A stretch of DNA of 64,000 nt, from the NCBI RefSeq assembly GCF_029945885.1, contig NZ_JAQSDK010000014.1, forward strand, positions 124,001-188,000, in the 5' to 3' direction. Under the pieces are notes generated by a model. That model was not told where the DNA came from and searched no databases. It worked only from the letters and a program-made list of their open reading frames with translations. This DNA comes from Brevundimonas sp. (lineage in GTDB: Bacteria > Pseudomonadota > Alphaproteobacteria > Caulobacterales > Caulobacteraceae). The position numbers and the translations under genes were made by a program. Below are positions 1 to 64,000 of the stretch, piece after piece (positions within the stretch are counted from its first letter, which is position 1; the number at the start of each line of letters is the position of its first letter).

Positions 1-206
1 AAGGGTTCGAGGTGGCGGCGCGACCGAACGGGGCCTTCGCCGTGACCTATCGCAAGGGCAGGTCCTCGGTTGAACAGGTGCTGGCGGCGGTGCGCGCGGC
101 CGGGATCACCATCGCCGACATCACGACTGAGGACCCGGACCTGGAGGACGTCTTCCTGGCCCTGACCTATGGCGACACGGCCCAGGTCAGTCCGACGCAG
201 GACTAG
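1..206 (+). CDS. ABC transporter ATP-binding protein, C-terminal end (partial)
   Basis: The gene enters from before the window; only the last 67 or so residues are visible, reading in the frame that begins at base 3. The tail contains DPDLEDVFLALT, a pattern typical of the last helix of ABC-2 type ATPases (drug or polysaccharide export families), where an LEDVF motif follows the nucleotide-binding domain. Walker A, Walker B and signature motifs lie upstream and cannot be seen, so the family is inferred from the tail alone. The GTG at 12 is an in-frame codon and not a likely start. The stop is TAG at 204-206. Confidence 0.6.
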   Translation, partial: GFEVAARPNGAFAVTYRKGRSSVEQVLAAVRAAGITIADITTEDPDLEDVFLALTYGDTAQVSPTQD

Positions 207-230
207 ATCCGGCGCGGGCTACCCGCCGGA

Positions 231-641
231 TCAGGCCACCATGACCGTGCCGATAAGCAGACGGGCCCCGGGACGGCCGAGGGTGGCGTCCGTCACGGCC
301 TGAAGCTGACGCACCATGCGTTCGACGTCGGGCGGCGCACCGGGCAGCATGAGGCCGGCGATCTGCTGGACCACAGTATTGTAGGCGGCGCGCAGACGCG
401 GCGCGGAGTGTTCGGCCCGGGCGCGCAGTCCAGCGTCCGCAACATCGACGCCGGTCTCGACCGTGAGCACCCCGCGCCGACCGTTCGGGCGCAGGATGGT
501 GGCGGTCACCGTCGGGAAGCGGATGAAGCTGGAGGTCGAGCCGCCGCCGCCGCCTTCACTGCGGGCGAGGGCCGGTGCGGCTGCCGTCGAGGCGGCGGTG
601 ACGGTCAGGGCGGCAAGCCCGAGAAGTGCGCGACGATCCAT
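231..641 (-). CDS. Tat-type exported protein of unknown function
   Basis: A 136-residue protein with an N-terminal signal of twin-arginine style: MDRRALLGLAAL, then an Ala-rich stretch to about residue 26 (PALARS). A run of glycines (about 30-34) follows. The mature part, about 105 residues, contains FPTVTATILRPNGRRGVLTVETGVDV and then a helical region. I recognise no catalytic motif. The pattern, a short exported protein that begins with a predicted inhibitor or periplasmic accessory fold, is common in Caulobacterales, where such genes are annotated only as Tat signal proteins. It lies between the end of an ABC ATPase gene and bioB and reads in the same direction as bioB. The function is unknown. 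Confidence 0.7.
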   Translation of the reverse strand: MDRRALLGLAALTVTAASTAAAPALARSEGGGGGSTSSFIRFPTVTATILRPNGRRGVLTVETGVDVADAGLRARAEHSAPRLRAAYNTVVQQIAGLMLPGAPPDVERMVRQLQAVTDATLGRPGARLLIGTVMVA

Positions 642-695
642 GCCGCGACGATAGGGCCGGCCGCTTAAGGTCCGGTTACGCCGGCAGACCTGTCG

Positions 696-1721
696 TCAGG
701 CCGCCGCGCGGACGCCGCCTGCGGCCATCGGCTTCAGGTCCAGCAGGGCGAACAGGGCCGCATCCTCATCCTGTTCCGGATTGGGTGTGGTCAGCAGCTT
801 GCCGCCGACGAAGATGGAATTCGCTCCGGCGAGGAAACACAGGGCCTGCATCTCGGCGCTCATCGTCTCGCGACCGGCGGACAGCCGCACCATCGCCCGC
901 GGGCAGACCAGGCGGGCCACGGCGACGGTGCGGACGAATTCGATCGGATCGATCTCGCCCGTCTTCAGTACCCGGTCGCCCAGCGGGGTTCCGGTCACCG
1001 GAACCAGGGCGTTGACCGGCAGGCTGTCGGGATGTTCGGGCAGGGTGGCCAGGGCGTGCAGCAGGCTGGCCCGGTCGCGCCGGGCTTCGCCCATGCCGAC
1101 GATGCCGCCGCAGCAGGTGCTCATGCCCGCGTCACGGACGTGCTTCAGGGTGTCCAGCCGGTCCTGATACGTCCGGGTGGTGACGACCTGGGCGTAATAC
1201 TCCGGGCCGGTGTCGAGGTTGTGATTATAGAAGTCGAGCCCGGCGTCCTTGAGCTGGCGTGCCTGGTCCGCGTTCAACATGCCCAGGGTGGCGCAGGTCT
1301 CGAGGCCCAGGGCCTTGACCCCCGCAATCATGGTGGCCAGCTTCGGCGTGTCGCGATCCTTCAGTTCGCGCCAGGCCGCCCCCATGCAAAAGCGGCTGGC
1401 CCCGCCGGCTTTGGCGGCCATGGCCTCGGCGATCACCGCGGTCGCGTCCATCAGCTTTTCGGCCTTCAGCCCGGTGTCGAAACTGGCCGACTGGCTGCAG
1501 TAGCCGCAGTTCTCGGCACAGCCGCCGGTCTTGATCGACAACAGCTGACTCTTCTGGACCTCGGACGGATTGAACGCCGCCCGGTGCACGGAGGCGGCCT
1601 CGAACACCAGGTCCATGAAGGGCCGGGCGAACAGGGCCTCGACCTCGTCGAGGGTCCAGTCATGGCGCGGAACGCTCATGTCGATAGCGGCGGAACGGTT
1701 CATTGCGGTGTCATCAGCCAT
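696..1721 (-). CDS. bioB: biotin synthase BioB
   Basis: A radical SAM enzyme of 341 residues that inserts sulfur into dethiobiotin, the last step of biotin synthesis. The radical-SAM cysteine motif CxxxCxxC is intact as C68, C72 and C75 ([12 protein letters not shown]). The [12 protein letters not shown] stretch near residue 165 and the RLSAGRETM stretch near 280 are the conserved BioB motifs that help hold the substrate and the [2Fe-2S] cluster. Length agrees with the family (320-350). The ATG at 1721 is used; internal Met7 and Met15 are possible alternatives. No other bio gene is adjacent, so biotin synthesis is completed elsewhere on the chromosome. Confidence 0.96.
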
Positions 1722-1795
1722 GGACGCTGACTAGCGGCTCACCGCCGACGCGCCAAGCGCCCCATGCCGAAATCCTGCCCCGATCGATCGGCCAA

Positions 1796-1819
1796 TCATA
1801 TAAGGATATCCTTATATGA
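1796..1819. promoter_or_regulatory. 24-bp perfect palindrome upstream of ahcY, likely SahR/SamR-type operator
   Basis: Bases 1796-1807 (TCATATAAGGAT) are the exact reverse complement of 1808-1819. The site lies 71 bp before the ahcY ATG and 74 bp before bioB's start, in an AT-rich patch within GC-rich DNA. Palindromes built on ATATAAxGATATCxTTATAT are the type I associate with ArsR-family regulators of the S-adenosylmethionine/S-adenosylhomocysteine cycle in alphaproteobacteria (SahR/SamR). The identification with that regulator is from memory of the motif and is an inference. No such regulator gene lies in the window. Confidence 0.75.
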
Positions 1820-1890
1820 GCATTGCCCCCTGAGGTTCGTCGGGCTATAGGCTCCGCCAATCCTCCCAATTGGCGAAAGAGCGTTTCCGC

Positions 1891-3282
<1,392 letters not shown>

Positions 3283-3331
3283 GCCCGGTCCTGCCCGTCG
3301 CGCTGCGCGGCGGGCGTCCGGACGATACGGC

Positions 3332-3361
3332 AAGGGCCGGCGGGAAACCGCCGGCCCTTTT
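3332..3361 (+). terminator. rho-independent terminator of ahcY
   Basis: Stem AAGGGCCGGCGG (3332-3343), loop GAAA (3344-3347), then the complementary arm ending in TTTT at 3361. It lies 49 bp past the ahcY stop and before the convergent gene that ends at 3396. Confidence 0.9.
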
Positions 3362-3395
3362 CCGTAGTGGCGCGTCTCCGGTGACCGGTCGAGGC

Positions 3396-4517
3396 TCAGG
3401 CGGCGACGTAATGGCCGCTGTCGCTTTCGCCGTAGCCCAGCAGGCCGGCCTCGAAATCCATCAGGATGTCGATCAGTTCGCCGACCCCGACCGGGGCCCG
3501 GCCCGGCGCGAACCGGTAGCGCCAGAAGCTGACGATATGCTGGAGTGCGCCAAGCTGTTCCCCGAGCCGGCTGAACATCGACGGGGCCTGGATCAGGAAG
3601 TCCCGGAACGCCCCTGACTGCCCCTCGACCGACAGGCCGGCGAAGGCCGTGTCATAGACCTGGATGGTGAGCCGGGCCTCCTCGGTGGTTCGCAGGATCC
3701 GGCTTCGCAGCTGAACGCGGGTGCGTGCCAGATAGTCCATCAGGCCGGGTTCGATCCGGCCGCGGGGTCGCAGGTTGGCGACCTCTTCCGACACGTCGCG
3801 GATCTCGGTCGCCAGGCTGGTCAGCACCCATTTGTAGTAGAGGAACCCCTTCCAGCAGAAGATGCCCTCCTGATAGTCGTCCGCCGAGAGCCGCAGGGTG
3901 ACGCGCAGGGCCTCCATGTTTTCGCCGGGCTCGCCCGACAGGATCTTGGCGGCCAGGGTCTGGACGGAGCCCGGCATGATCGCGATGTCGCCGACACTGA
4001 GGCTGACGAGGGGATGAATTTCCTGTTCAACGAAGCTGGACATCTGCGCCAGGTCAGACTCGCTGATTGCGAAATAGCAGGGGGCCGGTTCGATTCCGCT
4101 GCGGCGCAGCCGTTCGCGCAGCAGGAAGGGATCCAGCGAAGGCAGCTGATCGATGATGGTCAGGGTTTCGACGTCCGGATGGTCAGGCGTCAGGCCGAAT
4201 CCTTCCTTCATGATCCGCTCGAAGCCGAGCTGGTTGACGAAGGTGAACCGACCACCCGCCCGCAAATCTGCCGTGTCGATCGGCAGGATAATCTTGGTCG
4301 CCACGTGCCGACGACCGACGAAACAATCCAGTTCGTCCCGGCGCAGCCGGTGTTTGACGATCATGGCGCGGTTCAGGATTGCGGTCTCGAACAGGGGGCC
4401 TTCGGCCCAGGCGCGGGTGTGGCCGTGATCGCTCGCCACCCGGAGCAGGTTGAGCAGACGCGCGGTCGACGCCGAGCGGTGCAGGTTGTCCAGGTTGCGA
4501 ATGGTTCTGTCGGTCAT
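3396..4517 (-). CDS. conserved protein of unknown function, about 373 residues
   Basis: No family is recognised with confidence. It is soluble: no signal peptide or membrane segment is visible. The N-terminal third has several short beta-rich stretches (RRHVATKIILPID, GGRFTFVNQLGFER), the middle has helical and acidic parts, and the C-terminal third is helical (residues about 250-340), with SRLGEQLGALQHIVSFW. The start is taken at ATG 4517, because GAGG lies about 7 bases upstream; a GTG at 4529 in the same frame is also possible. The gene stands alone, convergent with ahcY and divergent from the HIG1-type gene. It could be a regulatory or housekeeping protein limited to alphaproteobacteria. 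Confidence 0.75.
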   Translation of the reverse strand: MTDRTIRNLDNLHRSASTARLLNLLRVASDHGHTRAWAEGPLFETAILNRAMIVKHRLRRDELDCFVGRRHVATKIILPIDTADLRAGGRFTFVNQLGFERIMKEGFGLTPDHPDVETLTIIDQLPSLDPFLLRERLRRSGIEPAPCYFAISESDLAQMSSFVEQEIHPLVSLSVGDIAIMPGSVQTLAAKILSGEPGENMEALRVTLRLSADDYQEGIFCWKGFLYYKWVLTSLATEIRDVSEEVANLRPRGRIEPGLMDYLARTRVQLRSRILRTTEEARLTIQVYDTAFAGLSVEGQSGAFRDFLIQAPSMFSRLGEQLGALQHIVSFWRYRFAPGRAPVGVGELIDILMDFEAGLLGYGESDSGHYVAA

Positions 4518-4658
4518 GCCCGTCCTCACCGCCCATCATGACCGGGAATGGTGACCAATCGCTTAGCCGGGCGACAGATTCCTGCGGCCAGGGCTGCGGC
4601 ACCCGGCCGCTGGACTCACCGGCTGGTTTCCTGACGCGCGCGGGACTAGAACGAAGCC

Positions 4659-4865
4659 ATGCAAAACGTCTTCACCGTTCTGATCCTGCTGGCCGTGGCC
4701 GCCGTGAGTGTCACGCTCGGCTTCGGCATCTATTCGCTCTTCCGGGGCGGGGACTATGCCCGTTCGCATTCGAACAGGCTGATGCGACTGCGTATCGTGC
4801 TGCAGGCGGTGGCGGTCATCCTGCTGATGACCGGCCTGTGGTGGAAGACGTCACACGGCGGCTAG
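4659..4865 (+). CDS. twin-transmembrane HIG1-domain protein
   Basis: A 68-residue inner-membrane protein with two hydrophobic helices (residues about 4-26 and 46-63) joined by a short positively charged loop, SHSNRLMRLRIVLQ. The RLMRLRIVLQAVA block is the recognisable core of HIG1 (hypoxia-induced) family proteins, which in mitochondria are assembly and regulatory factors for respiratory complexes. In bacteria the role is not established. The gene is 18 bp before the adenosyltransferase gene and on the same strand, so the two probably form an operon. No special regulatory site is seen. Confidence 0.8.
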   Translation: MQNVFTVLILLAVAAVSVTLGFGIYSLFRGGDYARSHSNRLMRLRIVLQAVAVILLMTGLWWKTSHGG

Positions 4866-4883
4866 GGCCCCGGGGAAGAGCCA

Positions 4884-5456
4884 ATGGTCGTTCTGAACAA
4901 GATCTACACCCGCACCGGTGATGACGGGTCCACGCGGCTCGCCTCCGGGGAAGCCGTGTCCAAATCCTGCGCCCGGGTCGCGGCCTATGGCGCGGTCGAC
5001 GAGTTGAATGCCGTCATCGGTGTTGCCCGGCTGCACTCCGGACAGAATGACCGGATCGACGCCATGCTCGGCCGTATCCAGAACGAGCTGTTCGACCTGG
5101 GCGCGGACCTGTCCACCCCGCATGAGCCGGCCCCGAAATGGGAAGCGTTGCGGATCATCGACAGCCAGGTCGAGCGGATCGAGGCTGAAATCGACTGGAT
5201 GAATGAAAGCCTGAAACCGCTGGACAGCTTCATCCTGTCCGGCGGTGCCCCCCTGTCGGCGCATCTGCATCTGGCCCGAACCGTCTGCCGGCGGGCCGAG
5301 CGCGATGCGGTGCGGCTGGTCGAGACCGGCGAGACGGTGACGCCGGCGGCGGTTCGCTATCTCAACCGTCTGTCGGACCATCTGTTCGTCGCCGCCCGTC
5401 GGGCCAATGCCAACGGCGCGGGTGACGTACTGTGGAAGCCCGGCGCGACCCGTTGA
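4884..5456 (+). CDS. pduO: PduO-type ATP:cob(I)alamin adenosyltransferase
   Basis: Attaches the adenosyl group of ATP to the cobalt of cob(I)alamin, making coenzyme B12. The 190 residues carry the N-terminal ATP loop YTRTGDDGSTRLASG (about residues 8-22), VDELNAVIGV near 38 and the C-terminal block DRLSDHLFVAAR with the RRAERDAVRL segment of the helical core. These are characteristic of the PduO branch, as opposed to CobA or EutT. It follows the small HIG1 protein gene by 18 bp. The product acts in the cytoplasm as a trimer in known relatives. Confidence 0.93.
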   Translation: MVVLNKIYTRTGDDGSTRLASGEAVSKSCARVAAYGAVDELNAVIGVARLHSGQNDRIDAMLGRIQNELFDLGADLSTPHEPAPKWEALRIIDSQVERIEAEIDWMNESLKPLDSFILSGGAPLSAHLHLARTVCRRAERDAVRLVETGETVTPAAVRYLNRLSDHLFVAARRANANGAGDVLWKPGATR

Positions 5457-5472
5457 GTGACAGCCGCCTGTT

Positions 5473-5814
5473 CTAGCGGCCCTGACTGGCGGCGAGCCGC
5501 GCGCGCTGGACCTCGGTATCGGCATCGCGGGCGCGCTTCCGGGCGGCGATTTCATCCTCGATCCGCACCAGTTCCCGGTTCTTTTCGGCCGAGGCCGCCG
5601 CCCGCTCTCCGGGATTGGGCCGGCCGGTGATCTCGGCGATCGAGATCGGCTGGGCGCAGATACGACCCTCGTCGGCCCACCACTGTCCACGGGCCTCGCA
5701 GCGTTCCCCGGGCTCAGCCCACAACGCCTGATGGGCGAAGGCTCCGGCCACCAGCACACCGAACAGGCCCAGAAACAGGGTGCTCAGCCGCTTCATCGTC
5801 AACAGGCGTTTCAT
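5473..5814 (-). CDS. exported or membrane-anchored protein of unknown function
   Basis: 113 residues beginning MKRLLTMKRLSTLFLGLFGV, with one hydrophobic stretch to about residue 30, then a soluble part with two cysteines (CEARGQWW and RICAQ) and a long, charged helix with the pattern of a coiled coil to the end. The ATG at 5814 is preceded by GGAAAA; the second Met (5796) is another candidate start. Function unknown. It is convergent with the adenosyltransferase gene and divergent from etfB. Confidence 0.65.
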   Translation of the reverse strand: MKRLLTMKRLSTLFLGLFGVLVAGAFAHQALWAEPGERCEARGQWWADEGRICAQPISIAEITGRPNPGERAAASAEKNRELVRIEDEIAARKRARDADTEVQRARLAASQGR

Positions 5815-5936
5815 AGCGTTTTCCGGCGTGTTTCGGGACCGGTCACCACGGTGACTTGACCCGACGTTACATTGACAGGCCCTTCTGGCCGTTCCATTCC
5901 GTGCCGCAACATTCCGGCGCTTGTATGGGTAGGCTC

Positions 5937-6701
5937 ATGAAGGTTCTCGTCCCTGTCAAAAGGGTGATCGACTATAACGTCAAGGCTCGCGTGAAGTCGG
6001 ACCAGACCGGTGTTGATCTGGCCAACGTCAAGATGAGCATGAACCCCTTCGACGAAATCGCCGTCGAGGAGGCCGTGCGTCTGCGGGACGGCAAGGAACA
6101 TCATGCCGCCGGCACCGCCACCGAGATCGTCGTGGTCTCGATCGGTGTGACCCAGGCGCAGGAAACCATCCGCACCGCCCTGGCCATGGGGGCCGACCGC
6201 GGCATCCTGATCCAGTCCGACGCCGATCTTGAGCCCCTCGCTGTCGCCAAGCTGCTGAAAGCCGTGGTCGACGAGGAGAAGCCGGACCTGGTGCTGCTGG
6301 GCAAACAGTCGATCGACGGTGACAACAATGCCGTCGGCCAGATGCTGGCGGCCCTGCTGGACTGGCCCCAGGCCACCTTCGCCGGCAAGCTGGTCATCGC
6401 TGACGGCACGGCGACCGTGACCCGCGAGGTCGACGGCGGTCTGCAGACCCTGGCCGCCCCGCTGCCGGCGGTGGTGACGGTGGACCTGCGACTGAACACG
6501 CCGCGCTACGCCTCCCTGCCCAACATCATGAAGGCCAAGAAGAAGGAGATCGCCGTCAAGGCGGTCGCCGACTACGGCGTCGATGTCGCCGACCGGCTGA
6601 AGGTGCTCAAGGTCACCGAGCCGCCCAAGCGTTCGGCCGGCATCAAGGTGGCGGACGCCGCCGAACTGGTTTCCAAGCTCAAGACCGCGGGGGTCCTCTA
6701 A
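5937..6701 (+). CDS. etfB: electron transfer flavoprotein beta subunit EtfB
   Basis: Small subunit (254 residues) of the FAD/AMP-binding heterodimer that passes electrons from acyl-CoA and other dehydrogenases to ETF-ubiquinone oxidoreductase. The start [16 protein letters not shown] is the standard one; reading from the in-frame codon at 5856 would add an unlikely tail. Diagnostic segments are [12 protein letters not shown] (about 38-50), VVSIG (66-70), [17 protein letters not shown], and the [11 protein letters not shown] region near 200. Its stop (TAA) overlaps the etfA ATG by one base, so the two are translationally coupled. Confidence 0.97.
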
Positions 6702-7633
6702 TGGCCGTTCTCGTCATCGCCGATCGTGACGGCGACACCGTCCGCGACACCACCCACAAGACCGTGACGGCCGCCCTGGCCCTGTCCGGCGACGTCGACG
6801 TCCTGGTCCTCGGCGACGGAGCCAAGGCCGCCGCCGCTGCCGCCGCGAAGATCAAGGGTGTGCGCAAGGTCCTGTCGGCCGACAGCCCCGCCCTGGGCCA
6901 CCAGCTGGCCGAGGCTGTGGCCGCGACCGTGGTCGGTCTGGCCGCCGGCTATGACGCCATCCTCTCGCCGGCCACCACCGACGGCAAGAATTTCATGCCC
7001 CGGATCGCCGCCGCCCTCGACGTCGCGCCGATCTCGGACATCATCGAGGTCGTCTCGACCGATACCTTCGTGCGCCCGATCTATGCGGGCAACGCGCTTG
7101 AGACCGTCCAGTCCTCGGACGGCAAGAAGGTCATCACCGTGCGTCCGACCGCCTTCACCGCGGCGGAAGAGGGCGGTTCGGCCGCGATCGAGGCCGCCAA
7201 GGTCGTCGACGCCGGCCGCGGTGCCAGCTTCGTTTCGGAAGAAATGGTCAAGTCCGACCGTCCGGAACTGGGGGCTGCCAAGATCGTCGTCTCCGGCGGG
7301 CGCGCCCTGGGCTCGGCCGAGGAATTCCATGCCGTGATGGATCCGCTGGCTGACAAGCTGGGGGCCGCCGTCGGGGCCTCGCGCGCCGCCGTCGACGCCG
7401 GCTATGCGCCGAACGACTACCAGGTCGGCCAGACCGGCAAGGTCGTGGCCCCGGCCCTGTACATCGCCATCGGCATCTCCGGCGCGATCCAGCATCTGGC
7501 CGGGATGAAGGATTCCAAGATCATCGTCGCCATCAACAAGGATCCCGACGCCCCGATCTTCCAGGTCGCGGATTTCGGTATCGTCGCCGACTACAAGGTC
7601 GCCGTTCCGGAACTGATGACGGCCCTGGGCTAG
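6701..7633 (+). CDS. etfA: electron transfer flavoprotein alpha subunit EtfA
   Basis: Large, FAD-binding subunit (310 residues). The FAD domain is intact at the C-terminus: the [20 protein letters not shown] stretch, then QHLAGM and the conserved NKDPDAPIF near residue 280. The usual MAVLVIAD N-terminus is present. Coupled to etfB by a one-base TAATG overlap; equal amounts of the subunits are thus favoured. Downstream on the same strand lies a DUF167 gene 21 bp away. Confidence 0.97.
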
Positions 7634-7654
7634 ACGACGGCCGGGCGGAGCGGC

Positions 7655-7942
7655 GTGTCCGACTCCGCCCGCCTCGCTGTTCGTCTCACCCCCGGTGCAT
7701 CCCTCGACCGCATTGACGGCTGGGATGTCGACGTTGAGGGGCGACCCGTCCTCAAGGTTCGGGTGCGTGCCCGGCCGGTCGAGGGCGAGGCCAATGCCGC
7801 CCTGCTGAAATTTCTCGCCAAAACCCTCAAGGTGCCGAAATCCGCGGTGGCGCTGCAGCGCGGCGGCCAGTCGCGGCTCAAGATGATTCATATCGAGGGT
7901 CTGGCCGATGCGGCCGTACGGGCCCGCCTTACGGGATTGTAA
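7655..7942 (+). CDS. DUF167 (YggU-family) protein
   Basis: 95 residues from a GTG start. The family signature is clear: VRLTPGAS near the N-terminus, then LKVRVRARPVEGEANAAL (residues about 33-50) and FLAKTLKVPKSAVAL. YggU structures show a small alpha/beta fold and the function is not known. It follows etfA by 21 bp and may be co-transcribed, but that position is not conserved enough to suggest a role. Confidence 0.88.
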   Translation: MSDSARLAVRLTPGASLDRIDGWDVDVEGRPVLKVRVRARPVEGEANAALLKFLAKTLKVPKSAVALQRGGQSRLKMIHIEGLADAAVRARLTGL

Positions 7943-8036
7943 TGAATCCCGCTTTGACGTCGGCGCGGCGAGGGCGTCCAATCCACTCATCACACATCGC
8001 CGGGGCGGCGATGGTTGGGTCTCTGGGGAGTAATCG

Positions 8037-9524
8037 ATGATCGTCAATCGCCTGCGGGGCGCGAGCCTCGCTGTCCTCACCTGCGTTCTCGCCGGTGGGC
8101 TGTCGCTGGGGGCCTGCGCCACCACCGGAACCACCGACACAGCGGCGGCCACGCCCGCCAGCAACGGCCGGACCCTGGCGCGCGGTCTCGACCATGCCGC
8201 CAATCCCGATCCCTTCCCCTCGACCTATGCGCCGATGCCGCGCGAGAACATGGCCATTGTCGGCGGCACGGTCCTGACCGGGGCCGGCACGAAATTCGAC
8301 AATGGCGTGGTCATCGTCACCGACGGCCGGGTCACCGCAGTCGGCGACGCCTCGACCCCCGTGCCGGCCGGCTTCCGCGTCGTCGACGCCCGTGGCCGCT
8401 ATGTCACCCCCGGGGTGATCGACACCCACAGCCACCTCGGCGTCTATCCCTCGCCCGGCGTCCAGGGGATGAGCGACGGCAACGAAGCCACCAGCCCCAA
8501 CACCGCCCAGGTCTGGGCCGAACATTCGCTCTGGCCCCAGGACCCCGGCTTCAACACCGCCCGCGCCGGTGGCGTGACCACCCTTCAGATCCTGCCGGGC
8601 TCGGCCAATCTGTTCGGCGGCCGCGGCGTCACCGTGCGCAATGTGCCCTCGATCACCATGCAGGGCATGAAGATGCCCGGCGCGCCCTACGGTCTGAAGA
8701 TGGCCTGCGGCGAGAACCCGTCGCGGGTCTACGGCGGCCGCAACCAGTCGCCGGCCACCGGCATGGGCAATGTCGCCGGCTATCGCGCCGCCTTCATCGC
8801 CGCCCAGGAATACCGCTCCAAATGGGACAAATGGCGTGCGGACGGCGAAGGGTCGCCGCCGACCCGCAATCTCCAGCTTGAAACCCTGGTCGGGGTGCTG
8901 GACGGCACGATCCTGGTGCAGAACCACTGCTACCGGGCCGACGAGATGGCGGTGATGATCGATATCGCCAAGGAGTTCGGCTACCGGATCACCGCCTTCC
9001 ACCACGCCATTGAAGCCTACAAGGTCGCCCCGATGCTGGCCCGTGAAGGCATCTGTGCCGACATGTGGACCGGCTGGTGGGGCTTCAAGATGGAGGGGCT
9101 GGACGCCGTCGAGGCCAATGCCGCCCTCGTCGACGCCCCCGAGGGCTCGTGCGCCGTCATCCATTCGGACGATCCCGAACTGACCCAGCGGCTGAACCAG
9201 GAGGCCTCGGCCGCCCTGGCCGCCGGACGTCGCATCGGCATGGACATCTCCGAAGAGCGGGCCATCAGCTGGATCACCCTCAACCCGGCCCGTTCGCTCG
9301 GCATCGCCGACCAGACCGGTTCCCTCGAGGCCGGTAAACGCGCCGATGTGGTGATCTGGAGCGCCGATCCGTTCAGCATCTACGCCCGCGCCGACCAGGT
9401 CTTCATCGACGGAGCCCTGACCTTCGACCGCATGAACCCGGCCTATCAGCCCGTGTCCGATTTCGAACTGGGCCAGCCCGGCTATGGCATCAGTGCCGCC
9501 AACGTCCGTGAAGGAGCCCGCTGA
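8037..9524 (+). CDS. amidohydrolase-family lipoprotein with intact metal site
   Basis: 495 residues, exported: residues 1-27 are a signal ending in a lipobox (LSLGAC), so it is probably a membrane-anchored lipoprotein. The amidohydrolase metal ligands are present: H131 and H133 in VIDTHSHLG, H322/H323 in TAFHHAIEA, and the Asp in VIHSDDPE near residue 378. The order and length fit the imidazolonepropionase-like/dipeptidase branch of periplasmic amidohydrolases. Substrate unknown. Its TGA overlaps the ATG of the next gene, so the pair is translated together. Confidence 0.85.
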   Translation: MIVNRLRGASLAVLTCVLAGGLSLGACATTGTTDTAAATPASNGRTLARGLDHAANPDPFPSTYAPMPRENMAIVGGTVLTGAGTKFDNGVVIVTDGRVTAVGDASTPVPAGFRVVDARGRYVTPGVIDTHSHLGVYPSPGVQGMSDGNEATSPNTAQVWAEHSLWPQDPGFNTARAGGVTTLQILPGSANLFGGRGVTVRNVPSITMQGMKMPGAPYGLKMACGENPSRVYGGRNQSPATGMGNVAGYRAAFIAAQEYRSKWDKWRADGEGSPPTRNLQLETLVGVLDGTILVQNHCYRADEMAVMIDIAKEFGYRITAFHHAIEAYKVAPMLAREGICADMWTGWWGFKMEGLDAVEANAALVDAPEGSCAVIHSDDPELTQRLNQEASAALAAGRRIGMDISEERAISWITLNPARSLGIADQTGSLEAGKRADVVIWSADPFSIYARADQVFIDGALTFDRMNPAYQPVSDFELGQPGYGISAANVREGAR

Positions 9525-10885
9525 TGCGCCTCAACCGCCTCATCCTCGGTGCCGTGGCCGCCCTCGCCCTGGCCACCCCCTCCCTCGCCCAGGAACTGAC
9601 CGCAATCACCGGCGGGCGGGTCCTGACCGGCACTTCGGTGATTGAAAACGGCACCGTCGTCCTGCGTAACGGCCGCATCGTCTCGGTCGGCACCGGCGCG
9701 GCTCCGTCCGGAGCCCGGATCATCGATGCGACCGGCAAGGTCGTTGCACCGGGCTTCGTCGCTGTCGACTCCGGCCTCGGGGGCTCCGAAGTGTCCTCGG
9801 TCCGCGGTTCGAATGACCTGTCCAGCAGCGCCAACAGTGTCAGCGCCGCCTTTGACGTCTCCTACGGACTCGATCCCTGGTCCTTCACCCTGCCCGTCGC
9901 CCGTCTCGGCGGCGTAACCCGGGCCATCGTCACCCCCAGCCATTCGGGTGGCAACGACGGCAATCACCGCGACGACGGCGATGCTGATTTCGCCGGGGTC
10001 GGTGACGGCGGGCTGCAGGCACCCGGCCTGTTCGCCGGTCAGGCGGCGGTCATCCACCTCGGTCAGGGCAATGACATCCTGGTCAAGGCGCGTGTGGCCA
10101 TGGTCGCACCCTTCGGCGAGGCCGGGGCCGGCATCGCCGGCGGGGCCCGCGGGGCCCAGTTCATCCAGTTCAAGGAAACCCTGGCCGAGGTCCGGCTGTT
10201 CGCCCGCAACCGCTCGGCCTATGATCGGGCCGGTCTGCGCGATCTCAGCCTGTCGCGCGCCGATCTCGAGGCCCTGATCCCGGTCGCCAACGGCACCATG
10301 CCGCTGATCGTCACCGTGCATCGCGCGGCCGATATCCAGCAGGTCCTGCGCCTCGGCCGCGAAGAGGGGGTCAAATTGATCCTCGACGGGGCCGAAGAGG
10401 CCTGGCTGGTCGCGGATCAGATCGCCGCCGACAATGTTCCGGTCCTGCTCAACCCGATCTCGAATTTGCCGGGCAGTCTCGAGATGCGCGCGGCGCGCAT
10501 GGAGAACGCCGCCGCCCTTCAGGCCGCCGGGGTGGTCATCGCCATCAAGGGCAATGAGGGCTCGACACACCGCGCGCGGGATATCCGCTACAACGCCGGC
10601 AACGCCGTCTCGCACGGCCTGTCCTATGACGCCGCCATCGCCGCCATCACCGTCAATCCGGCCCGGATCTTCGGCATGGCCGGCCAGTTCGGCGAGCTGA
10701 AGGCCGGGGCTGCGGCCGATGTGGTGATCTGGTCCGGCGACCCGCTGGAACCCCTCAGCCAGGCCGAGGCCGTCTATGTCGGTGGCGCGGCCCAGCCGAT
10801 GACCAGCCGCCAGTTCCTGCTGCGCGATCGCTATCGCACCGGCGGGGTACAGGCCAACGGGATGCCGCCGGCCTACGGACAGTGA
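9524..10885 (+). CDS. amidohydrolase-like protein lacking the metal ligands
   Basis: 453 residues with a signal peptide (MRLNRLILGAVAALALATPSLA). It has the amidohydrolase N-terminal beta domain and C-terminal motif HGLSYDAAIAAITVNPARIFG, but the first metal motif is VAPGFVAVDSGLGGS, without HxH, and the positions of the later His and Asp ligands are also changed (LDGAEEAW and IKGNEGSTH). It is therefore probably a catalytically inactive partner of the preceding enzyme. One-base coupling to that gene supports a joint complex. A non-metal activity cannot be excluded. Confidence 0.8.
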   Translation: MRLNRLILGAVAALALATPSLAQELTAITGGRVLTGTSVIENGTVVLRNGRIVSVGTGAAPSGARIIDATGKVVAPGFVAVDSGLGGSEVSSVRGSNDLSSSANSVSAAFDVSYGLDPWSFTLPVARLGGVTRAIVTPSHSGGNDGNHRDDGDADFAGVGDGGLQAPGLFAGQAAVIHLGQGNDILVKARVAMVAPFGEAGAGIAGGARGAQFIQFKETLAEVRLFARNRSAYDRAGLRDLSLSRADLEALIPVANGTMPLIVTVHRAADIQQVLRLGREEGVKLILDGAEEAWLVADQIAADNVPVLLNPISNLPGSLEMRAARMENAAALQAAGVVIAIKGNEGSTHRARDIRYNAGNAVSHGLSYDAAIAAITVNPARIFGMAGQFGELKAGAAADVVIWSGDPLEPLSQAEAVYVGGAAQPMTSRQFLLRDRYRTGGVQANGMPPAYGQ

Positions 10886-10898
10886 TAAAGGGCGGGGC

Positions 10899-11375
10899 AT
10901 GACCCCGCCCGACACACCCGCCCCCCGCCTGTTCATCGACGCCGACGCCTGTCCGGTGAAGGACGAGGTGTATCGCGTGGCCGAACGCTATGGCCTGCAG
11001 GTCTTCGTCGTCTCCAACGGCTGGATCAATACCCGGCGCGCGCCGTGGATCGAACAGGTCGTCGTCGACGCCGGCCCGGACATCGCTGATGACTGGATCG
11101 CCGAACGGGCGGTGACGGGCGATATCGTCATCACCTCGGACATTCCGCTGGCCGACCGCTGTCTGAAGGCCGGTGCCCAGGCGCTGATGCCCAATGGCCA
11201 GCCCTTTACGCCGGACTCGATCGGTTCGGCCCTGGCCGGGCGGCTGGTCGGCGAGCATCTGCGGTCGATCGGGGTCGCCACCTCGGGCCCGCCGCCTTTC
11301 GGCCCCAAGGACCGCTCGGCCTTCCTTCAGGCGCTGGACACGGCGGTGGTGCGCGCCCGGCGGAGCCTGCCGTGA
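10899..11375 (+). CDS. YaiI/YqxD family (DUF188, UPF0178) protein
   Basis: 158 residues. The motif FIDADACPVKDEVYRVAERY at the start and IVITSDIPLADRC near residue 75 are characteristic: a PIN-like fold with acidic residues. Function is not established. It follows the second amidohydrolase by 13 bp and overlaps the arfB start (GTGA), which places it in one unit with arfB. Confidence 0.9.
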   Translation: MTPPDTPAPRLFIDADACPVKDEVYRVAERYGLQVFVVSNGWINTRRAPWIEQVVVDAGPDIADDWIAERAVTGDIVITSDIPLADRCLKAGAQALMPNGQPFTPDSIGSALAGRLVGEHLRSIGVATSGPPPFGPKDRSAFLQALDTAVVRARRSLP

Positions 11376-11779
11376 GCCTGGTCATTCCCGAGGACGAGCT
11401 GGAGTTCCGCTTCTATCGCGCGGGCGGACCGGGCGGGCAGAACGTCAACAAGGTCTCGACCTCGGTGCAGATGCGGTTCGACGCCCGCAATTCGCCGTCC
11501 CTGACCGAACCGGTGCGGGCGCGGCTGATGAAGCTGGCAGGCAGCCGGCTGACGCTGGACGGGGTCATCCTGATCACCGCCGTGCGGTTCCGCTCGCAGG
11601 AACGCAACCGGGCCGACGCCATCGCCCGGCTGCAGGCCATGGTCGACGCGGCCTCGGTGGCCCCGGTCTATCGCGTGCCGACGCGGCCGACCCGGGCCTC
11701 GAAGGAACGGCGGCTGGTGGGCAAGGCCAAGCGGTCAGGCATCAAATCGGCCCGGGGGCGGCCGGACACCTCGGACTGA
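11372..11779 (+). CDS. arfB: alternative ribosome-rescue factor ArfB (YaeJ/ICT1 family)
   Basis: 135 residues from GTG. It carries the release-factor peptidyl-tRNA hydrolysis motif GGQ at 21-23 (RAGGPGGQNVNKVSTSV) without the codon-recognition domains of RF1 and RF2, and ends in a basic tail (SKERRLVGKAKRSGIKSARG) that sits in the empty mRNA channel of stalled ribosomes in YaeJ. It frees stalled ribosomes lacking a stop codon, like ArfB in Caulobacter. Overlap of four bases with the YaiI gene. Confidence 0.93.
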   Translation: MSLVIPEDELEFRFYRAGGPGGQNVNKVSTSVQMRFDARNSPSLTEPVRARLMKLAGSRLTLDGVILITAVRFRSQERNRADAIARLQAMVDAASVAPVYRVPTRPTRASKERRLVGKAKRSGIKSARGRPDTSD

Positions 11780-11786
11780 GGGCGGC

Positions 11787-12230
11787 CTATTGCGCCGGTG
11801 CGGGCCGGAACAGCAGGACGGCGATCTTGCCCGCCTCGTTGAAGCCGATCACCCACTGGGTGTCGGCATTGGCGAACAGGACGCTGAACAGGTCGGCCCC
11901 ATTCTGCTTGCCGGAAAAGGTGACGGCCTCGACGGCTCCGTAGCTCGCGATCAGCGCGGAGACCTGGTCAGACTGGGCCGTGATCGCCGTGACCAGATCA
12001 TCGGACATGCTGGCGGTGTCGATGTCACCGGCGGCGGCACCGGCGATGAAGTCGCGCAGGGCGTCTTCGGACCGGTCGTCGGCCATGGCCTGGACGATCT
12101 CGGGGGCGGCGGGAGCGGTGGTGGTCTGGTCGAAGCTGTTCGGCAGGGAGGCGGCGGCCGAGCCGCTCTGGGCCATGGCGGCGGCGGGGCTGAGCAGAAG
12201 GGCCAGGCCGGCGAGGAGGGCGGTCTTCAT
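11787..12230 (-). CDS. exported protein of unknown function
   Basis: 147 residues from ATG 12230 with a signal peptide MKTALLAGLALLLSPAAAMA. A helical region (about 45-90) is followed by a beta-rich part, VTFSGKQNGADLFSVLFANA and QWVIGFNEAGKIAVLLFRP, that resembles the DUF3887 or NTF2-like group of small periplasmic folds. An earlier in-frame start would give an unlikely tail. It follows ubiB by 22 bp on the same strand and may belong to the ubiE-ubiB transcript. Specific role unknown. Confidence 0.7.
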   Translation of the reverse strand: MKTALLAGLALLLSPAAAMAQSGSAAASLPNSFDQTTTAPAAPEIVQAMADDRSEDALRDFIAGAAAGDIDTASMSDDLVTAITAQSDQVSALIASYGAVEAVTFSGKQNGADLFSVLFANADTQWVIGFNEAGKIAVLLFRPAPAQ

Positions 12231-12252
12231 GGTCGAAACTCCGGTGTGAGGA

Positions 12253-13848
12253 TCAGACCATCGTCTGCCAAAGCGACAGAAGAAGGGCACCGGTCGCCAG
12301 ACACAGGGATAGCACCACCCCGGCCACCACCCAGCGCGAGGTGACCGGCGGCACCACGACCGGCGTCGGCTCGGGTGGCCGCTGGGCCCATTGCGACAGG
12401 GCGCGCAGCGTCGCCACGACCTCGTCCACCGCCTCGCGAACCTGGGCCTGCGGCCCCAGTTCGCGGCGGATCCAGCGCTCGACCACCGGCTGGGCGGCGG
12501 CCCACAGGTCGTGGTCGGGGTTCAGCCGCCGGGCCACGCCCTCGACCGAGACCATGGTCTTTTGCAGCAGGATCAGTTCCGGCCGCAGATGCATGTCGAA
12601 CAGGGCCGTGATCTCGAACAGCTGGCCCAGCAGCCGGCCCATCGACACCTGCGACGCCTGTTTGCCGATGACCGGTTCTCCGACCGCGCGCAGGGCCTGG
12701 GCGAAGGCCTCGACCGAATGGTGCGGCGGCACATAGCCGGCCTCGAAATGGACCCGGGCGATGCGGTCGTAGTCGCGGCGGAGGAATCCCCAGAGGATCT
12801 CGGCCAGATAGCGCCGCTCCGACGGGCCGAGGCGACCGATGATGCCGAAATCGACCGCGACCACCTCGGCCGGTGCACGGGCGAACAGATTGCCCTCATG
12901 CAGGTCGGCGTGGAAGGCCCCGTGGTCCAGCGCCTGGCTCAGAAAGGCGCGCACGATGTTGTCGGCCAGGGCGTTGCGGTCCAGACCCGGCTGGTCGGCG
13001 GCCCCCGGATCAGTCATGGCCATGCCGTCGGCCCATTCCAGCGTCAGCACCCGTTTGCCGACGCCTTCCCAGACGACGGCCGGGGCCGACATATGGCCGC
13101 TGCCCTCGGCCAGGCCAGCCTCCATGATGTCCTTCAGCTCCGAGGCGGCGGCCGCCTCCAGTCGCATGTCCAGTTCCAGCTGCAGGGCGCGGGCGATGGT
13201 TTCGACGAAGGCGCGCGGCTCCAGGCGGCGCGACAGGGGTACGAACCGATCGGCCAGCCGCGCGGCCAGCCGCATCGACTCCAGCCCCTTGGCCACGCGC
13301 CGCTCGACCCCGGGCCGCAGCACCTTGACCGCCACCTTGCGGCCGTCAGCCAGCCAGGCCGGATGCGCCTGGGCCAGGGAGGCGGCCCCGATGGGATCCC
13401 CGAAATCGGTGAACAGACTGTCCAGCGGGCGGCCCAGCGACCGTTCCACCTCGGCCCGGGCCTCGGCGGTGGGGAAGGGCTCCAGCCGGTCCTTGAGCCG
13501 GCCCAGGTCGGTGGCGAATTCGGTCCCGAAGATGTCGGCGCGGGTGGCCATCACCTGACCCAGTTTGATCGCCACCGGGCCGAGATGTTCGAACGCCCGG
13601 GCCAGCCGCTGGCCGGGGCGGCCCTCGCGGCCCTCGCGCCGGGCAAACAGATGGATCCCCCAGGCGATCGGCCGGGCCCAGCCCGGCAGCTGGCCGGTGA
13701 TCTCGCGCGGACTCAGGGCGTCGTGGCGCGCCAGCACACCCAGCCAGCCGATCAGCCGCCAGCTGGCCCCCAGCGGATCGCGCACCGGCAGGGCGACAGG
13801 CGGCGTCGGGGCCGTCCGGTAGCGGGCCGTGCCGGTCAGATCGCCCAC
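12253..13848 (-). CDS. ubiB: UbiB, ubiquinone biosynthesis kinase-like protein
   Basis: 531-residue atypical kinase-like (ABC1/ADCK) protein needed for ubiquinone synthesis; it is likely an ATPase accessory of the Ubi complex. The family KxGQ motif is visible as [12 protein letters not shown] (about 92), the Lys of VAVKVLRPG near 173, the HADLHEGN catalytic loop and the VDFGIIG metal motif. The C-terminus carries a hydrophobic helix, [20 protein letters not shown], which anchors it in the membrane. It overlaps ubiE by 13 bases, so the two are coupled. Transcription runs ubiE, ubiB, then the small exported protein. Confidence 0.95.
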
Positions 13849-14612
13849 CCGTGGTGGATGGCCGCGATCCCGCCGGACAGGTTGGTCACCGTCACCCGGC
13901 TGAAGCCGGCGGCCTCGATCATGGCCTTGAACGCCGCCTGGTCCGGGAAGCGACGGATGCTTTCGACCAGATACTGATAGCTGTCGCGGTCGCCGGCGAT
14001 CCAGCCGCCGATACGGGGAATGGCCTTGAACGACCAGGCGTCATAGACCGAGCGGACCGGGGCGGTGGTCGGGCGCGAGAACTCCAGACACAGGAACCGT
14101 CCGCCCGGCTTCAGCACGCGTCGGGCCTCGGCCAGGGCCTGGGGGATGTCGGCGACATTGCGGATGCCGAAACTGATCGAATAGGCGTCAACCGAGGCGT
14201 CGGGCAGGGGCAGGGCCATGGCATCGCCGACGGTCCACGACATCTCGGGCTCGCCGCCCTTGTCGACCCCGGCCATGATCATCTCGGCATTGTAGTCCAG
14301 CACGATGACCGAGGCGTCCTCGCCGCCGCGCCGCTGCTGGGCGGCGCGCGCCATTTTCGCATAGCGTCGTGCCATGTCGCCGGTGCCGCCGGCCACGTCG
14401 AGGATGGTCTCGCCGGGGCGGGGGTTCAGCTTCGCCGCCGCCGCGTCCTTCCACAGACGATGGACGCCGACGCTCATCACGTCGTTCATCAGGTCGTAGC
14501 TGGAGGCGACGCTGTCGAAGACGCCGCGCACCATGCGCACCTTTTCGGTCGCGTCGACGTCGCGGAATCCGAAGGATGAGGTCTTGCCGGATGATGTGGC
14601 CTGGTCGGTCAT
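13836..14612 (-). CDS. ubiE: ubiquinone/menaquinone biosynthesis C-methyltransferase UbiE
   Basis: 258 residues. SAM-binding motif [16 protein letters not shown] (about 70-85), YNAEMI near 109, and the UbiE-specific segments [21 protein letters not shown] and [14 protein letters not shown]. It methylates the C2 position of 2-methoxy-6-polyprenyl-1,4-benzoquinol. It is the first gene of the ubi unit and its downstream partner ubiB overlaps it. No obvious special regulation. Confidence 0.96.
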
Positions 14613-14749
14613 CCGCGCGGTTTAGCCGTTTGCGGCGACGCCGTCACCGGGCCGCGTCGTCGCGGCGTATCGGGACCGCCCTGGTCCCGCAAACGCTTGT
14701 GATGGCGGGGCGGGCGGGATACGGCAGGGACTGAACAAGGAGACGGCCG

Positions 14750-15052
14750 ATGACGCTTCAAGCCCTTGACCTTACGGAAGTCCTGGTCGGCCTGCCGGGC
14801 TGGGCCGCCGCTCCAGGCGACCGCCCGGCCATCGCGCGCGCCCTGAAATTCGCCGACTTTAATGCTGCCTTCGCCTTCATGACCGCCGTGGCCCTGCTGG
14901 CCGACAAGATGGATCACCATCCGGAATGGTCCAATGTCTACAACCGCGTCGACATCCTGCTGACCACCCATGACGCCGGTGGCGTCACCGACAACGACAT
15001 CCGCATGGCCCGGTTCATCGACGAGACCGCGGCCCGCCTGGGAGGGCAATGA
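14750..15052 (+). CDS. phhB: 4a-hydroxytetrahydrobiopterin dehydratase PhhB
   Basis: 100 residues, the length of the pterin-4-alpha-carbinolamine dehydratase family. The active-site signature [16 protein letters not shown] lies around residues 53-68, with the His pair and the Glu/Trp that follow. It recycles the pterin cofactor of phenylalanine hydroxylase; no phhA is in the window, so the cofactor pathway partner is elsewhere. Preceded by AAGGAGA as ribosome binding site. The SDR gene starts one base after its stop. Confidence 0.93.
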
Positions 15053-15053
15053 G

Positions 15054-15848
15054 ATGAGCACGACAGGACAGGGCCGGGTCACCGGTAAACGGGCACTGAT
15101 CACCGGCGCGGCCGGGGGGCTGGGCGTGGCCATGGCCTGGATGCTGGCGCGCGAGGGCGCGAAGGTCGCCCTGACCGACGTCAATCTGGACGGGGTCCGG
15201 GCCCTGGCCTCGGCCATCAATGCCGAACTGCCGGGGTCGGCCTTTGCCTTTGCCCATGACGTGACCAGCGAGGCCGACTGGATCGCCGTGGTCGAGTCGG
15301 CCGTCGCGGCGATGGGCGGGCTGTCGATCCTGGTCAACAACGCCGGCATCGGCGGCGAACTCCACTATGCCGAGAGCGATACCCTCGAGAACTGGCACCG
15401 GGTCCAGGCGGTCAATCTCGACAGCGTCATGCTGGGCTGCAAACACGCGATGGCCCATCTGCGCGCCGCCGCCCCGGCCGCCATCATCAATATCTCCTCG
15501 GTCGCCGGCCTCGCCGCCGCTCCCGGCATGGGTGCCTATAACGCCACCAAGGCGGCGGTGTGGATGTACACCAAGACCGTGGCCCTTGAGGCCGCCAAAC
15601 AGGACTGGAACGTGCGCTGTAACTCGGTGCACCCGGTCTTTATCAAGACCCCGATCCTGGATCCGTTCGTGGCCATGGTGGGCGGCGATGAGGCCACCGC
15701 CCATCAGAAGCTGGCCCGCGGCATTCCTATGAAGCGGATCGGCGAGCCTGACGATGTGGCCTGGTGCGTCCTCTATCTGGCGTCCGACGAGAGCAAATTC
15801 GTCACCGGGGCCGAGTTCAAGATCGACGGCGGCATGCTGGCGCAGTGA
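15054..15848 (+). CDS. short-chain dehydrogenase/reductase (SDR)
   Basis: 264 residues from ATG 15054. Classical SDR: glycine motif TGAAGGLG (about residues 15-22), NNAG (about 95), the Ser of NISSVAG, and YNATK with catalytic Tyr and Lys (about 163-167). The FIDGG-like end (FKIDGGMLAQ) is also typical. Closest by feel to cyclopentanol or 3-alpha-hydroxysteroid dehydrogenases, but substrate cannot be told from the sequence. The start almost touches the phhB stop, so the two are likely co-transcribed. Confidence 0.85.
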   Translation: MSTTGQGRVTGKRALITGAAGGLGVAMAWMLAREGAKVALTDVNLDGVRALASAINAELPGSAFAFAHDVTSEADWIAVVESAVAAMGGLSILVNNAGIGGELHYAESDTLENWHRVQAVNLDSVMLGCKHAMAHLRAAAPAAIINISSVAGLAAAPGMGAYNATKAAVWMYTKTVALEAAKQDWNVRCNSVHPVFIKTPILDPFVAMVGGDEATAHQKLARGIPMKRIGEPDDVAWCVLYLASDESKFVTGAEFKIDGGMLAQ

Positions 15849-15851
15849 GAG

Positions 15852-15937
15852 GTAGGGCCTAGGGAGTAGGGCTTAGGTAGAAGGGTTGAGGGTGCGAGTG
15901 CCAGCCCGTCCTTTTCTAAGCCCTAAGCCCTAAGCCC
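15852..15937. repeat. convergent intergenic region with TAAGCCC tandem repeats and inverted counterparts
   Basis: Three exact tandem copies of TAAGCCC occupy 15917-15937. Upstream, 15852-15877 holds irregular copies of the reverse complement (TAGGGCCT, TAGGGAGTAGGGCTTAGG). The two sets can pair as a long stem. It lies between the ends of the SDR gene (+) and the DUF885-like gene (-), so it may act as a shared transcription stop, though no T-run follows. Confidence 0.7.
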
Positions 15938-17215
15938 TCACATCAAATCCACCGGCAGGATCTGGCTCGACAGCAGCGTCTCCATCCCGGCCCAGGGATC
16001 CGGTCCCTGGCGCTCGACCCAGGCCTGGACCGTGTCGCGACCCAGGCCGTAGTTGATGATGTAGCTGCGGTAGGTCTCGATGAAGCGCAGCCGCTGGGCC
16101 GCCTTGTCCGGGGTGGTCAGCGAATATTGGGCCAGTCGGGCGATGGTCGCGTCGCGGCCCACCCGACCGGACAGGAAGTCGTCGGCGATCGTGTATTCCG
16201 CCCGCGCCAGCCGCCGCATCAGCGCCCCCAGCCGGGCCTTTTTCGCGAAGTCGGCGTCCGCGATCCCGGCCAGCGGGGCCAGCATTTCGGCCTCGAACCG
16301 CGTGCCCTCGTCGCCGGGGAAGGCCAGGTCGATACCGTAGTTGGCGCTGCCCTCGGCCACGAAGGACATGGGCGAGAACAGCGGATAGACGCTCATCTCG
16401 ACCCAGCCGCGCTGACGCACGAAGGTCCGTTCCAGCAGGGCATTGTAGACGTGGTGGCCGGGATAGCCCTCGTGGCAGCCCAGATCGATCGCCCGCTCGG
16501 TGTGGATCGGGAAGTCGGCATTGATCTCGATGCGGCTGGCCGCGTCTCCGAGGTAATAATTATAGCCCGACCAGGCCTTGTCGCCGACGAAGCTCAGGGT
16601 GAACCGTTCATTGGCCGGCAGGGCGATATGGGCGGCGGTGCGGGCCCGGCATTCGGCGATGGCCGCGCTGATCACCGGCTCCAGCCGGTCCTTCGGAATG
16701 ACGAAATGGGCCTTGAAGGCCGTGACCCGGTCGGTCAGCGACCCCGGGCCGGGGACCAGGGCGTCGATTTCGGCCAGCACCGGTTCGTAGTTGGACAGCG
16801 GGGCCAGTTCGGGCCGGACGCCGAACAGGGCCTCGGCCTCGTCGGCAAAGCTCATGGTCTCGCCGGACAGCATGCGCAGCCGGGCTGCGGCCGCCGACAC
16901 ATGGGCCAGCAGATATTTGCGGCGTTGCACGGTGGCGGCGTCGGCCCCGGCGACGGACAGGGCGTTCAGCCGGGTCGTCAGGGCTACGGCCCCTTCGGCC
17001 AGGGCCGGGATGTCGCGCGGATGGGCTTTCGCCGCTTCCTGCCATTCCGGCGGGCCGTAATAGGCATCGACATAGCCCGGCTCGTGTTCACCGATCTCGA
17101 GGATCAGGGCGACATAGTCGGCGGCGATCCGGTCGAGGCTGTCGGCGGGGGCGATGATCGGCGCAGTGGCGCAGGCTCCGAGCAGCAGCAGGACGGACAG
17201 GATCAGGACACGCAT
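15938..17215 (-). CDS. DUF885-like lipoprotein peptidase-type protein, short form
   Basis: 425 residues from ATG 17215. A signal ends in lipobox LGAC (residues about 12-15). The metallopeptidase-like motif HEGYPGHHVY near residue 254, with the downstream EG in VAEGSANYG, matches DUF885 proteins (HExxxHH pattern). Normal members have about 580-600 residues, so this one is short by a quarter. A longer in-frame reading up to 17833 is rejected because it runs through tRNA-Arg. A paralogue of full length is at 46543-48387. Confidence 0.85.
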   Translation of the reverse strand: MRVLILSVLLLLGACATAPIIAPADSLDRIAADYVALILEIGEHEPGYVDAYYGPPEWQEAAKAHPRDIPALAEGAVALTTRLNALSVAGADAATVQRRKYLLAHVSAAAARLRMLSGETMSFADEAEALFGVRPELAPLSNYEPVLAEIDALVPGPGSLTDRVTAFKAHFVIPKDRLEPVISAAIAECRARTAAHIALPANERFTLSFVGDKAWSGYNYYLGDAASRIEINADFPIHTERAIDLGCHEGYPGHHVYNALLERTFVRQRGWVEMSVYPLFSPMSFVAEGSANYGIDLAFPGDEGTRFEAEMLAPLAGIADADFAKKARLGALMRRLARAEYTIADDFLSGRVGRDATIARLAQYSLTTPDKAAQRLRFIETYRSYIINYGLGRDTVQAWVERQGPDPWAGMETLLSSQILPVDLM

Positions 17216-17370
17216 CGGCGGACTCCACGGCGGACCGGCCCAGGTTAGGGCCCGCCGGTGCCCCGGCCAAGCCCTGCGATGACGGCCTTCGGTCCCCGGG
17301 GTGCGGATGGGGGATTGAGGCCGCCTCCGTCCTGCGCTAAGCACCGCCCTCCGGCGCGTAGCGCCCGAAC

Positions 17371-17447
17371 GCACCCGTAGCTCAGCTGGATAGAGTACTG
17401 CCCTCCGAAGGCAGGGGTCACAGGTTCGAATCCTGTCGGGTGCGCCA
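17371..17447 (+). tRNA. tRNA-Arg (anticodon CCG)
   Basis: 77 nt ending in encoded CCA. Acceptor stem GCACCCG pairs with CGGGTGC; anticodon stem CTGCC/GGCAG encloses the loop CTCCGAA, so the anticodon is CCG and it reads CGG codons. T-loop GGTTCGAATCC is standard. Confidence comes from the full cloverleaf by eye. Confidence 0.97.
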
Positions 17448-17529
17448 TTTCTCTTCAGTACGAACGACTGACACGCCGACGACCGGCGCGGTCCGTCCTG
17501 CCCGCGTCGGCGGGCGGCGGCGGTCGCAA

Positions 17530-17563
17530 CGAAAGCCGCCGGCGATGCGCGATCGCCGGCGGC
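17530..17563 (-). terminator. hairpin terminator of the CC0125/CC1285-type lipoprotein gene
   Basis: A 12-bp perfect stem, GCCGCCGGCGAT (17535-17546) with ATCGCCGGCGGC (17552-17563), and a 5-base loop. Read on the minus strand it is followed by TTTCGTT. It stands 18 bp past the stop of the lipoprotein gene. Confidence 0.7.
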
Positions 17564-17580
17564 TCTGGCTGCGTCTGGTC

Positions 17581-18177
17581 CTAGGGTCGGCTGACGGTCG
17601 GACCCAGCCGGTCGATCACTTGCCGGGCACTGAAGACGTGCCCGTCGCCGGCAGGCAGGGGACCCCGGCCCATGACGATTTCGGCCGACGCCTCGAACCG
17701 TTCCACGGTCCGCATGTCGATGCTCGTGGCCCAGAACGGATCGCTTCCGTAGGGGTACCAGTTGCGCCAGCCGTTGCGTGGCCCGTAGTAGCGCCAGTAG
17801 GGCCGCCAGTAGAGGTAGCTCGACCCGTACCAAGGACTGTAGAGCGGATCAGGAGTCCCGGGCCGGGTTGTCTGGTGCTCCACCTCCCGGTCGATGACCC
17901 GGAACCAGTCATATCCGGACTGCAGGGTCAGTTCGGCCGAACGGTAGAGCAGATAGCCCTCCACCGTATCGCGGGAGGTAAAGCTGTTGCCCGAGAACGT
18001 GACCCGGTAGCGGTCCGGCGCGAGCCGCACCTCTGAATAGCCGGTAGCGTTTTGGACGCCGGCCGGGGCTGGATGATAGATTGAGCCCGGGGTCGTGCAG
18101 CCGGTGAGAACGAGGGCTGCGCCCAGGCAGGCCAGGATCCCGGCTTTCCGGAGGGGGGCGGGCAGGGGGCGGGTCAT
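17581..18177 (-). CDS. CC0125/CC1285-family lipoprotein
   Basis: 198 residues. Signal peptide with lipobox VLTGC (Cys about 27). The mature part is unusual: a beta-rich start (YSEVRLAPDRYRVTFSGNSFTS), then a Tyr/Trp-rich segment around residues 110-140 (YLYWRPYWRYYGPRNGW), and a basic C-terminus. The Caulobacter homologues are of unknown function, predicted in the outer or inner membrane. Its ATG overlaps the stop (TAA) of a 36-residue gene just upstream, so translation is coupled. Hairpin terminator follows. Confidence 0.85.
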   Translation of the reverse strand: MTRPLPAPLRKAGILACLGAALVLTGCTTPGSIYHPAPAGVQNATGYSEVRLAPDRYRVTFSGNSFTSRDTVEGYLLYRSAELTLQSGYDWFRVIDREVEHQTTRPGTPDPLYSPWYGSSYLYWRPYWRYYGPRNGWRNWYPYGSDPFWATSIDMRTVERFEASAEIVMGRGPLPAGDGHVFSARQVIDRLGPTVSRP

Positions 18178-18287
18178 TACAGAGACTCCGCAGGCGGGGC
18201 GTATTCGTGGACAAAGTTGATGATCGCCCGGGCATCGTCAGCGGACCGGGCGATCATCAACTTTATGTTTGTATTGCTGATAGACAT
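18177..18287 (-). CDS. 36-residue gene (leader-type) coupled to the lipoprotein gene
   Basis: Reading from ATG 18285-18287 gives 36 residues, MSISNTNIKLMIARSADDAR and on, ending APPAESL. It is preceded by TTGGAGATAAAC, a good ribosome binding site with six bases before the ATG. Its TAA stop overlaps the ATG of the lipoprotein gene (TAATG), an arrangement for translational coupling. No family is recognised and no membrane segment is obvious; it could be a leader peptide or a small cytosolic protein. Most of its coding sequence is the 19-bp inverted repeat. An FNR/FixK-like box lies upstream. Confidence 0.6.
   Translation of the reverse strand: MSISNTNIKLMIARSADDARAIINFVHEYAPPAESL
18213..18264. 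repeat. 19-bp perfect inverted repeat inside the small gene
   Basis: Arm 18213-18231 (AAAGTTGATGATCGCCCGG) is the exact reverse complement of 18246-18264, with a 14-base loop. In the minus-strand mRNA this would be a very stable hairpin within the small coding region, ending 36 bases before the lipoprotein ATG. Confidence 0.9.
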
Positions 18288-18357
18288 GTTTATCTCCAAA
18301 TGATGAGGTTTAAACAGTTAGCCTTGTTCAACTTTTCAATTTTGAAGTGAACATTCC

Positions 18358-18371
18358 TTGATTTGTGTCAA
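18358..18371 (-). promoter_or_regulatory. FNR/FixK-like box TTGATTTGTGTCAA
   Basis: Matches TTGAT-N4-GTCAA with 13 of 14 pattern constraints; it lies in AT-rich DNA upstream of the 36-residue gene and the lipoprotein. With the box centred at -41.5, transcription would start at 18323, 36 bases before the ATG at 18287. It is on the minus strand in effect, although the site itself is near-palindromic. Confidence 0.6.
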
Positions 18372-18415
18372 TTGTTATCGGAATTTTGACTTTTTCTCTG
18401 TTCGTTACACGACAT

Positions 18416-19440
18416 TCATAGTCTCCAGGCCAGGCCGCCGCTTGCCAGGCCTTCCCGGTGTTCGAACCGGTCGGCACTGAATCCGTACGCAAGTTCATAG
18501 TCCCCGTAGCCGGTCACGCTGTAGGCCGGCCGCAGCCGCAGCCGCAGCCGGACCCGCTCGCCGAGACCGATTTCGAGGCCGCCCCCCAGGCGCAGGCCTG
18601 TCCGCATTTCCTGGGCATTCACGGTCACACCGGAGGTGGCATGATCGATGTCAAAACGCGTCCGTACAGCCTCGACCAGGCCATAGACCAGGGTGGAATC
18701 GCTGAGCTACCGGCCCCCCGAACCGCGATCACGGCGGACTTGTCGTGCTCGGCCGAATAGATCCTGCCGCTCGGATCCCGTTCGATGTTCCAGTTGACGC
18801 CCGACAGGTCGACCTGATCTCGACCCCGGCATACAGGCGTCCGGACTCGATGCCGTAGCCGACGAAGCCTCCCAGCGTGGATCCGTGGCTGCTGCGGGTC
18901 GCGTCCAGCAGGGTGCCGCCGCTGCGGATCCCCTGGTTGTCGCTGGCAAGGGCACCATGGCCGGCCGCAACCCCGACATAGGGCCCCGAAAAATCCGTGG
19001 CCCGGCGGTCAGGGGTGTCCGTCGCCGGCGCGCGGAAACGCCCCCCCACCGATGCGGAACTGGGCTTCGGTGTTGGAGAAATCGTCGAATTTCCCGCCAC
19101 CCGCCGGAACGTCATAGTCTTCGTAGGATGTCACCAGATAGTCAGCCCGGATGAAGCCCCGGTCGCTGGCGGTGGCCTCGATGCCGACTCCGACTCCGGA
19201 CCCATCCGGTATGAGAACCAGGGGCGGACGGTGGCCATGACATCGTCGACCTCGCCGTTGCGGGTGACGGCGATATTATCGTCGTAGGCGGTTCCGGCAT
19301 CAATGCCGACATTGAGACCGGCGGGGCCGACGACCGGCGGCGGCTCCGAAGCCTCTGCGGCCGGGTCCTGGGCCCAGGCCTGCACTGGAAGGGTACAGAC
19401 GGTCAGAAGGAGGCCCAGTCCGCCGACCGAGCCCTGGCCC
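18416..19440 (-). pseudogene. frameshifted outer-membrane beta-barrel protein
   Basis: Fragments in different frames add up to one barrel protein. From the N-terminus: a signal peptide ending VQAWAQDP with GLNVGIDAGTAYDDN (about 19200-19420); DRGFIRADYLVTSYEDYDVP (about 19060-19190, other frame); FSGPYVGVAAGHGALASD and YGIESGRLYAGVEI (about 18825-19060); DLSGVNWNIERDPSGRIY (about 18705-18815); and a C-terminal piece ending LASGGLAWRL at 18416, the terminal aromatic-hydrophobic beta strand of barrels. At least four frame changes and one in-frame stop are needed. Also the start before the signal peptide is disturbed. The gene is decayed unless the assembly is faulty here. Confidence 0.8.
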
Positions 19441-19479
19441 TCGACCGAGACCTGGCCGTTGTGGGTGACGTTGACGTTG

Positions 19480-19510
19480 CCCGACCTTCCCGGAGCCCGG
19501 GAAGGTCGGG
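19480..19510. repeat. 14-bp perfect hairpin upstream of the pseudogene
   Basis: CCCGACCTTCCCGG (19480-19493) and its reverse complement (19497-19510), separated by AGC. There is no T-run on either side, so it may be a structural element or the leftover end of a lost sequence. The stretch 19386-19605 otherwise holds no intact gene. Confidence 0.7.
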
Positions 19511-19605
19511 CTGTCGGCCCGGCAGTCGCGCCGGTTCGATACCGATGATCCGTCTGCGGAGGCTTGCCTCTTGTGCTAGCGGCCGGACTGCCGAAAACTC
19601 ACCGA

Positions 19606-20670
19606 ATGCTGATTTTCGCCAACTACCCGTATCGCGATCTTTGGACCCGACGATGGGTCGCGCTCTGTCTGGCGTTTGCGGCCCTGGTCCTGGTCCTGGC
19701 CGGGCGTCTGGTTCCGCTTGCCGGCGACCGGGTCTGGATGCTTCCGCTCGTCGGCCTGGCCCTGGTCCCGGCGGCCCTGCCGGGGCGCGGTACGGTCCTG
19801 ACCGGCATGGCCCTGTCGATAGCCGCCGCCCTGCTGATCGCGCCCGGCGCCGACGCGATGGATGGCCCGGCCAACGGCCTGATCCTGGTGGCCGCCGCCC
19901 TGCTCCTCAGCCTGATCGCCGACGGGGTGCGGGAGGCCCCGGCCGCCCGGCTTGCGGCCCGGCTCGACCGACGCTGGCGCGCCAATGCCCTTGGGGAAAT
20001 GACCGCCATCCTCGCCCATGAATTGACCCAGCCCCTGACGGCGGCCGCCGCCTATCTCCAGGCGGGCCAGACCCAGCTGGGCCGGGCCGGAGCGGGCCAT
20101 GACGCAGTCCCGGCCTTTGAACTGGTCAGGACCCAGTTGAACCGGGCCGGCGACATCCTGCGCCTGCTGCGCGAACGGCTGATCCCGGGCCCGGGCGAGC
20201 GACGACCGGAGCGGGTCTCGGATCTGATGCGGACGCTCAGGCCCGTGGTGAAGGCGATGGGCGCGGCGGCGGGGGTCGCTGTGACCGTCCGGGTCGAGGC
20301 CCGGGATGACCGGGTCCTGGCCGACGGTATCCAGATTCAGCAGGCGATGCTAAACCTTGTCCGCAACGCGATTGACTCTGTCGCCGGACAGACGGAGCGG
20401 ACGGTGACCGTCAGGGGGCGATCCATTTCCACCGACCACTACGAGATCACGGTCGAGGATTCCGGCCCCGGGATGACGCCGGACGCATGGAACCAGACCC
20501 TGCATCCCTCGATGGACAATGCCCTGGACGGTCGCGGGCTCGGCCTGTCGGTGACCCGCACCATCCTGAAATATCACGACAGTCGCCTTGCCGTACTTTC
20601 GAACGCTGCGGGCGCAGCCGGTTTTCATTTCAGCCTTGCGCGGATCGCCGAACACGGAGTGTCGGCATGA
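19606..20670 (+). CDS. FixL-like sensor histidine kinase without PAS domain
   Basis: 354 residues from ATG 19606 (an earlier in-frame TTG at 19564 is less likely). The N-terminal 110 residues hold about four to five hydrophobic helices; then the phosphoacceptor block LAHELTQPL with His138, the N box LNLVRNAIDS, G1 DSGPGM and G2 GRGLGLS. The HELTQPLTA form of the H box is that of FixL/DctB-type kinases. No PAS or heme-binding region is seen, so oxygen would have to be sensed indirectly, through the membrane, quinones or otherwise. Its stop overlaps the ATG of the response regulator (ATGA). Confidence 0.87.
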   Translation: MLIFANYPYRDLWTRRWVALCLAFAALVLVLAGRLVPLAGDRVWMLPLVGLALVPAALPGRGTVLTGMALSIAAALLIAPGADAMDGPANGLILVAAALLLSLIADGVREAPAARLAARLDRRWRANALGEMTAILAHELTQPLTAAAAYLQAGQTQLGRAGAGHDAVPAFELVRTQLNRAGDILRLLRERLIPGPGERRPERVSDLMRTLRPVVKAMGAAAGVAVTVRVEARDDRVLADGIQIQQAMLNLVRNAIDSVAGQTERTVTVRGRSISTDHYEITVEDSGPGMTPDAWNQTLHPSMDNALDGRGLGLSVTRTILKYHDSRLAVLSNAAGAAGFHFSLARIAEHGVSA

Positions 20671-21290
20671 CGCCGTCTGTCTTTGTCATCGACGATGATG
20701 CCGATGTCCGTGATTCCCTCATCACCCTGTTCCGGGGTGAGGGCCTTCAGGCGCGCGGCTTCGAGAGCGGTGGCGACTTCTTCGATCGGCTGCCTGATGA
20801 TGTGATGGCCTGTGTCGTCACTGATCTGCGTATGCCGGGTATCGATGGCAGCGAACTGATCCGTCGCGTGATGGAACTGCGGGGCCCCGTCTGGCCGGTC
20901 GTGGTGGTCACCGGCCATGCCGATGTTCCTGTGGCCGTGCGACTGATGAAGGCCGGGGTCGTCGATTTCATCGAGAAACCGATCGATCCGGTTCAGCTCG
21001 TCGCGTCTGTCAGGAGCTGTCTGTCCCGCCTGATCGACGTCAATGCCGAACGGCAGTCCCGCGCCGCCACCGTCGAGCGGCTGGAGCGACTGACTCCGCG
21101 CGAAACCCAGGTCTTCGACGGGCTGATCCGCGGTCAGTCGAACAAGGAAATCGCCCAGGATCTTGAGATCAGCCCCCGCACGGTTGAGGTGTTCCGGGCC
21201 AAGATCATGGTCAAGACCGAGGCGGCCAGCCTGTCGGCCCTCGTGCGCATGGGCCTGCAGGTCCAGGGCGATCGTGGCTGGGACGCCTGA
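20667..21290 (+). CDS. FixJ-family response regulator
   Basis: 207 residues. Receiver domain with the acidic pair near DDDAD (9-13), phosphorylated Asp53 (VVTDLRMPG), Thr near 83 (VVTGHADVP) and Lys104 (IEKPIDP); then a LuxR-type HTH at about 140-200, LTPRETQVFDGLIRGQSNKE. This receiver-HTH arrangement and the motifs are those of FixJ/TtrR. It is coupled to the kinase by a four-base ATGA overlap. Likely acts on a promoter in this island or on a FixK-like gene elsewhere; binding sites were not identified. Confidence 0.9.
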   Translation: MTPSVFVIDDDADVRDSLITLFRGEGLQARGFESGGDFFDRLPDDVMACVVTDLRMPGIDGSELIRRVMELRGPVWPVVVVTGHADVPVAVRLMKAGVVDFIEKPIDPVQLVASVRSCLSRLIDVNAERQSRAATVERLERLTPRETQVFDGLIRGQSNKEIAQDLEISPRTVEVFRAKIMVKTEAASLSALVRMGLQVQGDRGWDA

Positions 21291-21305
21291 CGACCGGCGC
21301 GCGGT

Positions 21306-23409
<2,104 letters not shown>

Positions 23410-23424
23410 GGGGCCTCCCGGGGA

Positions 23425-23793
23425 TCAGACGGGCTGCAGACGCTTGACGGTATAGGTGTGCTGGGTCCCGCTGGCGGTCATCAGCGACACATACTCGCCG
23501 AGGACGAACGTCTCCTCGCCGAGGCGGAAGCCGGTCACGTCCTCGGTGTCACCCGGATCGAGATCGAGGATCCAGCGGTCGCCGGTGGTGTGGCGCAGTT
23601 GGCCGGTCGCCACCGTCGCGTCATCGACGAAGCGGCGCACGTGGCAGCGTTCCGGCTCGGCGTTCAGCGCGGCCAGGTCCAGCCGGCCCTCGGCATCCAG
23701 CGGGGCCACAAGGTCATAGCCGGACCCGCCGTCGCCGTGGGGGTGGTCGGCATCACGGGCCAGTTCAAGCCGGATATGCTGGAAGGCGGACAT
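23425..23793 (-). CDS. conserved protein of unknown function
   Basis: 122 residues, soluble, without signal or membrane segment. It is beta-rich: YDLVAPLDAEGRLD, HTTGDRWILDLDPGD and EETFVLGEYVSLMT, giving a possible small beta-barrel or barrel-like fold with HTYTVKRLQPV at the end. I do not recognise the family. In this operon it lies between universal stress protein 1 (20 bp upstream) and the quinone reductase (15 bp downstream), so it probably acts in the same oxygen-limitation response. Confidence 0.75.
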   Translation of the reverse strand: MSAFQHIRLELARDADHPHGDGGSGYDLVAPLDAEGRLDLAALNAEPERCHVRRFVDDATVATGQLRHTTGDRWILDLDPGDTEDVTGFRLGEETFVLGEYVSLMTASGTQHTYTVKRLQPV

Positions 23794-23812
23794 GGACGAT
23801 TCCTTTTCGGGA

Positions 23813-24631
23813 TCAATGGCTGAGCAGAAGGCAGACGGGGCTGTGGTCGAGCAGGGCCCGGGTCACCCCGCCCAGCGCCCATTCCCGCAGTCGGGCATGG
23901 CCGTAGCCGCCGGCGACGATCAGGCCGGCGGATTTTTCGTCGGCGAATTTCAGGATGGCATCGGCGCAGGACTCCTCGCCCCGCCCGCGAACCGCACCCT
24001 CGGCGGCAATACCGTGACGGCCCAGCCAGGCCACGACGTCCGCGAGGCGGGCCCGGGCTTCGGCCGTATCCTCGTCGTCGCAGATTTCCAGTACATGGGC
24101 GGTGCCGGTCTGGCGCAGCATCGGTACGGCGGCCGCCACCGCGCGCCGGGCCTCGCGACTGTCGGACCAGGCGATCACCGCCGGCCAGCCGATCGGCGTG
24201 CGGGGCGCGGCCGGCGGCACCACCATGACCGGGCGGCCGGCGGCCATCAGCACATCCGCCGGGTCGGGGCCGTAGAACGGTGCCCGGTCGGTGCGACGAC
24301 CGAGGATCAGAAGATCGGCGGCGCGCGACTGTTCGATCATCAGTTCAGCCGGGAAGCCGATGTGCCCGCGCCATTCACCGTCGGCGAGTTCGTGAAACCG
24401 GGTCTCGGCGCGCGTCACATTGGCCTCCGCCAGGTCGCGGTACAGGGTCAGGGCCTCGCCCATCATGGCCCCGCCCAGATAGGGGTCGCCGACCGGCGGC
24501 GGCACCGGGGCGCTGCCGGACACGCCGATCAGCCGGGCCTCGAAGACCTTTGCCAGGTCACAGGCCAGGGCGATGCGGGTATCACTGTCCAGACCTTCGT
24601 CGGCATAGACCATCAGGGTCTTGTAGCTCAT
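23813..24631 (-). CDS. universal stress protein 1 (two Usp domains)
   Basis: 272 residues from ATG 24631, preceded by AGGAG. The N-terminus MSYKTLMVYADEG is the first Usp strand; the C-terminal half holds the ATP-binding pattern GGYGHARLREWALGGVTRALL (Gx2Gx9G type), near residue 245. Length and the repeated folding pattern suggest two fused Usp domains, of which the second binds ATP. The gene heads a four-gene operon and shares FNR/FixK box 24682-24695 with the cytochrome gene on the other strand. Confidence 0.9.
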   Translation of the reverse strand: MSYKTLMVYADEGLDSDTRIALACDLAKVFEARLIGVSGSAPVPPPVGDPYLGGAMMGEALTLYRDLAEANVTRAETRFHELADGEWRGHIGFPAELMIEQSRAADLLILGRRTDRAPFYGPDPADVLMAAGRPVMVVPPAAPRTPIGWPAVIAWSDSREARRAVAAAVPMLRQTGTAHVLEICDDEDTAEARARLADVVAWLGRHGIAAEGAVRGRGEESCADAILKFADEKSAGLIVAGGYGHARLREWALGGVTRALLDHSPVCLLLSH

Positions 24632-24681
24632 GGCGGGGCTCCTGTTCCTTTCCATCAGACCGGGTCGCGGTCGCCGCCGCA

Positions 24682-24695
24682 TTGATCGGGATCAA
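24682..24695. promoter_or_regulatory. FNR/FixK box TTGATCGGGATCAA between universal stress protein 1 and the cytochrome gene
   Basis: Exact match to TTGAT-N4-ATCAA. If centred at -41.5 it gives starts at about 24647 for the minus-strand operon (16 bases before the ATG at 24631) and at 24730 for the plus-strand cytochrome gene (17 bases before the ATG at 24747). Either or both directions may be used. Confidence 0.8.
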
Positions 24696-24746
24696 TGCCG
24701 CTGCCGGTCCCGTATGGGACAAGGATATCAAGTGAGGGAACCGATC

Positions 24747-25142
24747 ATGTCACCAGTGAAATTCATCGCCCTGGCCCTGCTGGCCGGCTGCACCACCGCC
24801 CCGATGCCGGCGACGGATGCCGCGAGCCCGGGAGCCGGGTCAGCGATCGCCGTGACCGACTCGTCGATGGGCGGGTCTGTCGCCCGGGGGGCCGCCCTGG
24901 TCCGGACGCGCTGTGTCGCCTGTCATGCCGTCGGGCCTGTGGGCGACAGTCCGCTGGCCATGGCCCCGCCCTTCCGCGAGCTGGGCCGCCGCTATCCGGT
25001 CAGCAGCCTGCAGGAATCCTTCGCGGAAGGTCTGGTCACGGCCCATCCGGAGATGCCCGAATTCACCTTCGAGCCCGAGCAGGTCCGGGATTTGATCGCC
25101 TATCTCGAGAGCCTTGAGGACACCGGCCGCAGCGCCCGCTAG
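24747..25142 (+). CDS. class I c-type cytochrome lipoprotein
   Basis: 131 residues from ATG 24747. Lipobox LLAGC with Cys15, so the mature protein is tethered to a membrane on the periplasmic side. Heme motif CVACH at 56-60, and likely axial Met103 in HPEMPEF. This is a small, single-heme cytochrome c, and could shuttle electrons between periplasmic donors and a terminal oxidase or reductase. The ribosome binding site GAGGGA is present. It is divergent from the stress-protein operon and shares its FNR/FixK box. Confidence 0.88.
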   Translation: MSPVKFIALALLAGCTTAPMPATDAASPGAGSAIAVTDSSMGGSVARGAALVRTRCVACHAVGPVGDSPLAMAPPFRELGRRYPVSSLQESFAEGLVTAHPEMPEFTFEPEQVRDLIAYLESLEDTGRSAR

Positions 25143-25177
25143 GGACGGCGGCCGGGCCCGCGCGTCAACGCTGCCGC

Positions 25178-25300
25178 TCAGGACGGATCGTCACGGCGTC
25201 GCGGCAGGGCGGTCTTCAGCGCCGCCCAGCCCACCGCGATGATGAAGGCGGCGAAGACGGCGACGGTTCCGATGATGATGGGGACGACCTGGGCAGGCAT
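25178..25300 (-). CDS. 40-residue single-pass membrane protein
   Basis: Read from ATG 25298-25300 to the stop at 25178, preceded by AGGAG. The protein MPAQVVPIIIGTVAVFAAFI and on to PRRRDDPS has one hydrophobic helix, residues about 5-27, then a basic tail that would stay in the cytoplasm. It resembles in size the small accessory subunits of respiratory oxidases (CydX, CcoQ-like), though the sequence is not a clear member of either. An FNR/FixK box is 52 bp upstream, which would give a 17-base leader. Confidence 0.75.
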   Translation of the reverse strand: MPAQVVPIIIGTVAVFAAFIIAVGWAALKTALPRRRDDPS

Positions 25301-25351
25301 GGCGGTTCTCCTGTTGTGGCACCAGAAAATCGCGCCGGGACTTCATCCGCA

Positions 25352-25365
25352 TTGATCGAGGTCAA
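25352..25365 (-). promoter_or_regulatory. FNR/FixK-like box TTGATCGAGGTCAA of the 40-residue membrane gene
   Basis: TTGAT-N4-GTCAA. It lies 52 bp upstream of the ATG at 25300; a class II position (-41.5) gives transcription from 25317, 17 bases before the ATG. Also 6 bp beyond the stop end of the next minus-strand gene at 25371, so it is a true intergenic site. Confidence 0.7.
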
Positions 25366-25370
25366 GCCTG

Positions 25371-25799
25371 TCAGAACACCCGGTGCAGCACCGTGGCCCC
25401 CGAGGCCAGCACCAGGGCGGCCGTGTCCGGCGGGGTGTCCATGGGCCGCACCAGGCTGAGGCTGTCACAGTCGCGAATCTCGGCCACGCGCAGAACCTCG
25501 GCGATCAGGGCATCGGCGACAGCCGTCGGATCCAGCAGGTCGAAACTGATCAGCCGGTCGATCTGCAAGCTGGGTCGGCCGGCGAATTTGGGTGCAATCG
25601 CATAGAGCAGCAGGCCGCGCAGGCGGCCCGTCCTGTCGCGGGCCGTCAGAATGCCGCCGGTGGCCGGATCGGCCTCGATCCGATGCAGGGCCATGCTGCG
25701 CCAGTCGGCCTGCGACAGATCAGCATAGCCCAGACGCACCAGCACATAGGCGTCGTCAATGTCGTCGGCGACAAGATGTCGAACGGATACGATAGGCAT
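25371..25799 (-). CDS. conserved protein of unknown function, possible GNAT fold
   Basis: 142 residues from ATG 25799. Beta-strand pattern MPIVSVRHLVADDIDDAYVL, then GILTARDRTGRLRGLLLYAI (residues about 52-71), and IDRLISFDLLDPTAVADALI resembles an acetyltransferase core, but the acetyl-CoA loop is not clear. An earlier in-frame start (25847) exists, but it would reach over the FNR/FixK-like box at 25834-25847. From 25799 the distance from the box centre is exactly 41.5 bases, hinting at a leaderless transcript. It may belong to a set of proteins near fnr genes. Confidence 0.65.
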   Translation of the reverse strand: MPIVSVRHLVADDIDDAYVLVRLGYADLSQADWRSMALHRIEADPATGGILTARDRTGRLRGLLLYAIAPKFAGRPSLQIDRLISFDLLDPTAVADALIAEVLRVAEIRDCDSLSLVRPMDTPPDTAALVLASGATVLHRVF

Positions 25800-25833
25800 T
25801 TTGCCTATCCAGGGAATTTTCACCGGCTCCGCC

Positions 25834-25847
25834 TTGATCTCTGTCAA
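25834..25847. promoter_or_regulatory. FNR/FixK-like box TTGATCTCTGTCAA between the GNAT-like gene and the FNR gene
   Basis: TTGAT-N4-GTCAA. For the plus-strand FNR gene the implied start is 25882, a 28-base leader to ATG 25910, which is a natural arrangement for self-regulation. For the minus-strand gene the implied start is 25799, its ATG itself. Confidence 0.7.
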
Positions 25848-25909
25848 AAGCTACGTTTGCAGTTCCCCCCGATCCCGCTTAGATTGATCATCAAGGCCAG
25901 GATTGACCC

Positions 25910-26647
25910 ATGCTGGAAATCAGAACCTTTCCGTCCAACTGTTTCAGGCGAAGCAGCAGCATAGCTTGCGACACCTGCGGCGCGCGCGCGCTCAGCGTGT
26001 GCGGCAGTGTTGACGACACCGACCTGGGCCGGCTCGACGCCATGGCCGAACATGCCAGCTTCGCCGCCGGATCGGTCCTGATCCGCGAGGGCGATCCCGC
26101 CCGGCACGTCTTCAACATCACCTCAGGTTCGGTGCGGGTCTACAAGCTGCTGGCCGACGGTCGACGCCAGATCACCGGCTTCCTGTTCACCGGCGACTTT
26201 CTCGGCCTGGCCACCGGTGACACCTATGTGTTTTCGGCCGAGGCGGTCGAACCGGCCACGGCCTGCCGCTTCCGCAAGACCGAATACCGGGCCCTGATCC
26301 GCGACTGCCCGACGCTGGAGGCCACCCTGTTCGACCGGGCCAATCACGAGCTGGCGGCGGCCCAGAGCCAGATGCTGCTGCTGGGTCGCAAGACGGCGCT
26401 GGAACGGATCGCCACCTTCCTGCTGGACCTGCCTTCGCACGATCCGGCCCGGACCATCCCTCCGGGCCATGTCCACCTGCCGATGACCCGGGCCGAGATC
26501 GCCGATTATCTGGGTCTGACCATCGAGACGGTCAGCCGGGTCCTGACCCGGCTCAAGACCCAGGGTGTGATCCGCCTGGTCTCCCTGTCGGAATTGCGGG
26601 TCGAACAACCCGAGGTCCTGCGCGCTCTGGCCGACGGGGTCGGCTGA
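25910..26647 (+). CDS. FNR/FixK-type transcription regulator (Crp/Fnr family)
   Basis: 245 residues. The cysteines C20-x2-C23-x7-C31 (ACDTCGARALSVC), and C119 (TACRF), are placed as in [4Fe-4S] FNR proteins, so it is probably an oxygen-labile sensor of the FnrN/FnrL type; C11 is extra. cNMP-like barrel at about 45-130, and a C-terminal HTH (MTRAEIADYLGLTIETVSRVL) with the ExxSR form that reads TTGAT half sites. It is convergent with cydC (6 bp gap) and has an FNR-like site in its own promoter, which suggests autoregulation. It is the best candidate for the controller of the island. Confidence 0.93.
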   Translation: MLEIRTFPSNCFRRSSSIACDTCGARALSVCGSVDDTDLGRLDAMAEHASFAAGSVLIREGDPARHVFNITSGSVRVYKLLADGRRQITGFLFTGDFLGLATGDTYVFSAEAVEPATACRFRKTEYRALIRDCPTLEATLFDRANHELAAAQSQMLLLGRKTALERIATFLLDLPSHDPARTIPPGHVHLPMTRAEIADYLGLTIETVSRVLTRLKTQGVIRLVSLSELRVEQPEVLRALADGVG

Positions 26648-26652
26648 ACCCG

Positions 26653-28302
26653 TCAGGCGGCGACGCGCGCCGGCATCGACTCCATCAGGATCCGCCCGTC
26701 TGCCGCCAGGCCGGTGACAACCAGCGTCCGGTCGCACAGCGCCAGGGGGGCGGGGCGGTGGCTGACCAGGATCAACCCCTGGCCGAGGGCGGCCAGTCTC
26801 TGGTCCAGCCGCTCCAGCACCCGGGCTTCGGTTGCTGCGTCCAGCCCCTCGGTAGGCTCGTCCAGCACCAGCCAGGCGGCATGCCTGAGGCAGGCCCGGG
26901 CCAGACCCAGCCGCCGCCGTTCGCCGCCGGACAGCCGCTCGCCGTTGTCGCCCAGGGGCGTATCCAGGCCGGCGGGCATGGCCCGCACCCGATCAGCCAG
27001 ATCAGCGGTCTCGAGCGCCGCCCACAGATCGGTCTCGCCGGCGTCGGCGCGGGCCAGGGTCAGGTTGTCGCGAACCGTTCCCGCCAGCAGCCGCACGTCC
27101 TGGGCCGCATAGGCGAACCGCGCCCGCACACCGCGGACATCCGCGTGGGTCAGGTCGACGTCTCCCAGACGCAACTCGTCCGTAACCGGGTCGCGCAGGG
27201 CCATCAGTCGTTCGATCAGGGTTGTCTTGCCCGCGCCGGAGGGGCCGGTGACCGCCAGCCGCCGTCCAGCCGCGAGGGTCAGGTCGAGGGCGACAAGGGT
27301 GACCGCATCACCGGTCGGCACGGTCCCGGTCTCCGCCACCGGGTCGTCCAGCACCTCTCCCAGCCGCCGGACCGCCTCGGCGGCGGCCCCGGCCTGACGG
27401 AAGCTGGCCACCAGGGCCCCGGCGGCCTCGATCCCGGTCACCGCAGCCAGGGCGGCCAGGGTCACCAGCGGCAGGGGGCTGCCGGCGGAGACCAGCACCA
27501 CCCCGATGACCGTACCTCCCGTGACCATGCCCTGCCAGGCGGTCATCCAGCCGGCCGCGGCGGCGGCGTCGATGGTGCGGCGGTCCAGGGTCCGGGCCTC
27601 GGCGGCGATCTGTTCGACCGCCCAGCTCTCCAGCCCATAGGCGCGCAATTCCGGCGCGGCGGCCTGCAGGGCCGAGAACCGGTCCTTGAACCGGCCGGTC
27701 GCGACCTGCACCCGGGCACCGGCAGGGTCGGCGGCCAGCCGGCCGATCGCCAGTGCGCCCAGCACCGCCAACCCGGTCCCGATCCCAACGGTGATGGCCG
27801 CCCCGGATCCGGCCAGTCCGGCGAGGGCGATGGCGATGGCCCCGCCCGCCCCGGCGGCCCAAGGTGTGCTCAACCGCACGAACAGGGTCTGGATCGCATC
27901 CACGTCCTGGATCATCCGGGCCGAGGCCTCGCCGCTGGACAGGGCCCGCACCCGGCCCGGCGATGCGGCGGCGAGTCCGTCGAACAGGGCCGGCCGTAAC
28001 CGGGCCAGGGCCTTCAGGGCCGCCGCATGGCCACTGACCCGTTCGACATAGCGGGCACCGGTCCGGGCAATGGCCAGGAAGCGGATCGCGGCACTGGGCA
28101 GCAGATAGTTGAAGGCCCCGATGGCCGCGCCCCCGGCGACCCCGGCCAGGGCCGCGCCGGTGATGAACCAGCCGGACAGGCCCAGCAGCAGCACCGAGGC
28201 GGCGGTGACCACGGCCCCGGCCGCCGCCGCCAGCGCCAGACGGCCGCCCTGCCGGCGGCGCTGTTCGCGCATCAGCCGGCGGAAGCGGGCGACACCGGTC
28301 AC
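26653..28302 (-). CDS. cydC: CydC, subunit of the CydDC ABC transporter
   Basis: 549-residue ABC half-transporter. CydDC is needed to assemble cytochrome bd by exporting glutathione and cysteine and handling heme. Five to six hydrophobic helices occupy residues about 20-300; then Walker [16 protein letters not shown] (about 350), signature [14 protein letters not shown] and Walker [12 protein letters not shown]. The beginning [17 protein letters not shown] and [10 protein letters not shown] are those of CydC. It overlaps the cydD stop by four bases (ATGA). It is the last gene of cydDC and converges on the FNR gene. Confidence 0.93.
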
Positions 28303-29921
28303 AGCTGCACCACGACATCGGCCAGGGCGGCGACCGCCGCCGAATGGGTGGCGATCAGGGTCGTGCGGCCGCGCGCCGCGGTCTGGATCACCGGCAGCAG
28401 GGCGGCTTCGGCGGCGGCGTCCAGATTGGCGGTCGGCTCGTCCAGCAGCAGGATCGGTGCCGGTTTCAACAGGGCGCGGGCCAGGCCCAGCCGCCGCCGC
28501 TCGCCGCCGGACAGGCCGCCGCCGCGTTCGTCGAGAATCCGGTCGAGGTCGCCGTCCAGACCGGCCAGGGTCGCGACGGCCTGCAGCCGCTGACGCGAGG
28601 CCCCGCGCGCGGCCAGGGCGATGTTGTCGCCGAGGGTCCCCGGCACCACGACCGGGGCCTGGCTGGCCCAGCCGACCCGATCGGTGAAACTGCCGGCCGT
28701 CGACAGGGTCAGGCCGTCGGTCTCGACCTCGCCCGCGGCCAGGGGAGCCAGGCCCAGCAGCAGGTGCAGCAGGCTGCTCTTGCCCGAGCCGCTCGGCCCG
28801 ACCAGGGCGATGATCGCGCCGGCCGGCACATCCAGATCGAAGTCGCGCACCGGGCTGACGCCGTCGTCATAGGTGATGGTCACGCCGCGAAAGCGCAGGG
28901 CCGGGGCCGGCGCGCCGGCCGGAACGGGTCGCCGGGTGGCGCGGGTCTCGGGCGAGGTGACGGTCGCGGCCAGGGACAGGGCCGCGGCCTCGGCCGCCTG
29001 GCGCTCGTGATAGGCCGCCGCCAGCCGCCGCATCGGGGCATAGACCTCCGGGGCCATGGCCAGGACGAAGAAGGCCCGCGACAGGGTCAGGGTCTCCGGC
29101 ACCGGAAACGGCAGCAGGTGCAGCAGGTTGAAGCCGCAATAGACGGCCACCAGCGCCACGGACAGGGCCGAGAAGAACTCCAGCACCCCGGAGGACAGGA
29201 AGGCGATCTTCAGCACCCGGCCGGTACGTCGTTCCAGCGCGTCGGCGGCGCGGGCGATCTCGCCGGTGGTGCGAGCCTCGGCCTGGAAGGCCAGCAGGGT
29301 CGGCAGGGCCCGCACCCGGTCGAGGAACAGGCCCGACAGCCGCTCCAGCGCCAGGAACTGCCGCCGGCTCTCGGCCGCAGCCGCCGTGCCGGTCAGGATC
29401 ATGCCGACGGCGAAGGGGATCAGGGTCAGGGTCAGGATGCCCGCGGCCACCGGACTGGCGACGGCGCACAGGGCGATGACCACCACCGGGGCGACCGCCG
29501 CGGCCAGCCGGGCCGGGTTGAACCGGGCATAGTAGCCGTCCAGCGCCTCGACCCCGTCGACCACGGCGGTCATCGGGTCGCCCGCGGGCCGCTGTCCGGC
29601 GAACAGCCGGGTCAGCAGGTCGCCGCGCACCCGGCGTTTGACCATGGCGGCCCCCTGACCGGCCGTCATCACGGCCGCCTGTGCGACCAGTCCGCGCAGG
29701 GCCAGGCTGACGCCGGCCACCGCCAGCCACGGAACGGCGGCGGCGGGCGTGTGCTGCAGGGCCCCGATGGCCATGGCCAGACCAAGGGCAAACCCAGTGG
29801 CTGGCAGGATGTCGGCGATGACCAGGGCCGTGGCCAGGCCGTTCAGCCGCCGCCACGGGCGGGCAACAGCCGCCAGCCAGCGCTTCGGTTCGACGGTCGG
29901 GGTCACATCAATTGTGGTCAT
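28299..29921 (-). CDS. cydD: CydD, subunit of the CydDC ABC transporter
   Basis: 540 residues from ATG 29921 (an extended reading to 29969 would cover the FNR/FixK box and is unlikely). Membrane domain at about 40-300, with the [20 protein letters not shown] stretch typical of CydD; then Walker [16 protein letters not shown] (about 370), signature [14 protein letters not shown], and the Walker [13 protein letters not shown]. No ribosome binding site is evident before ATG 29921. The FNR/FixK box is centred exactly 41.5 bases upstream of the ATG, so the transcript may be leaderless. It is divergent from cydA. Confidence 0.93.
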
Positions 29922-29955
29922 CGACTGTCGGTAAGTGCCTGCGTCGGTGTAAACT

Positions 29956-29969
29956 TTGATCAAGATCAA
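29956..29969. promoter_or_regulatory. FNR/FixK box TTGATCAAGATCAA between cydDC and cydABX
   Basis: Exact match to TTGAT-N4-ATCAA, and the clearest site in the window. Toward cydA it implies a start at 30004, a 39-base leader with CAGGAG before ATG 30043; toward cydD the implied start is 29921, the ATG itself. Confidence 0.9.
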
Positions 29970-30042
29970 GGTTCAGACCTAAAGCGCCCCCTAGACGGGG
30001 CGTCAACCGGTCGTTCGAATCGGCACTCAGGAGACCTGCCCC

Positions 30043-31617
30043 ATGATTGACCTCGCGGTCGTCGATCTGTCCCGCCTGCAGTTCGCCCTGACGGCGCTGT
30101 ATCACTTCCTGTTCGTGCCGTTGACGCTCGGCCTGTCCTTCATGCTGGTGATCATGGAGAGCATCTATGTGATGACGCGCCGGCCGATCTGGCGGACCAT
30201 CACCCGGTTCTGGGGCCTGTTGTTCGGGATCAATTTCGCCCTCGGCGTGGCCACCGGCATCACGATGGAATTCCAGTTCGGCATGAACTGGGCGTATTAC
30301 AGCCACTACGTCGGCGACATCTTCGGGGCCCCGCTGGCCATCGAGGGGCTGATGGCCTTCTTCCTTGAGGCCACCTTCGTCGGGCTGATGTTCTTCGGCT
30401 GGGACAAGCTGAGCCGGGTCGGCCACCTGTTCGTGACCTTCATGGTCGCCCTCGGTACCAATCTTTCGGCGCTGTGGATCCTGATCGCCAACGGCTGGAT
30501 GCAGAATCCGGTCGGCTCGACCTTCAATCCGGACACGATGCGGATGGAGGTCTCGGACTTCATGGCCGTGCTGTTCAACCCGGTGGCCCAGGCCAAATTC
30601 GTCCATACGGTCAGCGCCGGCTATGTGATCGCCGCCGTCTTCGTGCTGGGTGTTTCGGCCTTCTACCTGCTCAAGGGCAAACACGTCGGCTTCGCCAAAC
30701 GCTCGATGACCGTGGCCGCCGCCTTCGGCCTGGCCGCCTCCCTGTCGGTCGTCGTGCTCGGCGACGAGAGCGGCTATGCCCTGACCGACAACCAGAAAAT
30801 GAAACTGGCCGCGCTCGAGGCCATGTGGGAGACCGAGCCCGCCCCGGCCGGTCTGACCGCCTTCGGCATTCCCAGCCTGAAGGACCGCAAAACCCATTAT
30901 GAGGTCAAGATTCCCTATGTCCTGGGCCTGATCTCGACCCGCAGCATCAACACGCCGGTCGAGGGCATTCTGCAGCTGGTCGCGACGGCGGAGACCCGGA
31001 TCGAGAACGGCGTCCTCGCCTATGACGCGGTCGAGCGGATCAAGGCTGATCCGACCGACATCGCCGCCCGTGGCGATTTCGAGGTCCACCGCAACGACCT
31101 GGGCTATGCGCTGCTGCTGAAACGCTATGTCGCCGACCCGCGTCAGGCCACGCCCGAACAGGTGGTCCAGGCCGCCTGGAGCACCGTGCCCAATGTGCCG
31201 CTGATGTTCTGGGCCTTCCGCATCATGGCCGGCATCGGCTTCCTGATGATCGGCCTGTTCGCCACCGCCTTTGTGCTGTGCACCCTGCGCAAGCACGACA
31301 CCCGCTGGTTCCTGTGGCTGGCCGTGCTGGCCATCCCCCTGCCGTGGATCTCGACCGAACTGGGCTGGATCCTGGCCGAGGTCGGACGTCAGCCCTGGGC
31401 GGTCGAGGGCGTGCTGCCCACCTTCCTCGGGGCCTCCAGCCTGAGCGTCTCCCAGCTGTGGGGCACGATCATCGGCTTCACGGTCCTGTACGGGGCGCTG
31501 GCCGTGGTCGAGGTCGGGTTGATCCTGCACGCGATCAAGAAGGGTCCGTTCGCCGAACAGGAAGCCTTCGCCGACCCCGACTCCCCGACCCCCGTCCCCG
31601 CGCCCGCCGTCGCCTGA
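30043..31617 (+). CDS. cydA: cytochrome bd ubiquinol oxidase subunit I, CydA
   Basis: 524 residues, close to E. coli CydA (522). It is a multi-span subunit that oxidises ubiquinol and carries hemes b558, b595 and d. Heme-axial His near residue 18 (LYHFLFVPLTLG), the quinol-side GRQPW motif (near 446) and VHTVSAGYVIAA near 190 are all seen. The soluble loop between the middle helices (about 250-330) is the Q-loop, here with EIPYVL and LISTRSINTPVEG. Heads cydABX and shares the FNR/FixK box with cydDC. Confidence 0.96.
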   Translation: MIDLAVVDLSRLQFALTALYHFLFVPLTLGLSFMLVIMESIYVMTRRPIWRTITRFWGLLFGINFALGVATGITMEFQFGMNWAYYSHYVGDIFGAPLAIEGLMAFFLEATFVGLMFFGWDKLSRVGHLFVTFMVALGTNLSALWILIANGWMQNPVGSTFNPDTMRMEVSDFMAVLFNPVAQAKFVHTVSAGYVIAAVFVLGVSAFYLLKGKHVGFAKRSMTVAAAFGLAASLSVVVLGDESGYALTDNQKMKLAALEAMWETEPAPAGLTAFGIPSLKDRKTHYEVKIPYVLGLISTRSINTPVEGILQLVATAETRIENGVLAYDAVERIKADPTDIAARGDFEVHRNDLGYALLLKRYVADPRQATPEQVVQAAWSTVPNVPLMFWAFRIMAGIGFLMIGLFATAFVLCTLRKHDTRWFLWLAVLAIPLPWISTELGWILAEVGRQPWAVEGVLPTFLGASSLSVSQLWGTIIGFTVLYGALAVVEVGLILHAIKKGPFAEQEAFADPDSPTPVPAPAVA

Positions 31618-31641
31618 CCGTCGATCTCCAGGATACCGAAC

Positions 31642-32790
31642 ATGGAACTTCCCATCGACTATGCCACCCTCCGCCTGATCTGGTGGGGCCTGCTGGGCGT
31701 GCTGCTGATCGCCTTCGCCCTGACGGACGGCTTTGACCTCGGTGTCGGTGCCCTGCTGCCCTTCGTCGCGAAGACCGATGAGGAACGCCGGATGGTGATC
31801 AACACCGTCGGGGCCACCTGGGAAGGCAACCAGGTCTGGTTCATCCTGGGGGGCGGGGCCATCTTTGCCGCCTGGCCCTTCGTCTATGCGGTCAGCTTCT
31901 CCGGCTTCTACCTGGCCATGTTCCTGGTGCTGGCGGCGCTGATCCTGCGACCGGTGGCGTTCAAATACCGGTCCAAACGGCCCGGCAAGGCCTGGCGCAG
32001 CTTCTGGGACTGGGCCCTGTTCGTCGGCGGCTTCGTGCCGGCCCTGGTGTTCGGCGTGGCCGTCGGCAACGTCCTGATCGGAGCCCCCTTCCGCCTCGAC
32101 AGTGACCTGCGCAGTTTCTACGACGGTACCCTGCTGGGTCTGTTCACCCCGTTCAGCCTGCTGTGTGGTCTGCTGTCGGTGGCCATGCTGGTGTTGCATG
32201 GCGCGGCCTGGCTGGGCATCAAGGCCGAGCACGGCCCGGTCGCGGCCCGGGCCCGCACCTTCGGCACGGTCGCCGGCCTGCTCGGAATCGTCCTGTTCAT
32301 CGCCGGTGGCCTGTTTGTGGCCTGGGGTGATCTCGGCTTCCGTATCGTCGGGACTGTCGATCCGTCGGGCATGTCCAATCCGCTGCGAACCGCCGTGGTC
32401 TCGGCCCCCGGTGCCTGGCTCGACAACTACGGCCTGTATCCGTGGATGGTCGCCGCCCCCGTGCTGGGCCTGGTCGGCGTCGTGGCAGCCCTGATCGGCC
32501 TGTGGCGCCGGTCCGAACCCCTGGCCTTCGCCGGCTCGGCGATTTCGGTGATCGGCATCATCTCGACGGTCGGCCTGTCGATGTTCCCCTTCATCCTGCC
32601 CAGCTCGATCGATCCCGCCTCCAGCCTGACGGTGTGGAACTCCTCCTCCACCCATCTGACCCTGTTCATCATGCTGGGGGTCACGGTGGTCTTCCTGCCG
32701 CTGATCCTGATCTACACCGCCTGGGTCTATAAGGTGCTGTGGGGCCGGACGAGCACCGCCGCCCTCAAGACCAACCCCGACCTGTACTGA
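31642..32790 (+). CDS. cydB: cytochrome bd ubiquinol oxidase subunit II, CydB
   Basis: 382 residues and about eight hydrophobic helices. The start MELPIDYATLRLIWWGLLGV and LTDGFDLGVGALLPFVAK are CydB family motifs; TVGATWEGNQVWFILGGGA follows at about 52-70. It pairs with CydA, 24 bp upstream, and lies 21 bp before cydX. No unusual features. Confidence 0.96.
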   Translation: MELPIDYATLRLIWWGLLGVLLIAFALTDGFDLGVGALLPFVAKTDEERRMVINTVGATWEGNQVWFILGGGAIFAAWPFVYAVSFSGFYLAMFLVLAALILRPVAFKYRSKRPGKAWRSFWDWALFVGGFVPALVFGVAVGNVLIGAPFRLDSDLRSFYDGTLLGLFTPFSLLCGLLSVAMLVLHGAAWLGIKAEHGPVAARARTFGTVAGLLGIVLFIAGGLFVAWGDLGFRIVGTVDPSGMSNPLRTAVVSAPGAWLDNYGLYPWMVAAPVLGLVGVVAALIGLWRRSEPLAFAGSAISVIGIISTVGLSMFPFILPSSIDPASSLTVWNSSSTHLTLFIMLGVTVVFLPLILIYTAWVYKVLWGRTSTAALKTNPDLY

Positions 32791-32811
32791 CCGAACCGAG
32801 GACTTGATCTG

Positions 32812-32970
32812 ATGTGGTATTTTGCCTGGATTCTCGGCCTCGGCCTCGCCGTCGCCTTCGGGGTTCTCAATGGCGTCTGGCACGAGTTCCGCCTGTTCGA
32901 CGAGGGCGACATGGGCCAGTCCGAGCCTGAGCCGGTGATCCCGGACGCGACGGACACCCCGCGGCCCTGA
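32812..32970 (+). CDS. cydX: CydX, small subunit of cytochrome bd oxidase
   Basis: 52 residues, a single hydrophobic helix: MWYFAWILGLGLAVAFGVLN and on, with the conserved WYFAWILG start and a conserved Trp-His/Glu region (VWHEFRL). E. coli CydX is 37 residues; the extra acidic and proline-rich tail (SEPEPVIPDATDTP) is common in alphaproteobacteria. It stabilises the oxidase's heme site. It starts 21 bp past cydB. Confidence 0.93.
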   Translation: MWYFAWILGLGLAVAFGVLNGVWHEFRLFDEGDMGQSEPEPVIPDATDTPRP

Positions 32971-33002
32971 CCGGCCCCGGGAGCCTGACGGAGGACGCAC
33001 GC

Positions 33003-33515
33003 ATGACGACGGACATCACCCCCATCCACGGCGGGGCCGTGGCGGCGATCGTGGCCCTGATGGATTCCCAGCGGTTGCTGACCCTGGGGGTCAACCGTCC
33101 CGACGGCTGGCCGCAGGTGACCACGGTCGGCTACGTCAACGACGGCCTCAACCTCTATATGAGCGTCGCCCGCGACAGTCAGAAACTGGCCAACATCCAG
33201 GCCGATCCGCGCGTCTCCATCGCCATTCGCAGCGAGGCGGACCGCGGTGACGCCGTTGGCCTGTCGCTGGCCGGTCGGGCCACCGAGGTGCGGGATCCCG
33301 ACCTGATCGCGGGCATCAACCGTCTGGTCGCCGCCCGCTATCCTGATGTGAATGTCTACTGCCCCAGCGGCGAGTCGGTCGCCGTGATCCATGTCGCCCC
33401 GCTGATCATCGCCCCGGTCGCCGTGGCCGACGGCCGCAGCCGCCCGCAGACCTTCTCGATCGGCGAGGGGATCGGCGATGTGGCGGGTCCGGACGGGGTG
33501 TCGCGGCTGTTCTAG
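33003..33515 (+). CDS. pyridoxamine 5'-phosphate oxidase-like (PNPOx family) protein
   Basis: 170 residues with a split-barrel flavin-binding fold: LMDSQRLLTLGVNRPDGWPQ (about 20-39), then TTVGYVNDGLNLYMSV and ANIQADPRVSIAI (about 63-75). Such proteins bind FMN, F420 or heme, and their functions vary from pyridoxal oxidase to general redox proteins. It starts 32 bp past cydX and reads in the same direction, so it is probably co-transcribed with the oxidase. Specific reaction unknown. Confidence 0.8.
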   Translation: MTTDITPIHGGAVAAIVALMDSQRLLTLGVNRPDGWPQVTTVGYVNDGLNLYMSVARDSQKLANIQADPRVSIAIRSEADRGDAVGLSLAGRATEVRDPDLIAGINRLVAARYPDVNVYCPSGESVAVIHVAPLIIAPVAVADGRSRPQTFSIGEGIGDVAGPDGVSRLF

Positions 33516-33554
33516 CCGTCAGCTCCCGCCCGGACGGCGATCACGGGTGGATCG

Positions 33555-33860
33555 CTATTTCTCGGCGTTGAGGCGCGCGACCAGGACGCCCAGCAGGGCG
33601 ACGGCCGAGGCGACCAGGGCCGCAGTCGTCACCGGATGGGCGCGGACCTCGTCGACGACCTGTTTGCCGGCTGCGGTCGAGGTCTTGCGGGCTTCCCCGA
33701 CCAGACGTTCGGTGGCCCGGCTCAGTGCTTCCGACGACCGGTGCAGGGCTTCATTGGCCTCCTTGCCGGTCTTCTGGGCGGCGGCCTTCAGATTGTCGGC
33801 CACCTCCGTGACGAGATCCTGGACGTCCTGGTTGAGCTTGTCGGCGGCGGATTGGGTCAT
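33555..33860 (-). CDS. DUF883/ElaB/YqjD-type ribosome-associated membrane protein
   Basis: 101 residues from ATG 33860 with GAGGAG ahead. Mostly one long helix, SAADKLNQDVQDLVTEVADN and on to about 75, with a phasin-like or coiled pattern, then one hydrophobic helix at the C-terminus (VTTAALVASAVALLGVLVA). E. coli YqjD and ElaB are inner-membrane proteins that bind ribosomes in stationary phase. A one-mismatch FNR/FixK-like box is 56 bp upstream. It diverges from universal stress protein 2. Confidence 0.82.
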   Translation of the reverse strand: MTQSAADKLNQDVQDLVTEVADNLKAAAQKTGKEANEALHRSSEALSRATERLVGEARKTSTAAGKQVVDEVRAHPVTTAALVASAVALLGVLVARLNAEK

Positions 33861-33915
33861 GGTCGGTCTCCTCGGATGGGACCTCCAGTGAAGACCCGGC
33901 GTCTTTCCATCGGCG

Positions 33916-33929
33916 ATGATCTGGATCAA
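33916..33929. promoter_or_regulatory. FNR/FixK-like box ATGATCTGGATCAA between the DUF883-type gene and universal stress protein 2
   Basis: One mismatch to TTGAT-N4-ATCAA (A in the first position). Toward the minus strand the implied start is 33881, 21 bases before the ATG at 33860. Toward the plus strand it is 33964, 42 bases before GTG 34006. Confidence 0.65.
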
Positions 33930-34005
33930 AGCCTGACCGGGCCCGTCAGGTCAGTTTGACACAGTGGCGGTCCGGGCAGACGCTGTGGAACCGGGAGTGA
34001 ATGTC

Positions 34006-34869
34006 GTGAGCTACAAACTCATCATGGCCCTCGCCGGCGGTGGCCCCGAAGACGCGGTGACCCTGGCCTTCGCCGCCGCCCTTGCCGTTCAGCACGATGC
34101 CGTTGCCCATGTCCTGCCGATCCACCCGGACGCCGCGCTCGACCTCGTGGCCCTGGGCCTGACCCTGGGGGCACCGCTGTCGCCGGAGGTGACCCAGGCC
34201 CTGTCCGAGGCCCAGCGTGACTGCCAGGCGCGGATCGACTCGGCCGCCCGTGCCGCCGCCGCCGATGTCGACCTTGTCTTCGGCGAGGGCGAGGGCGGAC
34301 CGCGGATGGTGGTCCATCCGCACAGTGTGATGCCGGCCGAGGGCCTGGCGCGCGCCCTGGTGCTGGCCGATCTGGTGGTGGTCAGCCAGGACTATCTGGG
34401 CGGGCCCGGACGCGACGGCCGCGTCCTGGGCCAGGTCCTGCTGGACCAGCGCGCGCCGGTGCTGATCGCCCGCGGCAAGCCGGACCGGTTGTCCGGCCGC
34501 GTCGCCATCGCCTGGAACGGCAGTGTCGAGGCGGGGCGCGCCGTGCACGGGGCCCTGCCGTTGATCGCCATGGGCTCGGACCTGATCCTGCTGCAATCCC
34601 CCCGGGGCGCGGTCGCGCCGAACGGGGCCACCGGCATGACACCGCTCAATGACTGGCTGCGCCTGCACGGGGTCGGAACCGGCCGACCGGTTCCGGTCAG
34701 CGGCCCGTCGGCAGGTGAGGCCCTTATCAAGGGGACGCGCGATCATGACGTCGGCCTGCTGGTGGCCGGGGCCTGGGGCCATTCGCGGCTCAGGGAGGCG
34801 ATTTTCGGCGGGGCGACCCGGGCCTTCCTCGACGACGTCGACGGCCCCAGCCTGCTGCTCGCCCACTGA
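34006..34869 (+). CDS. universal stress protein 2 (two Usp domains)
   Basis: 287 residues from GTG 34006. MSYKLIMALAGGGPEDAVTL begins like universal stress protein 1 (MSYKTLMVYADEG). The Usp ATP-like motif GAWGHSRLREAIFGGATRAFL is at the C-terminus. A longer reading from 33964 would put the start on top of the implied transcription start. It heads a coupled operon, ending with TGATG that overlaps the LysE gene's ATG. The upstream box at 33916-33929 suggests FNR/FixK control. Confidence 0.88.
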   Translation: MSYKLIMALAGGGPEDAVTLAFAAALAVQHDAVAHVLPIHPDAALDLVALGLTLGAPLSPEVTQALSEAQRDCQARIDSAARAAAADVDLVFGEGEGGPRMVVHPHSVMPAEGLARALVLADLVVVSQDYLGGPGRDGRVLGQVLLDQRAPVLIARGKPDRLSGRVAIAWNGSVEAGRAVHGALPLIAMGSDLILLQSPRGAVAPNGATGMTPLNDWLRLHGVGTGRPVPVSGPSAGEALIKGTRDHDVGLLVAGAWGHSRLREAIFGGATRAFLDDVDGPSLLLAH

Positions 34870-35534
34870 TGCCGGTTTCGCCCTTCTGGCCCGTCGACCC
34901 GTTGATCCTGCCGGCCTTCCTGCTGGCCATGGTGCTGATCGAACTCACCCCGGGACCCAATATGGGCTATCTCGCCCTGGTCTCGACGGCGCGGGGCCGG
35001 ATGGCCGGCCTGCTCACCGTGGTCGGGATCACCATCGGGCTCAGCCTCTATCTGGCCGTGTCGATCTATGGCCTGACCCGGACGCCGCTGGGGTCACCCA
35101 CGGTCCTGTGGGCCCTGAAATGGGCCGGGGTCGGCTATATGTTCTGGCTGGCGATCGAGGGGCTGTTGCCGCAGCGACCGGGCAGTGCGGCGGTGCCGAT
35201 CATCCCCTTTGGGAGCGGCCGCCAGGTCCTGCGCGGAATCGTCGCCAATGTCCTCAATCCCAAGGCCGTCCTGTTCTATGTCGTGATCCTGCCCGGCTTC
35301 ATCCATGCCGGTTTCGCCCCCGCCCGGGTGCAGATGATAATCCTGGGCGGGACCCACATCCTGATCAGCGTGGCCGTGCACCTCTCGATCGTCTTCGGGA
35401 CCGACGGGGCCGCCGCACATCTGTCGGTTCCGGCCCGCAAGACCCTGCGCCGGGGCCTGGCGCTGGGCCTCGCCGCCGCCGCCGTCTGGGTGGCCCTCAC
35501 CCCCGGTAGCCCTGCTGGAGCGTCCGTCCCATGA
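34869..35534 (+). CDS. LysE/RhtB-family amino acid exporter
   Basis: 221 residues with about six hydrophobic helices. The LysE family N-terminal signature ELTPGPNMGYLALVS lies near residues 24-38, and the second family block, NVLNPKAVLFYVVILPGFI, at about 130-150. Such proteins export basic amino acids, homoserine lactone or threonine; the substrate cannot be told. It overlaps universal stress protein 2 by one base and the nuclease gene by four. Confidence 0.9.
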   Translation: MPVSPFWPVDPLILPAFLLAMVLIELTPGPNMGYLALVSTARGRMAGLLTVVGITIGLSLYLAVSIYGLTRTPLGSPTVLWALKWAGVGYMFWLAIEGLLPQRPGSAAVPIIPFGSGRQVLRGIVANVLNPKAVLFYVVILPGFIHAGFAPARVQMIILGGTHILISVAVHLSIVFGTDGAAAHLSVPARKTLRRGLALGLAAAAVWVALTPGSPAGASVP

Positions 35535-37153
35535 GCCTGTCCCTGACCTTCCATGGTGCCGCCGGTTGCGTGACCGGATTCTGCGCCCTGCTGCAGACCG
35601 ATCACGGCCGCTTCCTGGTCGACTGCGGCCTGTTCCAGGGCCCCAAGACGCTGAAGGCCCTGAACCACGGCGACTTTCCGTTCGAGGCCCGCGACATCGA
35701 CGGCGTCTTCCTGACCCATGCCCATATCGACCATTCCGGCCTGCTGCCGAAGCTGGTCCGGGCCGGCTATCGCGGCCCCATCTATGCCACCCGGCCGACC
35801 CGCGACCTGTGCGCGGTGATGCTCGAGGACGCCGCCGGTATCCAGGAGGGGGATGTCGCCCATCTGAACCGTCGCAACGAACGCCGCGGCCTGCCGCGGG
35901 TCGAACCCATCTATTCGACCGCCGATGTCGAGCCGACCCTGCGCCTGTTCGAGACGGTGAAATTCAGTGAGGAGGTCGAGGTCGTACCGGGGATCACGGC
36001 CCGCTACTGGCCCGCCGGACATCTGCTGGGGGCCGCCTCGGTTGAACTGGTCATCGAGGACGGGGGCAAGCCGGTGCGGCTGCTGTTCTCGGGCGATCTT
36101 GGTTCCGGTCACCAGCCCTTCCTGCCGGCCCCGGACGGGCCCGTCGGGGTCGACCATCTGGTGATGGAGGCCACCTATGGCGACCGGGAGCGCGTCGATC
36201 TTGACCTCGTCGAACGGCGCGCCGCCCTCGCCGAGGAGTTGCGTCTGGCCAGGGCCGCCGGCGGCCCGCTGCTGATGCCGACCTTTGCCGTTGGCCGGGC
36301 CCAGGACCTGATCCTCGACCTGCTGGCGGTGATGGAGGCGGAGCCCGAACTGGCCGGGGAAATCTATCTCGACTCGCCGCTGGCCATCGAGGCGACCGAG
36401 GTCTTCCTGCAGCGCGGCTGGAACATCGACGCCTCGGAGAATCCCTATCTGGTGCTGCGCCACGCGACGCGGCTGCACTATCTGCGGCGCTATCAGGAGA
36501 GCGACCGGCTGGACCGGCTGCGCGACTGGCATGTCATCCTCGCCGGTAGCGGCATGTGCGATGCGGGCCGGATCCGCAAACATCTGAAACGGCTGCTGTG
36601 GCGGCGCGAGACCACGCTGCTGATCACCGGTTTTCAGGCGGCCGGGACCCTGGGCCGGCTGTTGATGGCCTCGCCCAGCCAGGTGCGTATCCAGGGCGAC
36701 GATATCCGCGTCCATGCCAGGATCCGCACCCTGGACGTCTATTCCGGCCATGCCGACGCCTCGGCCCTGGTGGCCTGGTTCCAGGCCCGCGGCCCGGTCA
36801 CCGGCAAGGTCTTTCTGGCCCATGGCGAGCCGGATGCGGTGGCCGCCCTGTCCGGCCATCTGGTCGCGGCCGGGGGGGCGGCCGGGGTAGTGATCGCGCC
36901 CGAACTGGACCAGACCTTCGCCCTGACGCGGGAGACGGCGACCCTGGTCGAGGGGCGGGCGGCGCGGATGCTGCCCGGGGCGGCGACCCGACCGGACTGG
37001 TACAATGCCCGGGCCGACCTGCTCAGCACGATGAACGAATCCCTGCAGGCCCTGGCGGACGACGAACAGCGTCTGGCCGTGATCGCGGCGATGAAGGCGG
37101 CCCTGCTGACCGCGCCACCCGCCGCGACATCGGGAGACCGGGCCCATGACTGA
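35531..37153 (+). CDS. MBL-fold beta-CASP nuclease (RNA-processing exonuclease type)
   Basis: 540 residues. Metallo-beta-lactamase metal motifs: HAHIDHSG (about 63-70), GHLLGA (His near 164), SGDLG (Asp near 189), MEATYG (Glu near 214, motif A of beta-CASP), SGHAD (motif B, about 402) and LAHGE (motif C, near 428). This is the Ysh1/CPSF73-like branch that cleaves RNA, not the true beta-lactamases. It overlaps the LysE gene and, by eight bases, the LOG-family gene. No N-terminal signal, so it acts in the cytoplasm. Confidence 0.92.
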   Translation: MSLSLTFHGAAGCVTGFCALLQTDHGRFLVDCGLFQGPKTLKALNHGDFPFEARDIDGVFLTHAHIDHSGLLPKLVRAGYRGPIYATRPTRDLCAVMLEDAAGIQEGDVAHLNRRNERRGLPRVEPIYSTADVEPTLRLFETVKFSEEVEVVPGITARYWPAGHLLGAASVELVIEDGGKPVRLLFSGDLGSGHQPFLPAPDGPVGVDHLVMEATYGDRERVDLDLVERRAALAEELRLARAAGGPLLMPTFAVGRAQDLILDLLAVMEAEPELAGEIYLDSPLAIEATEVFLQRGWNIDASENPYLVLRHATRLHYLRRYQESDRLDRLRDWHVILAGSGMCDAGRIRKHLKRLLWRRETTLLITGFQAAGTLGRLLMASPSQVRIQGDDIRVHARIRTLDVYSGHADASALVAWFQARGPVTGKVFLAHGEPDAVAALSGHLVAAGGAAGVVIAPELDQTFALTRETATLVEGRAARMLPGAATRPDWYNARADLLSTMNESLQALADDEQRLAVIAAMKAALLTAPPAATSGDRAHD

Positions 37154-37928
37154 TCATCCGTCCAACGGGGCCCAGCAGGCCTCGCCCTCCTACCGGCTGC
37201 CGGCTCTGGATACGGACTTCCTGCTCAGTGACTCCATGCGGGGCGTGCGCTTCCAGCTGGAGTTCGCCAAGGCCGACCAGGCGCTGCGGGCCTGGGGCGT
37301 CCGCTCGACCATCGTGGTGTTCGGCAGTGCCCGGGTGCGCGAGGACGGACCTCCCGATCACGCCCGCTGGTATGCCGAGGCGCGCCGCTTCGGGGCTGTC
37401 GCCTCGCAACTCGGCGGGGCCATGCGCGACATCGGCCAGGTCCGGGACAACGTCATCGCCACCGGCGGCGGGCCCGGCATCATGGCGGCCGCCAACCGCG
37501 GCGCGTCCGAGGTCGGGGCCCCTTCGATCGGCTTCAACATCACCCTGCCGCATGAGCAGGAACCCAACGCCTGGTCGACGCCGGACCTGACCTTCCGCTT
37601 CCACTATTTCGCCATGCGCAAGATGCATCTGGCCATGCGCGCCAATGCCCTGGTGATCTTTCCCGGCGGTTTCGGCACCTTTGACGAACTGTTCGAGATC
37701 CTGACCCTGCGCCAGACCGAAAAGTCGCCGCCGATCCCGGTGGTCCTGGTCGACGAGGCGCACTGGCGGTCGGTCGTCGGCTTTGAGACCCTCGTCGCCA
37801 ATGACCTGATTGCGGCTTCGGATCTCAACCTGTTTCGCTTCGCGGAAACCGCTGAAGAGACCTGGCAGGCGCTGCTGGACGGCGGGCTCAAGCCGCATCC
37901 GCCGTCCGACTACGCCCCGGTGCCCTGA
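37146..37928 (+). CDS. LOG-family (TIGR00730-like) nucleotide phosphoribohydrolase
   Basis: 260 residues. The LOG signature PGGFGTFDELFEILTL is at about 170-185, and VVFGSARVREDGP near 57 is the nucleotide-binding Rossmann element. LOG proteins release the base from 5'-nucleoside monophosphates, in plants cytokinin-activating; in bacteria the substrates include AMP and others. The long N-terminus (about 45 extra residues) differs from short LOG proteins and resembles the PpnN branch. It is the last gene of the coupled operon. Confidence 0.88.
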   Translation: MTDHPSNGAQQASPSYRLPALDTDFLLSDSMRGVRFQLEFAKADQALRAWGVRSTIVVFGSARVREDGPPDHARWYAEARRFGAVASQLGGAMRDIGQVRDNVIATGGGPGIMAAANRGASEVGAPSIGFNITLPHEQEPNAWSTPDLTFRFHYFAMRKMHLAMRANALVIFPGGFGTFDELFEILTLRQTEKSPPIPVVLVDEAHWRSVVGFETLVANDLIAASDLNLFRFAETAEETWQALLDGGLKPHPPSDYAPVP

Positions 37929-37949
37929 GGCACCGGGAGGAGGCGTTTT

Positions 37950-40900
37950 CTAGAGGTTGAGCAGGGCCGGGTCGCCGCCCTGGGCCGCGATATTGACGCT
38001 GATCGCCTGTTCCGAGGCGTAGCGGATCAGGCTGTTGGGGCCGCCGGCCTTGGGTCCGGTGCCCGACAGGCCCTCGCCGCCGAACGGCTGGACCCCGACC
38101 ACGGCCCCGGTGATGCTGCGGTTCACATAGACATTGCCCGCCGGCACCAGCCGGATCACATCCTCGGCGAAGGCCTCGATACGGCTGTGCACGCCCAGGG
38201 TCAGGCCGAAGCCGCGCCCGGCCAGCTTGCCGGCCACCGTCATCAGGTCGTCGGGGTCATAGCGATAGATGTGCAGGATCGGGCCGAACACCTCGGCCTC
38301 GAGGAAGTCGGGCGTCGGGATCTCGGCGATGGTCGGGGCGAAATAGTCGCCCGTGCCGTGACCGGTATTGGCGGTCCCGGCGATCTCGGCCCGGGCCAGG
38401 ATCGTGGCCTCCTTTTCGAGACGGACCAGATGGGCCTCGAGGATGCCGCGCGACTCGGCGTCGATGACCGGGCCGATGTCGGTGGCCGGGTCGGCCGGAT
38501 CGCCGACCACCAGGGTCGCCAGCGCGCCCTTCAGCCCCTCGATCAGACCCTTGGCCGAGTCCTTGGGCACATAGAGGATGCGCAGGGCCGAACAGCGCTG
38601 GCCGGCGCTGCCGAAGGCCGAGTTGATCACGTCGTCCAGCACCTGTTCGCGCAGGGCGGAGGTGTCGACGAACATGGCGTTCAGCCCGCCCGTCTCGGCG
38701 ATGAAGGGGATGATGGCCCCGGGGCGGTTGGCCAGGGCGATGTTGATGGCCCGGGCCGTGTTGGTCCCGCCGGTGAAGGCGATGCCGTCGATGCCCGGAT
38801 GGTTGACCAGGGCCGCGCCCACGGTCTCGCCGCGGCCGGGGACCAGGGCGATCAGCTCGGGCTGCAGCCCGGCCTTCAGGAACAGGCGCACGGCCTCGGC
38901 CGCGACCAGCGGCGTCTGTTCGGCGGGCTTGGCCAGAACAGCGTTGCCGGCGGCCAGGGCGGCGGCGATCTGGCCGGTGAAGATGGCCAGCGGGAAATTC
39001 CACGGGCTGATACAGGCGAACACGCCGCGGCCGTGCAACATCAGCTGGTTGGTCTCGCCGACCGGCCCGGTCAGGACCTCGGGTCCGGCGAACTGGGTCT
39101 CGGCCAGCATGGCGTAGTAGCGGCAGAAGTCGGCGGCCTCGCGCACCTCGGCGACGCCGTCGTTCAGTGTCTTGCCGGCCTCGCGTGCCAGCAGGGCGAC
39201 GAACCGGTCCATGTCGGCCTCGAGGGCATCGGCCATGTTGCGCAGCACGACGGCCCGCGCCGCCCCGCCGGCCCGGTCCCAGACGATATGGGCGCGCGCG
39301 CCCAGTTCGATGGCCTGGTGAATCTCGGTGTCGGTGGCTTCGGACACATAGCCGAGCACGCTGTTGCGGTCCGACGGGCTGATCACATCGCTCGGGTTTT
39401 CACCGGCGCGCAGCACGCCGCTGATGATCGGGCCCGAGTTGAGTTTCTCGCGGTCGATCAGCTCCAGGGCCACGGCGTGGCGCTCGCGTTCCTCGACCTG
39501 GGAATAGTCGCGGCCGAGGGAGTTCAGACGATTTCCGTACATATGCTGGGGGACCGGAATTTTGGGGTGGGGACCGGGCTGGGCTTCCAGCACGGTGACG
39601 GGATCAAAGGCGACGGTGGTGGCGGGGACCCGCTCGTCGAGCAGGGCGTGAACGAAGGAGGAGTTGGCCCCGTTCTCGAGCAGGCGGCGCACCAGATAGG
39701 GCAGCAGCTCCTCATGCCCGCCGACGGGGGCATAGGCGCGGATCGACATCGCCTCGTCGTTCCAGATCGCCTCGGCGGCGTCGTACAGGGGCTCGCCCAT
39801 GCCGTGCAGCCGCTGGAACTCGATCTTGACGTCGGCGGCCTTGGCCATCCGGTGGATGGCGGCCAGGGACACGGCGTTATGGGTGGCGAACTGGCCGTAC
39901 AGGTGCGGCGCGGCGTCGATGATGGCGCGGGCGCAGACCAGATAGTTGACGTCGGTGGCCACCTTGGTGGTGAAGACCGGATAGTCGGGACGGCCGGCGA
40001 CCTGGGCCCGTTTGATCTCGGTGTCCCAATAGGCCCCCTTGACCAGCCGGACCATCAGCCTGCGGCCCGACTGTTCGGCCAGGGCGGTGACCCGGGCGAT
40101 GACCTCGGGGGCGCGCTTCTGATAGGCCTGAACCGCCAGGCCCAGCCCCTTCCACTCGCCCAGGTCGGGGTCGTTGGCCAGCCGGTCCAGCAGTTTCAGC
40201 GACAGGGCCAGCCGGTCGGCCTCCTCCGCGTCCATGCAGAAATTGATGTCGTATTTCGCCGCGATCAGGGCCAGCCGCTTCACCCGCGGGTACAGTTCGT
40301 CCCAGACCCGGGGTTCCTGGGTCGCCTCATAGCGCGGGCACAGGGCCGACAGCTTGACCGAGACCCCGTGGCCGGTCTGCGGCCCGCGCATGCCCTCGGT
40401 GTCGCGCCGCACCTGGCCGACGGCCTCGATGGCCTTGGCGTAGACGACCTCATAGCGGGCCGCGTCCTCACTGGTGCGGGCACCCTCGCCCAGCATGTCG
40501 AAACTGCACAGCCAGCCCTCGCGGGCCGAGCGCTTCAGCGCCCCCTTGATGGTGCGGCCGACGACGAACTGCTCGCCCATCATCCGCACCGCCGCGGCCA
40601 CGGCCTGGCGGATCACCGGCTCGCCGATCCGGCCCGCGACCCGGCGCAGGAAGCTGGGCAGGTCGCGCTTGGCGTCCTCGTCGACCTCGACCAGCTTGCC
40701 GGTCAGCATCAGCCCCCAGGTCGAGGCATTGACGAACAGGCTCTCGGACTGGCCCAGATGTTTGGCCCAGTCGGCCGAACGGATCTTTTCCGAAATCAGC
40801 CGGTCGCGCGTCTCCTCGTCGGGGATCCGCAGCAGGGCCTCGGCCATACACATCAGGGCCAGACCCTCGCGGGTGCCCAGCGAAAACTCCTGCAGGAAGC

Positions 40901-41105
40901 TCTCGACCACGCCCTGGCGATGGTTGTCCTTGCGGGCCCGCTCGACCAGTTCGACCGCCTCGGCCGCCACAGTCTGGCGCTCGGCCGGCGTCAGAGGCAC
41001 CTGGGCCAGCAGCTCGGTCACGACCTCATGCTCGTTGCGAAACTTGCCGCGATCAATCTCGTCCCAGTGGGCGAGGCTCGAGGGCGAAAACGCGGCAGCC
41101 GTCAT
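37950..41105 (-). CDS. putA: bifunctional proline dehydrogenase/P5C dehydrogenase PutA
   Basis: 1051 residues. The N-terminal half is FAD-dependent proline dehydrogenase (beta/alpha barrel, MVRLVKGAYWDTEIKRAQ near 347 and the RLHGMGEPLY block near 460), and the C-terminal half is aldehyde dehydrogenase: ISPWNFPLAIFTGQIAAALA, SAFGSAGQRCSALR with the catalytic Cys. There is no ribbon-helix-helix domain at the start, so this PutA does not regulate its own gene, as expected for alphaproteobacteria. It converts proline to glutamate, passing electrons to the quinone pool. It is a lone gene with convergent LOG. Confidence 0.96.
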   Translation of the reverse strand: MTAAAFSPSSLAHWDEIDRGKFRNEHEVVTELLAQVPLTPAERQTVAAEAVELVERARKDNHRQGVVESFLQEFSLGTREGLALMCMAEALLRIPDEETRDRLISEKIRSADWAKHLGQSESLFVNASTWGLMLTGKLVEVDEDAKRDLPSFLRRVAGRIGEPVIRQAVAAAVRMMGEQFVVGRTIKGALKRSAREGWLCSFDMLGEGARTSEDAARYEVVYAKAIEAVGQVRRDTEGMRGPQTGHGVSVKLSALCPRYEATQEPRVWDELYPRVKRLALIAAKYDINFCMDAEEADRLALSLKLLDRLANDPDLGEWKGLGLAVQAYQKRAPEVIARVTALAEQSGRRLMVRLVKGAYWDTEIKRAQVAGRPDYPVFTTKVATDVNYLVCARAIIDAAPHLYGQFATHNAVSLAAIHRMAKAADVKIEFQRLHGMGEPLYDAAEAIWNDEAMSIRAYAPVGGHEELLPYLVRRLLENGANSSFVHALLDERVPATTVAFDPVTVLEAQPGPHPKIPVPQHMYGNRLNSLGRDYSQVEERERHAVALELIDREKLNSGPIISGVLRAGENPSDVISPSDRNSVLGYVSEATDTEIHQAIELGARAHIVWDRAGGAARAVVLRNMADALEADMDRFVALLAREAGKTLNDGVAEVREAADFCRYYAMLAETQFAGPEVLTGPVGETNQLMLHGRGVFACISPWNFPLAIFTGQIAAALAAGNAVLAKPAEQTPLVAAEAVRLFLKAGLQPELIALVPGRGETVGAALVNHPGIDGIAFTGGTNTARAINIALANRPGAIIPFIAETGGLNAMFVDTSALREQVLDDVINSAFGSAGQRCSALRILYVPKDSAKGLIEGLKGALATLVVGDPADPATDIGPVIDAESRGILEAHLVRLEKEATILARAEIAGTANTGHGTGDYFAPTIAEIPTPDFLEAEVFGPILHIYRYDPDDLMTVAGKLAGRGFGLTLGVHSRIEAFAEDVIRLVPAGNVYVNRSITGAVVGVQPFGGEGLSGTGPKAGGPNSLIRYASEQAISVNIAAQGGDPALLNL

Positions 41106-41125
41106 GCAAACAGAATCCAGAATTT

Positions 41126-41150
41126 GGGGGCAGGGTGTCTGACCCTGCCG
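41126..41150. repeat. small hairpin in the divergent putA/thioesterase promoter region
   Basis: GGCAGGG (41129-41135) pairs with CCCTGCC (41143-41149) over a 7-base loop. The rest of 41106-41287 has no gene. It may be a cryptic repetitive element; no function seen. Confidence 0.45.
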
Positions 41151-41287
41151 AATGTGAGGGTGCTAGTGAACCCGTATGGCGAAATTCGTTCGGATCGGGG
41201 TACCATCTTCCAGCGAGTGGGACAAAGGCGCTGCGGCTACGCAATGACCCGGAACCGAGCCTCCCCGCCAGACAGGAACCCTTTGTC

Positions 41288-41695
41288 GTGACCGATCCCG
41301 CCGCCGTCCCTGCCCGCCCGGAAGGCGAACCCGTCGGTCGCGTCATCGCCATGCCGGCCGACACCAATCCCGAGGGCGACATCTTCGGCGGCTGGCTGCT
41401 GGCCCATATGGATCTGTGCGGCGCGACCCCGGCCTTCGAGCGCGCCCAGGGCCGCTGTGCCACCATCGCCGTCGACGGCATGGTCTTCCTGCAGCCGGTC
41501 TCGGTCGGCGATGAGGTCAGTATCTATGCCCGGGTCATCCACACCGGCCGAACCTCGGTGCGGGTCAAGGTCGAGGCCTGGAAGCGGGCCCGGGGCCAGC
41601 ATCTGGCCGAGTCGGTTCGGGTCACCGACGGTGTTTTCACCTATGTGGCCATCGGCGAGGATCGAAAACCGCGCCCCCTGCCGGCCGAGGACTGA
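41288..41695 (+). CDS. YciA-type hotdog acyl-CoA thioesterase
   Basis: 135 residues from GTG 41288, with AGGAA before it. The core is a hotdog fold: PADTNPEGDIFGGWLLAHMD (about 22-41), VDGMVFLQPVSVGDEVSIYA (about 59-78), the catalytic Asp in the first stretch. It hydrolyses acyl-CoAs; YciA prefers short and medium chains. An upstream in-frame extension from 41135 is read through promoter DNA and is rejected. It faces away from putA. Confidence 0.88.
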   Translation: MTDPAAVPARPEGEPVGRVIAMPADTNPEGDIFGGWLLAHMDLCGATPAFERAQGRCATIAVDGMVFLQPVSVGDEVSIYARVIHTGRTSVRVKVEAWKRARGQHLAESVRVTDGVFTYVAIGEDRKPRPLPAED

Positions 41696-41761
41696 CGCGT
41701 CGGGATCCGCCTCGAGGCGTGAAATCTTGACCTTTGGCCCCGCGCGACCTACCTGCAGGGC

Positions 41762-42340
41762 ATGGCCATCCGTCGCATCCTCGCCGTCGATAACGCTGCC
41801 GACACGGCAGTGCTCAAGCAGATTTCCGCCCCCGTGGCCGAGGTCGACTCCGACGTGCGCGCCCTGATGGATGACATGCTCGAGACCATGTACGCGGCAC
41901 CGGGCATCGGCCTGGCCGCCGTTCAGGTGGGCGACGCCCGCCGTGTCATCGTCATGGATCTGGGCGACCGGGCTCATGCCGGCGAGACCGAGGCCCCCGA
42001 ACCGGTTGAGGGCGAGGACGAGGATCTGTCGCGCCGCAATCCGCGCTTCTTCGTCAATCCCGAGATCCTCTGGGCCTCGGACGAGATCTACGCCTACGAA
42101 GAGGGCTGCCTGTCGGTGCCCGAATATTTCGACGAGGTCGAACGCCCCGGCAAGGTGCGGATCCGCTACCTCGACTATGACGGCAAGTCGGTCGAGGAAG
42201 AGGTCGAGGGTCTGTTCGCCGTCTGCATCCAGCACGAGATGGATCACCTCGAGGGCGTGCTGTTCATCGACCACCTGTCGCGCCTGAGACGCGAACGGGC
42301 CGTGGCCAAGGTCAAGAAACTGGCGCGGATGGCCGCCTGA
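41762..42340 (+). CDS. def: peptide deformylase
   Basis: 192 residues, removes the formyl group from nascent N-formylmethionine. All three motifs are intact: [10 protein letters not shown] (about 48), EGCLSVP (about 116; metal Cys) and QHEMDHLEG (about 158; metal His and catalytic Glu). An insertion of about 20 acidic residues ([20 protein letters not shown]) lies between the first and second motif and is typical of alphaproteobacteria. Its stop overlaps the next gene's ATG, and fmt and truA follow, so all belong to one unit of translation-start maturation. Confidence 0.95.
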
Positions 42341-42564
42341 TGGCCCGTCGCGGCGGAAAATCCCGGATCATCGATCCCGCCGGTCGCCGACGTCTGACCC
42401 GGTCCGAGAAGGTCGGGATCGGCAGTGTCGTGACCCTGGTCGGGGTCGGTCTGCTGGGCCTGGCCGCCGGCCTGCTGCTGGACCGGATGCTCAATTTCGA
42501 CTCTGCCCTCGACGTCGGTGGCGAGTGGGACGAGGGCGGCGGCGTCGACACACGCTGGCAGTAG
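42340..42564 (+). CDS. 74-residue single-pass membrane protein
   Basis: One hydrophobic helix, VVTLVGVGLLGLAAGLLLD (about residues 30-49), after a basic N-terminus (RRGGKSR, GRRRLTRSEK), and an acidic C-terminus. The charge pattern places the N-terminus in the cytoplasm. Coupled to def by a one-base overlap, and 27 bp before fmt. Function unknown; no family recognised. The position between def and fmt is not usual in E. coli but occurs in Caulobacterales-like operons. Confidence 0.75.
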   Translation: MARRGGKSRIIDPAGRRRLTRSEKVGIGSVVTLVGVGLLGLAAGLLLDRMLNFDSALDVGGEWDEGGGVDTRWQ

Positions 42565-42590
42565 GCCGCAACCCCGGCTAAAGGCGGGTC

Positions 42591-43544
42591 ATGCGCCTCG
42601 CCTTCATGGGTACCCCCGAATTCGCCGTGCCGTCCCTGGCCGAGATCATTGCCTCCGGCCATGAGGTCGTGGGCGTCTGGTCCCAGCCGCCCCGTCCGCG
42701 GGGGCGCGGCCAGAAATTGACCCCGTCCCCGGTCCAGGCCTTCGCCGAGGTCATGGGCCTGCCGGTGTTCACGCCGGAGTCGATGAAATCGCCCGAGGCC
42801 ATCGCCGAATTCCAGGCCCTGGGCCTCGATGCCGCCTGCGTCGTCGCCTATGGCCAGATTCTCAAGCCCGCGGTGCTCGAGGCCCCGCGGCTGGGCTGTT
42901 TCAACCTGCATGGCTCCCTGCTGCCGCGCTGGCGCGGGGCCGCCCCGATCCAGCGCGCCATCATGGCCGGCGACGCGGAGACCGGCGTCCAGATCATGCG
43001 TATGTCCGAGGGGCTGGACGAGGGCGACGTCCTGCTGTCCGAGACCCTGGCCATCCGGCCCGACGACACCGCCGCCACCCTGTCCGAGCGCATGGCCACG
43101 GTCGGGGCGGGGCTGTGGCCGCGCGCCCTGGGGGCCATCGAACGCGGCGGCGTCACCACGCCGCAGGTCGGCGAGCCCACCTATGCGAAGAAGATCACCC
43201 CGGCCGAGGCGCGGATCGACTGGTCGCGGCCGGCCGCCGCGGTCGACGCCCATATCCGCGGCCTGTCCCCCTTTCCCGGGGCCTGGTTCCTCGCTCCCGG
43301 CCCCGACGGCCCGGTGCGGGTCAAGGTGCTGATGTCGGCCCCGTCTGCGGGCACGGGTGAACCCGGCACCGTGCTCGATGACGGCCTCAGCGTCGCCTGC
43401 GCCGACGGCGCGGTCCGGCTGTTGCGGGTGCAGCGCGAGGGCAGGGCCGCCCAGGCCCCCGACGAATTCCTGCGCGGCTTCGCCCTGCCGGCCGGCAGTG
43501 TGTTGTCGCCCTCGGACAGCGAGCCGCAGCGCGGCGAGCGATAG
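42591..43544 (+). CDS. fmt: methionyl-tRNA formyltransferase
   Basis: 317 residues. The formyl-transferase signature is present: [14 protein letters not shown] (about 4-17), then [20 protein letters not shown] (about 105-124), which contains the catalytic Asn-His pair, and [14 protein letters not shown]. It formylates initiator Met-tRNA. Part of the def-fmt-truA unit. The C-terminal binding domain is complete. Confidence 0.96.
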
Positions 43545-43554
43545 GGTAACCAGA

Positions 43555-44319
43555 ATGCCCCGCTACCGGCTGACCATCGAATATGACGGCCGCGCCTATC
43601 ACGGCTTCCAGGCCCAGGACGGCCTGCCGACAGTCCAGGGGGCGATCGAGACGGCGGTCACCGCCTTCTGCGGCCAGACGGTTCGGCTCGTCGCGGCGGG
43701 GCGCACCGACACCGGCGTCCACGCCACCGGCCAGGTCATCCATATCGACCTCGACAAGGCCTGGCCCGCGCGGACGGTGATGAATGCCCTCAACGCCCAT
43801 CTGATGAGCGAGGCCGTGGCCATGCTGGACTGCGTGGTGGTTGACGACGACTGGCACGCGCGCTTCTCGGCCACCGGCCGCCGCTACCTGTTTCGCCTGC
43901 TGAACCGCCCGGCCCCGCCGGCGCTGGACGCGGGCCGGGTCTGGCATGTGAAGAAGCCGCTGGATGCCGACCGGATGCAGGCGGCGGCCCTGACCCTGGT
44001 CGGGCGGCACGACTTCACCACCTTCCGCGACATCAACTGTCAGGCCAGGTCGCCGCTGCGCACCCTCGACCTCGCCCGGGTGACCCGGGTCGAGGATGAG
44101 ATCCATCTGGAGTTCGCGGCCCGCAGCTTCCTGCACAGCCAGGTGCGCTCGATGACCGGGACCCTGGTCCAGGTCGGGCTAGGGCGCTGGAGCGTTGAGG
44201 ATGTCGCCGCCGCCCTGGCCGCCCGTGACCGGGCCGCCTGCGGTCCCGTAGCCCCGCCCGACGGTCTGTATCTGACCGGGGTCGCCTATGATCCACTGCC
44301 TCCGGCCCCGCCCGCATAG
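43555..44319 (+). CDS. truA: tRNA pseudouridine synthase TruA
   Basis: 254 residues from ATG 43555, ten bases past the fmt stop. Converts uridines 38-40 of the anticodon arm to pseudouridine. The catalytic Asp is in AAGRTDTGVHATGQV (about 51). The RLTIEYDGRAYHGFQAQ start is the family's. Longer readings from 43357 overlap fmt's coding sequence and are rejected. Confidence 0.96.
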   Translation: MPRYRLTIEYDGRAYHGFQAQDGLPTVQGAIETAVTAFCGQTVRLVAAGRTDTGVHATGQVIHIDLDKAWPARTVMNALNAHLMSEAVAMLDCVVVDDDWHARFSATGRRYLFRLLNRPAPPALDAGRVWHVKKPLDADRMQAAALTLVGRHDFTTFRDINCQARSPLRTLDLARVTRVEDEIHLEFAARSFLHSQVRSMTGTLVQVGLGRWSVEDVAAALAARDRAACGPVAPPDGLYLTGVAYDPLPPAPPA

Positions 44320-44352
44320 CCAGAACCGGGGTCGATCTGCTAGCAGCGAGCC

Positions 44353-46011
44353 ATGACCCAAGCGCCCAACACCGCCGCCCGCCGTCTGGTCGAGACTCTC
44401 GTGATGAACGGGATCGACCGCGTCTTCTGTGTGCCCGGCGAAAGCTATCTGGCCGTGCTGGATGCTCTCGTCGATGTCCGCGACAGGATTCAGGTCATCG
44501 CCTGTCGCCACGAGGCCGGGGCCGCCAACATGGCCGAGGCCTGGGGCAAGCTGACCGGCAAGCCCGGCGTCTGCATGGTCACCCGCGGACCCGGCGCGAC
44601 CCATGCCGCGATCGGCGTCCACACCGCCCATCAGGACTCGACCCCGATGATCCTGTTCGTCGGTCAGGTGGCCCTGTCTGATCGCGGGCGCGGGGCCTTC
44701 CAGGAGGTCGACTATCGCGAGGTGTTCGGCGGCCTGGCCAAATGGGCCACCGAGATCGAGAGTCCGCAACGCACGGTCGAGATCGTCGAACGCGCCTTTG
44801 CCACCGCCCTGCAGGGCCGGATGGGACCGGTGGTCATCGCCCTGCCCGAGGACCTGCTGCATGCGGACGGCGGCCCGGCCCCGATCCGCCCGGTGGTCCC
44901 GGCCCGCGCCGGGCTCGACCCCGTCTTCGCCGAACAGGTCCGCGCCCGCCTCGCCGCTGCCGAACGACCGCTGCTGGTGCTGGGCGGATCGGGCTGGAGC
45001 GACGCCGCCACCGACGCCATCGGCGACTGGGCCGAGCGGCTGGGCCTGCCCGTCGCCCTGTCGTTCCGGCGCAAGGACCTGATCTCCAACGACCGTCCCA
45101 ACTATGCCGGCGACCTCGGCCTCGGCTGCAATCCGGCCCTGACCGCCCGGGCCAGGGCCGCCGACCTGATCCTGGCCATCGGCGCGCGGCTGGGCGAGAA
45201 TCCGACCCAGGGCTACACCCTGTTCACCCGCGAACAGACCGCCGAACGGCTGATCCACATCCATCCCGGGGCCGAGGAACTGGGCCGGGTCTGGACCCCG
45301 TCGCTCAGCGCCACCGCCGACAACTCCCTGGCGGCCCTGGCCCTGTCACAGATCGATCCGGGCCGGACCTGGAGCGATCAGGCCACCCAGGCCCACGCCG
45401 ACTATGAGACCTTCTCGACCCCGGTCACCGTCACCGGTGCGGTCAATATGTCCGAATGCATGACCCATCTGCGGTCGGTCCTGCCGGACGACGCCATCCT
45501 GACCAATGGGGCCGGTAATTTCGCCGCCTGGCTGCACCGCTTCCACCGCCACCGGGCGCGCCGCACCCAGCTGGCCCCGACCTCGGGGGCCATGGGCTAC
45601 GGCTTTCCCGCCGCGGTCGCCGCCAAGAGCGCCCACCCGGATCGCGACGTGATCTGCATCGCCGGCGACGGCGACTACATGATGACAGGCCAGGAGCTGG
45701 CCACGGCGGCCCAGTACGGCATCAATGTCGTCACCGTGATCGTCGACAACGGCACCTACGGCACCATCCGCATGCACCAGGAAGGCCACTATCCGGGGGC
45801 CGAACGGGTCATCGCCACCGACCTGAAGAACCCCGACTTCGTCAAATATGCCGAAGCCTTCGGAGCCTTCGGCATCCGCTGCGAGGCCTCCGCCGACTTC
45901 CCCGCCGCCCTGGCGGCGGCGCGGAACGCTGGCCGTCCGGCGATCGTTCATCTGGTGACCTCGGCCGAGGACATCGCACCGGGTCGGACCATCACGGACC
46001 TCAGGCGCTGA
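44353..46011 (+). CDS. ThDP-dependent enzyme, acetolactate synthase large-subunit type
   Basis: 552 residues. The N-terminal Glu that activates thiamine diphosphate is in CRHEAGAANMAEAWG (near residue 52); the ThDP/metal motif is AGDGDYMMTGQELATAAQYG to IVDNGTYG near 435-470. Length and order (PYR domain, central domain, PP domain) match acetolactate synthase-like and other TPP-binding proteins, but no small subunit follows, so it need not be IlvB. Substrate unknown; a family decarboxylase or carboligase role is as probable. It has a lone promoter 34 bp after truA. Confidence 0.87.
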   Translation: MTQAPNTAARRLVETLVMNGIDRVFCVPGESYLAVLDALVDVRDRIQVIACRHEAGAANMAEAWGKLTGKPGVCMVTRGPGATHAAIGVHTAHQDSTPMILFVGQVALSDRGRGAFQEVDYREVFGGLAKWATEIESPQRTVEIVERAFATALQGRMGPVVIALPEDLLHADGGPAPIRPVVPARAGLDPVFAEQVRARLAAAERPLLVLGGSGWSDAATDAIGDWAERLGLPVALSFRRKDLISNDRPNYAGDLGLGCNPALTARARAADLILAIGARLGENPTQGYTLFTREQTAERLIHIHPGAEELGRVWTPSLSATADNSLAALALSQIDPGRTWSDQATQAHADYETFSTPVTVTGAVNMSECMTHLRSVLPDDAILTNGAGNFAAWLHRFHRHRARRTQLAPTSGAMGYGFPAAVAAKSAHPDRDVICIAGDGDYMMTGQELATAAQYGINVVTVIVDNGTYGTIRMHQEGHYPGAERVIATDLKNPDFVKYAEAFGAFGIRCEASADFPAALAAARNAGRPAIVHLVTSAEDIAPGRTITDLRR

Positions 46012-46022
46012 CCGGAGCCGCC

Positions 46023-46475
46023 ATGCGCCGTTCGCCCGCCGCCCTGATCGCCCTGCTGCTGGCCGGCTGCGCCGCCACCGCCCCGATGCCGGATCCGGCC
46101 GGACCGGTGGTGGGCAGCGGCGACGACTGTGCCGTCATCGCCGCCGTCGCCCGCGAACACTATGGGTTCAACAGCACCGACACCCTGCCGCCGCCGCTGT
46201 GGCTGGACGACGAGGGTCGCGCCTGGGCCCCGCGCTGCGACTGGGCCCGCTATGGTCTCAGCTTCCCGGAAATCCACGACCCCGCCCGGACCCCGCCCTC
46301 CGGCCAGCCGCTGCGCTGGGTCCAGTTCAAACAGCCCCGCTATGACGGTCAGGGCGCGCTGGTCGACAGCGCCATCATGCACGGCCCGCTGGCCGGCAAC
46401 GGTATCCAGTGCCGGGTTCGCTCCGGTTTTGCCGGCTGGACCGTCAGCGACTGCCGCATCACCTGGGTCAACTAG
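46023..46475 (+). CDS. lipoprotein of unknown function
   Basis: 150 residues. A signal peptide ends in LLAGC (residue about 16), so it is lipidated. The mature part is beta-rich with a DDCAVIAAVAREHYGF helix and several cysteines (DDCAV, CDWARYG, QCRVRSG, DCRITW), which may form disulfides outside the cytoplasm. It follows the ThDP-enzyme gene by 11 bp and may be on its transcript. No family recognised. Confidence 0.72.
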   Translation: MRRSPAALIALLLAGCAATAPMPDPAGPVVGSGDDCAVIAAVAREHYGFNSTDTLPPPLWLDDEGRAWAPRCDWARYGLSFPEIHDPARTPPSGQPLRWVQFKQPRYDGQGALVDSAIMHGPLAGNGIQCRVRSGFAGWTVSDCRITWVN

Positions 46476-46542
46476 ACCCGGTTGGGGGTTGCGCCGGCCG
46501 GGCCCAGCACAGAAGGTCGCCCCCTGTTTTACCGGGGGGCCC

Positions 46543-48387
46543 ATGCGCCGCATTCTGATTTCATCCGTCTCCGTCCTGTTGCTGACGGCCTGTGCCGGTA
46601 TCGCCGCGCCCGTGGCCCCGGCGGGTACCCTGACCGCGGCGGTTCCGGCGCAGAGCGAGGACGCCCGGCTGGACGCCTTCTTCGATGCGGCCTTCATGGA
46701 ACGGGTCGCGCTCAGCCCGCAGGGCATGACCTCGCTGGGTATCAAGACTGACTATGACCGGTTGAACGACTACACGCCCGCCGCCGACGCCCGGTCACTG
46801 GCCCTGGCCGAGGCGCAGCTGGCGCGGATGAAGGCGGAGTTCCGGTTCGAGGCCCTCAGCCCCCGCAGCCAGCTGTCGTGGCAGCTGTTCGAGGAGGGCG
46901 TTGAACGTCAGCTGGCTGGCGCGCGCTGGCGCGACCACGACTATATTTTCGCCGCCAACGGCAATCCGGCGACCAGCCTGCCGGTGTTCATGATCAACAG
47001 CCACCGCATCGACAGCCCGGATGACGCCCGTGCCTATGTCGCGCGTCTGGTCGAGGTAGAACGGGTGCTGGGCGAGATCTCGGCCGATGTGGAGCGCCGC
47101 GCCGCCGCCGGTTTCGTGTCGCCGGCCTTCGTGTTTCCGATCACCCTGACCGACACCCGAAATGTCATCTCCGGGGCTCCGTTCGACGGCGGTCCCGACA
47201 ATCCGGTCTGGGCTGATTTCCAGAAGAAGGTCGCCGCCCTCGACACCAGCGACACGGAAAAGGCCGCGCTGCTGGCCGCCGGGCGCGATGCCCTGACGGG
47301 CCCGTTCAGGCGCGGCTATGACGGAATTCTGGCCACGATCGAACGGGTCCAGCCGCTGGCCACCTCCAACGATGGGGTGTGGCGGCTGCCCGACGGCGAC
47401 GCCTACTATGCCGAACGGGTGCGGCAATCCACGACCACCGACCTGACCCCGGATCAGATCCACCAGATCGGCCTGTCCGAGGTGGCGCGTATCCAGGCCG
47501 AGATGGAGACCATCAAGGCCCGCGTCGGCTTCACCGGCTCGCTGCAGGACTTCTTCGCCTACATCAAGGGCGATCCACGCTTCCAGTATCCGAACACCGC
47601 CGAGGGCCGGGAAGCCTATCTGGTCGACGCCCGCGCTGCTGTCGGCGACGCCATGCGGGTCGCGCCGCAGTGGTTCCACACCCTGCCGCGTGCCGCCCTC
47701 GAGGTGCGCGCCGTTGAGGCCTGGCGTCAGGAGACGGCCTCGGTCGCCTTCTACAACCGGCCGGCACCGGACGGGTCGCGGCCCGGCATCTACTACGTCA
47801 ACCTGGCGGACATGACCCAGGTGCTGAAGCCCCAGGTCGAGGCCATCAGCTATCACGAGGGCGCGCCCGGTCACCATTTCCAGATCGCCTATGCCCAGGA
47901 GATCGAGGGCCTGCCGCGCTTCCGTCGCTTCGGCGGCTACGGGGCCTTTTCCGAGGGCTGGGGTCTGTATTCCGAACTGCTGGGCAAGGAGATGGGCTTC
48001 TACCAGGACCCCTATGCCGATTTCGGCCGCCTCTCGCTGGAGATCTGGCGCGCGGCGCGTCTGGTCACCGATACCGGCCTGCATGCCAAACACTGGAGCC
48101 GTGAACAGGCGATCGCCTATTTCCAGCAGAATACGCTCGTATCCGAACGCGACATCGTCAAGGAGGTCGAGCGCTACATCACCAACCCCGGCCAGGCGAC
48201 CAGCTACAAGATCGGCCAGCTGAAGATCCTCGAGCTGCGCGCCCGCGCCCGCCAGGCCCTGGGGGACCGGTTCGACATCCGGGATTTCCACGCCGTTGTG
48301 CTGGGCGGCGGTGCCGTGCCGCTGGACGTGCTCGAAACCCGGGTCGACGGCTGGATCGCGGCCGGTGGCGGCCGCCCGGCAGGCTGA
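46543..48387 (+). CDS. DUF885 lipoprotein, full-length
   Basis: 614 residues from ATG 46543. Signal with lipobox LLLTAC (Cys about 17). Motif AISYHEGAPGHHFQIAYAQE (near 442) is the HExxxHH form of DUF885; the EGWGLYSELLGKEMGFY block (about 472) has the third metal-side Glu. This gives a gluzincin-like peptidase, but substrate and activity are not proven. The short paralogue is at 15938-17215. It ends 44 bp before trmD. Confidence 0.88.
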   Translation: MRRILISSVSVLLLTACAGIAAPVAPAGTLTAAVPAQSEDARLDAFFDAAFMERVALSPQGMTSLGIKTDYDRLNDYTPAADARSLALAEAQLARMKAEFRFEALSPRSQLSWQLFEEGVERQLAGARWRDHDYIFAANGNPATSLPVFMINSHRIDSPDDARAYVARLVEVERVLGEISADVERRAAAGFVSPAFVFPITLTDTRNVISGAPFDGGPDNPVWADFQKKVAALDTSDTEKAALLAAGRDALTGPFRRGYDGILATIERVQPLATSNDGVWRLPDGDAYYAERVRQSTTTDLTPDQIHQIGLSEVARIQAEMETIKARVGFTGSLQDFFAYIKGDPRFQYPNTAEGREAYLVDARAAVGDAMRVAPQWFHTLPRAALEVRAVEAWRQETASVAFYNRPAPDGSRPGIYYVNLADMTQVLKPQVEAISYHEGAPGHHFQIAYAQEIEGLPRFRRFGGYGAFSEGWGLYSELLGKEMGFYQDPYADFGRLSLEIWRAARLVTDTGLHAKHWSREQAIAYFQQNTLVSERDIVKEVERYITNPGQATSYKIGQLKILELRARARQALGDRFDIRDFHAVVLGGGAVPLDVLETRVDGWIAAGGGRPAG

Positions 48388-48431
48388 AGCCTCTCGCCTC
48401 GACGGCCCATCGGCGGTAAAGGGCGCGCGCC

Positions 48432-49184
48432 ATGCCCTTTACCGCCACCGTCCTGACCATGTTCCCCGAGGCCTTTCCCGGCCCGCTCGGCGTGTCGCTG
48501 ATCGGCACCGCCTGGCGTGAGCGGAACCTGTGGTCGCTTGAAACAGTGGACATTCGCGCCTTTTCCGAAGATAAGCGCGGCTTCCTGGACGATACCCCCG
48601 CGGGTGGCGGTCCCGGAGCCGTACTCAAGGCGGACGTGGTGGCCAGGGCGCTCGACAGCGTATCCGGGTCAGGACGGCCGCTTTTGTACATGAGTGCCCG
48701 GGGTCGGCCCCTGACCCAGGCGCGCGTCAAGGAATGGGCGAAGGCGGACGGGATTACCGTCCTCTGCGGCCGGTTCGAGGGGGTGGACCAGCGCGTGCTC
48801 GATGCGCGCGGGTTCGAGGAGGTCGCCGTCGGCGACGCGGTCCTGGCCGGTGGCGAGGCGGCGGCGATGGTGGTGATCGAGGCGTGCGTACGACTGATCC
48901 CCGGTGTTCTGGGCCAGGCCGAAAGCCTGACATCCGAGAGCTTCGAGGACGGCCTTCTGGAACACCCGCAGTACACGCGACCGCGGACGTTCGAGGGGCT
49001 GGAGATTCCCGAGGTGCTGCTGTCGGGCGACCATAAAAAGGTCGCCGCCTGGCGTCAGTCGCAGCGGGAAGAGACCACGCGGGCGCGACGGCCGGACCTC
49101 TGGGCGGCGCGCCTTGCACAGACGACCGCGGGGCATGACCCCGCCAAATCACAGGTAAAGAGCGCAAAGCTCGAGGAGAAGTAG
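48432..49184 (+). CDS. trmD: tRNA (guanine-N1)-methyltransferase TrmD
   Basis: 250 residues; methylates G37 of tRNAs using a trefoil knot. [18 protein letters not shown] (about 8-25), [11 protein letters not shown] (about 58-68), [20 protein letters not shown] (about 110-130) and the SAM knot [20 protein letters not shown] (about 131-150) are all present. It is followed by rplS 2 bp later, but rpsP and rimM, often placed before trmD, are not in the window. Confidence 0.96.
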
Positions 49185-49186
49185 AT

Positions 49187-49609
49187 ATGAATATCGTCCA
49201 GCAGATTGCGGCTGAAGAAAAAGCCCGCCTGACCGCCATCCGTCCGATCCCGGCCTTCCAGCCCGGTGACACCCTGCGCGTCAACGTCAAGATCAAGGAA
49301 GGCGAGCGCGAGCGCGTCCAGGCCTTCGAAGGCGTTTGCATCGCCCGCGCCGGCGGCGGCATCAACGAGAATTTCACCGTCCGCAAGATCAGCTTCGGCG
49401 AGGGCGTCGAGCGCGTCTTTCCGCTGGTCTCGCCGATGATCGAGTCCATCGAGGTCAAGCGTCGCGGCGTCGTCCGGCGCGCCAAACTCTATTACCTGCG
49501 CGATCGTCGCGGCAAGTCGGCCCGGATCGCCGAGAAGCAGACCGTGCGCCCGGACAAGAAGGCCATCGTGCCGGAAACCGGCAAGGCCGAAACGCCCGCC
49601 GAGAGCTGA
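49187..49609 (+). CDS. rplS: 50S ribosomal protein L19
   Basis: 140 residues; L19 of the large subunit, at the interface with the 30[22 protein letters not shown] and [18 protein letters not shown] are the diagnostic core. The C-terminal tail past the core ([21 protein letters not shown]) is an extension common in alphaproteobacteria. A strong terminator follows 27 bp later, closing the trmD-rplS unit. Confidence 0.97.
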
Positions 49610-49635
49610 TCCCCTCCGGATCACCCGAATTGATC

Positions 49636-49666
49636 AAGGCCCCGGCGGGATCCGCCGGGGCCTTTT
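49636..49666 (+). terminator. rho-independent terminator of rplS
   Basis: 13-bp stem AAGGCCCCGGCGG (49636-49648) with its complement (49652-49664), loop GAT, then TTTTT. Clear intrinsic terminator. Confidence 0.95.
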
Positions 49667-49688
49667 TCATGGGTGTTTCGCCGAGCGG

Positions 49689-50174
49689 CTAGTTCGGGAA
49701 CAGCGGGTTCGAGGCGTCCTTCTGCCCTTCCAGGCTGTGCTTCAGGTCGCGCATCTGGTCGTGGCCGTCCTTCACCGTCGCATAGGCGCGGCGGATGGTG
49801 TCGCGGGTCGAGTCGGAAACGTCGGAGTCTTCCAGCGCCTTTTCGAACTTCGCCTTGATGAAGTCCTCGCCGTTCTCGACCGAGTTGACGACCGCCTGTT
49901 CGTCGCGGAGCAGGGCGTGTTTGACGTCGAGGAAGGCGCGGTGGGCCTTGGCCAGGACCGAGCCGTCATCCTCGGGCTCGCCGCCCAGGGTCAGGACCGC
50001 GCCCTTCAGGTCGCCGGCCAGACCCTGGCGTTCGAAGCTGCGTTGCTCGAACAGGGTCTTGAAGCGCCGGTCCTCGGTCTCGCCGGCGGCCTCGCGATAG
50101 CCGTCGGCGCTGTCCAGGGTGGTCTCGATCAGGCTGTTCAGGACCTTGATATCGTGATGGTTGGGGGTGCTCAT
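49689..50174 (-). CDS. PA2169-family four-helix-bundle (ferritin-like) protein
   Basis: 161 residues from ATG 50174; AAGG lies upstream. Four long helices are apparent, with DIKVLNSLIETTLDSADGYREAAG at the start and a helix pair near DEQAVVNSVENGEDFIKAKFEK. Met/His/Glu patterns resemble ferritin-like bundles of the DUF2383 group, a stress-linked family. The longer reading from 50480 is antisense to other coding and was discarded. Regulation unknown. Confidence 0.85.
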   Translation of the reverse strand: MSTPNHHDIKVLNSLIETTLDSADGYREAAGETEDRRFKTLFEQRSFERQGLAGDLKGAVLTLGGEPEDDGSVLAKAHRAFLDVKHALLRDEQAVVNSVENGEDFIKAKFEKALEDSDVSDSTRDTIRRAYATVKDGHDQMRDLKHSLEGQKDASNPLFPN

Positions 50175-50245
50175 GATCGTGCCTTTCGCTGTGGGAGGAA
50201 CAGTGAAAAAGCGCGGAAATCCCCGTTTGGTTTCAGCGTGGCCGT

Positions 50246-51058
50246 TTAGAGACTGGTGCGCAGCGACCACAATTCCGGGAAGCAGCGCCGCTCCAGGGTC
50301 GAGGCCAGATAGGCCACCCCCTCGGTGCCGCCGGTGCCGCGTCGGCGGCCGATGATGCGCTCGACCGTCACCACATGTTTGTGTCGCCAGGTCAGCAGGG
50401 CGTCGTCCAGGTCGACCAGTTTCTCGGCCAGCTGGTAGAGCGGCCACCAGCGGGTGGTGTCGCGATAGACCTCCAGCCACGCCGCCTCGACCCCCGCCGA
50501 GGCCACATAGGGCTGGCGCACGTCGCGGTTCAGCACCTCGGCCGGCACGGGCAGCCCCGCCGCCGCCAGCTGCGACAGGGCGTCGTCATACAGGCTGGGC
50601 GAGTCCAGGGCCGCGGTCAGGGCCGCATGGGCCTCGGGCCGGTCGACGTGGAATTTGAGGAAGCGGTCGTCTTTCAGTCCCAGCATGGTCTCGAAGCGGC
50701 GGAACTGGTCGCTCTGGAAACCGGACGAGGTCCCGAGGGCCCCGCGGAACCGCAGGTAGTCGGCCGGAGTCATGGTGGCCAGGATGTCCCAGCTCTGGGT
50801 CATCACCGCCTGGATGCGGCTGACGCGGGCCAGGCTCTTGTAGGCGGGCACCAGATCCCCGGCCCGTACAAGGCTCTGGGCCAGGGCCACCTCGTGCAGG
50901 ATCTGCTTGAGCCACAGTTCCTTGGTCTGGTGGATGATGACGAACAGCATTTCGTCATGCTCGTCCGAGCGCGGATTCTGGGCGCTCAGCAGGACATCAA
51001 GGTCCAGATAGCTGGCATAGGTGATCTCGGCGGTCGCTTCGGTGCTGGGTTCGGTCAT
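50246..51058 (-). CDS. kynA: tryptophan 2,3-dioxygenase KynA
   Basis: 270 residues; heme enzyme that opens the indole ring of tryptophan, the first step of the kynurenine route. The heme/substrate block DEMLFVIIHQTKELWLKQILHE (about 33-53) is intact, as is the YRDTTRWWPLYQLAEKLVDL region, with GRRRGTGGTEGVAYL near the end. Length is normal (270-280). No kynB or kynU follows here; the neighbour downstream reads on the same strand but is an uncharacterised protein. Confidence 0.95.
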   Translation of the reverse strand: MTEPSTEATAEITYASYLDLDVLLSAQNPRSDEHDEMLFVIIHQTKELWLKQILHEVALAQSLVRAGDLVPAYKSLARVSRIQAVMTQSWDILATMTPADYLRFRGALGTSSGFQSDQFRRFETMLGLKDDRFLKFHVDRPEAHAALTAALDSPSLYDDALSQLAAAGLPVPAEVLNRDVRQPYVASAGVEAAWLEVYRDTTRWWPLYQLAEKLVDLDDALLTWRHKHVVTVERIIGRRRGTGGTEGVAYLASTLERRCFPELWSLRTSL

Positions 51059-51084
51059 GCCCTGTCCTATCCCCGGATGGCCCG

Positions 51085-52047
51085 CTAGAGCCAGCCCTTG
51101 CGTTTGAACCAGACGAGCGGCATCACGGCCGCCGCCAACATGGCGACCAGGGCGAGCGGATAGCCCCAGACCTGGTGCAACTCGGGCATGTGGCGGAAAT
51201 TCATGCCGTAGATCGAGGCGATCAGGGTCGGCGGCATGAAGGCGACGGCCGCCACCGAGAAGATCTTGATGATCGACGACTGTTCGATATTGATCAGGCC
51301 CAGGGCCGCCGAGAGCTGGAAATTGAGATTGGCCGCCACCGCCTGGTTGTGGGCGCTCAGGCTGGCGGCGTCGCGACTGAGGGATTTGACGTGGTCGCGG
51401 GCATCCGGATCATGGCCGATGCGGTCGTCCAGGGTGATGAAGGCGAAGACCCGCGCCAGGTCCGCCAGACTCTGCTCGATCCGGCTCGCCGCCATCTGGG
51501 CCTGGCCCAGTCGGGTGATCAGCTTTCCGAAGCCAACGGTCTTGCGGCCGGCGAAAATCTGGCCTGCGATCACCTCAACGCGTGCGGCGTTGCGCGCCAG
51601 CACGTCCGAGGCGCGGTCGATGACCGCCTCCATCAGGTTCAGGAACAGGTCAGGCGCGCTGCTGCACAGGTCCGGATCCCGATCCAGTCGCTCCTTCAGG
51701 ATCGGGAAGGGGCGGGGGTCGAAATAGCGGATGGTCACAAGGGGGCCCGGGGTCATCACGAAGGTGACCGGGTCGACGGCCGGAACCTCGGCGTCGCCGT
51801 TGTGAATCAGGTCGGCGGTCAGATAGGTCGCGCCGTTCTCGCGGTACAACCGGCTCGAGGCCTCGAGTTCGGCCATCTCCGCGCGGGTCGGCAGCAACAG
51901 ACCCAGCACCCGTTCGATGATCAATTCCTCGTCCCGGGTCGGGTCGATCAGGTCAACCCACAGGATGTCCGGGCCGACCACGAAGGTCGGGGACGACGGG
52001 TCCGGGGCCGGTCCGGCGGCGTCGCCCCGGCGATGGATATGGATCAT
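51085..52047 (-). CDS. corA: CorA-type magnesium transporter
   Basis: 320 residues. The diagnostic GMN motif is YGMNFRHMPEL near residue 280, between the two C-terminal transmembrane helices (FSVAAVAFMPPTLIASIYG and YPLALVAMLAAAVMPLVWF). The N-terminal 230 residues are the cytoplasmic alpha/beta domain with long stalk helices. It transports Mg2+ (or Co2+, Ni2+) down the gradient, and the pore is a pentamer in relatives. It reads on the same strand as kynA, 26 bp upstream of it, so they may share a transcript. Confidence 0.93.
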   Translation of the reverse strand: MIHIHRRGDAAGPAPDPSSPTFVVGPDILWVDLIDPTRDEELIIERVLGLLLPTRAEMAELEASSRLYRENGATYLTADLIHNGDAEVPAVDPVTFVMTPGPLVTIRYFDPRPFPILKERLDRDPDLCSSAPDLFLNLMEAVIDRASDVLARNAARVEVIAGQIFAGRKTVGFGKLITRLGQAQMAASRIEQSLADLARVFAFITLDDRIGHDPDARDHVKSLSRDAASLSAHNQAVAANLNFQLSAALGLINIEQSSIIKIFSVAAVAFMPPTLIASIYGMNFRHMPELHQVWGYPLALVAMLAAAVMPLVWFKRKGWL

Positions 52048-52092
52048 ACGAAGGTTCCCGGCGGCGTAAGGATGCGGCCCGACGGGCGACCG

Positions 52093-52605
52093 TCAGGGCT
52101 GGCCGCTGGCCCCGGTCTCGCGCGCGCCGCTGAAGGCGTCGCGGGCGTTCTTGTAGATGAATCCGTAGGTCGGATAGACGGTCGAGCCGAGGTCGCTGAT
52201 CGGATTGTACCAGACCTTGACCTGGCTCCAGTCGCCGTCGCCCGATACGTCGACCACGGTGACGTTTTCCTCGACCTTGCCGCGGCTGCCGCCCCAGTTG
52301 GCGTGGGTCACGCGAATCACCCGGTCGGTCAGGATGTCGGAAACGACCGCGACATGGCCGCGGCTCATCCGGCCCTCGGGACGGAACACCAGCACCGAGC
52401 CGGTCTCCGGCGCATGGCCGGTCCGCAGGCTGTTCACCGCCTGGCTCCACCAGGTCCAGGCGTCGCCGAAGATATTGATGCCCGAGAACATCCGGGCAAA
52501 GGTCACGCACTGCCAGTAGGGATCGTCCGCTTTTGCCGGTGCCGCGCCCAGGGCAAAAAACCCGAGGGAGGCTGCAACCACGGCGGCGGTGATCCGTTTT
52601 GTCAT
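52093..52605 (-). CDS. secreted CHAP-domain peptidoglycan amidase-type protein
   Basis: 170 residues with a signal peptide (MTKRITAAVVAASLGFFALGAAPAKA). CHAP (NlpC/P60-like) catalytic Cys in WQCVTFARMFSG (about 33) and His in SRGHVAVVSDI (about 90); the HANWGG segment follows. It cuts peptidoglycan peptide or amide bonds in the periplasm. The 44 bp before corA hold no gene, so it may be transcribed on its own. Related proteins are involved in cell-wall turnover. Confidence 0.87.
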   Translation of the reverse strand: MTKRITAAVVAASLGFFALGAAPAKADDPYWQCVTFARMFSGINIFGDAWTWWSQAVNSLRTGHAPETGSVLVFRPEGRMSRGHVAVVSDILTDRVIRVTHANWGGSRGKVEENVTVVDVSGDGDWSQVKVWYNPISDLGSTVYPTYGFIYKNARDAFSGARETGASGQP

Positions 52606-52641
52606 ACTGGCGTGTTTCCGATTGTTTCCGGGAAGGTAGCC

Positions 52642-53793
52642 TTAGACGATAGTTTCCGAAGGTTGAAGAACCCTTTCCGGGGAATTTACCCTGTCGGCGG
52701 TGTCCGTTTGCGCCGCGCGTCGCCTGTTGGCCATGCCCCGCAGCGCCGTCCGCGCCGGGCGTTCCACCAGGTGGTAGGAAGCGGCTGCGACAATCGGCAG
52801 CAGGGCGACCACGACCAGCCAGACGCCCACAGACAGCCGCTTGTCCTCGGCCCCGGTCAGCCGCGCGGCGATGTTCACCGCCAGGATCTGCCACGGCACA
52901 CAGACCATATAGATCGAATAGCTGATCTCCCCCAGATAGACGGCCGGCTTCGAGGCCAGCCAGCCGGCCCCGGCATTGGTCATCGACGCCAGGCCGAGGA
53001 TCAGTCCGCCGGCGAGCAGGACGGTGATCCCGTCCCACGCCCCCAGGGAGGCGCTGACTGCCATGGCCCCGGCGAACCCGGCGACCCACAGCCCGGCCCG
53101 CTTCAGCGGCGCGCGGCGATAAACCAGGTACAGGGCGCAGCCGAGGGCGAAACAGGGCACGATCCGCAGGGCACCCCAGCGGAAGGTGGCCTCGGTCAGG
53201 GAAAATCCGGCCATGGCCTCGAAGGCCAGGTACAGGCCCACCAGGAACAGGGCGGCCCCCGCCACCGCCAGCCAGGGCCGCGACCGCAGCCGCCAGGCCA
53301 CGAAGGCGAAGGCCGGAAAGGCCAGATAGGCGAACCATTCGGCCGAGATCGACCAGGACGGATGGTTGAACCCGGCCGCCGGGGCGAGGCCCCAGGCATG
53401 GGTCATCGTCAACTGGGCGGGCAGGGAGGCCCAGCTCAGCACGTCGCCGTGGATGGTCATGCCGGCCGCCACTGCCGCCAGGCCCAGGACCATCACCCCG
53501 GCCAGGGTCAGCAGGTGCAGCGGATAGACGCGCGCGACCCGGGCCCACAGGAAGCCGCCGTAACGGAACTGCTTTTCGCCCGCCGCCTGAAGATAGACAT
53601 GGCTGAGGATGAAGCCGGACAGGATGAAGAAGGTCTCGACCCCCAGATAACCCTTGGTCACGGCCACGGGCACGAGGCCGAAATTCAGGTCCGGCCAGAA
53701 GGTGTACATCACCACCCAGGCGGCGGCGAGAAACCGCAGGGAGGTCAGGGCGCGCAGGTCGGCGGGAGGCGAGGTCGGGGTCATGGCCGCCAT
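52642..53793 (-). CDS. acyltransferase family 3 membrane protein (OafA/YrhL-type)
   Basis: 383 residues with about ten hydrophobic helices. The family markers RALTSLRFLAAAWVVMYTFW (about 14-33), GYLGVETFFILSGFILSHVY (about 48-67) with the usual ...FF.LSGF motif, and LVERPARTALRGM (about 345) are present. It transfers acyl groups to sugars or other surface molecules in the membrane. The start is ATG 53793; ATG 53784 is another candidate. Substrate unknown; no surface sugar cluster nearby. Confidence 0.87.
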   Translation of the reverse strand: MAAMTPTSPPADLRALTSLRFLAAAWVVMYTFWPDLNFGLVPVAVTKGYLGVETFFILSGFILSHVYLQAAGEKQFRYGGFLWARVARVYPLHLLTLAGVMVLGLAAVAAGMTIHGDVLSWASLPAQLTMTHAWGLAPAAGFNHPSWSISAEWFAYLAFPAFAFVAWRLRSRPWLAVAGAALFLVGLYLAFEAMAGFSLTEATFRWGALRIVPCFALGCALYLVYRRAPLKRAGLWVAGFAGAMAVSASLGAWDGITVLLAGGLILGLASMTNAGAGWLASKPAVYLGEISYSIYMVCVPWQILAVNIAARLTGAEDKRLSVGVWLVVVALLPIVAAASYHLVERPARTALRGMANRRRAAQTDTADRVNSPERVLQPSETIV

Positions 53794-53820
53794 CTTGCGG
53801 CATGATCGCTTGGTGAAGGG

Positions 53821-54315
53821 TTAAGCCGGGGGCGGGCCCGCCGGCGGGGTCGGCCCGACCGTCTCGACCACCAGTCCCGACTCCCCGGCCGTGGCCAGGG
53901 CCGCTACCGAGGCGGCGCAGCCGGTCAGGGTCTCGCCGTCGATCTTGACCACGGCGGTCAGCGGATAGGTGCGGTCGCTCATGCCGTCCGAACAGGTGGT
54001 GGCGATCAGGGCCACGGACATCGGCTTGCCCGTGCCGGTCGTGGCCTCATAGCGGGCGGTCGTCCCCTGCAGCAGCGGGCCGGGATTGTCGGCCGTCTGT
54101 TCGGGGCGGTCCACTCCGGAATAGACGATGCCCTCGGGGCTGATGGTCACGGCCCAGAAAGGCTCGTTGCCCAGGGCCCGGATCGGTCGCCCCAGATCGA
54201 CCCCGGCCAGGGTGGCGGGCGAGACGTCGATCGTCGGCGCGTCGGGAACCTCGGGGGACGGCGAACAGGCGGCCAGCACAAGGATGGTCAGGCCGAACAG
54301 GGGGGCGATACGCAT
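53821..54315 (-). CDS. COG3650-type lipoprotein
   Basis: 164 residues from ATG 54315 with lipobox VLAAC (Cys17). The segment LGNEPFWAVTISPEGIVYSG and the Cys-containing part TTCSDGMSDRTYPLTAVVKIDGETLTGCA are the hallmarks of COG3650, whose function is unknown. The mature part is a small beta barrel-like domain, probably lipocalin-like. Its start is back to back with the methyltransferase gene on the other strand. Confidence 0.82.
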   Translation of the reverse strand: MRIAPLFGLTILVLAACSPSPEVPDAPTIDVSPATLAGVDLGRPIRALGNEPFWAVTISPEGIVYSGVDRPEQTADNPGPLLQGTTARYEATTGTGKPMSVALIATTCSDGMSDRTYPLTAVVKIDGETLTGCAASVAALATAGESGLVVETVGPTPPAGPPPA

Positions 54316-54409
54316 GACAGGCTCCGGCAGGTCGGGCCCATGGAGCGCCGCCGCCCGACAGGGGTCAAGGGGGGGCACCGACCGCAGGCGACTGCCCTAT
54401 GCTGGCCGG

Positions 54410-55558
54410 ATGACGATTCGCGTCGACGCCCCTGCCGTATCCTGTCCCGCCCCGGTTCCGGTGGCGTGGGAATTCTTCGCCGGGGGCGGGCTGGCCGGGC
54501 TGGGTCTGGCCGGGTTCAGCATCGGCCTGGCCAATGACATTGATGCGATGAAGGCCGCCGCCTTCCGCACCAACCATCCCGGCATCCCCCTGCATCAGGC
54601 CGACGTCTGGTCCCTGTCGGCGGCCGACCTGCCGGGGACGCCGGACCTGTGCTGGGCCTCGTCCCCGTGTCAGGATCTCAGTCTTGCCGGGGCGCGGGCC
54701 GGGCTGGAGGGCGTCCGCTCGGGGGCCTTCTGGGGATTCTGGCAGCTGATCCAGGCGCTGGACGCGGCGGGGCGCGCCCCGCCGGTCATCGTCGTCGAGA
54801 ATGTCGCCGGACTGCTGACCTCGGGGGGCGGAGCCGATTTCGCCGCCGTCTGCGCCGCCATGGCCGCTGCCGGCTACCGCGTCGGGGCACTGGAGATGGA
54901 CGCCGCCCTGTGGCTGCCCCAGTCGCGCCCGCGCCTGTTCATCGTCGCCATGCGCGGCGTCGCCGGTCCGACCGTGCCGGGGCCGGTGGCCCCCTTTCAC
55001 AGTCGCCGTCTGGTCGCCGCCCACGCCCGCCTGCCGCGCGCCGCGCGGGCGGCCTGGGTCTGGTGGGCGCTGGCGGCCCCGGCGCGGCGCAATGTCGACC
55101 TGTCAGCCGTGCTGGAGCCGGACGACCGGGTCGACTGGTTCGATGCCGAGCGCACGACGGCCCTGCTGGCCCTGTGCGCACCCCTGCACCGGATCCAGCT
55201 GGAGCGGGCGCTGGCCTCCGGCGGGCGTCAGGTCGGGGCCGGCTATCGCCGCGTCCGCACCGAGGCCGGACGCAAGGTCCAGCGGCTGGAGCTGCGTTTC
55301 GACGGCCTGGCCGGCTGTCTGCGCACGCCGGCGGGCGGTTCCTCGCGGCAATATGTGGTGGTCTGTGACGCCGGCCGGATCCGCGCGCGCCGCCTGACCG
55401 GGCGTGAGGCGGCCCGGCTGATGGGGGTCGATGAGGCCTATGCCCTGCCGGCGGGCGAGGGCGCGGCGCTGAAGCTGATGGGCGACGCCGTCGCCGTGCC
55501 GGTGGTCCGGGCCCTGGCCGACGGCCTGCTGCGGCCGGCCCTGTCCGGCGGCCTCTAG
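54410..55558 (+). CDS. solitary DNA (cytosine-5-)-methyltransferase
   Basis: 382 residues from ATG 54410. Ordered C5-MTase motifs: I (EFFAGGGLAGLGL, about 22-34), IV with the catalytic Cys in SSPCQDLSLAG (about 87), VI (VVENVAGLL, about 129), VIII (QSRPRLFIVAM, about 170), IX (RRLTGREAARLMGVDEAYAL, about 325) and X (KLMGDAVAVP). No restriction enzyme, Vsr or specificity subunit is adjacent, so it is an orphan. The target site cannot be read from sequence. The neighbour on the minus side is the COG3650 lipoprotein; on the other side the ydb operon. Confidence 0.92.
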   Translation: MTIRVDAPAVSCPAPVPVAWEFFAGGGLAGLGLAGFSIGLANDIDAMKAAAFRTNHPGIPLHQADVWSLSAADLPGTPDLCWASSPCQDLSLAGARAGLEGVRSGAFWGFWQLIQALDAAGRAPPVIVVENVAGLLTSGGGADFAAVCAAMAAAGYRVGALEMDAALWLPQSRPRLFIVAMRGVAGPTVPGPVAPFHSRRLVAAHARLPRAARAAWVWWALAAPARRNVDLSAVLEPDDRVDWFDAERTTALLALCAPLHRIQLERALASGGRQVGAGYRRVRTEAGRKVQRLELRFDGLAGCLRTPAGGSSRQYVVVCDAGRIRARRLTGREAARLMGVDEAYALPAGEGAALKLMGDAVAVPVVRALADGLLRPALSGGL

Positions 55559-55560
55559 GG

Positions 55561-55839
55561 TCAGGGCAGGCCGGGAGGGTTTGCGGCCGCGTCATCGGCC
55601 TCGGGCAGGCGGTCGGCCCGGGCGTCCCAGCCATCGCGGTCCGAGCGGAAAGCCAGGGCCATCAGGACCCAGGCCAGGGCCACGGTGCCGCCGATACCGA
55701 CGGCCATGGCGATCCAGCCGTGGATCGACAGGGGGGCACCCCCGATCGCGGTCCAGATCCGCGCCGTGCCGACCGTGGCCGCCGCGGCCAGGGCCACGAC
55801 CGCGACGGTCAGCAGGGCGCGTTTCAGTAGTCGGGACAT
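55561..55839 (-). CDS. small two-helix membrane protein
   Basis: 92 residues with two hydrophobic helices: LTVAVVALAAAATVGTARIW (about 9-28) and IAMAVGIGGTVALAWVLMAL (about 43-62), then a charged, proline-rich tail. Seven bases past the ydbL stop on the same strand, so it is the last gene of that operon. No family recognised; it could assist the lipid-transport proteins. Confidence 0.7.
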   Translation of the reverse strand: MSRLLKRALLTVAVVALAAAATVGTARIWTAIGGAPLSIHGWIAMAVGIGGTVALAWVLMALAFRSDRDGWDARADRLPEADDAAANPPGLP

Positions 55840-55846
55840 GGCCGGC

Positions 55847-56209
55847 CTAGCGGCGCACCCACTGGCCGTCGGTATTGCGATACCACTGGCCGGTGGTCAT
55901 GCGGGGCAGAAGCTGGCTCTCGAACATCCGGGCCCCGGCCACCTCGGCGGTGGTGCCCGCGGCGGTGGCGCTCTCGATATAGAGCTGCTGGCGCGCCGTA
56001 TTGATGGTCTGGACCGCGACGGTCAGGTCGGGGCTGGGGGCCGGGACACGGAAGCCGAGATAGCCGTCGGCCTGTTCGCCGACGACGCCCTGGGTCTTGG
56101 CGGCGTCGACCATGGCCTTCTGGGCCGGGGTCTGGGCGATGGCAGCCCCGGCGGCGACGCCCAGGGCGGCGATGGCGGCCCCGACGACGAAGATCTTGCG
56201 CATGTTCAT
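55847..56209 (-). CDS. ydbL: YdbL-family (DUF1318) periplasmic protein
   Basis: 120 residues with a signal peptide (VVGAAIAALGVAAGAAIAQT). DUF1318: KAMVDAAKTQGVVGEQADGYLGF and IESATAAGTTAEVAGARMFE, with the GQWYRNTDGQWVRR tail. In E. coli YdbL is a periplasmic chaperone-like partner of the YnbE/YdbH bridge. It lies 13 bp after ynbE, supporting the same complex. Confidence 0.9.
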   Translation of the reverse strand: MNMRKIFVVGAAIAALGVAAGAAIAQTPAQKAMVDAAKTQGVVGEQADGYLGFRVPAPSPDLTVAVQTINTARQQLYIESATAAGTTAEVAGARMFESQLLPRMTTGQWYRNTDGQWVRR

Positions 56210-56221
56210 CTGAGCGACTCC

Positions 56222-56413
56222 CTAGAACAGGTTGGGGTTTTCGACGAGGAGGTCCTGGAGCTCCTTGTCGAGGCGGATGCGGACGTCGGCATCCAGCTTG
56301 GCGTAGATCTGGATCGGGTCGACCTGCAGCCGGATGGTCGGGGTACAGGCCGTCAGCCCGGCGGTGGCCAGGCCTCCCGCGAGTATCAGGCCGAGATGGC
56401 GCTTGGTGATCAT
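56222..56413 (-). CDS. ynbE: YnbE-family outer-membrane lipoprotein
   Basis: 63 residues; a signal with lipobox GLTAC (Cys23), then TPTIRLQVDPIQIYAKLDADV and a short helix. The family YnbE forms a multimer in the outer membrane that completes the YdbH bridge. The gene lies between ydbH and ydbL, 81 bp downstream of the ydbH stop. Small and typical in length. Confidence 0.88.
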   Translation of the reverse strand: MITKRHLGLILAGGLATAGLTACTPTIRLQVDPIQIYAKLDADVRIRLDKELQDLLVENPNLF

Positions 56414-56493
56414 GTCGTGGCGCTCCGGGTGTGCGAGGTGCGATTGCGGTGATGTAACGCGAGTCGGGGTGAATGGGTCCTGAACGGTGACGC

Positions 56494-59400
56494 TCAGGGC
56501 AGGCGTGGCCCGACCCCGCCGTTACGGGCGTGGTTCAGGTCCAGCAGGTCATTGACCAGCTGGTTGACGTTCAGGGTGGTGTCCAGGGTCAGGTCGATGG
56601 CCGTGCCCGACGGCAGGGGCAGGGTCTCCTTCAGGAAGTCGCGCCGGATCAGCTGGGACAGGGTCAGCCGGATTTCCTGCTTCTGCGGCGGGTCGTGGCG
56701 GCCCCTGATATGGAACAGCACCGACAGCCGGCCCTCGTCGAGGCTGTTGACCTCGGCCGTCAGCACGTCGAACGCCAGGTTCTCCATCGCCTGGTAGGCC
56801 AGGTCCTCGACCGTCGACGGCGGTACCGCCCCGCCGCCGCCGGCCTCCAGATCGCTCAGGGCCGAGCGCTGGATCGACAGCCGCCCCGGCCGTGCCGCGA
56901 ACAGCGAGCCGCCGGTGACCTTGATCCCGCTGGCGGGGTCGGAGACGAAGGGCAGGCGGCCGGACACGACCGCGTCCATCTGCACCCGGTCGCCGAACCC
57001 GGCCCCGGCGATGATCTCGCCCAGCTGGACCTGGTCCAGCACGATGACCCCGGTGAAGGGCAGGTTGCGGTCCAGCGGCAGGCTGAAGGGCTCGAGCCGG
57101 ATCGTCCCGCCCGCCACCACCAGCTCACCGCCCGCGACGCTGATCGTCGCCGCGTCGAGGCCGAAGGTCAGGTCGAGGTCGGTCAGGGGGGCGAAGGATT
57201 CCAGCCGGTTGGCGGTCAGCACCTGGCCGGGGGCGGTGACCAGCGGGGTCAGACTGGTGAAGGCGATGTCGCCCTTCAGCCCGGTCACCCGTCCGGCGGG
57301 GCTGGTGAAATCGATCCCGGGCACGGTCAGCAGGCCCGAGCTTGAACCCTCGCTGTCGGCGGCCCAGTCGATCCGCCCCTCGAACCGGGCCGTCCCGGTC
57401 ACCGGCGGACCCAGCAGCTCGGCCAGCGGCGTCAGCTCGGCCGGCTGCAACCCGCCCTCGGCAAAGACCAGGTCGGGGGTGGTGATGTCGATGCCGCCGG
57501 TCCCGCTGCGTCCGTCATGGGCCAGCACCAGCCGCCCGAGACGATGCCCGCCACGCTCGAGGTCGAAGGTACCGCGCCAATTCTGGTCCTCCAGCCGCGC
57601 CGCGCCCGAGGCGTCGACCGGATAGAAACGCACCGGGCTGGCGGTGTCGGCGACCCGCGCCGCGTCGATCCGGGTGTCGAGGCCGATCCCGGCCGGTCCT
57701 CCGGTCGCGCTCAGGGCCCCGGCGACGTCGGCGAAACGCATGGCCAGGAAGGGGGCTTCGGCGCTCACCCCGCGCAGCGCGCCCCCGGCCTGCCAGCGGC
57801 CGTCGGCCACGGTGACCAGCGGCCGTCCGTCAGGGCAGAGGTCGCCGGTGATTCCGGTGACGTCATTGTCGCCCAGCTCCAGCCGCGCCACCGTCGTCGC
57901 GACGCAGCCGGTGGAACTGTAGGTCAGTGTGCCCCGGTTCGAGGCCAGCACGCCCCGGGTCTGCAGGGTCAGGCCGCGCGCCAGGTCGAAGTCCAGGGCC
58001 GCGCGCCCGTCCAGCTCGGCGCGGAAGCCACCGGGCGTCAGTCCCCAGGCCGGAATCGCGAACTCCGCCTCGGGCAGGCCCGGTCCGCGCGTCGCCGTCA
58101 GGTTCAGCGACCCGCCGCCCGCCTGTCCGCTGGGGGCGGCAAAGACCGGTCCGGCCGCCGGGGTCAGGGTCAGCACCCCGCCGCTGGCCGGGACCAGCCG
58201 CACAGGCCGGTCCATCACCACCCGCACCCCGGGCTCGCCGGCCGACAGGGTCAGGCCCGGCGCGCTCAGCGAAAAGTCGCCGAGGGCCTGTTTCATCGCC
58301 GCCAGATCCGGCAGGTCGTCGGCCCTGACCGTCCCGAACAGGGGCCAGGCCCCGTGGGCCGCCTGCAGCGATCCCGTCGCATCCAGCCGCAGCCCGGCGT
58401 CAAAGATCAGATCCAGATCCAGCGCTCCGGCCACATCCTTCAGGCTCAGGTCGCTCCACACCAGTTGCCGCGCCGTCAGTCGCACGGGCCCGCTGGCCTC
58501 GACCGCCGCGCCCCGGCCGCCGACGGTGAAGCGTGATCCGCCCAGGTCCAGGCCGGTGCCGTCCACCCCCGCGCCGCGCGCCCGGGCGGCGCGCAGGTTC
58601 GCGGCACCGTCGAGACGCCAGGCCAGGCCGCGATCATTATGATCGACCTCGGTGCGGGCTTCCGTCAGGCCAAGCCGCACGGTCCGAAGGTCGAGGTCCT
58701 GACCCTCGATCCGGTCGGCCGTCAGGCCGAGGTCGCTCTGGCCCGCGACCTTGACGGCATTGGTCCAGCCCTCGACCTGTCCGGCGAAGTCCAGGCTGGC
58801 CACGGCCGCCCCGGCCTCAATGCCGTTGCCCCCGATCCGGTCACCCGTCAGCCGGGCGTTCAGCATCGCCCGGCCGGTCATCTGTCTGGCCTTGCTGTCC
58901 GGATAGGGCAGGTCCCCGGTCGCGGTCAGCCGCAGACCGCGCCCGCTCCAGCCCTGCAGATCCGCCTGGTCCGCGGTTGCGGCCAGTCGTAGCGCCATCC
59001 GGTCACCGGTGGTGATCAGGCTCAGGGTCCCGCCCAGTCCCCGGGCCAGATCGCCGTCCCGGCCCAGCGGCTGGGCCGGCAGCACGGCCGTCAGCTGCAT
59101 CAGCCGGCCGTCCTCGACACGGGCGTCGGCGCGCAGCGCGACGGGCCCCTGGTCGGTGGTCAGCCGGACCTGTCCACCCTCGACGAGGATGCGGGGCCCG
59201 GGGGTCACGTCGCTGGGCGGCCGGGCCATCAGACGGGTGATCATCGGATCCAGCGATCCGAACGACAATTTGCCGTCGTGCCAGCCGGCCCGGATGACCG
59301 GCCGCACCAGACGGATGCGATCCGGGGTCAGGCCGGCACCGCCGGACGACCAGGGCAGGGTGATGCCATAGTCGACCTCGACCCGGTCCACCACCAGATC

Positions 59401-59658
59401 GGGGGCCTCGGCCGGCCCCAGTCGCACCCGCGCGACGATGCCGTCCAGGGTGACGCGGTCGACCGTGACATCGGCCTCGACCCCCTGGCTCTCGAGCCAG
59501 CCGACCAGGACCTCGCGGGTTACCGACCGGCGGTTGAGATAGAGGGCGGCCAGCAGGATCAGAAGGCCGGCGACCAGCCCCACGGCGACGCGGCGACCGC
59601 GTCCCGTCTGCGCCCGTCGGGCGGTCGGGCGGGGGGCGTCACTCACCGGTTGATCCAT
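56494..59658 (-). CDS. ydbH: YdbH-type AsmA-like intermembrane lipid transport protein
   Basis: 1054 residues. One N-terminal transmembrane helix (about 25-43) then a long, repeating beta-strand periplasmic part, as in AsmA/TamB/YhdP-like bridges with a hydrophobic groove for phospholipids. The genomic order ydbH-ynbE-ydbL is that of the YdbH system described in E. coli. The repetitive low-complexity stretches (LDLDLIF, VRLTARQLVW) and the C-terminal region with the conserved FHIRGRHDPPQKQEIRLTLS (about 1000) support the YdbH name. It probably moves lipids to the outer membrane. The first gene of the operon. Confidence 0.9.
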   Translation of the reverse strand: MDQPVSDAPRPTARRAQTGRGRRVAVGLVAGLLILLAALYLNRRSVTREVLVGWLESQGVEADVTVDRVTLDGIVARVRLGPAEAPDLVVDRVEVDYGITLPWSSGGAGLTPDRIRLVRPVIRAGWHDGKLSFGSLDPMITRLMARPPSDVTPGPRILVEGGQVRLTTDQGPVALRADARVEDGRLMQLTAVLPAQPLGRDGDLARGLGGTLSLITTGDRMALRLAATADQADLQGWSGRGLRLTATGDLPYPDSKARQMTGRAMLNARLTGDRIGGNGIEAGAAVASLDFAGQVEGWTNAVKVAGQSDLGLTADRIEGQDLDLRTVRLGLTEARTEVDHNDRGLAWRLDGAANLRAARARGAGVDGTGLDLGGSRFTVGGRGAAVEASGPVRLTARQLVWSDLSLKDVAGALDLDLIFDAGLRLDATGSLQAAHGAWPLFGTVRADDLPDLAAMKQALGDFSLSAPGLTLSAGEPGVRVVMDRPVRLVPASGGVLTLTPAAGPVFAAPSGQAGGGSLNLTATRGPGLPEAEFAIPAWGLTPGGFRAELDGRAALDFDLARGLTLQTRGVLASNRGTLTYSSTGCVATTVARLELGDNDVTGITGDLCPDGRPLVTVADGRWQAGGALRGVSAEAPFLAMRFADVAGALSATGGPAGIGLDTRIDAARVADTASPVRFYPVDASGAARLEDQNWRGTFDLERGGHRLGRLVLAHDGRSGTGGIDITTPDLVFAEGGLQPAELTPLAELLGPPVTGTARFEGRIDWAADSEGSSSGLLTVPGIDFTSPAGRVTGLKGDIAFTSLTPLVTAPGQVLTANRLESFAPLTDLDLTFGLDAATISVAGGELVVAGGTIRLEPFSLPLDRNLPFTGVIVLDQVQLGEIIAGAGFGDRVQMDAVVSGRLPFVSDPASGIKVTGGSLFAARPGRLSIQRSALSDLEAGGGGAVPPSTVEDLAYQAMENLAFDVLTAEVNSLDEGRLSVLFHIRGRHDPPQKQEIRLTLSQLIRRDFLKETLPLPSGTAIDLTLDTTLNVNQLVNDLLDLNHARNGGVGPRLP

Positions 59659-60040
59659 CGGAGTCCTGAAGTGGGACGGTGGCGGAACAGATGAGCATTC
59701 CTGCCATAGACAGCATCACTAACGTTGCTGATTGAACACTGTAGCGTTGCACTTCAGACACTTTCAGTTCGGCTGCGGTAACGGGACGGGCGGATGAGTC
59801 GTTGGAGGCGCGATTTTTACCCTAACGCCGTGAATAGACTGTTCGCTCCCGGCGGGGGACGCCATGTTGGTGCCTGTAATACCGCTGAAACGGACAGCGG
59901 TTAATCATTTGTAACCCTGATGCTTCCCATGATGGATTTGACGGGTTATATCGCTCGCTTCGCGACCCATGGGGCTCCTGGGCGCGATCCTTGCTTGAAG
60001 TGACTTGGCGCCGTGTGGCGTCGTAGTATGTCGGGGACCG
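59659..60040. other. intergenic region between ydbH and the M23 peptidase gene
   Basis: 382 bp, lower in GC than its neighbours. It contains the two divergent promoters. A perfect hairpin, ACCGCTG (59881-59887) with CAGCGGT (59895-59901), is visible. Near 59902 the partial CtrA-like pattern TTAATCATTTGTAAC is weak. No gene of reasonable quality was found. Confidence 0.6.
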
Positions 60041-61396
60041 ATGGCTCAGTTCGACCCACGTCGCCAGCCGATGCGTATCGCACCGCACGCCCTCACGGCG
60101 GTGGCCGCGATCTCGGTGGCGCTGCTCGCTGGACGGGTTTACCAACCCGCTCATGCGGTAGAGGCTCCGTCTCTGACCCAGCAAGAATTTTCCGTGCTTG
60201 AGGCCCAGGCCTTTGCGACGGCCGGCATGCCCGAGGGGCTGACGGCCCCGGAGGCCATCCCCGTCCAGATCCGCCGCGGCGAGACGTTCGAACAGGCTGT
60301 CCGCCGCACCGGCATCGGTGCCGAGGAGGCCAGTGCCGTCGCCGCGACCATCGCCAGTGCCTTTGATCTCAAGGATCTTCGCGCCGGCCTCCGTTTCGAA
60401 ACCGCCATCTCACAGCCCCGCGCCGGTCGCGGCGACGCCCGTCTGATCGGCCTGACCATGCGTACGGGTCCGGCCAGCCAGCTCACCGTGTCACGCAGCT
60501 TCGACGGCGCGCTGCGCCTGCGCGCGCTCGACGAGAAGGTGACCGACGAAACCGTGGTCCTGCACGGCGAGGTCCGCGGATCCCTGTCGTCCTCTGCCCA
60601 GCGGGCCGGGGCCCCGGCTGCGGTCCGGCGTCGCGCGATCCAGCTGTTCGCCCACAAATTCGATCTGGACCGCGATGTCCGCGCCAGTGACGACTATACC
60701 TTCGTCTTCCCCCGCTCGGTGACCGAGAACGGCCGCACGGTCAGCTCCGGCGACCTGCTCTATGCCGAGCTGAAGGGCGTGGTCTTCTACCGCTTCAAGG
60801 TTCCGGGCGAACGTGAGGCCCAGTATTTCGACGCCACCGGCAAGAATATGCGCTCGACCATGATGCGCACGCCGCTGGACCGGGGCTTCCGCATCTCCTC
60901 GACCTTCGGCTTCCGTCGTCATCCGATCGCCGGCTATCGCAAGATGCACCAGGGGATGGATTTCGCCGCCGGCACCGGCACCCCGGTCATCGCCCCCGCC
61001 GACGGCGTGGTGGTCGAGGCCCGGCGCTGGGGCGGCTACGGCAACTGGCTGCGGATCCGCCACGCCAACGGACTGGAAAGCGGCTACGGCCACCTGTCGC
61101 GTTACGGTTCGGGCATCCGGGCCGGCCAGCGCGTCCGCCAGGGCCAGGTCGTCGCCTATGTCGGCTCGACCGGGGCCTCCACCGGACCGCACCTGCATTA
61201 CGAGATCTGGCGCAACGGCCAGCGGATCAACCCCGCCGGCATCCGCACCTCCGAGGGCACGATCCTGTCAGGGTCTGACCTGGCCGCCTTCCGCGCCGAA
61301 AAGGCCCGGATCGATCGCATCATCGCCGCCGGCGGTGAGCGCAAGCCGGCGGTGCTGGAAGCCTCGGTCGAAGGTCTGCGTCCCGCCCGCGCCTAG
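60041..61396 (+). CDS. M23 (LytM-type) metallopeptidase
   Basis: 451 residues from ATG 60041. An N-terminal signal/anchor (residues about 11-35), then a middle domain, and a LytM domain at about 290-400. Catalytic metal motifs: HPIAGYRKMHQGMDFAAG (first H and D, near 306), and GPHLHYEIW (second and third H, near 385). It cuts peptidoglycan cross-links, or serves as a regulator of amidases if degenerate; here the ligands are intact. It faces away from the ydbH operon. Confidence 0.92.
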   Translation: MAQFDPRRQPMRIAPHALTAVAAISVALLAGRVYQPAHAVEAPSLTQQEFSVLEAQAFATAGMPEGLTAPEAIPVQIRRGETFEQAVRRTGIGAEEASAVAATIASAFDLKDLRAGLRFETAISQPRAGRGDARLIGLTMRTGPASQLTVSRSFDGALRLRALDEKVTDETVVLHGEVRGSLSSSAQRAGAPAAVRRRAIQLFAHKFDLDRDVRASDDYTFVFPRSVTENGRTVSSGDLLYAELKGVVFYRFKVPGEREAQYFDATGKNMRSTMMRTPLDRGFRISSTFGFRRHPIAGYRKMHQGMDFAAGTGTPVIAPADGVVVEARRWGGYGNWLRIRHANGLESGYGHLSRYGSGIRAGQRVRQGQVVAYVGSTGASTGPHLHYEIWRNGQRINPAGIRTSEGTILSGSDLAAFRAEKARIDRIIAAGGERKPAVLEASVEGLRPARA

Positions 61397-61415
61397 GGCC
61401 CGCACTCCCGCCCCT

Positions 61416-62186
61416 TCAGCGAATCGACCCGGCCTGGCCGCGCGTCCGCATGGCCTCGACCGCCGCGATCAGCCGCTCGAGGTCCGCCGGACCGGACAGC
61501 CGATGATCGCCGCCCTCGATCAGATCCAGCCGTACATCCCCCCCGGTCAGCTGTTCCGTCAGGGCCAGGGCGTGTCGCCACGGCACAACAGCATCGGCCC
61601 GTCCCTGCAGGATGTGAACCGGGGTGGCGAGGGTGATCGCCCCGTCCAGCAACAGCCAGGTCCGGGCCTCCTCGAACATCGCCCGCGTCAGGACATAGGG
61701 ACCCGGTCCCTCCTCGACGATCACCGTCTCGCCGTCGCGCAGGATGGCCTGCCGCTCGTGGTCGGCCAGGCCGGGCCACATCAGCCGTTCGGTAAAGTCC
61801 TGGGCCGGATTGACCAGCACCAGTCCGGCCATCCGCTCCGGCCGGGCCAGGGCCAGCAGCAGGGCGATCCAGCCGCCCATCGACGATCCGACCGGGATGA
61901 CCGGCCCGTCGAGACTGTCGATCAGGGCCACCGCGTCCTCGCGCCAGCGCCCGATCGTCGCCTGCCGCCAGTCCCCCGACGACCGACCGTGGGCGAAATG
62001 ATCGTAGCGCACGAAGGTCCAGCCGCGCTCGCGGGCCGCCGCTTCCAGCACCAGGGCCTTGGTCCCTTCCATGTCCGATCGGAAGCCACCGATCCAGACG
62101 ACGGTGGGGGCCGTCCCCACGGTGGCGCGAAAGGCCAGTCGCTCGCCGTCGGGGCGCGTCAGATAGCGGATCGTGTCGTCATTCAT
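61416..62186 (-). CDS. alpha/beta hydrolase (ABHD10-like esterase)
   Basis: 256 residues. Nucleophile elbow VGSSMGGWIALLLAL (Ser near 98), oxyanion-hole loop VVWIGGFRSDMEGTKA (about 29-44), Asp likely in LQGRADAVVPW (near 205) and His in EGGDHRLSG (near 233). The WIGGF.SDM motif is that of acyl-glucuronide and palmitoyl-cysteine esterase-like (ABHD10) proteins. Convergent with the M23 gene and with 20 bp to spare. Confidence 0.9.
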   Translation of the reverse strand: MNDDTIRYLTRPDGERLAFRATVGTAPTVVWIGGFRSDMEGTKALVLEAAARERGWTFVRYDHFAHGRSSGDWRQATIGRWREDAVALIDSLDGPVIPVGSSMGGWIALLLALARPERMAGLVLVNPAQDFTERLMWPGLADHERQAILRDGETVIVEEGPGPYVLTRAMFEEARTWLLLDGAITLATPVHILQGRADAVVPWRHALALTEQLTGGDVRLDLIEGGDHRLSGPADLERLIAAVEAMRTRGQAGSIR

Positions 62187-62251
62187 GGCCGTTCCTCTCG
62201 CCCAATCGTTCCCGGCCTGATAGCGAACCCTGACCGATGAAGCGAAGGCGA

Positions 62252-63235
62252 ATGCACGTGCCCGACTCCAGGAACGCCCCGAAGGTGCTGTTCGTCACCT
62301 CCAACCGCATCGGCGACTGCGTGATCTCCTCGGGCATCATTCGCGAGATCGGACGGCAATTGCCGGGGGCGGCGATCACCGTCGCCTGCGGCCGTCCGCC
62401 GGCCCCGCTGTTCCGCTCGGCCCCGGGCGTCGAGCGGGTCATCATTCTCGACAAGAAGAAGGCGGCCGGCCACTGGCTTGACCTGTGGAAACAGGTCGTC
62501 GGCACGCGCTGGGACCTGGTCATCGACATTCGCGGCTCGGCGCTCAGCTATCTGATCCCGGCCCGGCGACGCGTGGTCTACAACCGCCGCTGGGAAACCG
62601 GGGTGCGCAAGGTCGAGATGGTATCGCGCCTGATGGGGGCGTCCGGGACGATGGAGCCCGAGATCTTCCTCGACGCGCAGTCCGACGCAGACCGCCGGGC
62701 GGTGCTCGCGCCGCAACTCGCCGCCGGCAGCGGCCCCGGTCCGATCCTTGCCCTCGCCCCGATCGCCCATCAGCCGGGCAAGAGCTGGCCCGCCGACCGC
62801 TGGGGCGAGCTGGTGGAACGGCTGAAGGCGGACTCCCGGTTCGACGGCTGGCGCTTCATGGCCGTCGGCGGACCCGGTGACCGGCCTCCGGCCACCCCGG
62901 CCCTCGAGGCGGCCGGTCCGCGTGGCATCGACTTCATCGGCAAGGGCGACATCCTGGCCTCGGCCGATGCCATCGCCGCCGCCGACCTGTTCGTCGGCAA
63001 TGATTCCGGCCTGATGCACGTCGCCGCCGCCCTGGGCCGGCCGACCCTGGGCCTGTTCGGGCCCACCGAATGGTGGCTGTACGGGCCGTGGGGCACGACC
63101 ACCCGCACCGTCGCCTCCAATGAGAGACGCGGGGCCTTCGCGCCGATCGAGGCCCTGTCCGTCGATCAGGTGTTTGCGGCCGTCCTGGCCCTGCATGCGG
63201 ACTTCATCGCATCGCCGTCACCGGCTGCGCCTTGA
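62252..63235 (+). CDS. glycosyltransferase family 9 (heptosyltransferase-type)
   Basis: Residues KVLFVTSNRIGDCVISSGII at the start and a later block, ADLFVGNDSGLMHVAAALG and PTLGLFGPTEWWLYGPWG (about 250-285), are those of ADP-heptose:LPS heptosyltransferases. The protein has 327 residues here. Three starts are possible: 62237 (no ribosome site), 62252, and GTG 62258, which has GAAGG 9 bases ahead; the exact start is uncertain. It may add sugar to the LPS core. It stands 111 bp before infC. Confidence 0.87.
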   Translation: MHVPDSRNAPKVLFVTSNRIGDCVISSGIIREIGRQLPGAAITVACGRPPAPLFRSAPGVERVIILDKKKAAGHWLDLWKQVVGTRWDLVIDIRGSALSYLIPARRRVVYNRRWETGVRKVEMVSRLMGASGTMEPEIFLDAQSDADRRAVLAPQLAAGSGPGPILALAPIAHQPGKSWPADRWGELVERLKADSRFDGWRFMAVGGPGDRPPATPALEAAGPRGIDFIGKGDILASADAIAAADLFVGNDSGLMHVAAALGRPTLGLFGPTEWWLYGPWGTTTRTVASNERRGAFAPIEALSVDQVFAAVLALHADFIASPSPAAP

Positions 63236-63346
63236 AGTCAGGCCCTTTCGCGGGCATATAGCGAACCTTGGAGAACGCGATCGTCGATCGTGCGTTTTCT
63301 CCTGCAAGTCCATCTACCCTTCCGACCACACAAGGAAACGACGCCC

Positions 63347-63880
63347 ATTCGCCGTCCGATGAACCAGCCGCCCGTCAAGGACGGGCCGCCCATGAACCAA
63401 GACATCCGCGCGCCGCGCGTTCTGCTGATTGATCAGAACGGTGAGAAGCAGGGCGTCATGCCCACGTCGGCCGCGCTTGAGGCCGCCGAGGAGGCGGGTA
63501 TGGATCTGGTTCAGATCGTGTCCACGTCCGAGCCGCCGGTCTGCAAGATTCTCGACTACGGCAAATTCCGTTTCCAGGAACAGAAGAAGAAGGCCGAGGC
63601 GCGCAAGCGTCAGAAGGTCGTCGAGCTGAAAGAGATCAAGCTCCGCCCGAACATCGACGTGCACGACTACGAGGTGAAGACCAAGGCGATGCACCGCTTC
63701 TTCGACGAGGGTGACAAGGTCAAGGTGACCCTGCGTTTCCGCGGCCGTGAAATGGCCCACCCGGAACTGGGCATGAAACTGCTCAACAAGGTCCAGGCCG
63801 ATTTCGACGAAATCGCCAAGGTCGAATATGCGCCCCGCATGGAAGGCCGCCAGATGATCATGATCCTGGCCCCACGCTGA
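63347..63880 (+). CDS. infC: translation initiation factor IF-3, likely ATT start
   Basis: 177 residues from ATT 63347. The family is clear: [53 protein letters not shown] and the [22 protein letters not shown] end. AAGGA lies at 63332-63336, ten bases before ATT, whereas the first ATG (63359) has no ribosome site. The ATT start is what other IF-3 genes use to let IF-3 limit its own translation. An upstream in-frame GTG at 63290 would give a longer, atypical N-terminus. A terminator follows. Confidence 0.93.
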
Positions 63881-63902
63881 CGGAATAGACCCCGATAAAG
63901 AC

Positions 63903-63934
63903 AAACGCCCCGGCCCTGCGGCCGGGGCGTTTTT
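63903..63934 (+). terminator. rho-independent terminator of infC
   Basis: Stem AAACGCCCCGGCC (63903-63915) with its complement (63920-63932) over loop CTGC, then T's to 63934. Intrinsic terminator; nothing but intergenic DNA follows up to the end of the window. Confidence 0.93.
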
Positions 63935-64000
63935 CGTTTCCGAACTCCGTTCGGCGAGCGTCCGGGGTTATTTTATGGCAAAATCGCGTCCCGGTAGCGC

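Follow-up and report, generated by a model that had tools for sequence, protein, structure and literature searches.

A probable FNR-controlled low-oxygen gene set around the cytochrome bd genes of a Brevundimonas genome

The closest described systems are the FnrN/FnrL regulons of alphaproteobacteria and the FixLJ-FixK-FixT network of Caulobacter. According to the accessible text on C. crescentus, the genes activated by FixK include cydA and ccoN (PMC3751524). A survey covering four Caulobacterales genomes reported FixK alone and inferred the loss of FnrN, as far as the available part of that source goes; in this reconstruction, the four-cysteine class disappeared and FixLJ-FixK took its place (PMC4999443). 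As to the oxidase itself, the accessible portion of a report on E. coli describes YnhF/CydY as the fourth subunit of cytochrome bd, a tiny single-helix protein that is expressed at low oxygen and encoded outside the cyd operon (PMC6853902).

Here, we analyzed a window of 64,000 nucleotides (the whole stretch of DNA under study) from a Brevundimonas sp. of the Caulobacteraceae. An earlier note, made by a model from the letters alone, had described positions 17581 to 37928 as a single oxygen-limitation regulon with its own FNR protein and a FixL/FixJ-like pair. Its gene calls were right in outline (cydDC, cydABX, an FNR-type regulator, two Usp proteins, and a cytochrome c). The features are as follows:

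17581..18177, minus strand, CC0125/CC1285-family lipoprotein (NF047637, 204 bits against a cut-off of 40)
18358..18371, FNR-type box 1, TTGATTTGTGTCAA, preceding an ORF of 36 codons and the lipoprotein gene; the weakest exact site
19564..20670, plus strand, membrane histidine kinase whose kinase domain resembles that of FixL, without a PAS match; no box linked to it
20661..21290, plus strand, FixJ-like response regulator (receiver and LuxR-type HTH); not box-linked
21306..22820, minus strand, scpC, succinyl-CoA:acetate CoA-transferase (NF053853, 716 bits against 500)
22825..23409, minus strand, flavodoxin-fold NAD(P)H/FMN oxidoreductase-like protein
23425..23793, minus strand, unk122, uncharacterised 122-aa protein, predicted small beta-barrel
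23813..24631, minus strand, usp1, universal stress protein (start by inspection)
24682..24695, FNR-type box 2, between usp1 and the cytochrome c gene
24747..25142, plus strand, small cytochrome c
25178..25300, minus strand, sORF40, 40-aa microprotein, probably a single-helix membrane protein
25352..25365, FNR-type box 3, its centre 58.5 bp before sORF40
25371..25799, minus strand, unk158, uncharacterised 142-aa protein, divergent partner of fnr
25834..25847, FNR-type box 4, between unk158 and fnr
25910..26647, plus strand, FNR-type regulator with Cys20, Cys23, Cys31, and Cys119 and recognition helix ETVSR
26653..28302, minus strand, cydC (best family TIGR02868, 292 bits, cut-off 329)
28299..29921, minus strand, cydD (start set by inspection; TIGR02857, 450 bits, cut-off 435)
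29956..29969, FNR-type box 5, between cydD and cydA
30043..31617, plus strand, cydA (PF01654, 572 bits, over the cut-off)
31642..32790, plus strand, cydB (PF02322, 335 bits, over the cut-off)
32812..32970, plus strand, cydX (PF08173, 56 bits, cut-off 26)
33003..33515, plus strand, PNPOx-like flavin protein, possibly part of the cyd operon
33555..33860, minus strand, 101-aa protein, DUF883-like below the cut-off only
33916..33929, box 6 with one mismatch, between the DUF883-like gene and usp2
34006..34869, plus strand, usp2
Downstream of usp2 to 37928, LysE-type exporter, beta-CASP metallo-hydrolase, and TIGR00730/LOG-type gene

The regulator encoded at 25910 combines a cNMP-binding-like domain (PF00027, 67 bits) with a Crp-type HTH (PF13545, 68 bits). 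In an alignment of 59 rows, the four cysteines are kept in 56, 57, 57, and 58 rows, respectively, and the recognition helix reads E-T-[VI]-S-R in all 59, which confirms the FNR-like protein with an ExxSR helix and four cysteines proposed in the earlier note. Three of the cysteines (Cys20, Cys23, and Cys119) line up with cysteines in a solved FNR, and the protein is predicted to carry an oxygen-labile iron-sulphur cluster. With its four cysteines, the ETVSR helix, TTGAY-N4-RTCAA boxes, and cyd as a target, the locus resembles the FnrN/FnrL regulons; it differs in its Caulobacteraceae host and in that the regulator misses the curated cut-off of the FnrL equivalog NF045989 (161.5 against 300 bits). 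Assignment to FixK (NF050806) was rejected: the score was 150 bits against a cut-off of 300, the iron-sulphur cysteines are present, and FixK-like sequences from the Caulobacter loci examined group in a clade of their own (90/99). The boxes of the Caulobacter FixK network are of a similar type to those found here. Judged by its sequence, the island fnr gene contradicts the loss of FnrN that the survey, in its accessible part, inferred for Caulobacterales (PMC4999443).

A motif scan for TTGAY-N4-RTCAA returned five exact matches in the window (18358, 24682, 25352, 25834, and 29956) and a single-mismatch site at 33916, so that all six positions given in the earlier note were borne out. An extra one-mismatch site at 30220, within cydA, is probably due to chance. 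In 100 dinucleotide shuffles of the window, the mean was 0.07 exact matches, and the count never reached five. The whole genome of 3,125,547 bp contains 19 exact sites, compared to two matches of a reversed control pattern; five of the 19 lie within 11,612 bp (binomial probability 8e-9, uncorrected for how the region was chosen). The genome-wide scan that had been suggested as a check thus found the sites clustered in the island, but also in two further places (C33 and C35, with four exact sites each). Since 14 of the 19 exact sites sit elsewhere in the genome, the regulon is not confined to the island.

Conservation differs markedly between the boxes. An exact box is present 78-95 bp upstream of cydA at 66/66 other Brevundimonas cydA loci (Markov null, 1/6600), and the link between box and cytochrome bd is strong on these grounds. 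Box 2 is exact in all ten close divergent usp1/cytochrome c rows (seven different genomes), while divergent rows pairing unk122 with the cytochrome c gene have a box in 5 of 16. Upstream of fnr, the box is exact in 35/59 loci, compared to 6% for 290-bp segments drawn at random from these loci; within the genus, this holds for only 13 of 30 loci. Box 1 has an exact counterpart in just 2/30 lipoprotein homologue loci (two of the four closest), and the site at 18358 is accordingly a weak member of the regulon that had been proposed.

CydA, CydB, and CydX all pass their Pfam cut-offs, as expected of a cytochrome bd oxidase. The genome has one haem-copper oxidase gene (COX1) and no ccoN match, and cytochrome bd is therefore likely its main low-oxygen oxidase. 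At the thresholds used, none of 121 genus genomes had cydA and ccoN together, which suggests that cytochrome bd and cbb3 replace one another within one genus. Among 81 genomes, 44 had both FNR and cydA, four FNR only, four cydA only, and 29 neither; about a third of these FNR matches are only ~50% identical and may not be orthologues, and species belonging to a single genus do not count as independent.

Overall, we consider it likely that the island is an FNR-controlled low-oxygen gene set, switched on together by the four-cysteine protein via the boxes, and that it comprises a probable core regulon. The boxes, the cysteines, the ETVSR helix, and the genus-wide conservation of the cydA and sORF40 boxes are direct sequence observations, whereas it is inferred that the protein carries a cluster, senses oxygen, binds DNA, and acts as an activator. 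Under oxygen limitation, the box-bound regulator would activate cytochrome bd, fnr, and the neighbouring units. The output would include the bd oxidase and its maturation transporter CydDC, stress proteins, the cytochrome c, the CoA-transferase ScpC, which could spare ATP through acetate formation, and the membrane microprotein sORF40. Of the single regulon envisaged before, the box-linked, probably low-oxygen core with its own FNR stands; box 18358 is a weak member, and a sensory role of the FixL/FixJ-like pair is not supported. Its estimated size of about 20 genes is arithmetically plausible, provided that tight same-strand runs are operons. With this reading, the oxygen response of Brevundimonas can be drawn as a testable wiring diagram.

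It is also conceivable, though unlikely, that a different Crp/Fnr-type regulator, for example the protein of the C33 nitrate island, is the main reader of the boxes, in which case nitrogen oxides, or both signals, would drive the island. That protein, a second Crp-type regulator of this genome, carries ENLSR in the recognition helix and might bind to these sites as well, and its own island contains the four exact boxes of C33. Moreover, box numbers do not simply track the presence of this FNR: genomes with no match to it at E 1e-60 may have many (14 in G010, 17 in G021), so that another regulator can probably read such sites. However, the C33 protein is without the N-terminal FNR cysteine pair, whereas fnr sits inside the island with its own box upstream and co-occurs with cydA.

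We regard it as very improbable that the island is commanded by the FixL/FixJ-like pair as its oxygen sensor, as in the FixLJ-FixK system of Caulobacter. Both genes exist as noted earlier, lie ~4.6 kb from fnr, and show a FixL-like kinase domain and a regulator scoring 232.1 bits with the FixJ model NF006900, just below the cut-off of 255; cydA is also among the targets of the Caulobacter system. However, domain searches of the kinase at 19564 found the kinase region only and no PAS or haem domain, and it aligns with Caulobacter FixL just from the H-box onward, which leaves the pair without a recognisable oxygen-sensing domain. Among the FixL-like kinases of the genome, the closest one (on C26) contains a PAS domain but lacks a histidine at the position of the AHDGY histidine, the haem histidine of Caulobacter FixL; neither of these two closest kinases in the genome thus has that residue. 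No exact box precedes the pair, the nearest box-like site being a one-mismatch match at 18641, ~900 bp upstream. Finally, that the island boxes are chance or decayed sites with no common regulator is barely credible: box 18358 is poorly conserved and 33916 mismatched, but the clustering of exact boxes and their nearly fixed distance in 66/66 cydA and 36/38 sORF40 promoters argue otherwise, and for boxes 3 and 5 this sequence record already contradicts it, whereas boxes 1 and 6 may be such sites.

The FNR reading extends to sORF40, whose family matches no Pfam or NCBIfam model. It occurs in 62/121 genus genomes, namely in 57 of the 67 with cydA and in three of the 28 with ccoN. The exact box upstream was found in 29 of 30 loci, the one exception being a locus truncated at the end of its contig, and in 36/38 loci after the addition of eight genomes, one of these with a mismatch. 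Across 27 non-redundant promoters, a -10-like element is favoured, and A is the preferred base at +41.5 from the box centre. This spacing fits class II activation, in which the FNR dimer would adjoin RNA polymerase. The conserved promoter of this unnamed family is indirect evidence that the microprotein is produced, probably under oxygen limitation, and co-occurrence and the shared box are the grounds on which we suggest that it may serve the bd oxidase. YnhF/CydY, also named CydH, is likewise a tiny single-helix protein, and according to the source cited above it is made at low oxygen from a gene outside the cyd operon. In contrast, a search of the PDB with the sORF40 profile matched no such chain but seven sequences at E up to 10, all of them gap junction proteins, although very short proteins can escape such a search. 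We tentatively propose, as a possibility with somewhat less than even chances, that sORF40 represents a new family of FNR-switched membrane microproteins serving Brevundimonas cytochrome bd, an independent counterpart of YnhF/CydY whose neighbours change freely while its FNR box is hardly ever lost.

Regarding the other neighbours, scpC is predicted to be the last gene of the usp1 operon, and unk122 is found in 40/81 genus genomes. The 101-aa protein at 33555 shows the likeness to DUF883 that had been proposed, with a score below the cut-off. For unk158, Foldseek indicated a GNAT fold (E 2e-8, probability 1.00, on a model of mean pLDDT 82.7). GNAT acetyltransferases usually have an acetyl-CoA loop motif, R/Q-x-x-G-x-G/A, which by eye was absent from an alignment of 39 unk158 sequences. 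A homologue of unk158 also lies divergent from fnr at the fnr-ccoNOQP locus of Caulobacter (L027, L029-L038). Unlike in the window, where cydDC-cydABX adjoins fnr and the genome is without a ccoN match, ccoN is found in 11 of the 15 Caulobacter loci L025-L039. Between fnr and the unk158 homologue, a box is present in 10 of the 11 loci L027 and L029-L038.

Scanning the window for the FNR-type pattern TTGAY-N4-RTCAA revealed five exact boxes (18358, 24682, 25352, 25834 and 29956), a number reached in 0/100 dinucleotide shuffles of the window; the site at 33916 matches with one mismatch. The genome of the window (G000; 3,125,547 bp) contains 19 exact boxes, compared to 2 for the reversed pattern, and the binomial probability of 5 of the 19 exact sites falling within 11,612 bp is 8e-9. 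The sites are thus clustered at the island, a check set by the earlier note, and two further clusters exist besides.

Other exact-box clusters in G000
C33, 109323-120575 (L017, L018): four exact boxes; nitrate-respiration island with its own Crp-type regulator
C35, 8260-14155 (L016, L073): four exact boxes; second stress island

By protein appearance, we take the C33 genes to be nar genes, narK, moaA, mod genes, nnrS and ubiU/V-like genes, together with a ribonucleotide reductase and a YtfE/RIC-like gene, and C35 presumably encodes a PEP-utilising enzyme, an Hsp20-like protein, a hydrolase and an erythromycin-esterase-like protein; the domain scan covered, among these proteins, the C33 regulator only. 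A gene for a 1303-aa protein that looks secreted has another exact box (L019, G000:C14:32491-32504) ~117 bp upstream.

We propose from the sequence that FNR likely retains its predicted cluster at low oxygen, dimerises, binds the boxes and activates; one box would act on both genes of a divergent pair. The match in the -10 slot of the window promoters is not good everywhere.

Distance from box centre to start codon, and sequence in the -10 slot
usp1, 23813-24631 (-): slot TCTGAT
cytochrome c, 24747-25142 (+): 58.5; slot GACAAG, poor match
sORF40, microprotein ORF, 25178-25300 (-): 58.5; slot TTTTCT
unk158, 25371-25799 (-), divergent from fnr: 41.5
fnr, 25910-26647 (+): 69.5; slot CGATCC, poor match
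cydD: 41.5; slot TACCGA
cydA: 80.5; slot TAGACG
usp2, 34006-34869 (+): 83.5

An exact box was present 78-95 bp before the start of cydA in 66/66 other genus genomes having this gene (defined at E 1e-100), versus 1/6600 Markov-made sequences; cydA is the strongest test of the box-target link. Among 119 fetched loci, usp1 and cytochrome c genes that lie close together and diverge had an exact box between them in 10/10 rows, which amount to 7 different genomes since the window is counted three times and G090 twice. For fnr, the upstream box was exact in 35 of 59 loci overall and in only 13 of 30 among genus loci. Divergent rows of cytochrome c and unk122 (23425-23793, -) had an exact box in 5/16 cases, and the lipoprotein gene (17581-18177, -) had an upstream box in 2/30 homologue loci. 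Such poor conservation of several boxes speaks against the proposed FNR mechanism. For cyd, fnr, sORF40 and the usp1/cytochrome c unit, the core of the box regulon previously suggested stands, and the inclusion of a FixL/FixJ-like pair (19564-21290) in the oxygen response of the island was not upheld.

The microprotein family represented by the 40-codon sORF40 is, in our view, the most interesting result. Relatives, some of them partial or weak, were found in 62/121 genus genomes at E 0.01. Among the 30 best-scoring loci, window included, 29 had an exact upstream box, while a contig end truncates the remaining one; eight more genus genomes, obtained by a second search, added seven exact boxes and one mismatched, giving 36/38 loci in total. 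In these 36 loci, the distance from the beginning of the box to the start codon is 61-73 bp, or 61-69 bp if the start of L162 is the ATG two codons upstream. Across 27 non-redundant promoters with an exact box, three bases, counted from the box centre, were preferred in 16/27 each: A at +30.5 and T at +34.5, which correspond to the second and sixth positions of a -10 hexamer, and A at +41.5, the place expected for a class II start. The family pattern comprises an M-P start, F-x2-F within a hydrophobic stretch and then mostly G-G...W. Searches of Pfam, NCBIfam and PDB yielded no confident family; the profile matched 125 database proteins at E up to 10, and the source names among the 120 listed, some being entries with positions only, were 'hypothetical protein' except for one ClpP protease subunit. 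Neighbours are variable (cydC, unk122, usp1, scpC, fnr). Across 121 genomes, 57 had both sORF40 and cydA, 5 sORF40 only, 10 cydA only and 49 neither (Fisher 4e-18, which overstates the evidence because the genomes are related).

The fnr product (245 aa) combines a cNMP-binding-like domain with a Crp-type HTH. Within 59 aligned rows (29 from named contigs and 30 from genus genomes, window included), E-T-[VI]-S-R was invariant, and Cys20, Cys23, Cys31 and Cys119 were kept in 56, 57, 57 and 58, respectively. Identities to proteins on named contigs were 76% (Brevundimonas albigilva) and 74% (B. variabilis). The regulator of G003, a genome from the genus of the window, is identical to the FNR of Brevundimonas sp. 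PMG_242, and we accordingly take the genus to be Brevundimonas. A PDB search returned FixK2 first and an FNR, presumably that of Aliivibrio, second; in the printed alignment with the latter, Cys20, Cys23 and Cys119 stand opposite FNR cysteines and Cys31 is two positions off. Because the regulator scores under the FnrL and FixK equivalog cut-offs, we name it FNR-type and nothing narrower. Against the proposed FNR mechanism stand the C33 Crp-type regulator, a second one with ENLSR, which has no N-terminal cysteine pair, and genomes without the window-type FNR that can hold many boxes. FNR was detected at E 1e-60 in 48/81 genus genomes, about one third of these at ~50% identity, which may not be orthologues; 44 genomes had both FNR and cydA, 4 FNR only, 4 cydA only and 29 neither.

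The regulator tree (67 rows; the broken copy L028 excluded) gathered the 44 Caulobacteraceae/Caulobacterales FNR rows into a single clade (support 100/97), within which a mainly Caulobacter part (99/93) separates from a Brevundimonas part (94/94); this fits inheritance of FNR inside the family Caulobacteraceae. FixK-like proteins formed a separate clade (90/99); FNR rows from outside the family were not one group, three lying weakly nearest FixK, and the tool gave a long-branch warning. A survey covering four Caulobacterales genomes describes the order as having FixK only, with FnrN lost (PMC4999443). On contig L027, which is labelled, perhaps mistakenly, as Brevundimonas vancanneytii, fnr is close to ccoN and its product falls among the Caulobacter FNRs.

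Within the genus, cydA occurs in 67/121 genomes, ccoN above the family cut-off in 28/121, none of them with cydA, and neither in 26/121. Below this cut-off (583 bits), G087 and G121 carry ccoN fragments, and there are ccoN-like proteins scoring ~270-280 bits, including one in G124, a cydA genome. Caulobacter loci have fnr near ccoNOQP, with ccoN in 11/15 loci (L025-L039); in 10 of these 11, fnr and an unk158 homologue diverge, whereas the fnr/unk158 pair of the window adjoins cydDC-cydABX. The window FNR groups with those of G050 (cydA) and of G057, G076 and G095 (ccoN; 98/92). One reading of loci and tree is that the oxidase was exchanged at an fnr-centred locus.

The structure model of unk158 predicts a GNAT fold; reading 39 aligned sequences by eye, we did not find the usual acetyl-CoA loop motif, so that the protein may be a non-catalytic binder. 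For unk122, a small beta-barrel without clear relative is predicted. The usp1 run ends with a succinyl-CoA:acetate CoA-transferase, which, given its known reaction, could aid ATP production under low oxygen while releasing acetate. A 1030-codon open frame antisense to cydABX (29908-33000) is most probably a by-product of high-GC coding. A tRNA-Arg(CCG) (17371-17447) sits at the island's left edge. A 36-codon ORF (18177-18287, -) overlaps the lipoprotein start (TAATG) and holds a long inverted repeat, GATGATCGCCCGG / CCGGGCGATCATC, and an outer-membrane beta-barrel-like gene (18416-19385, -) is seemingly broken across several reading frames.
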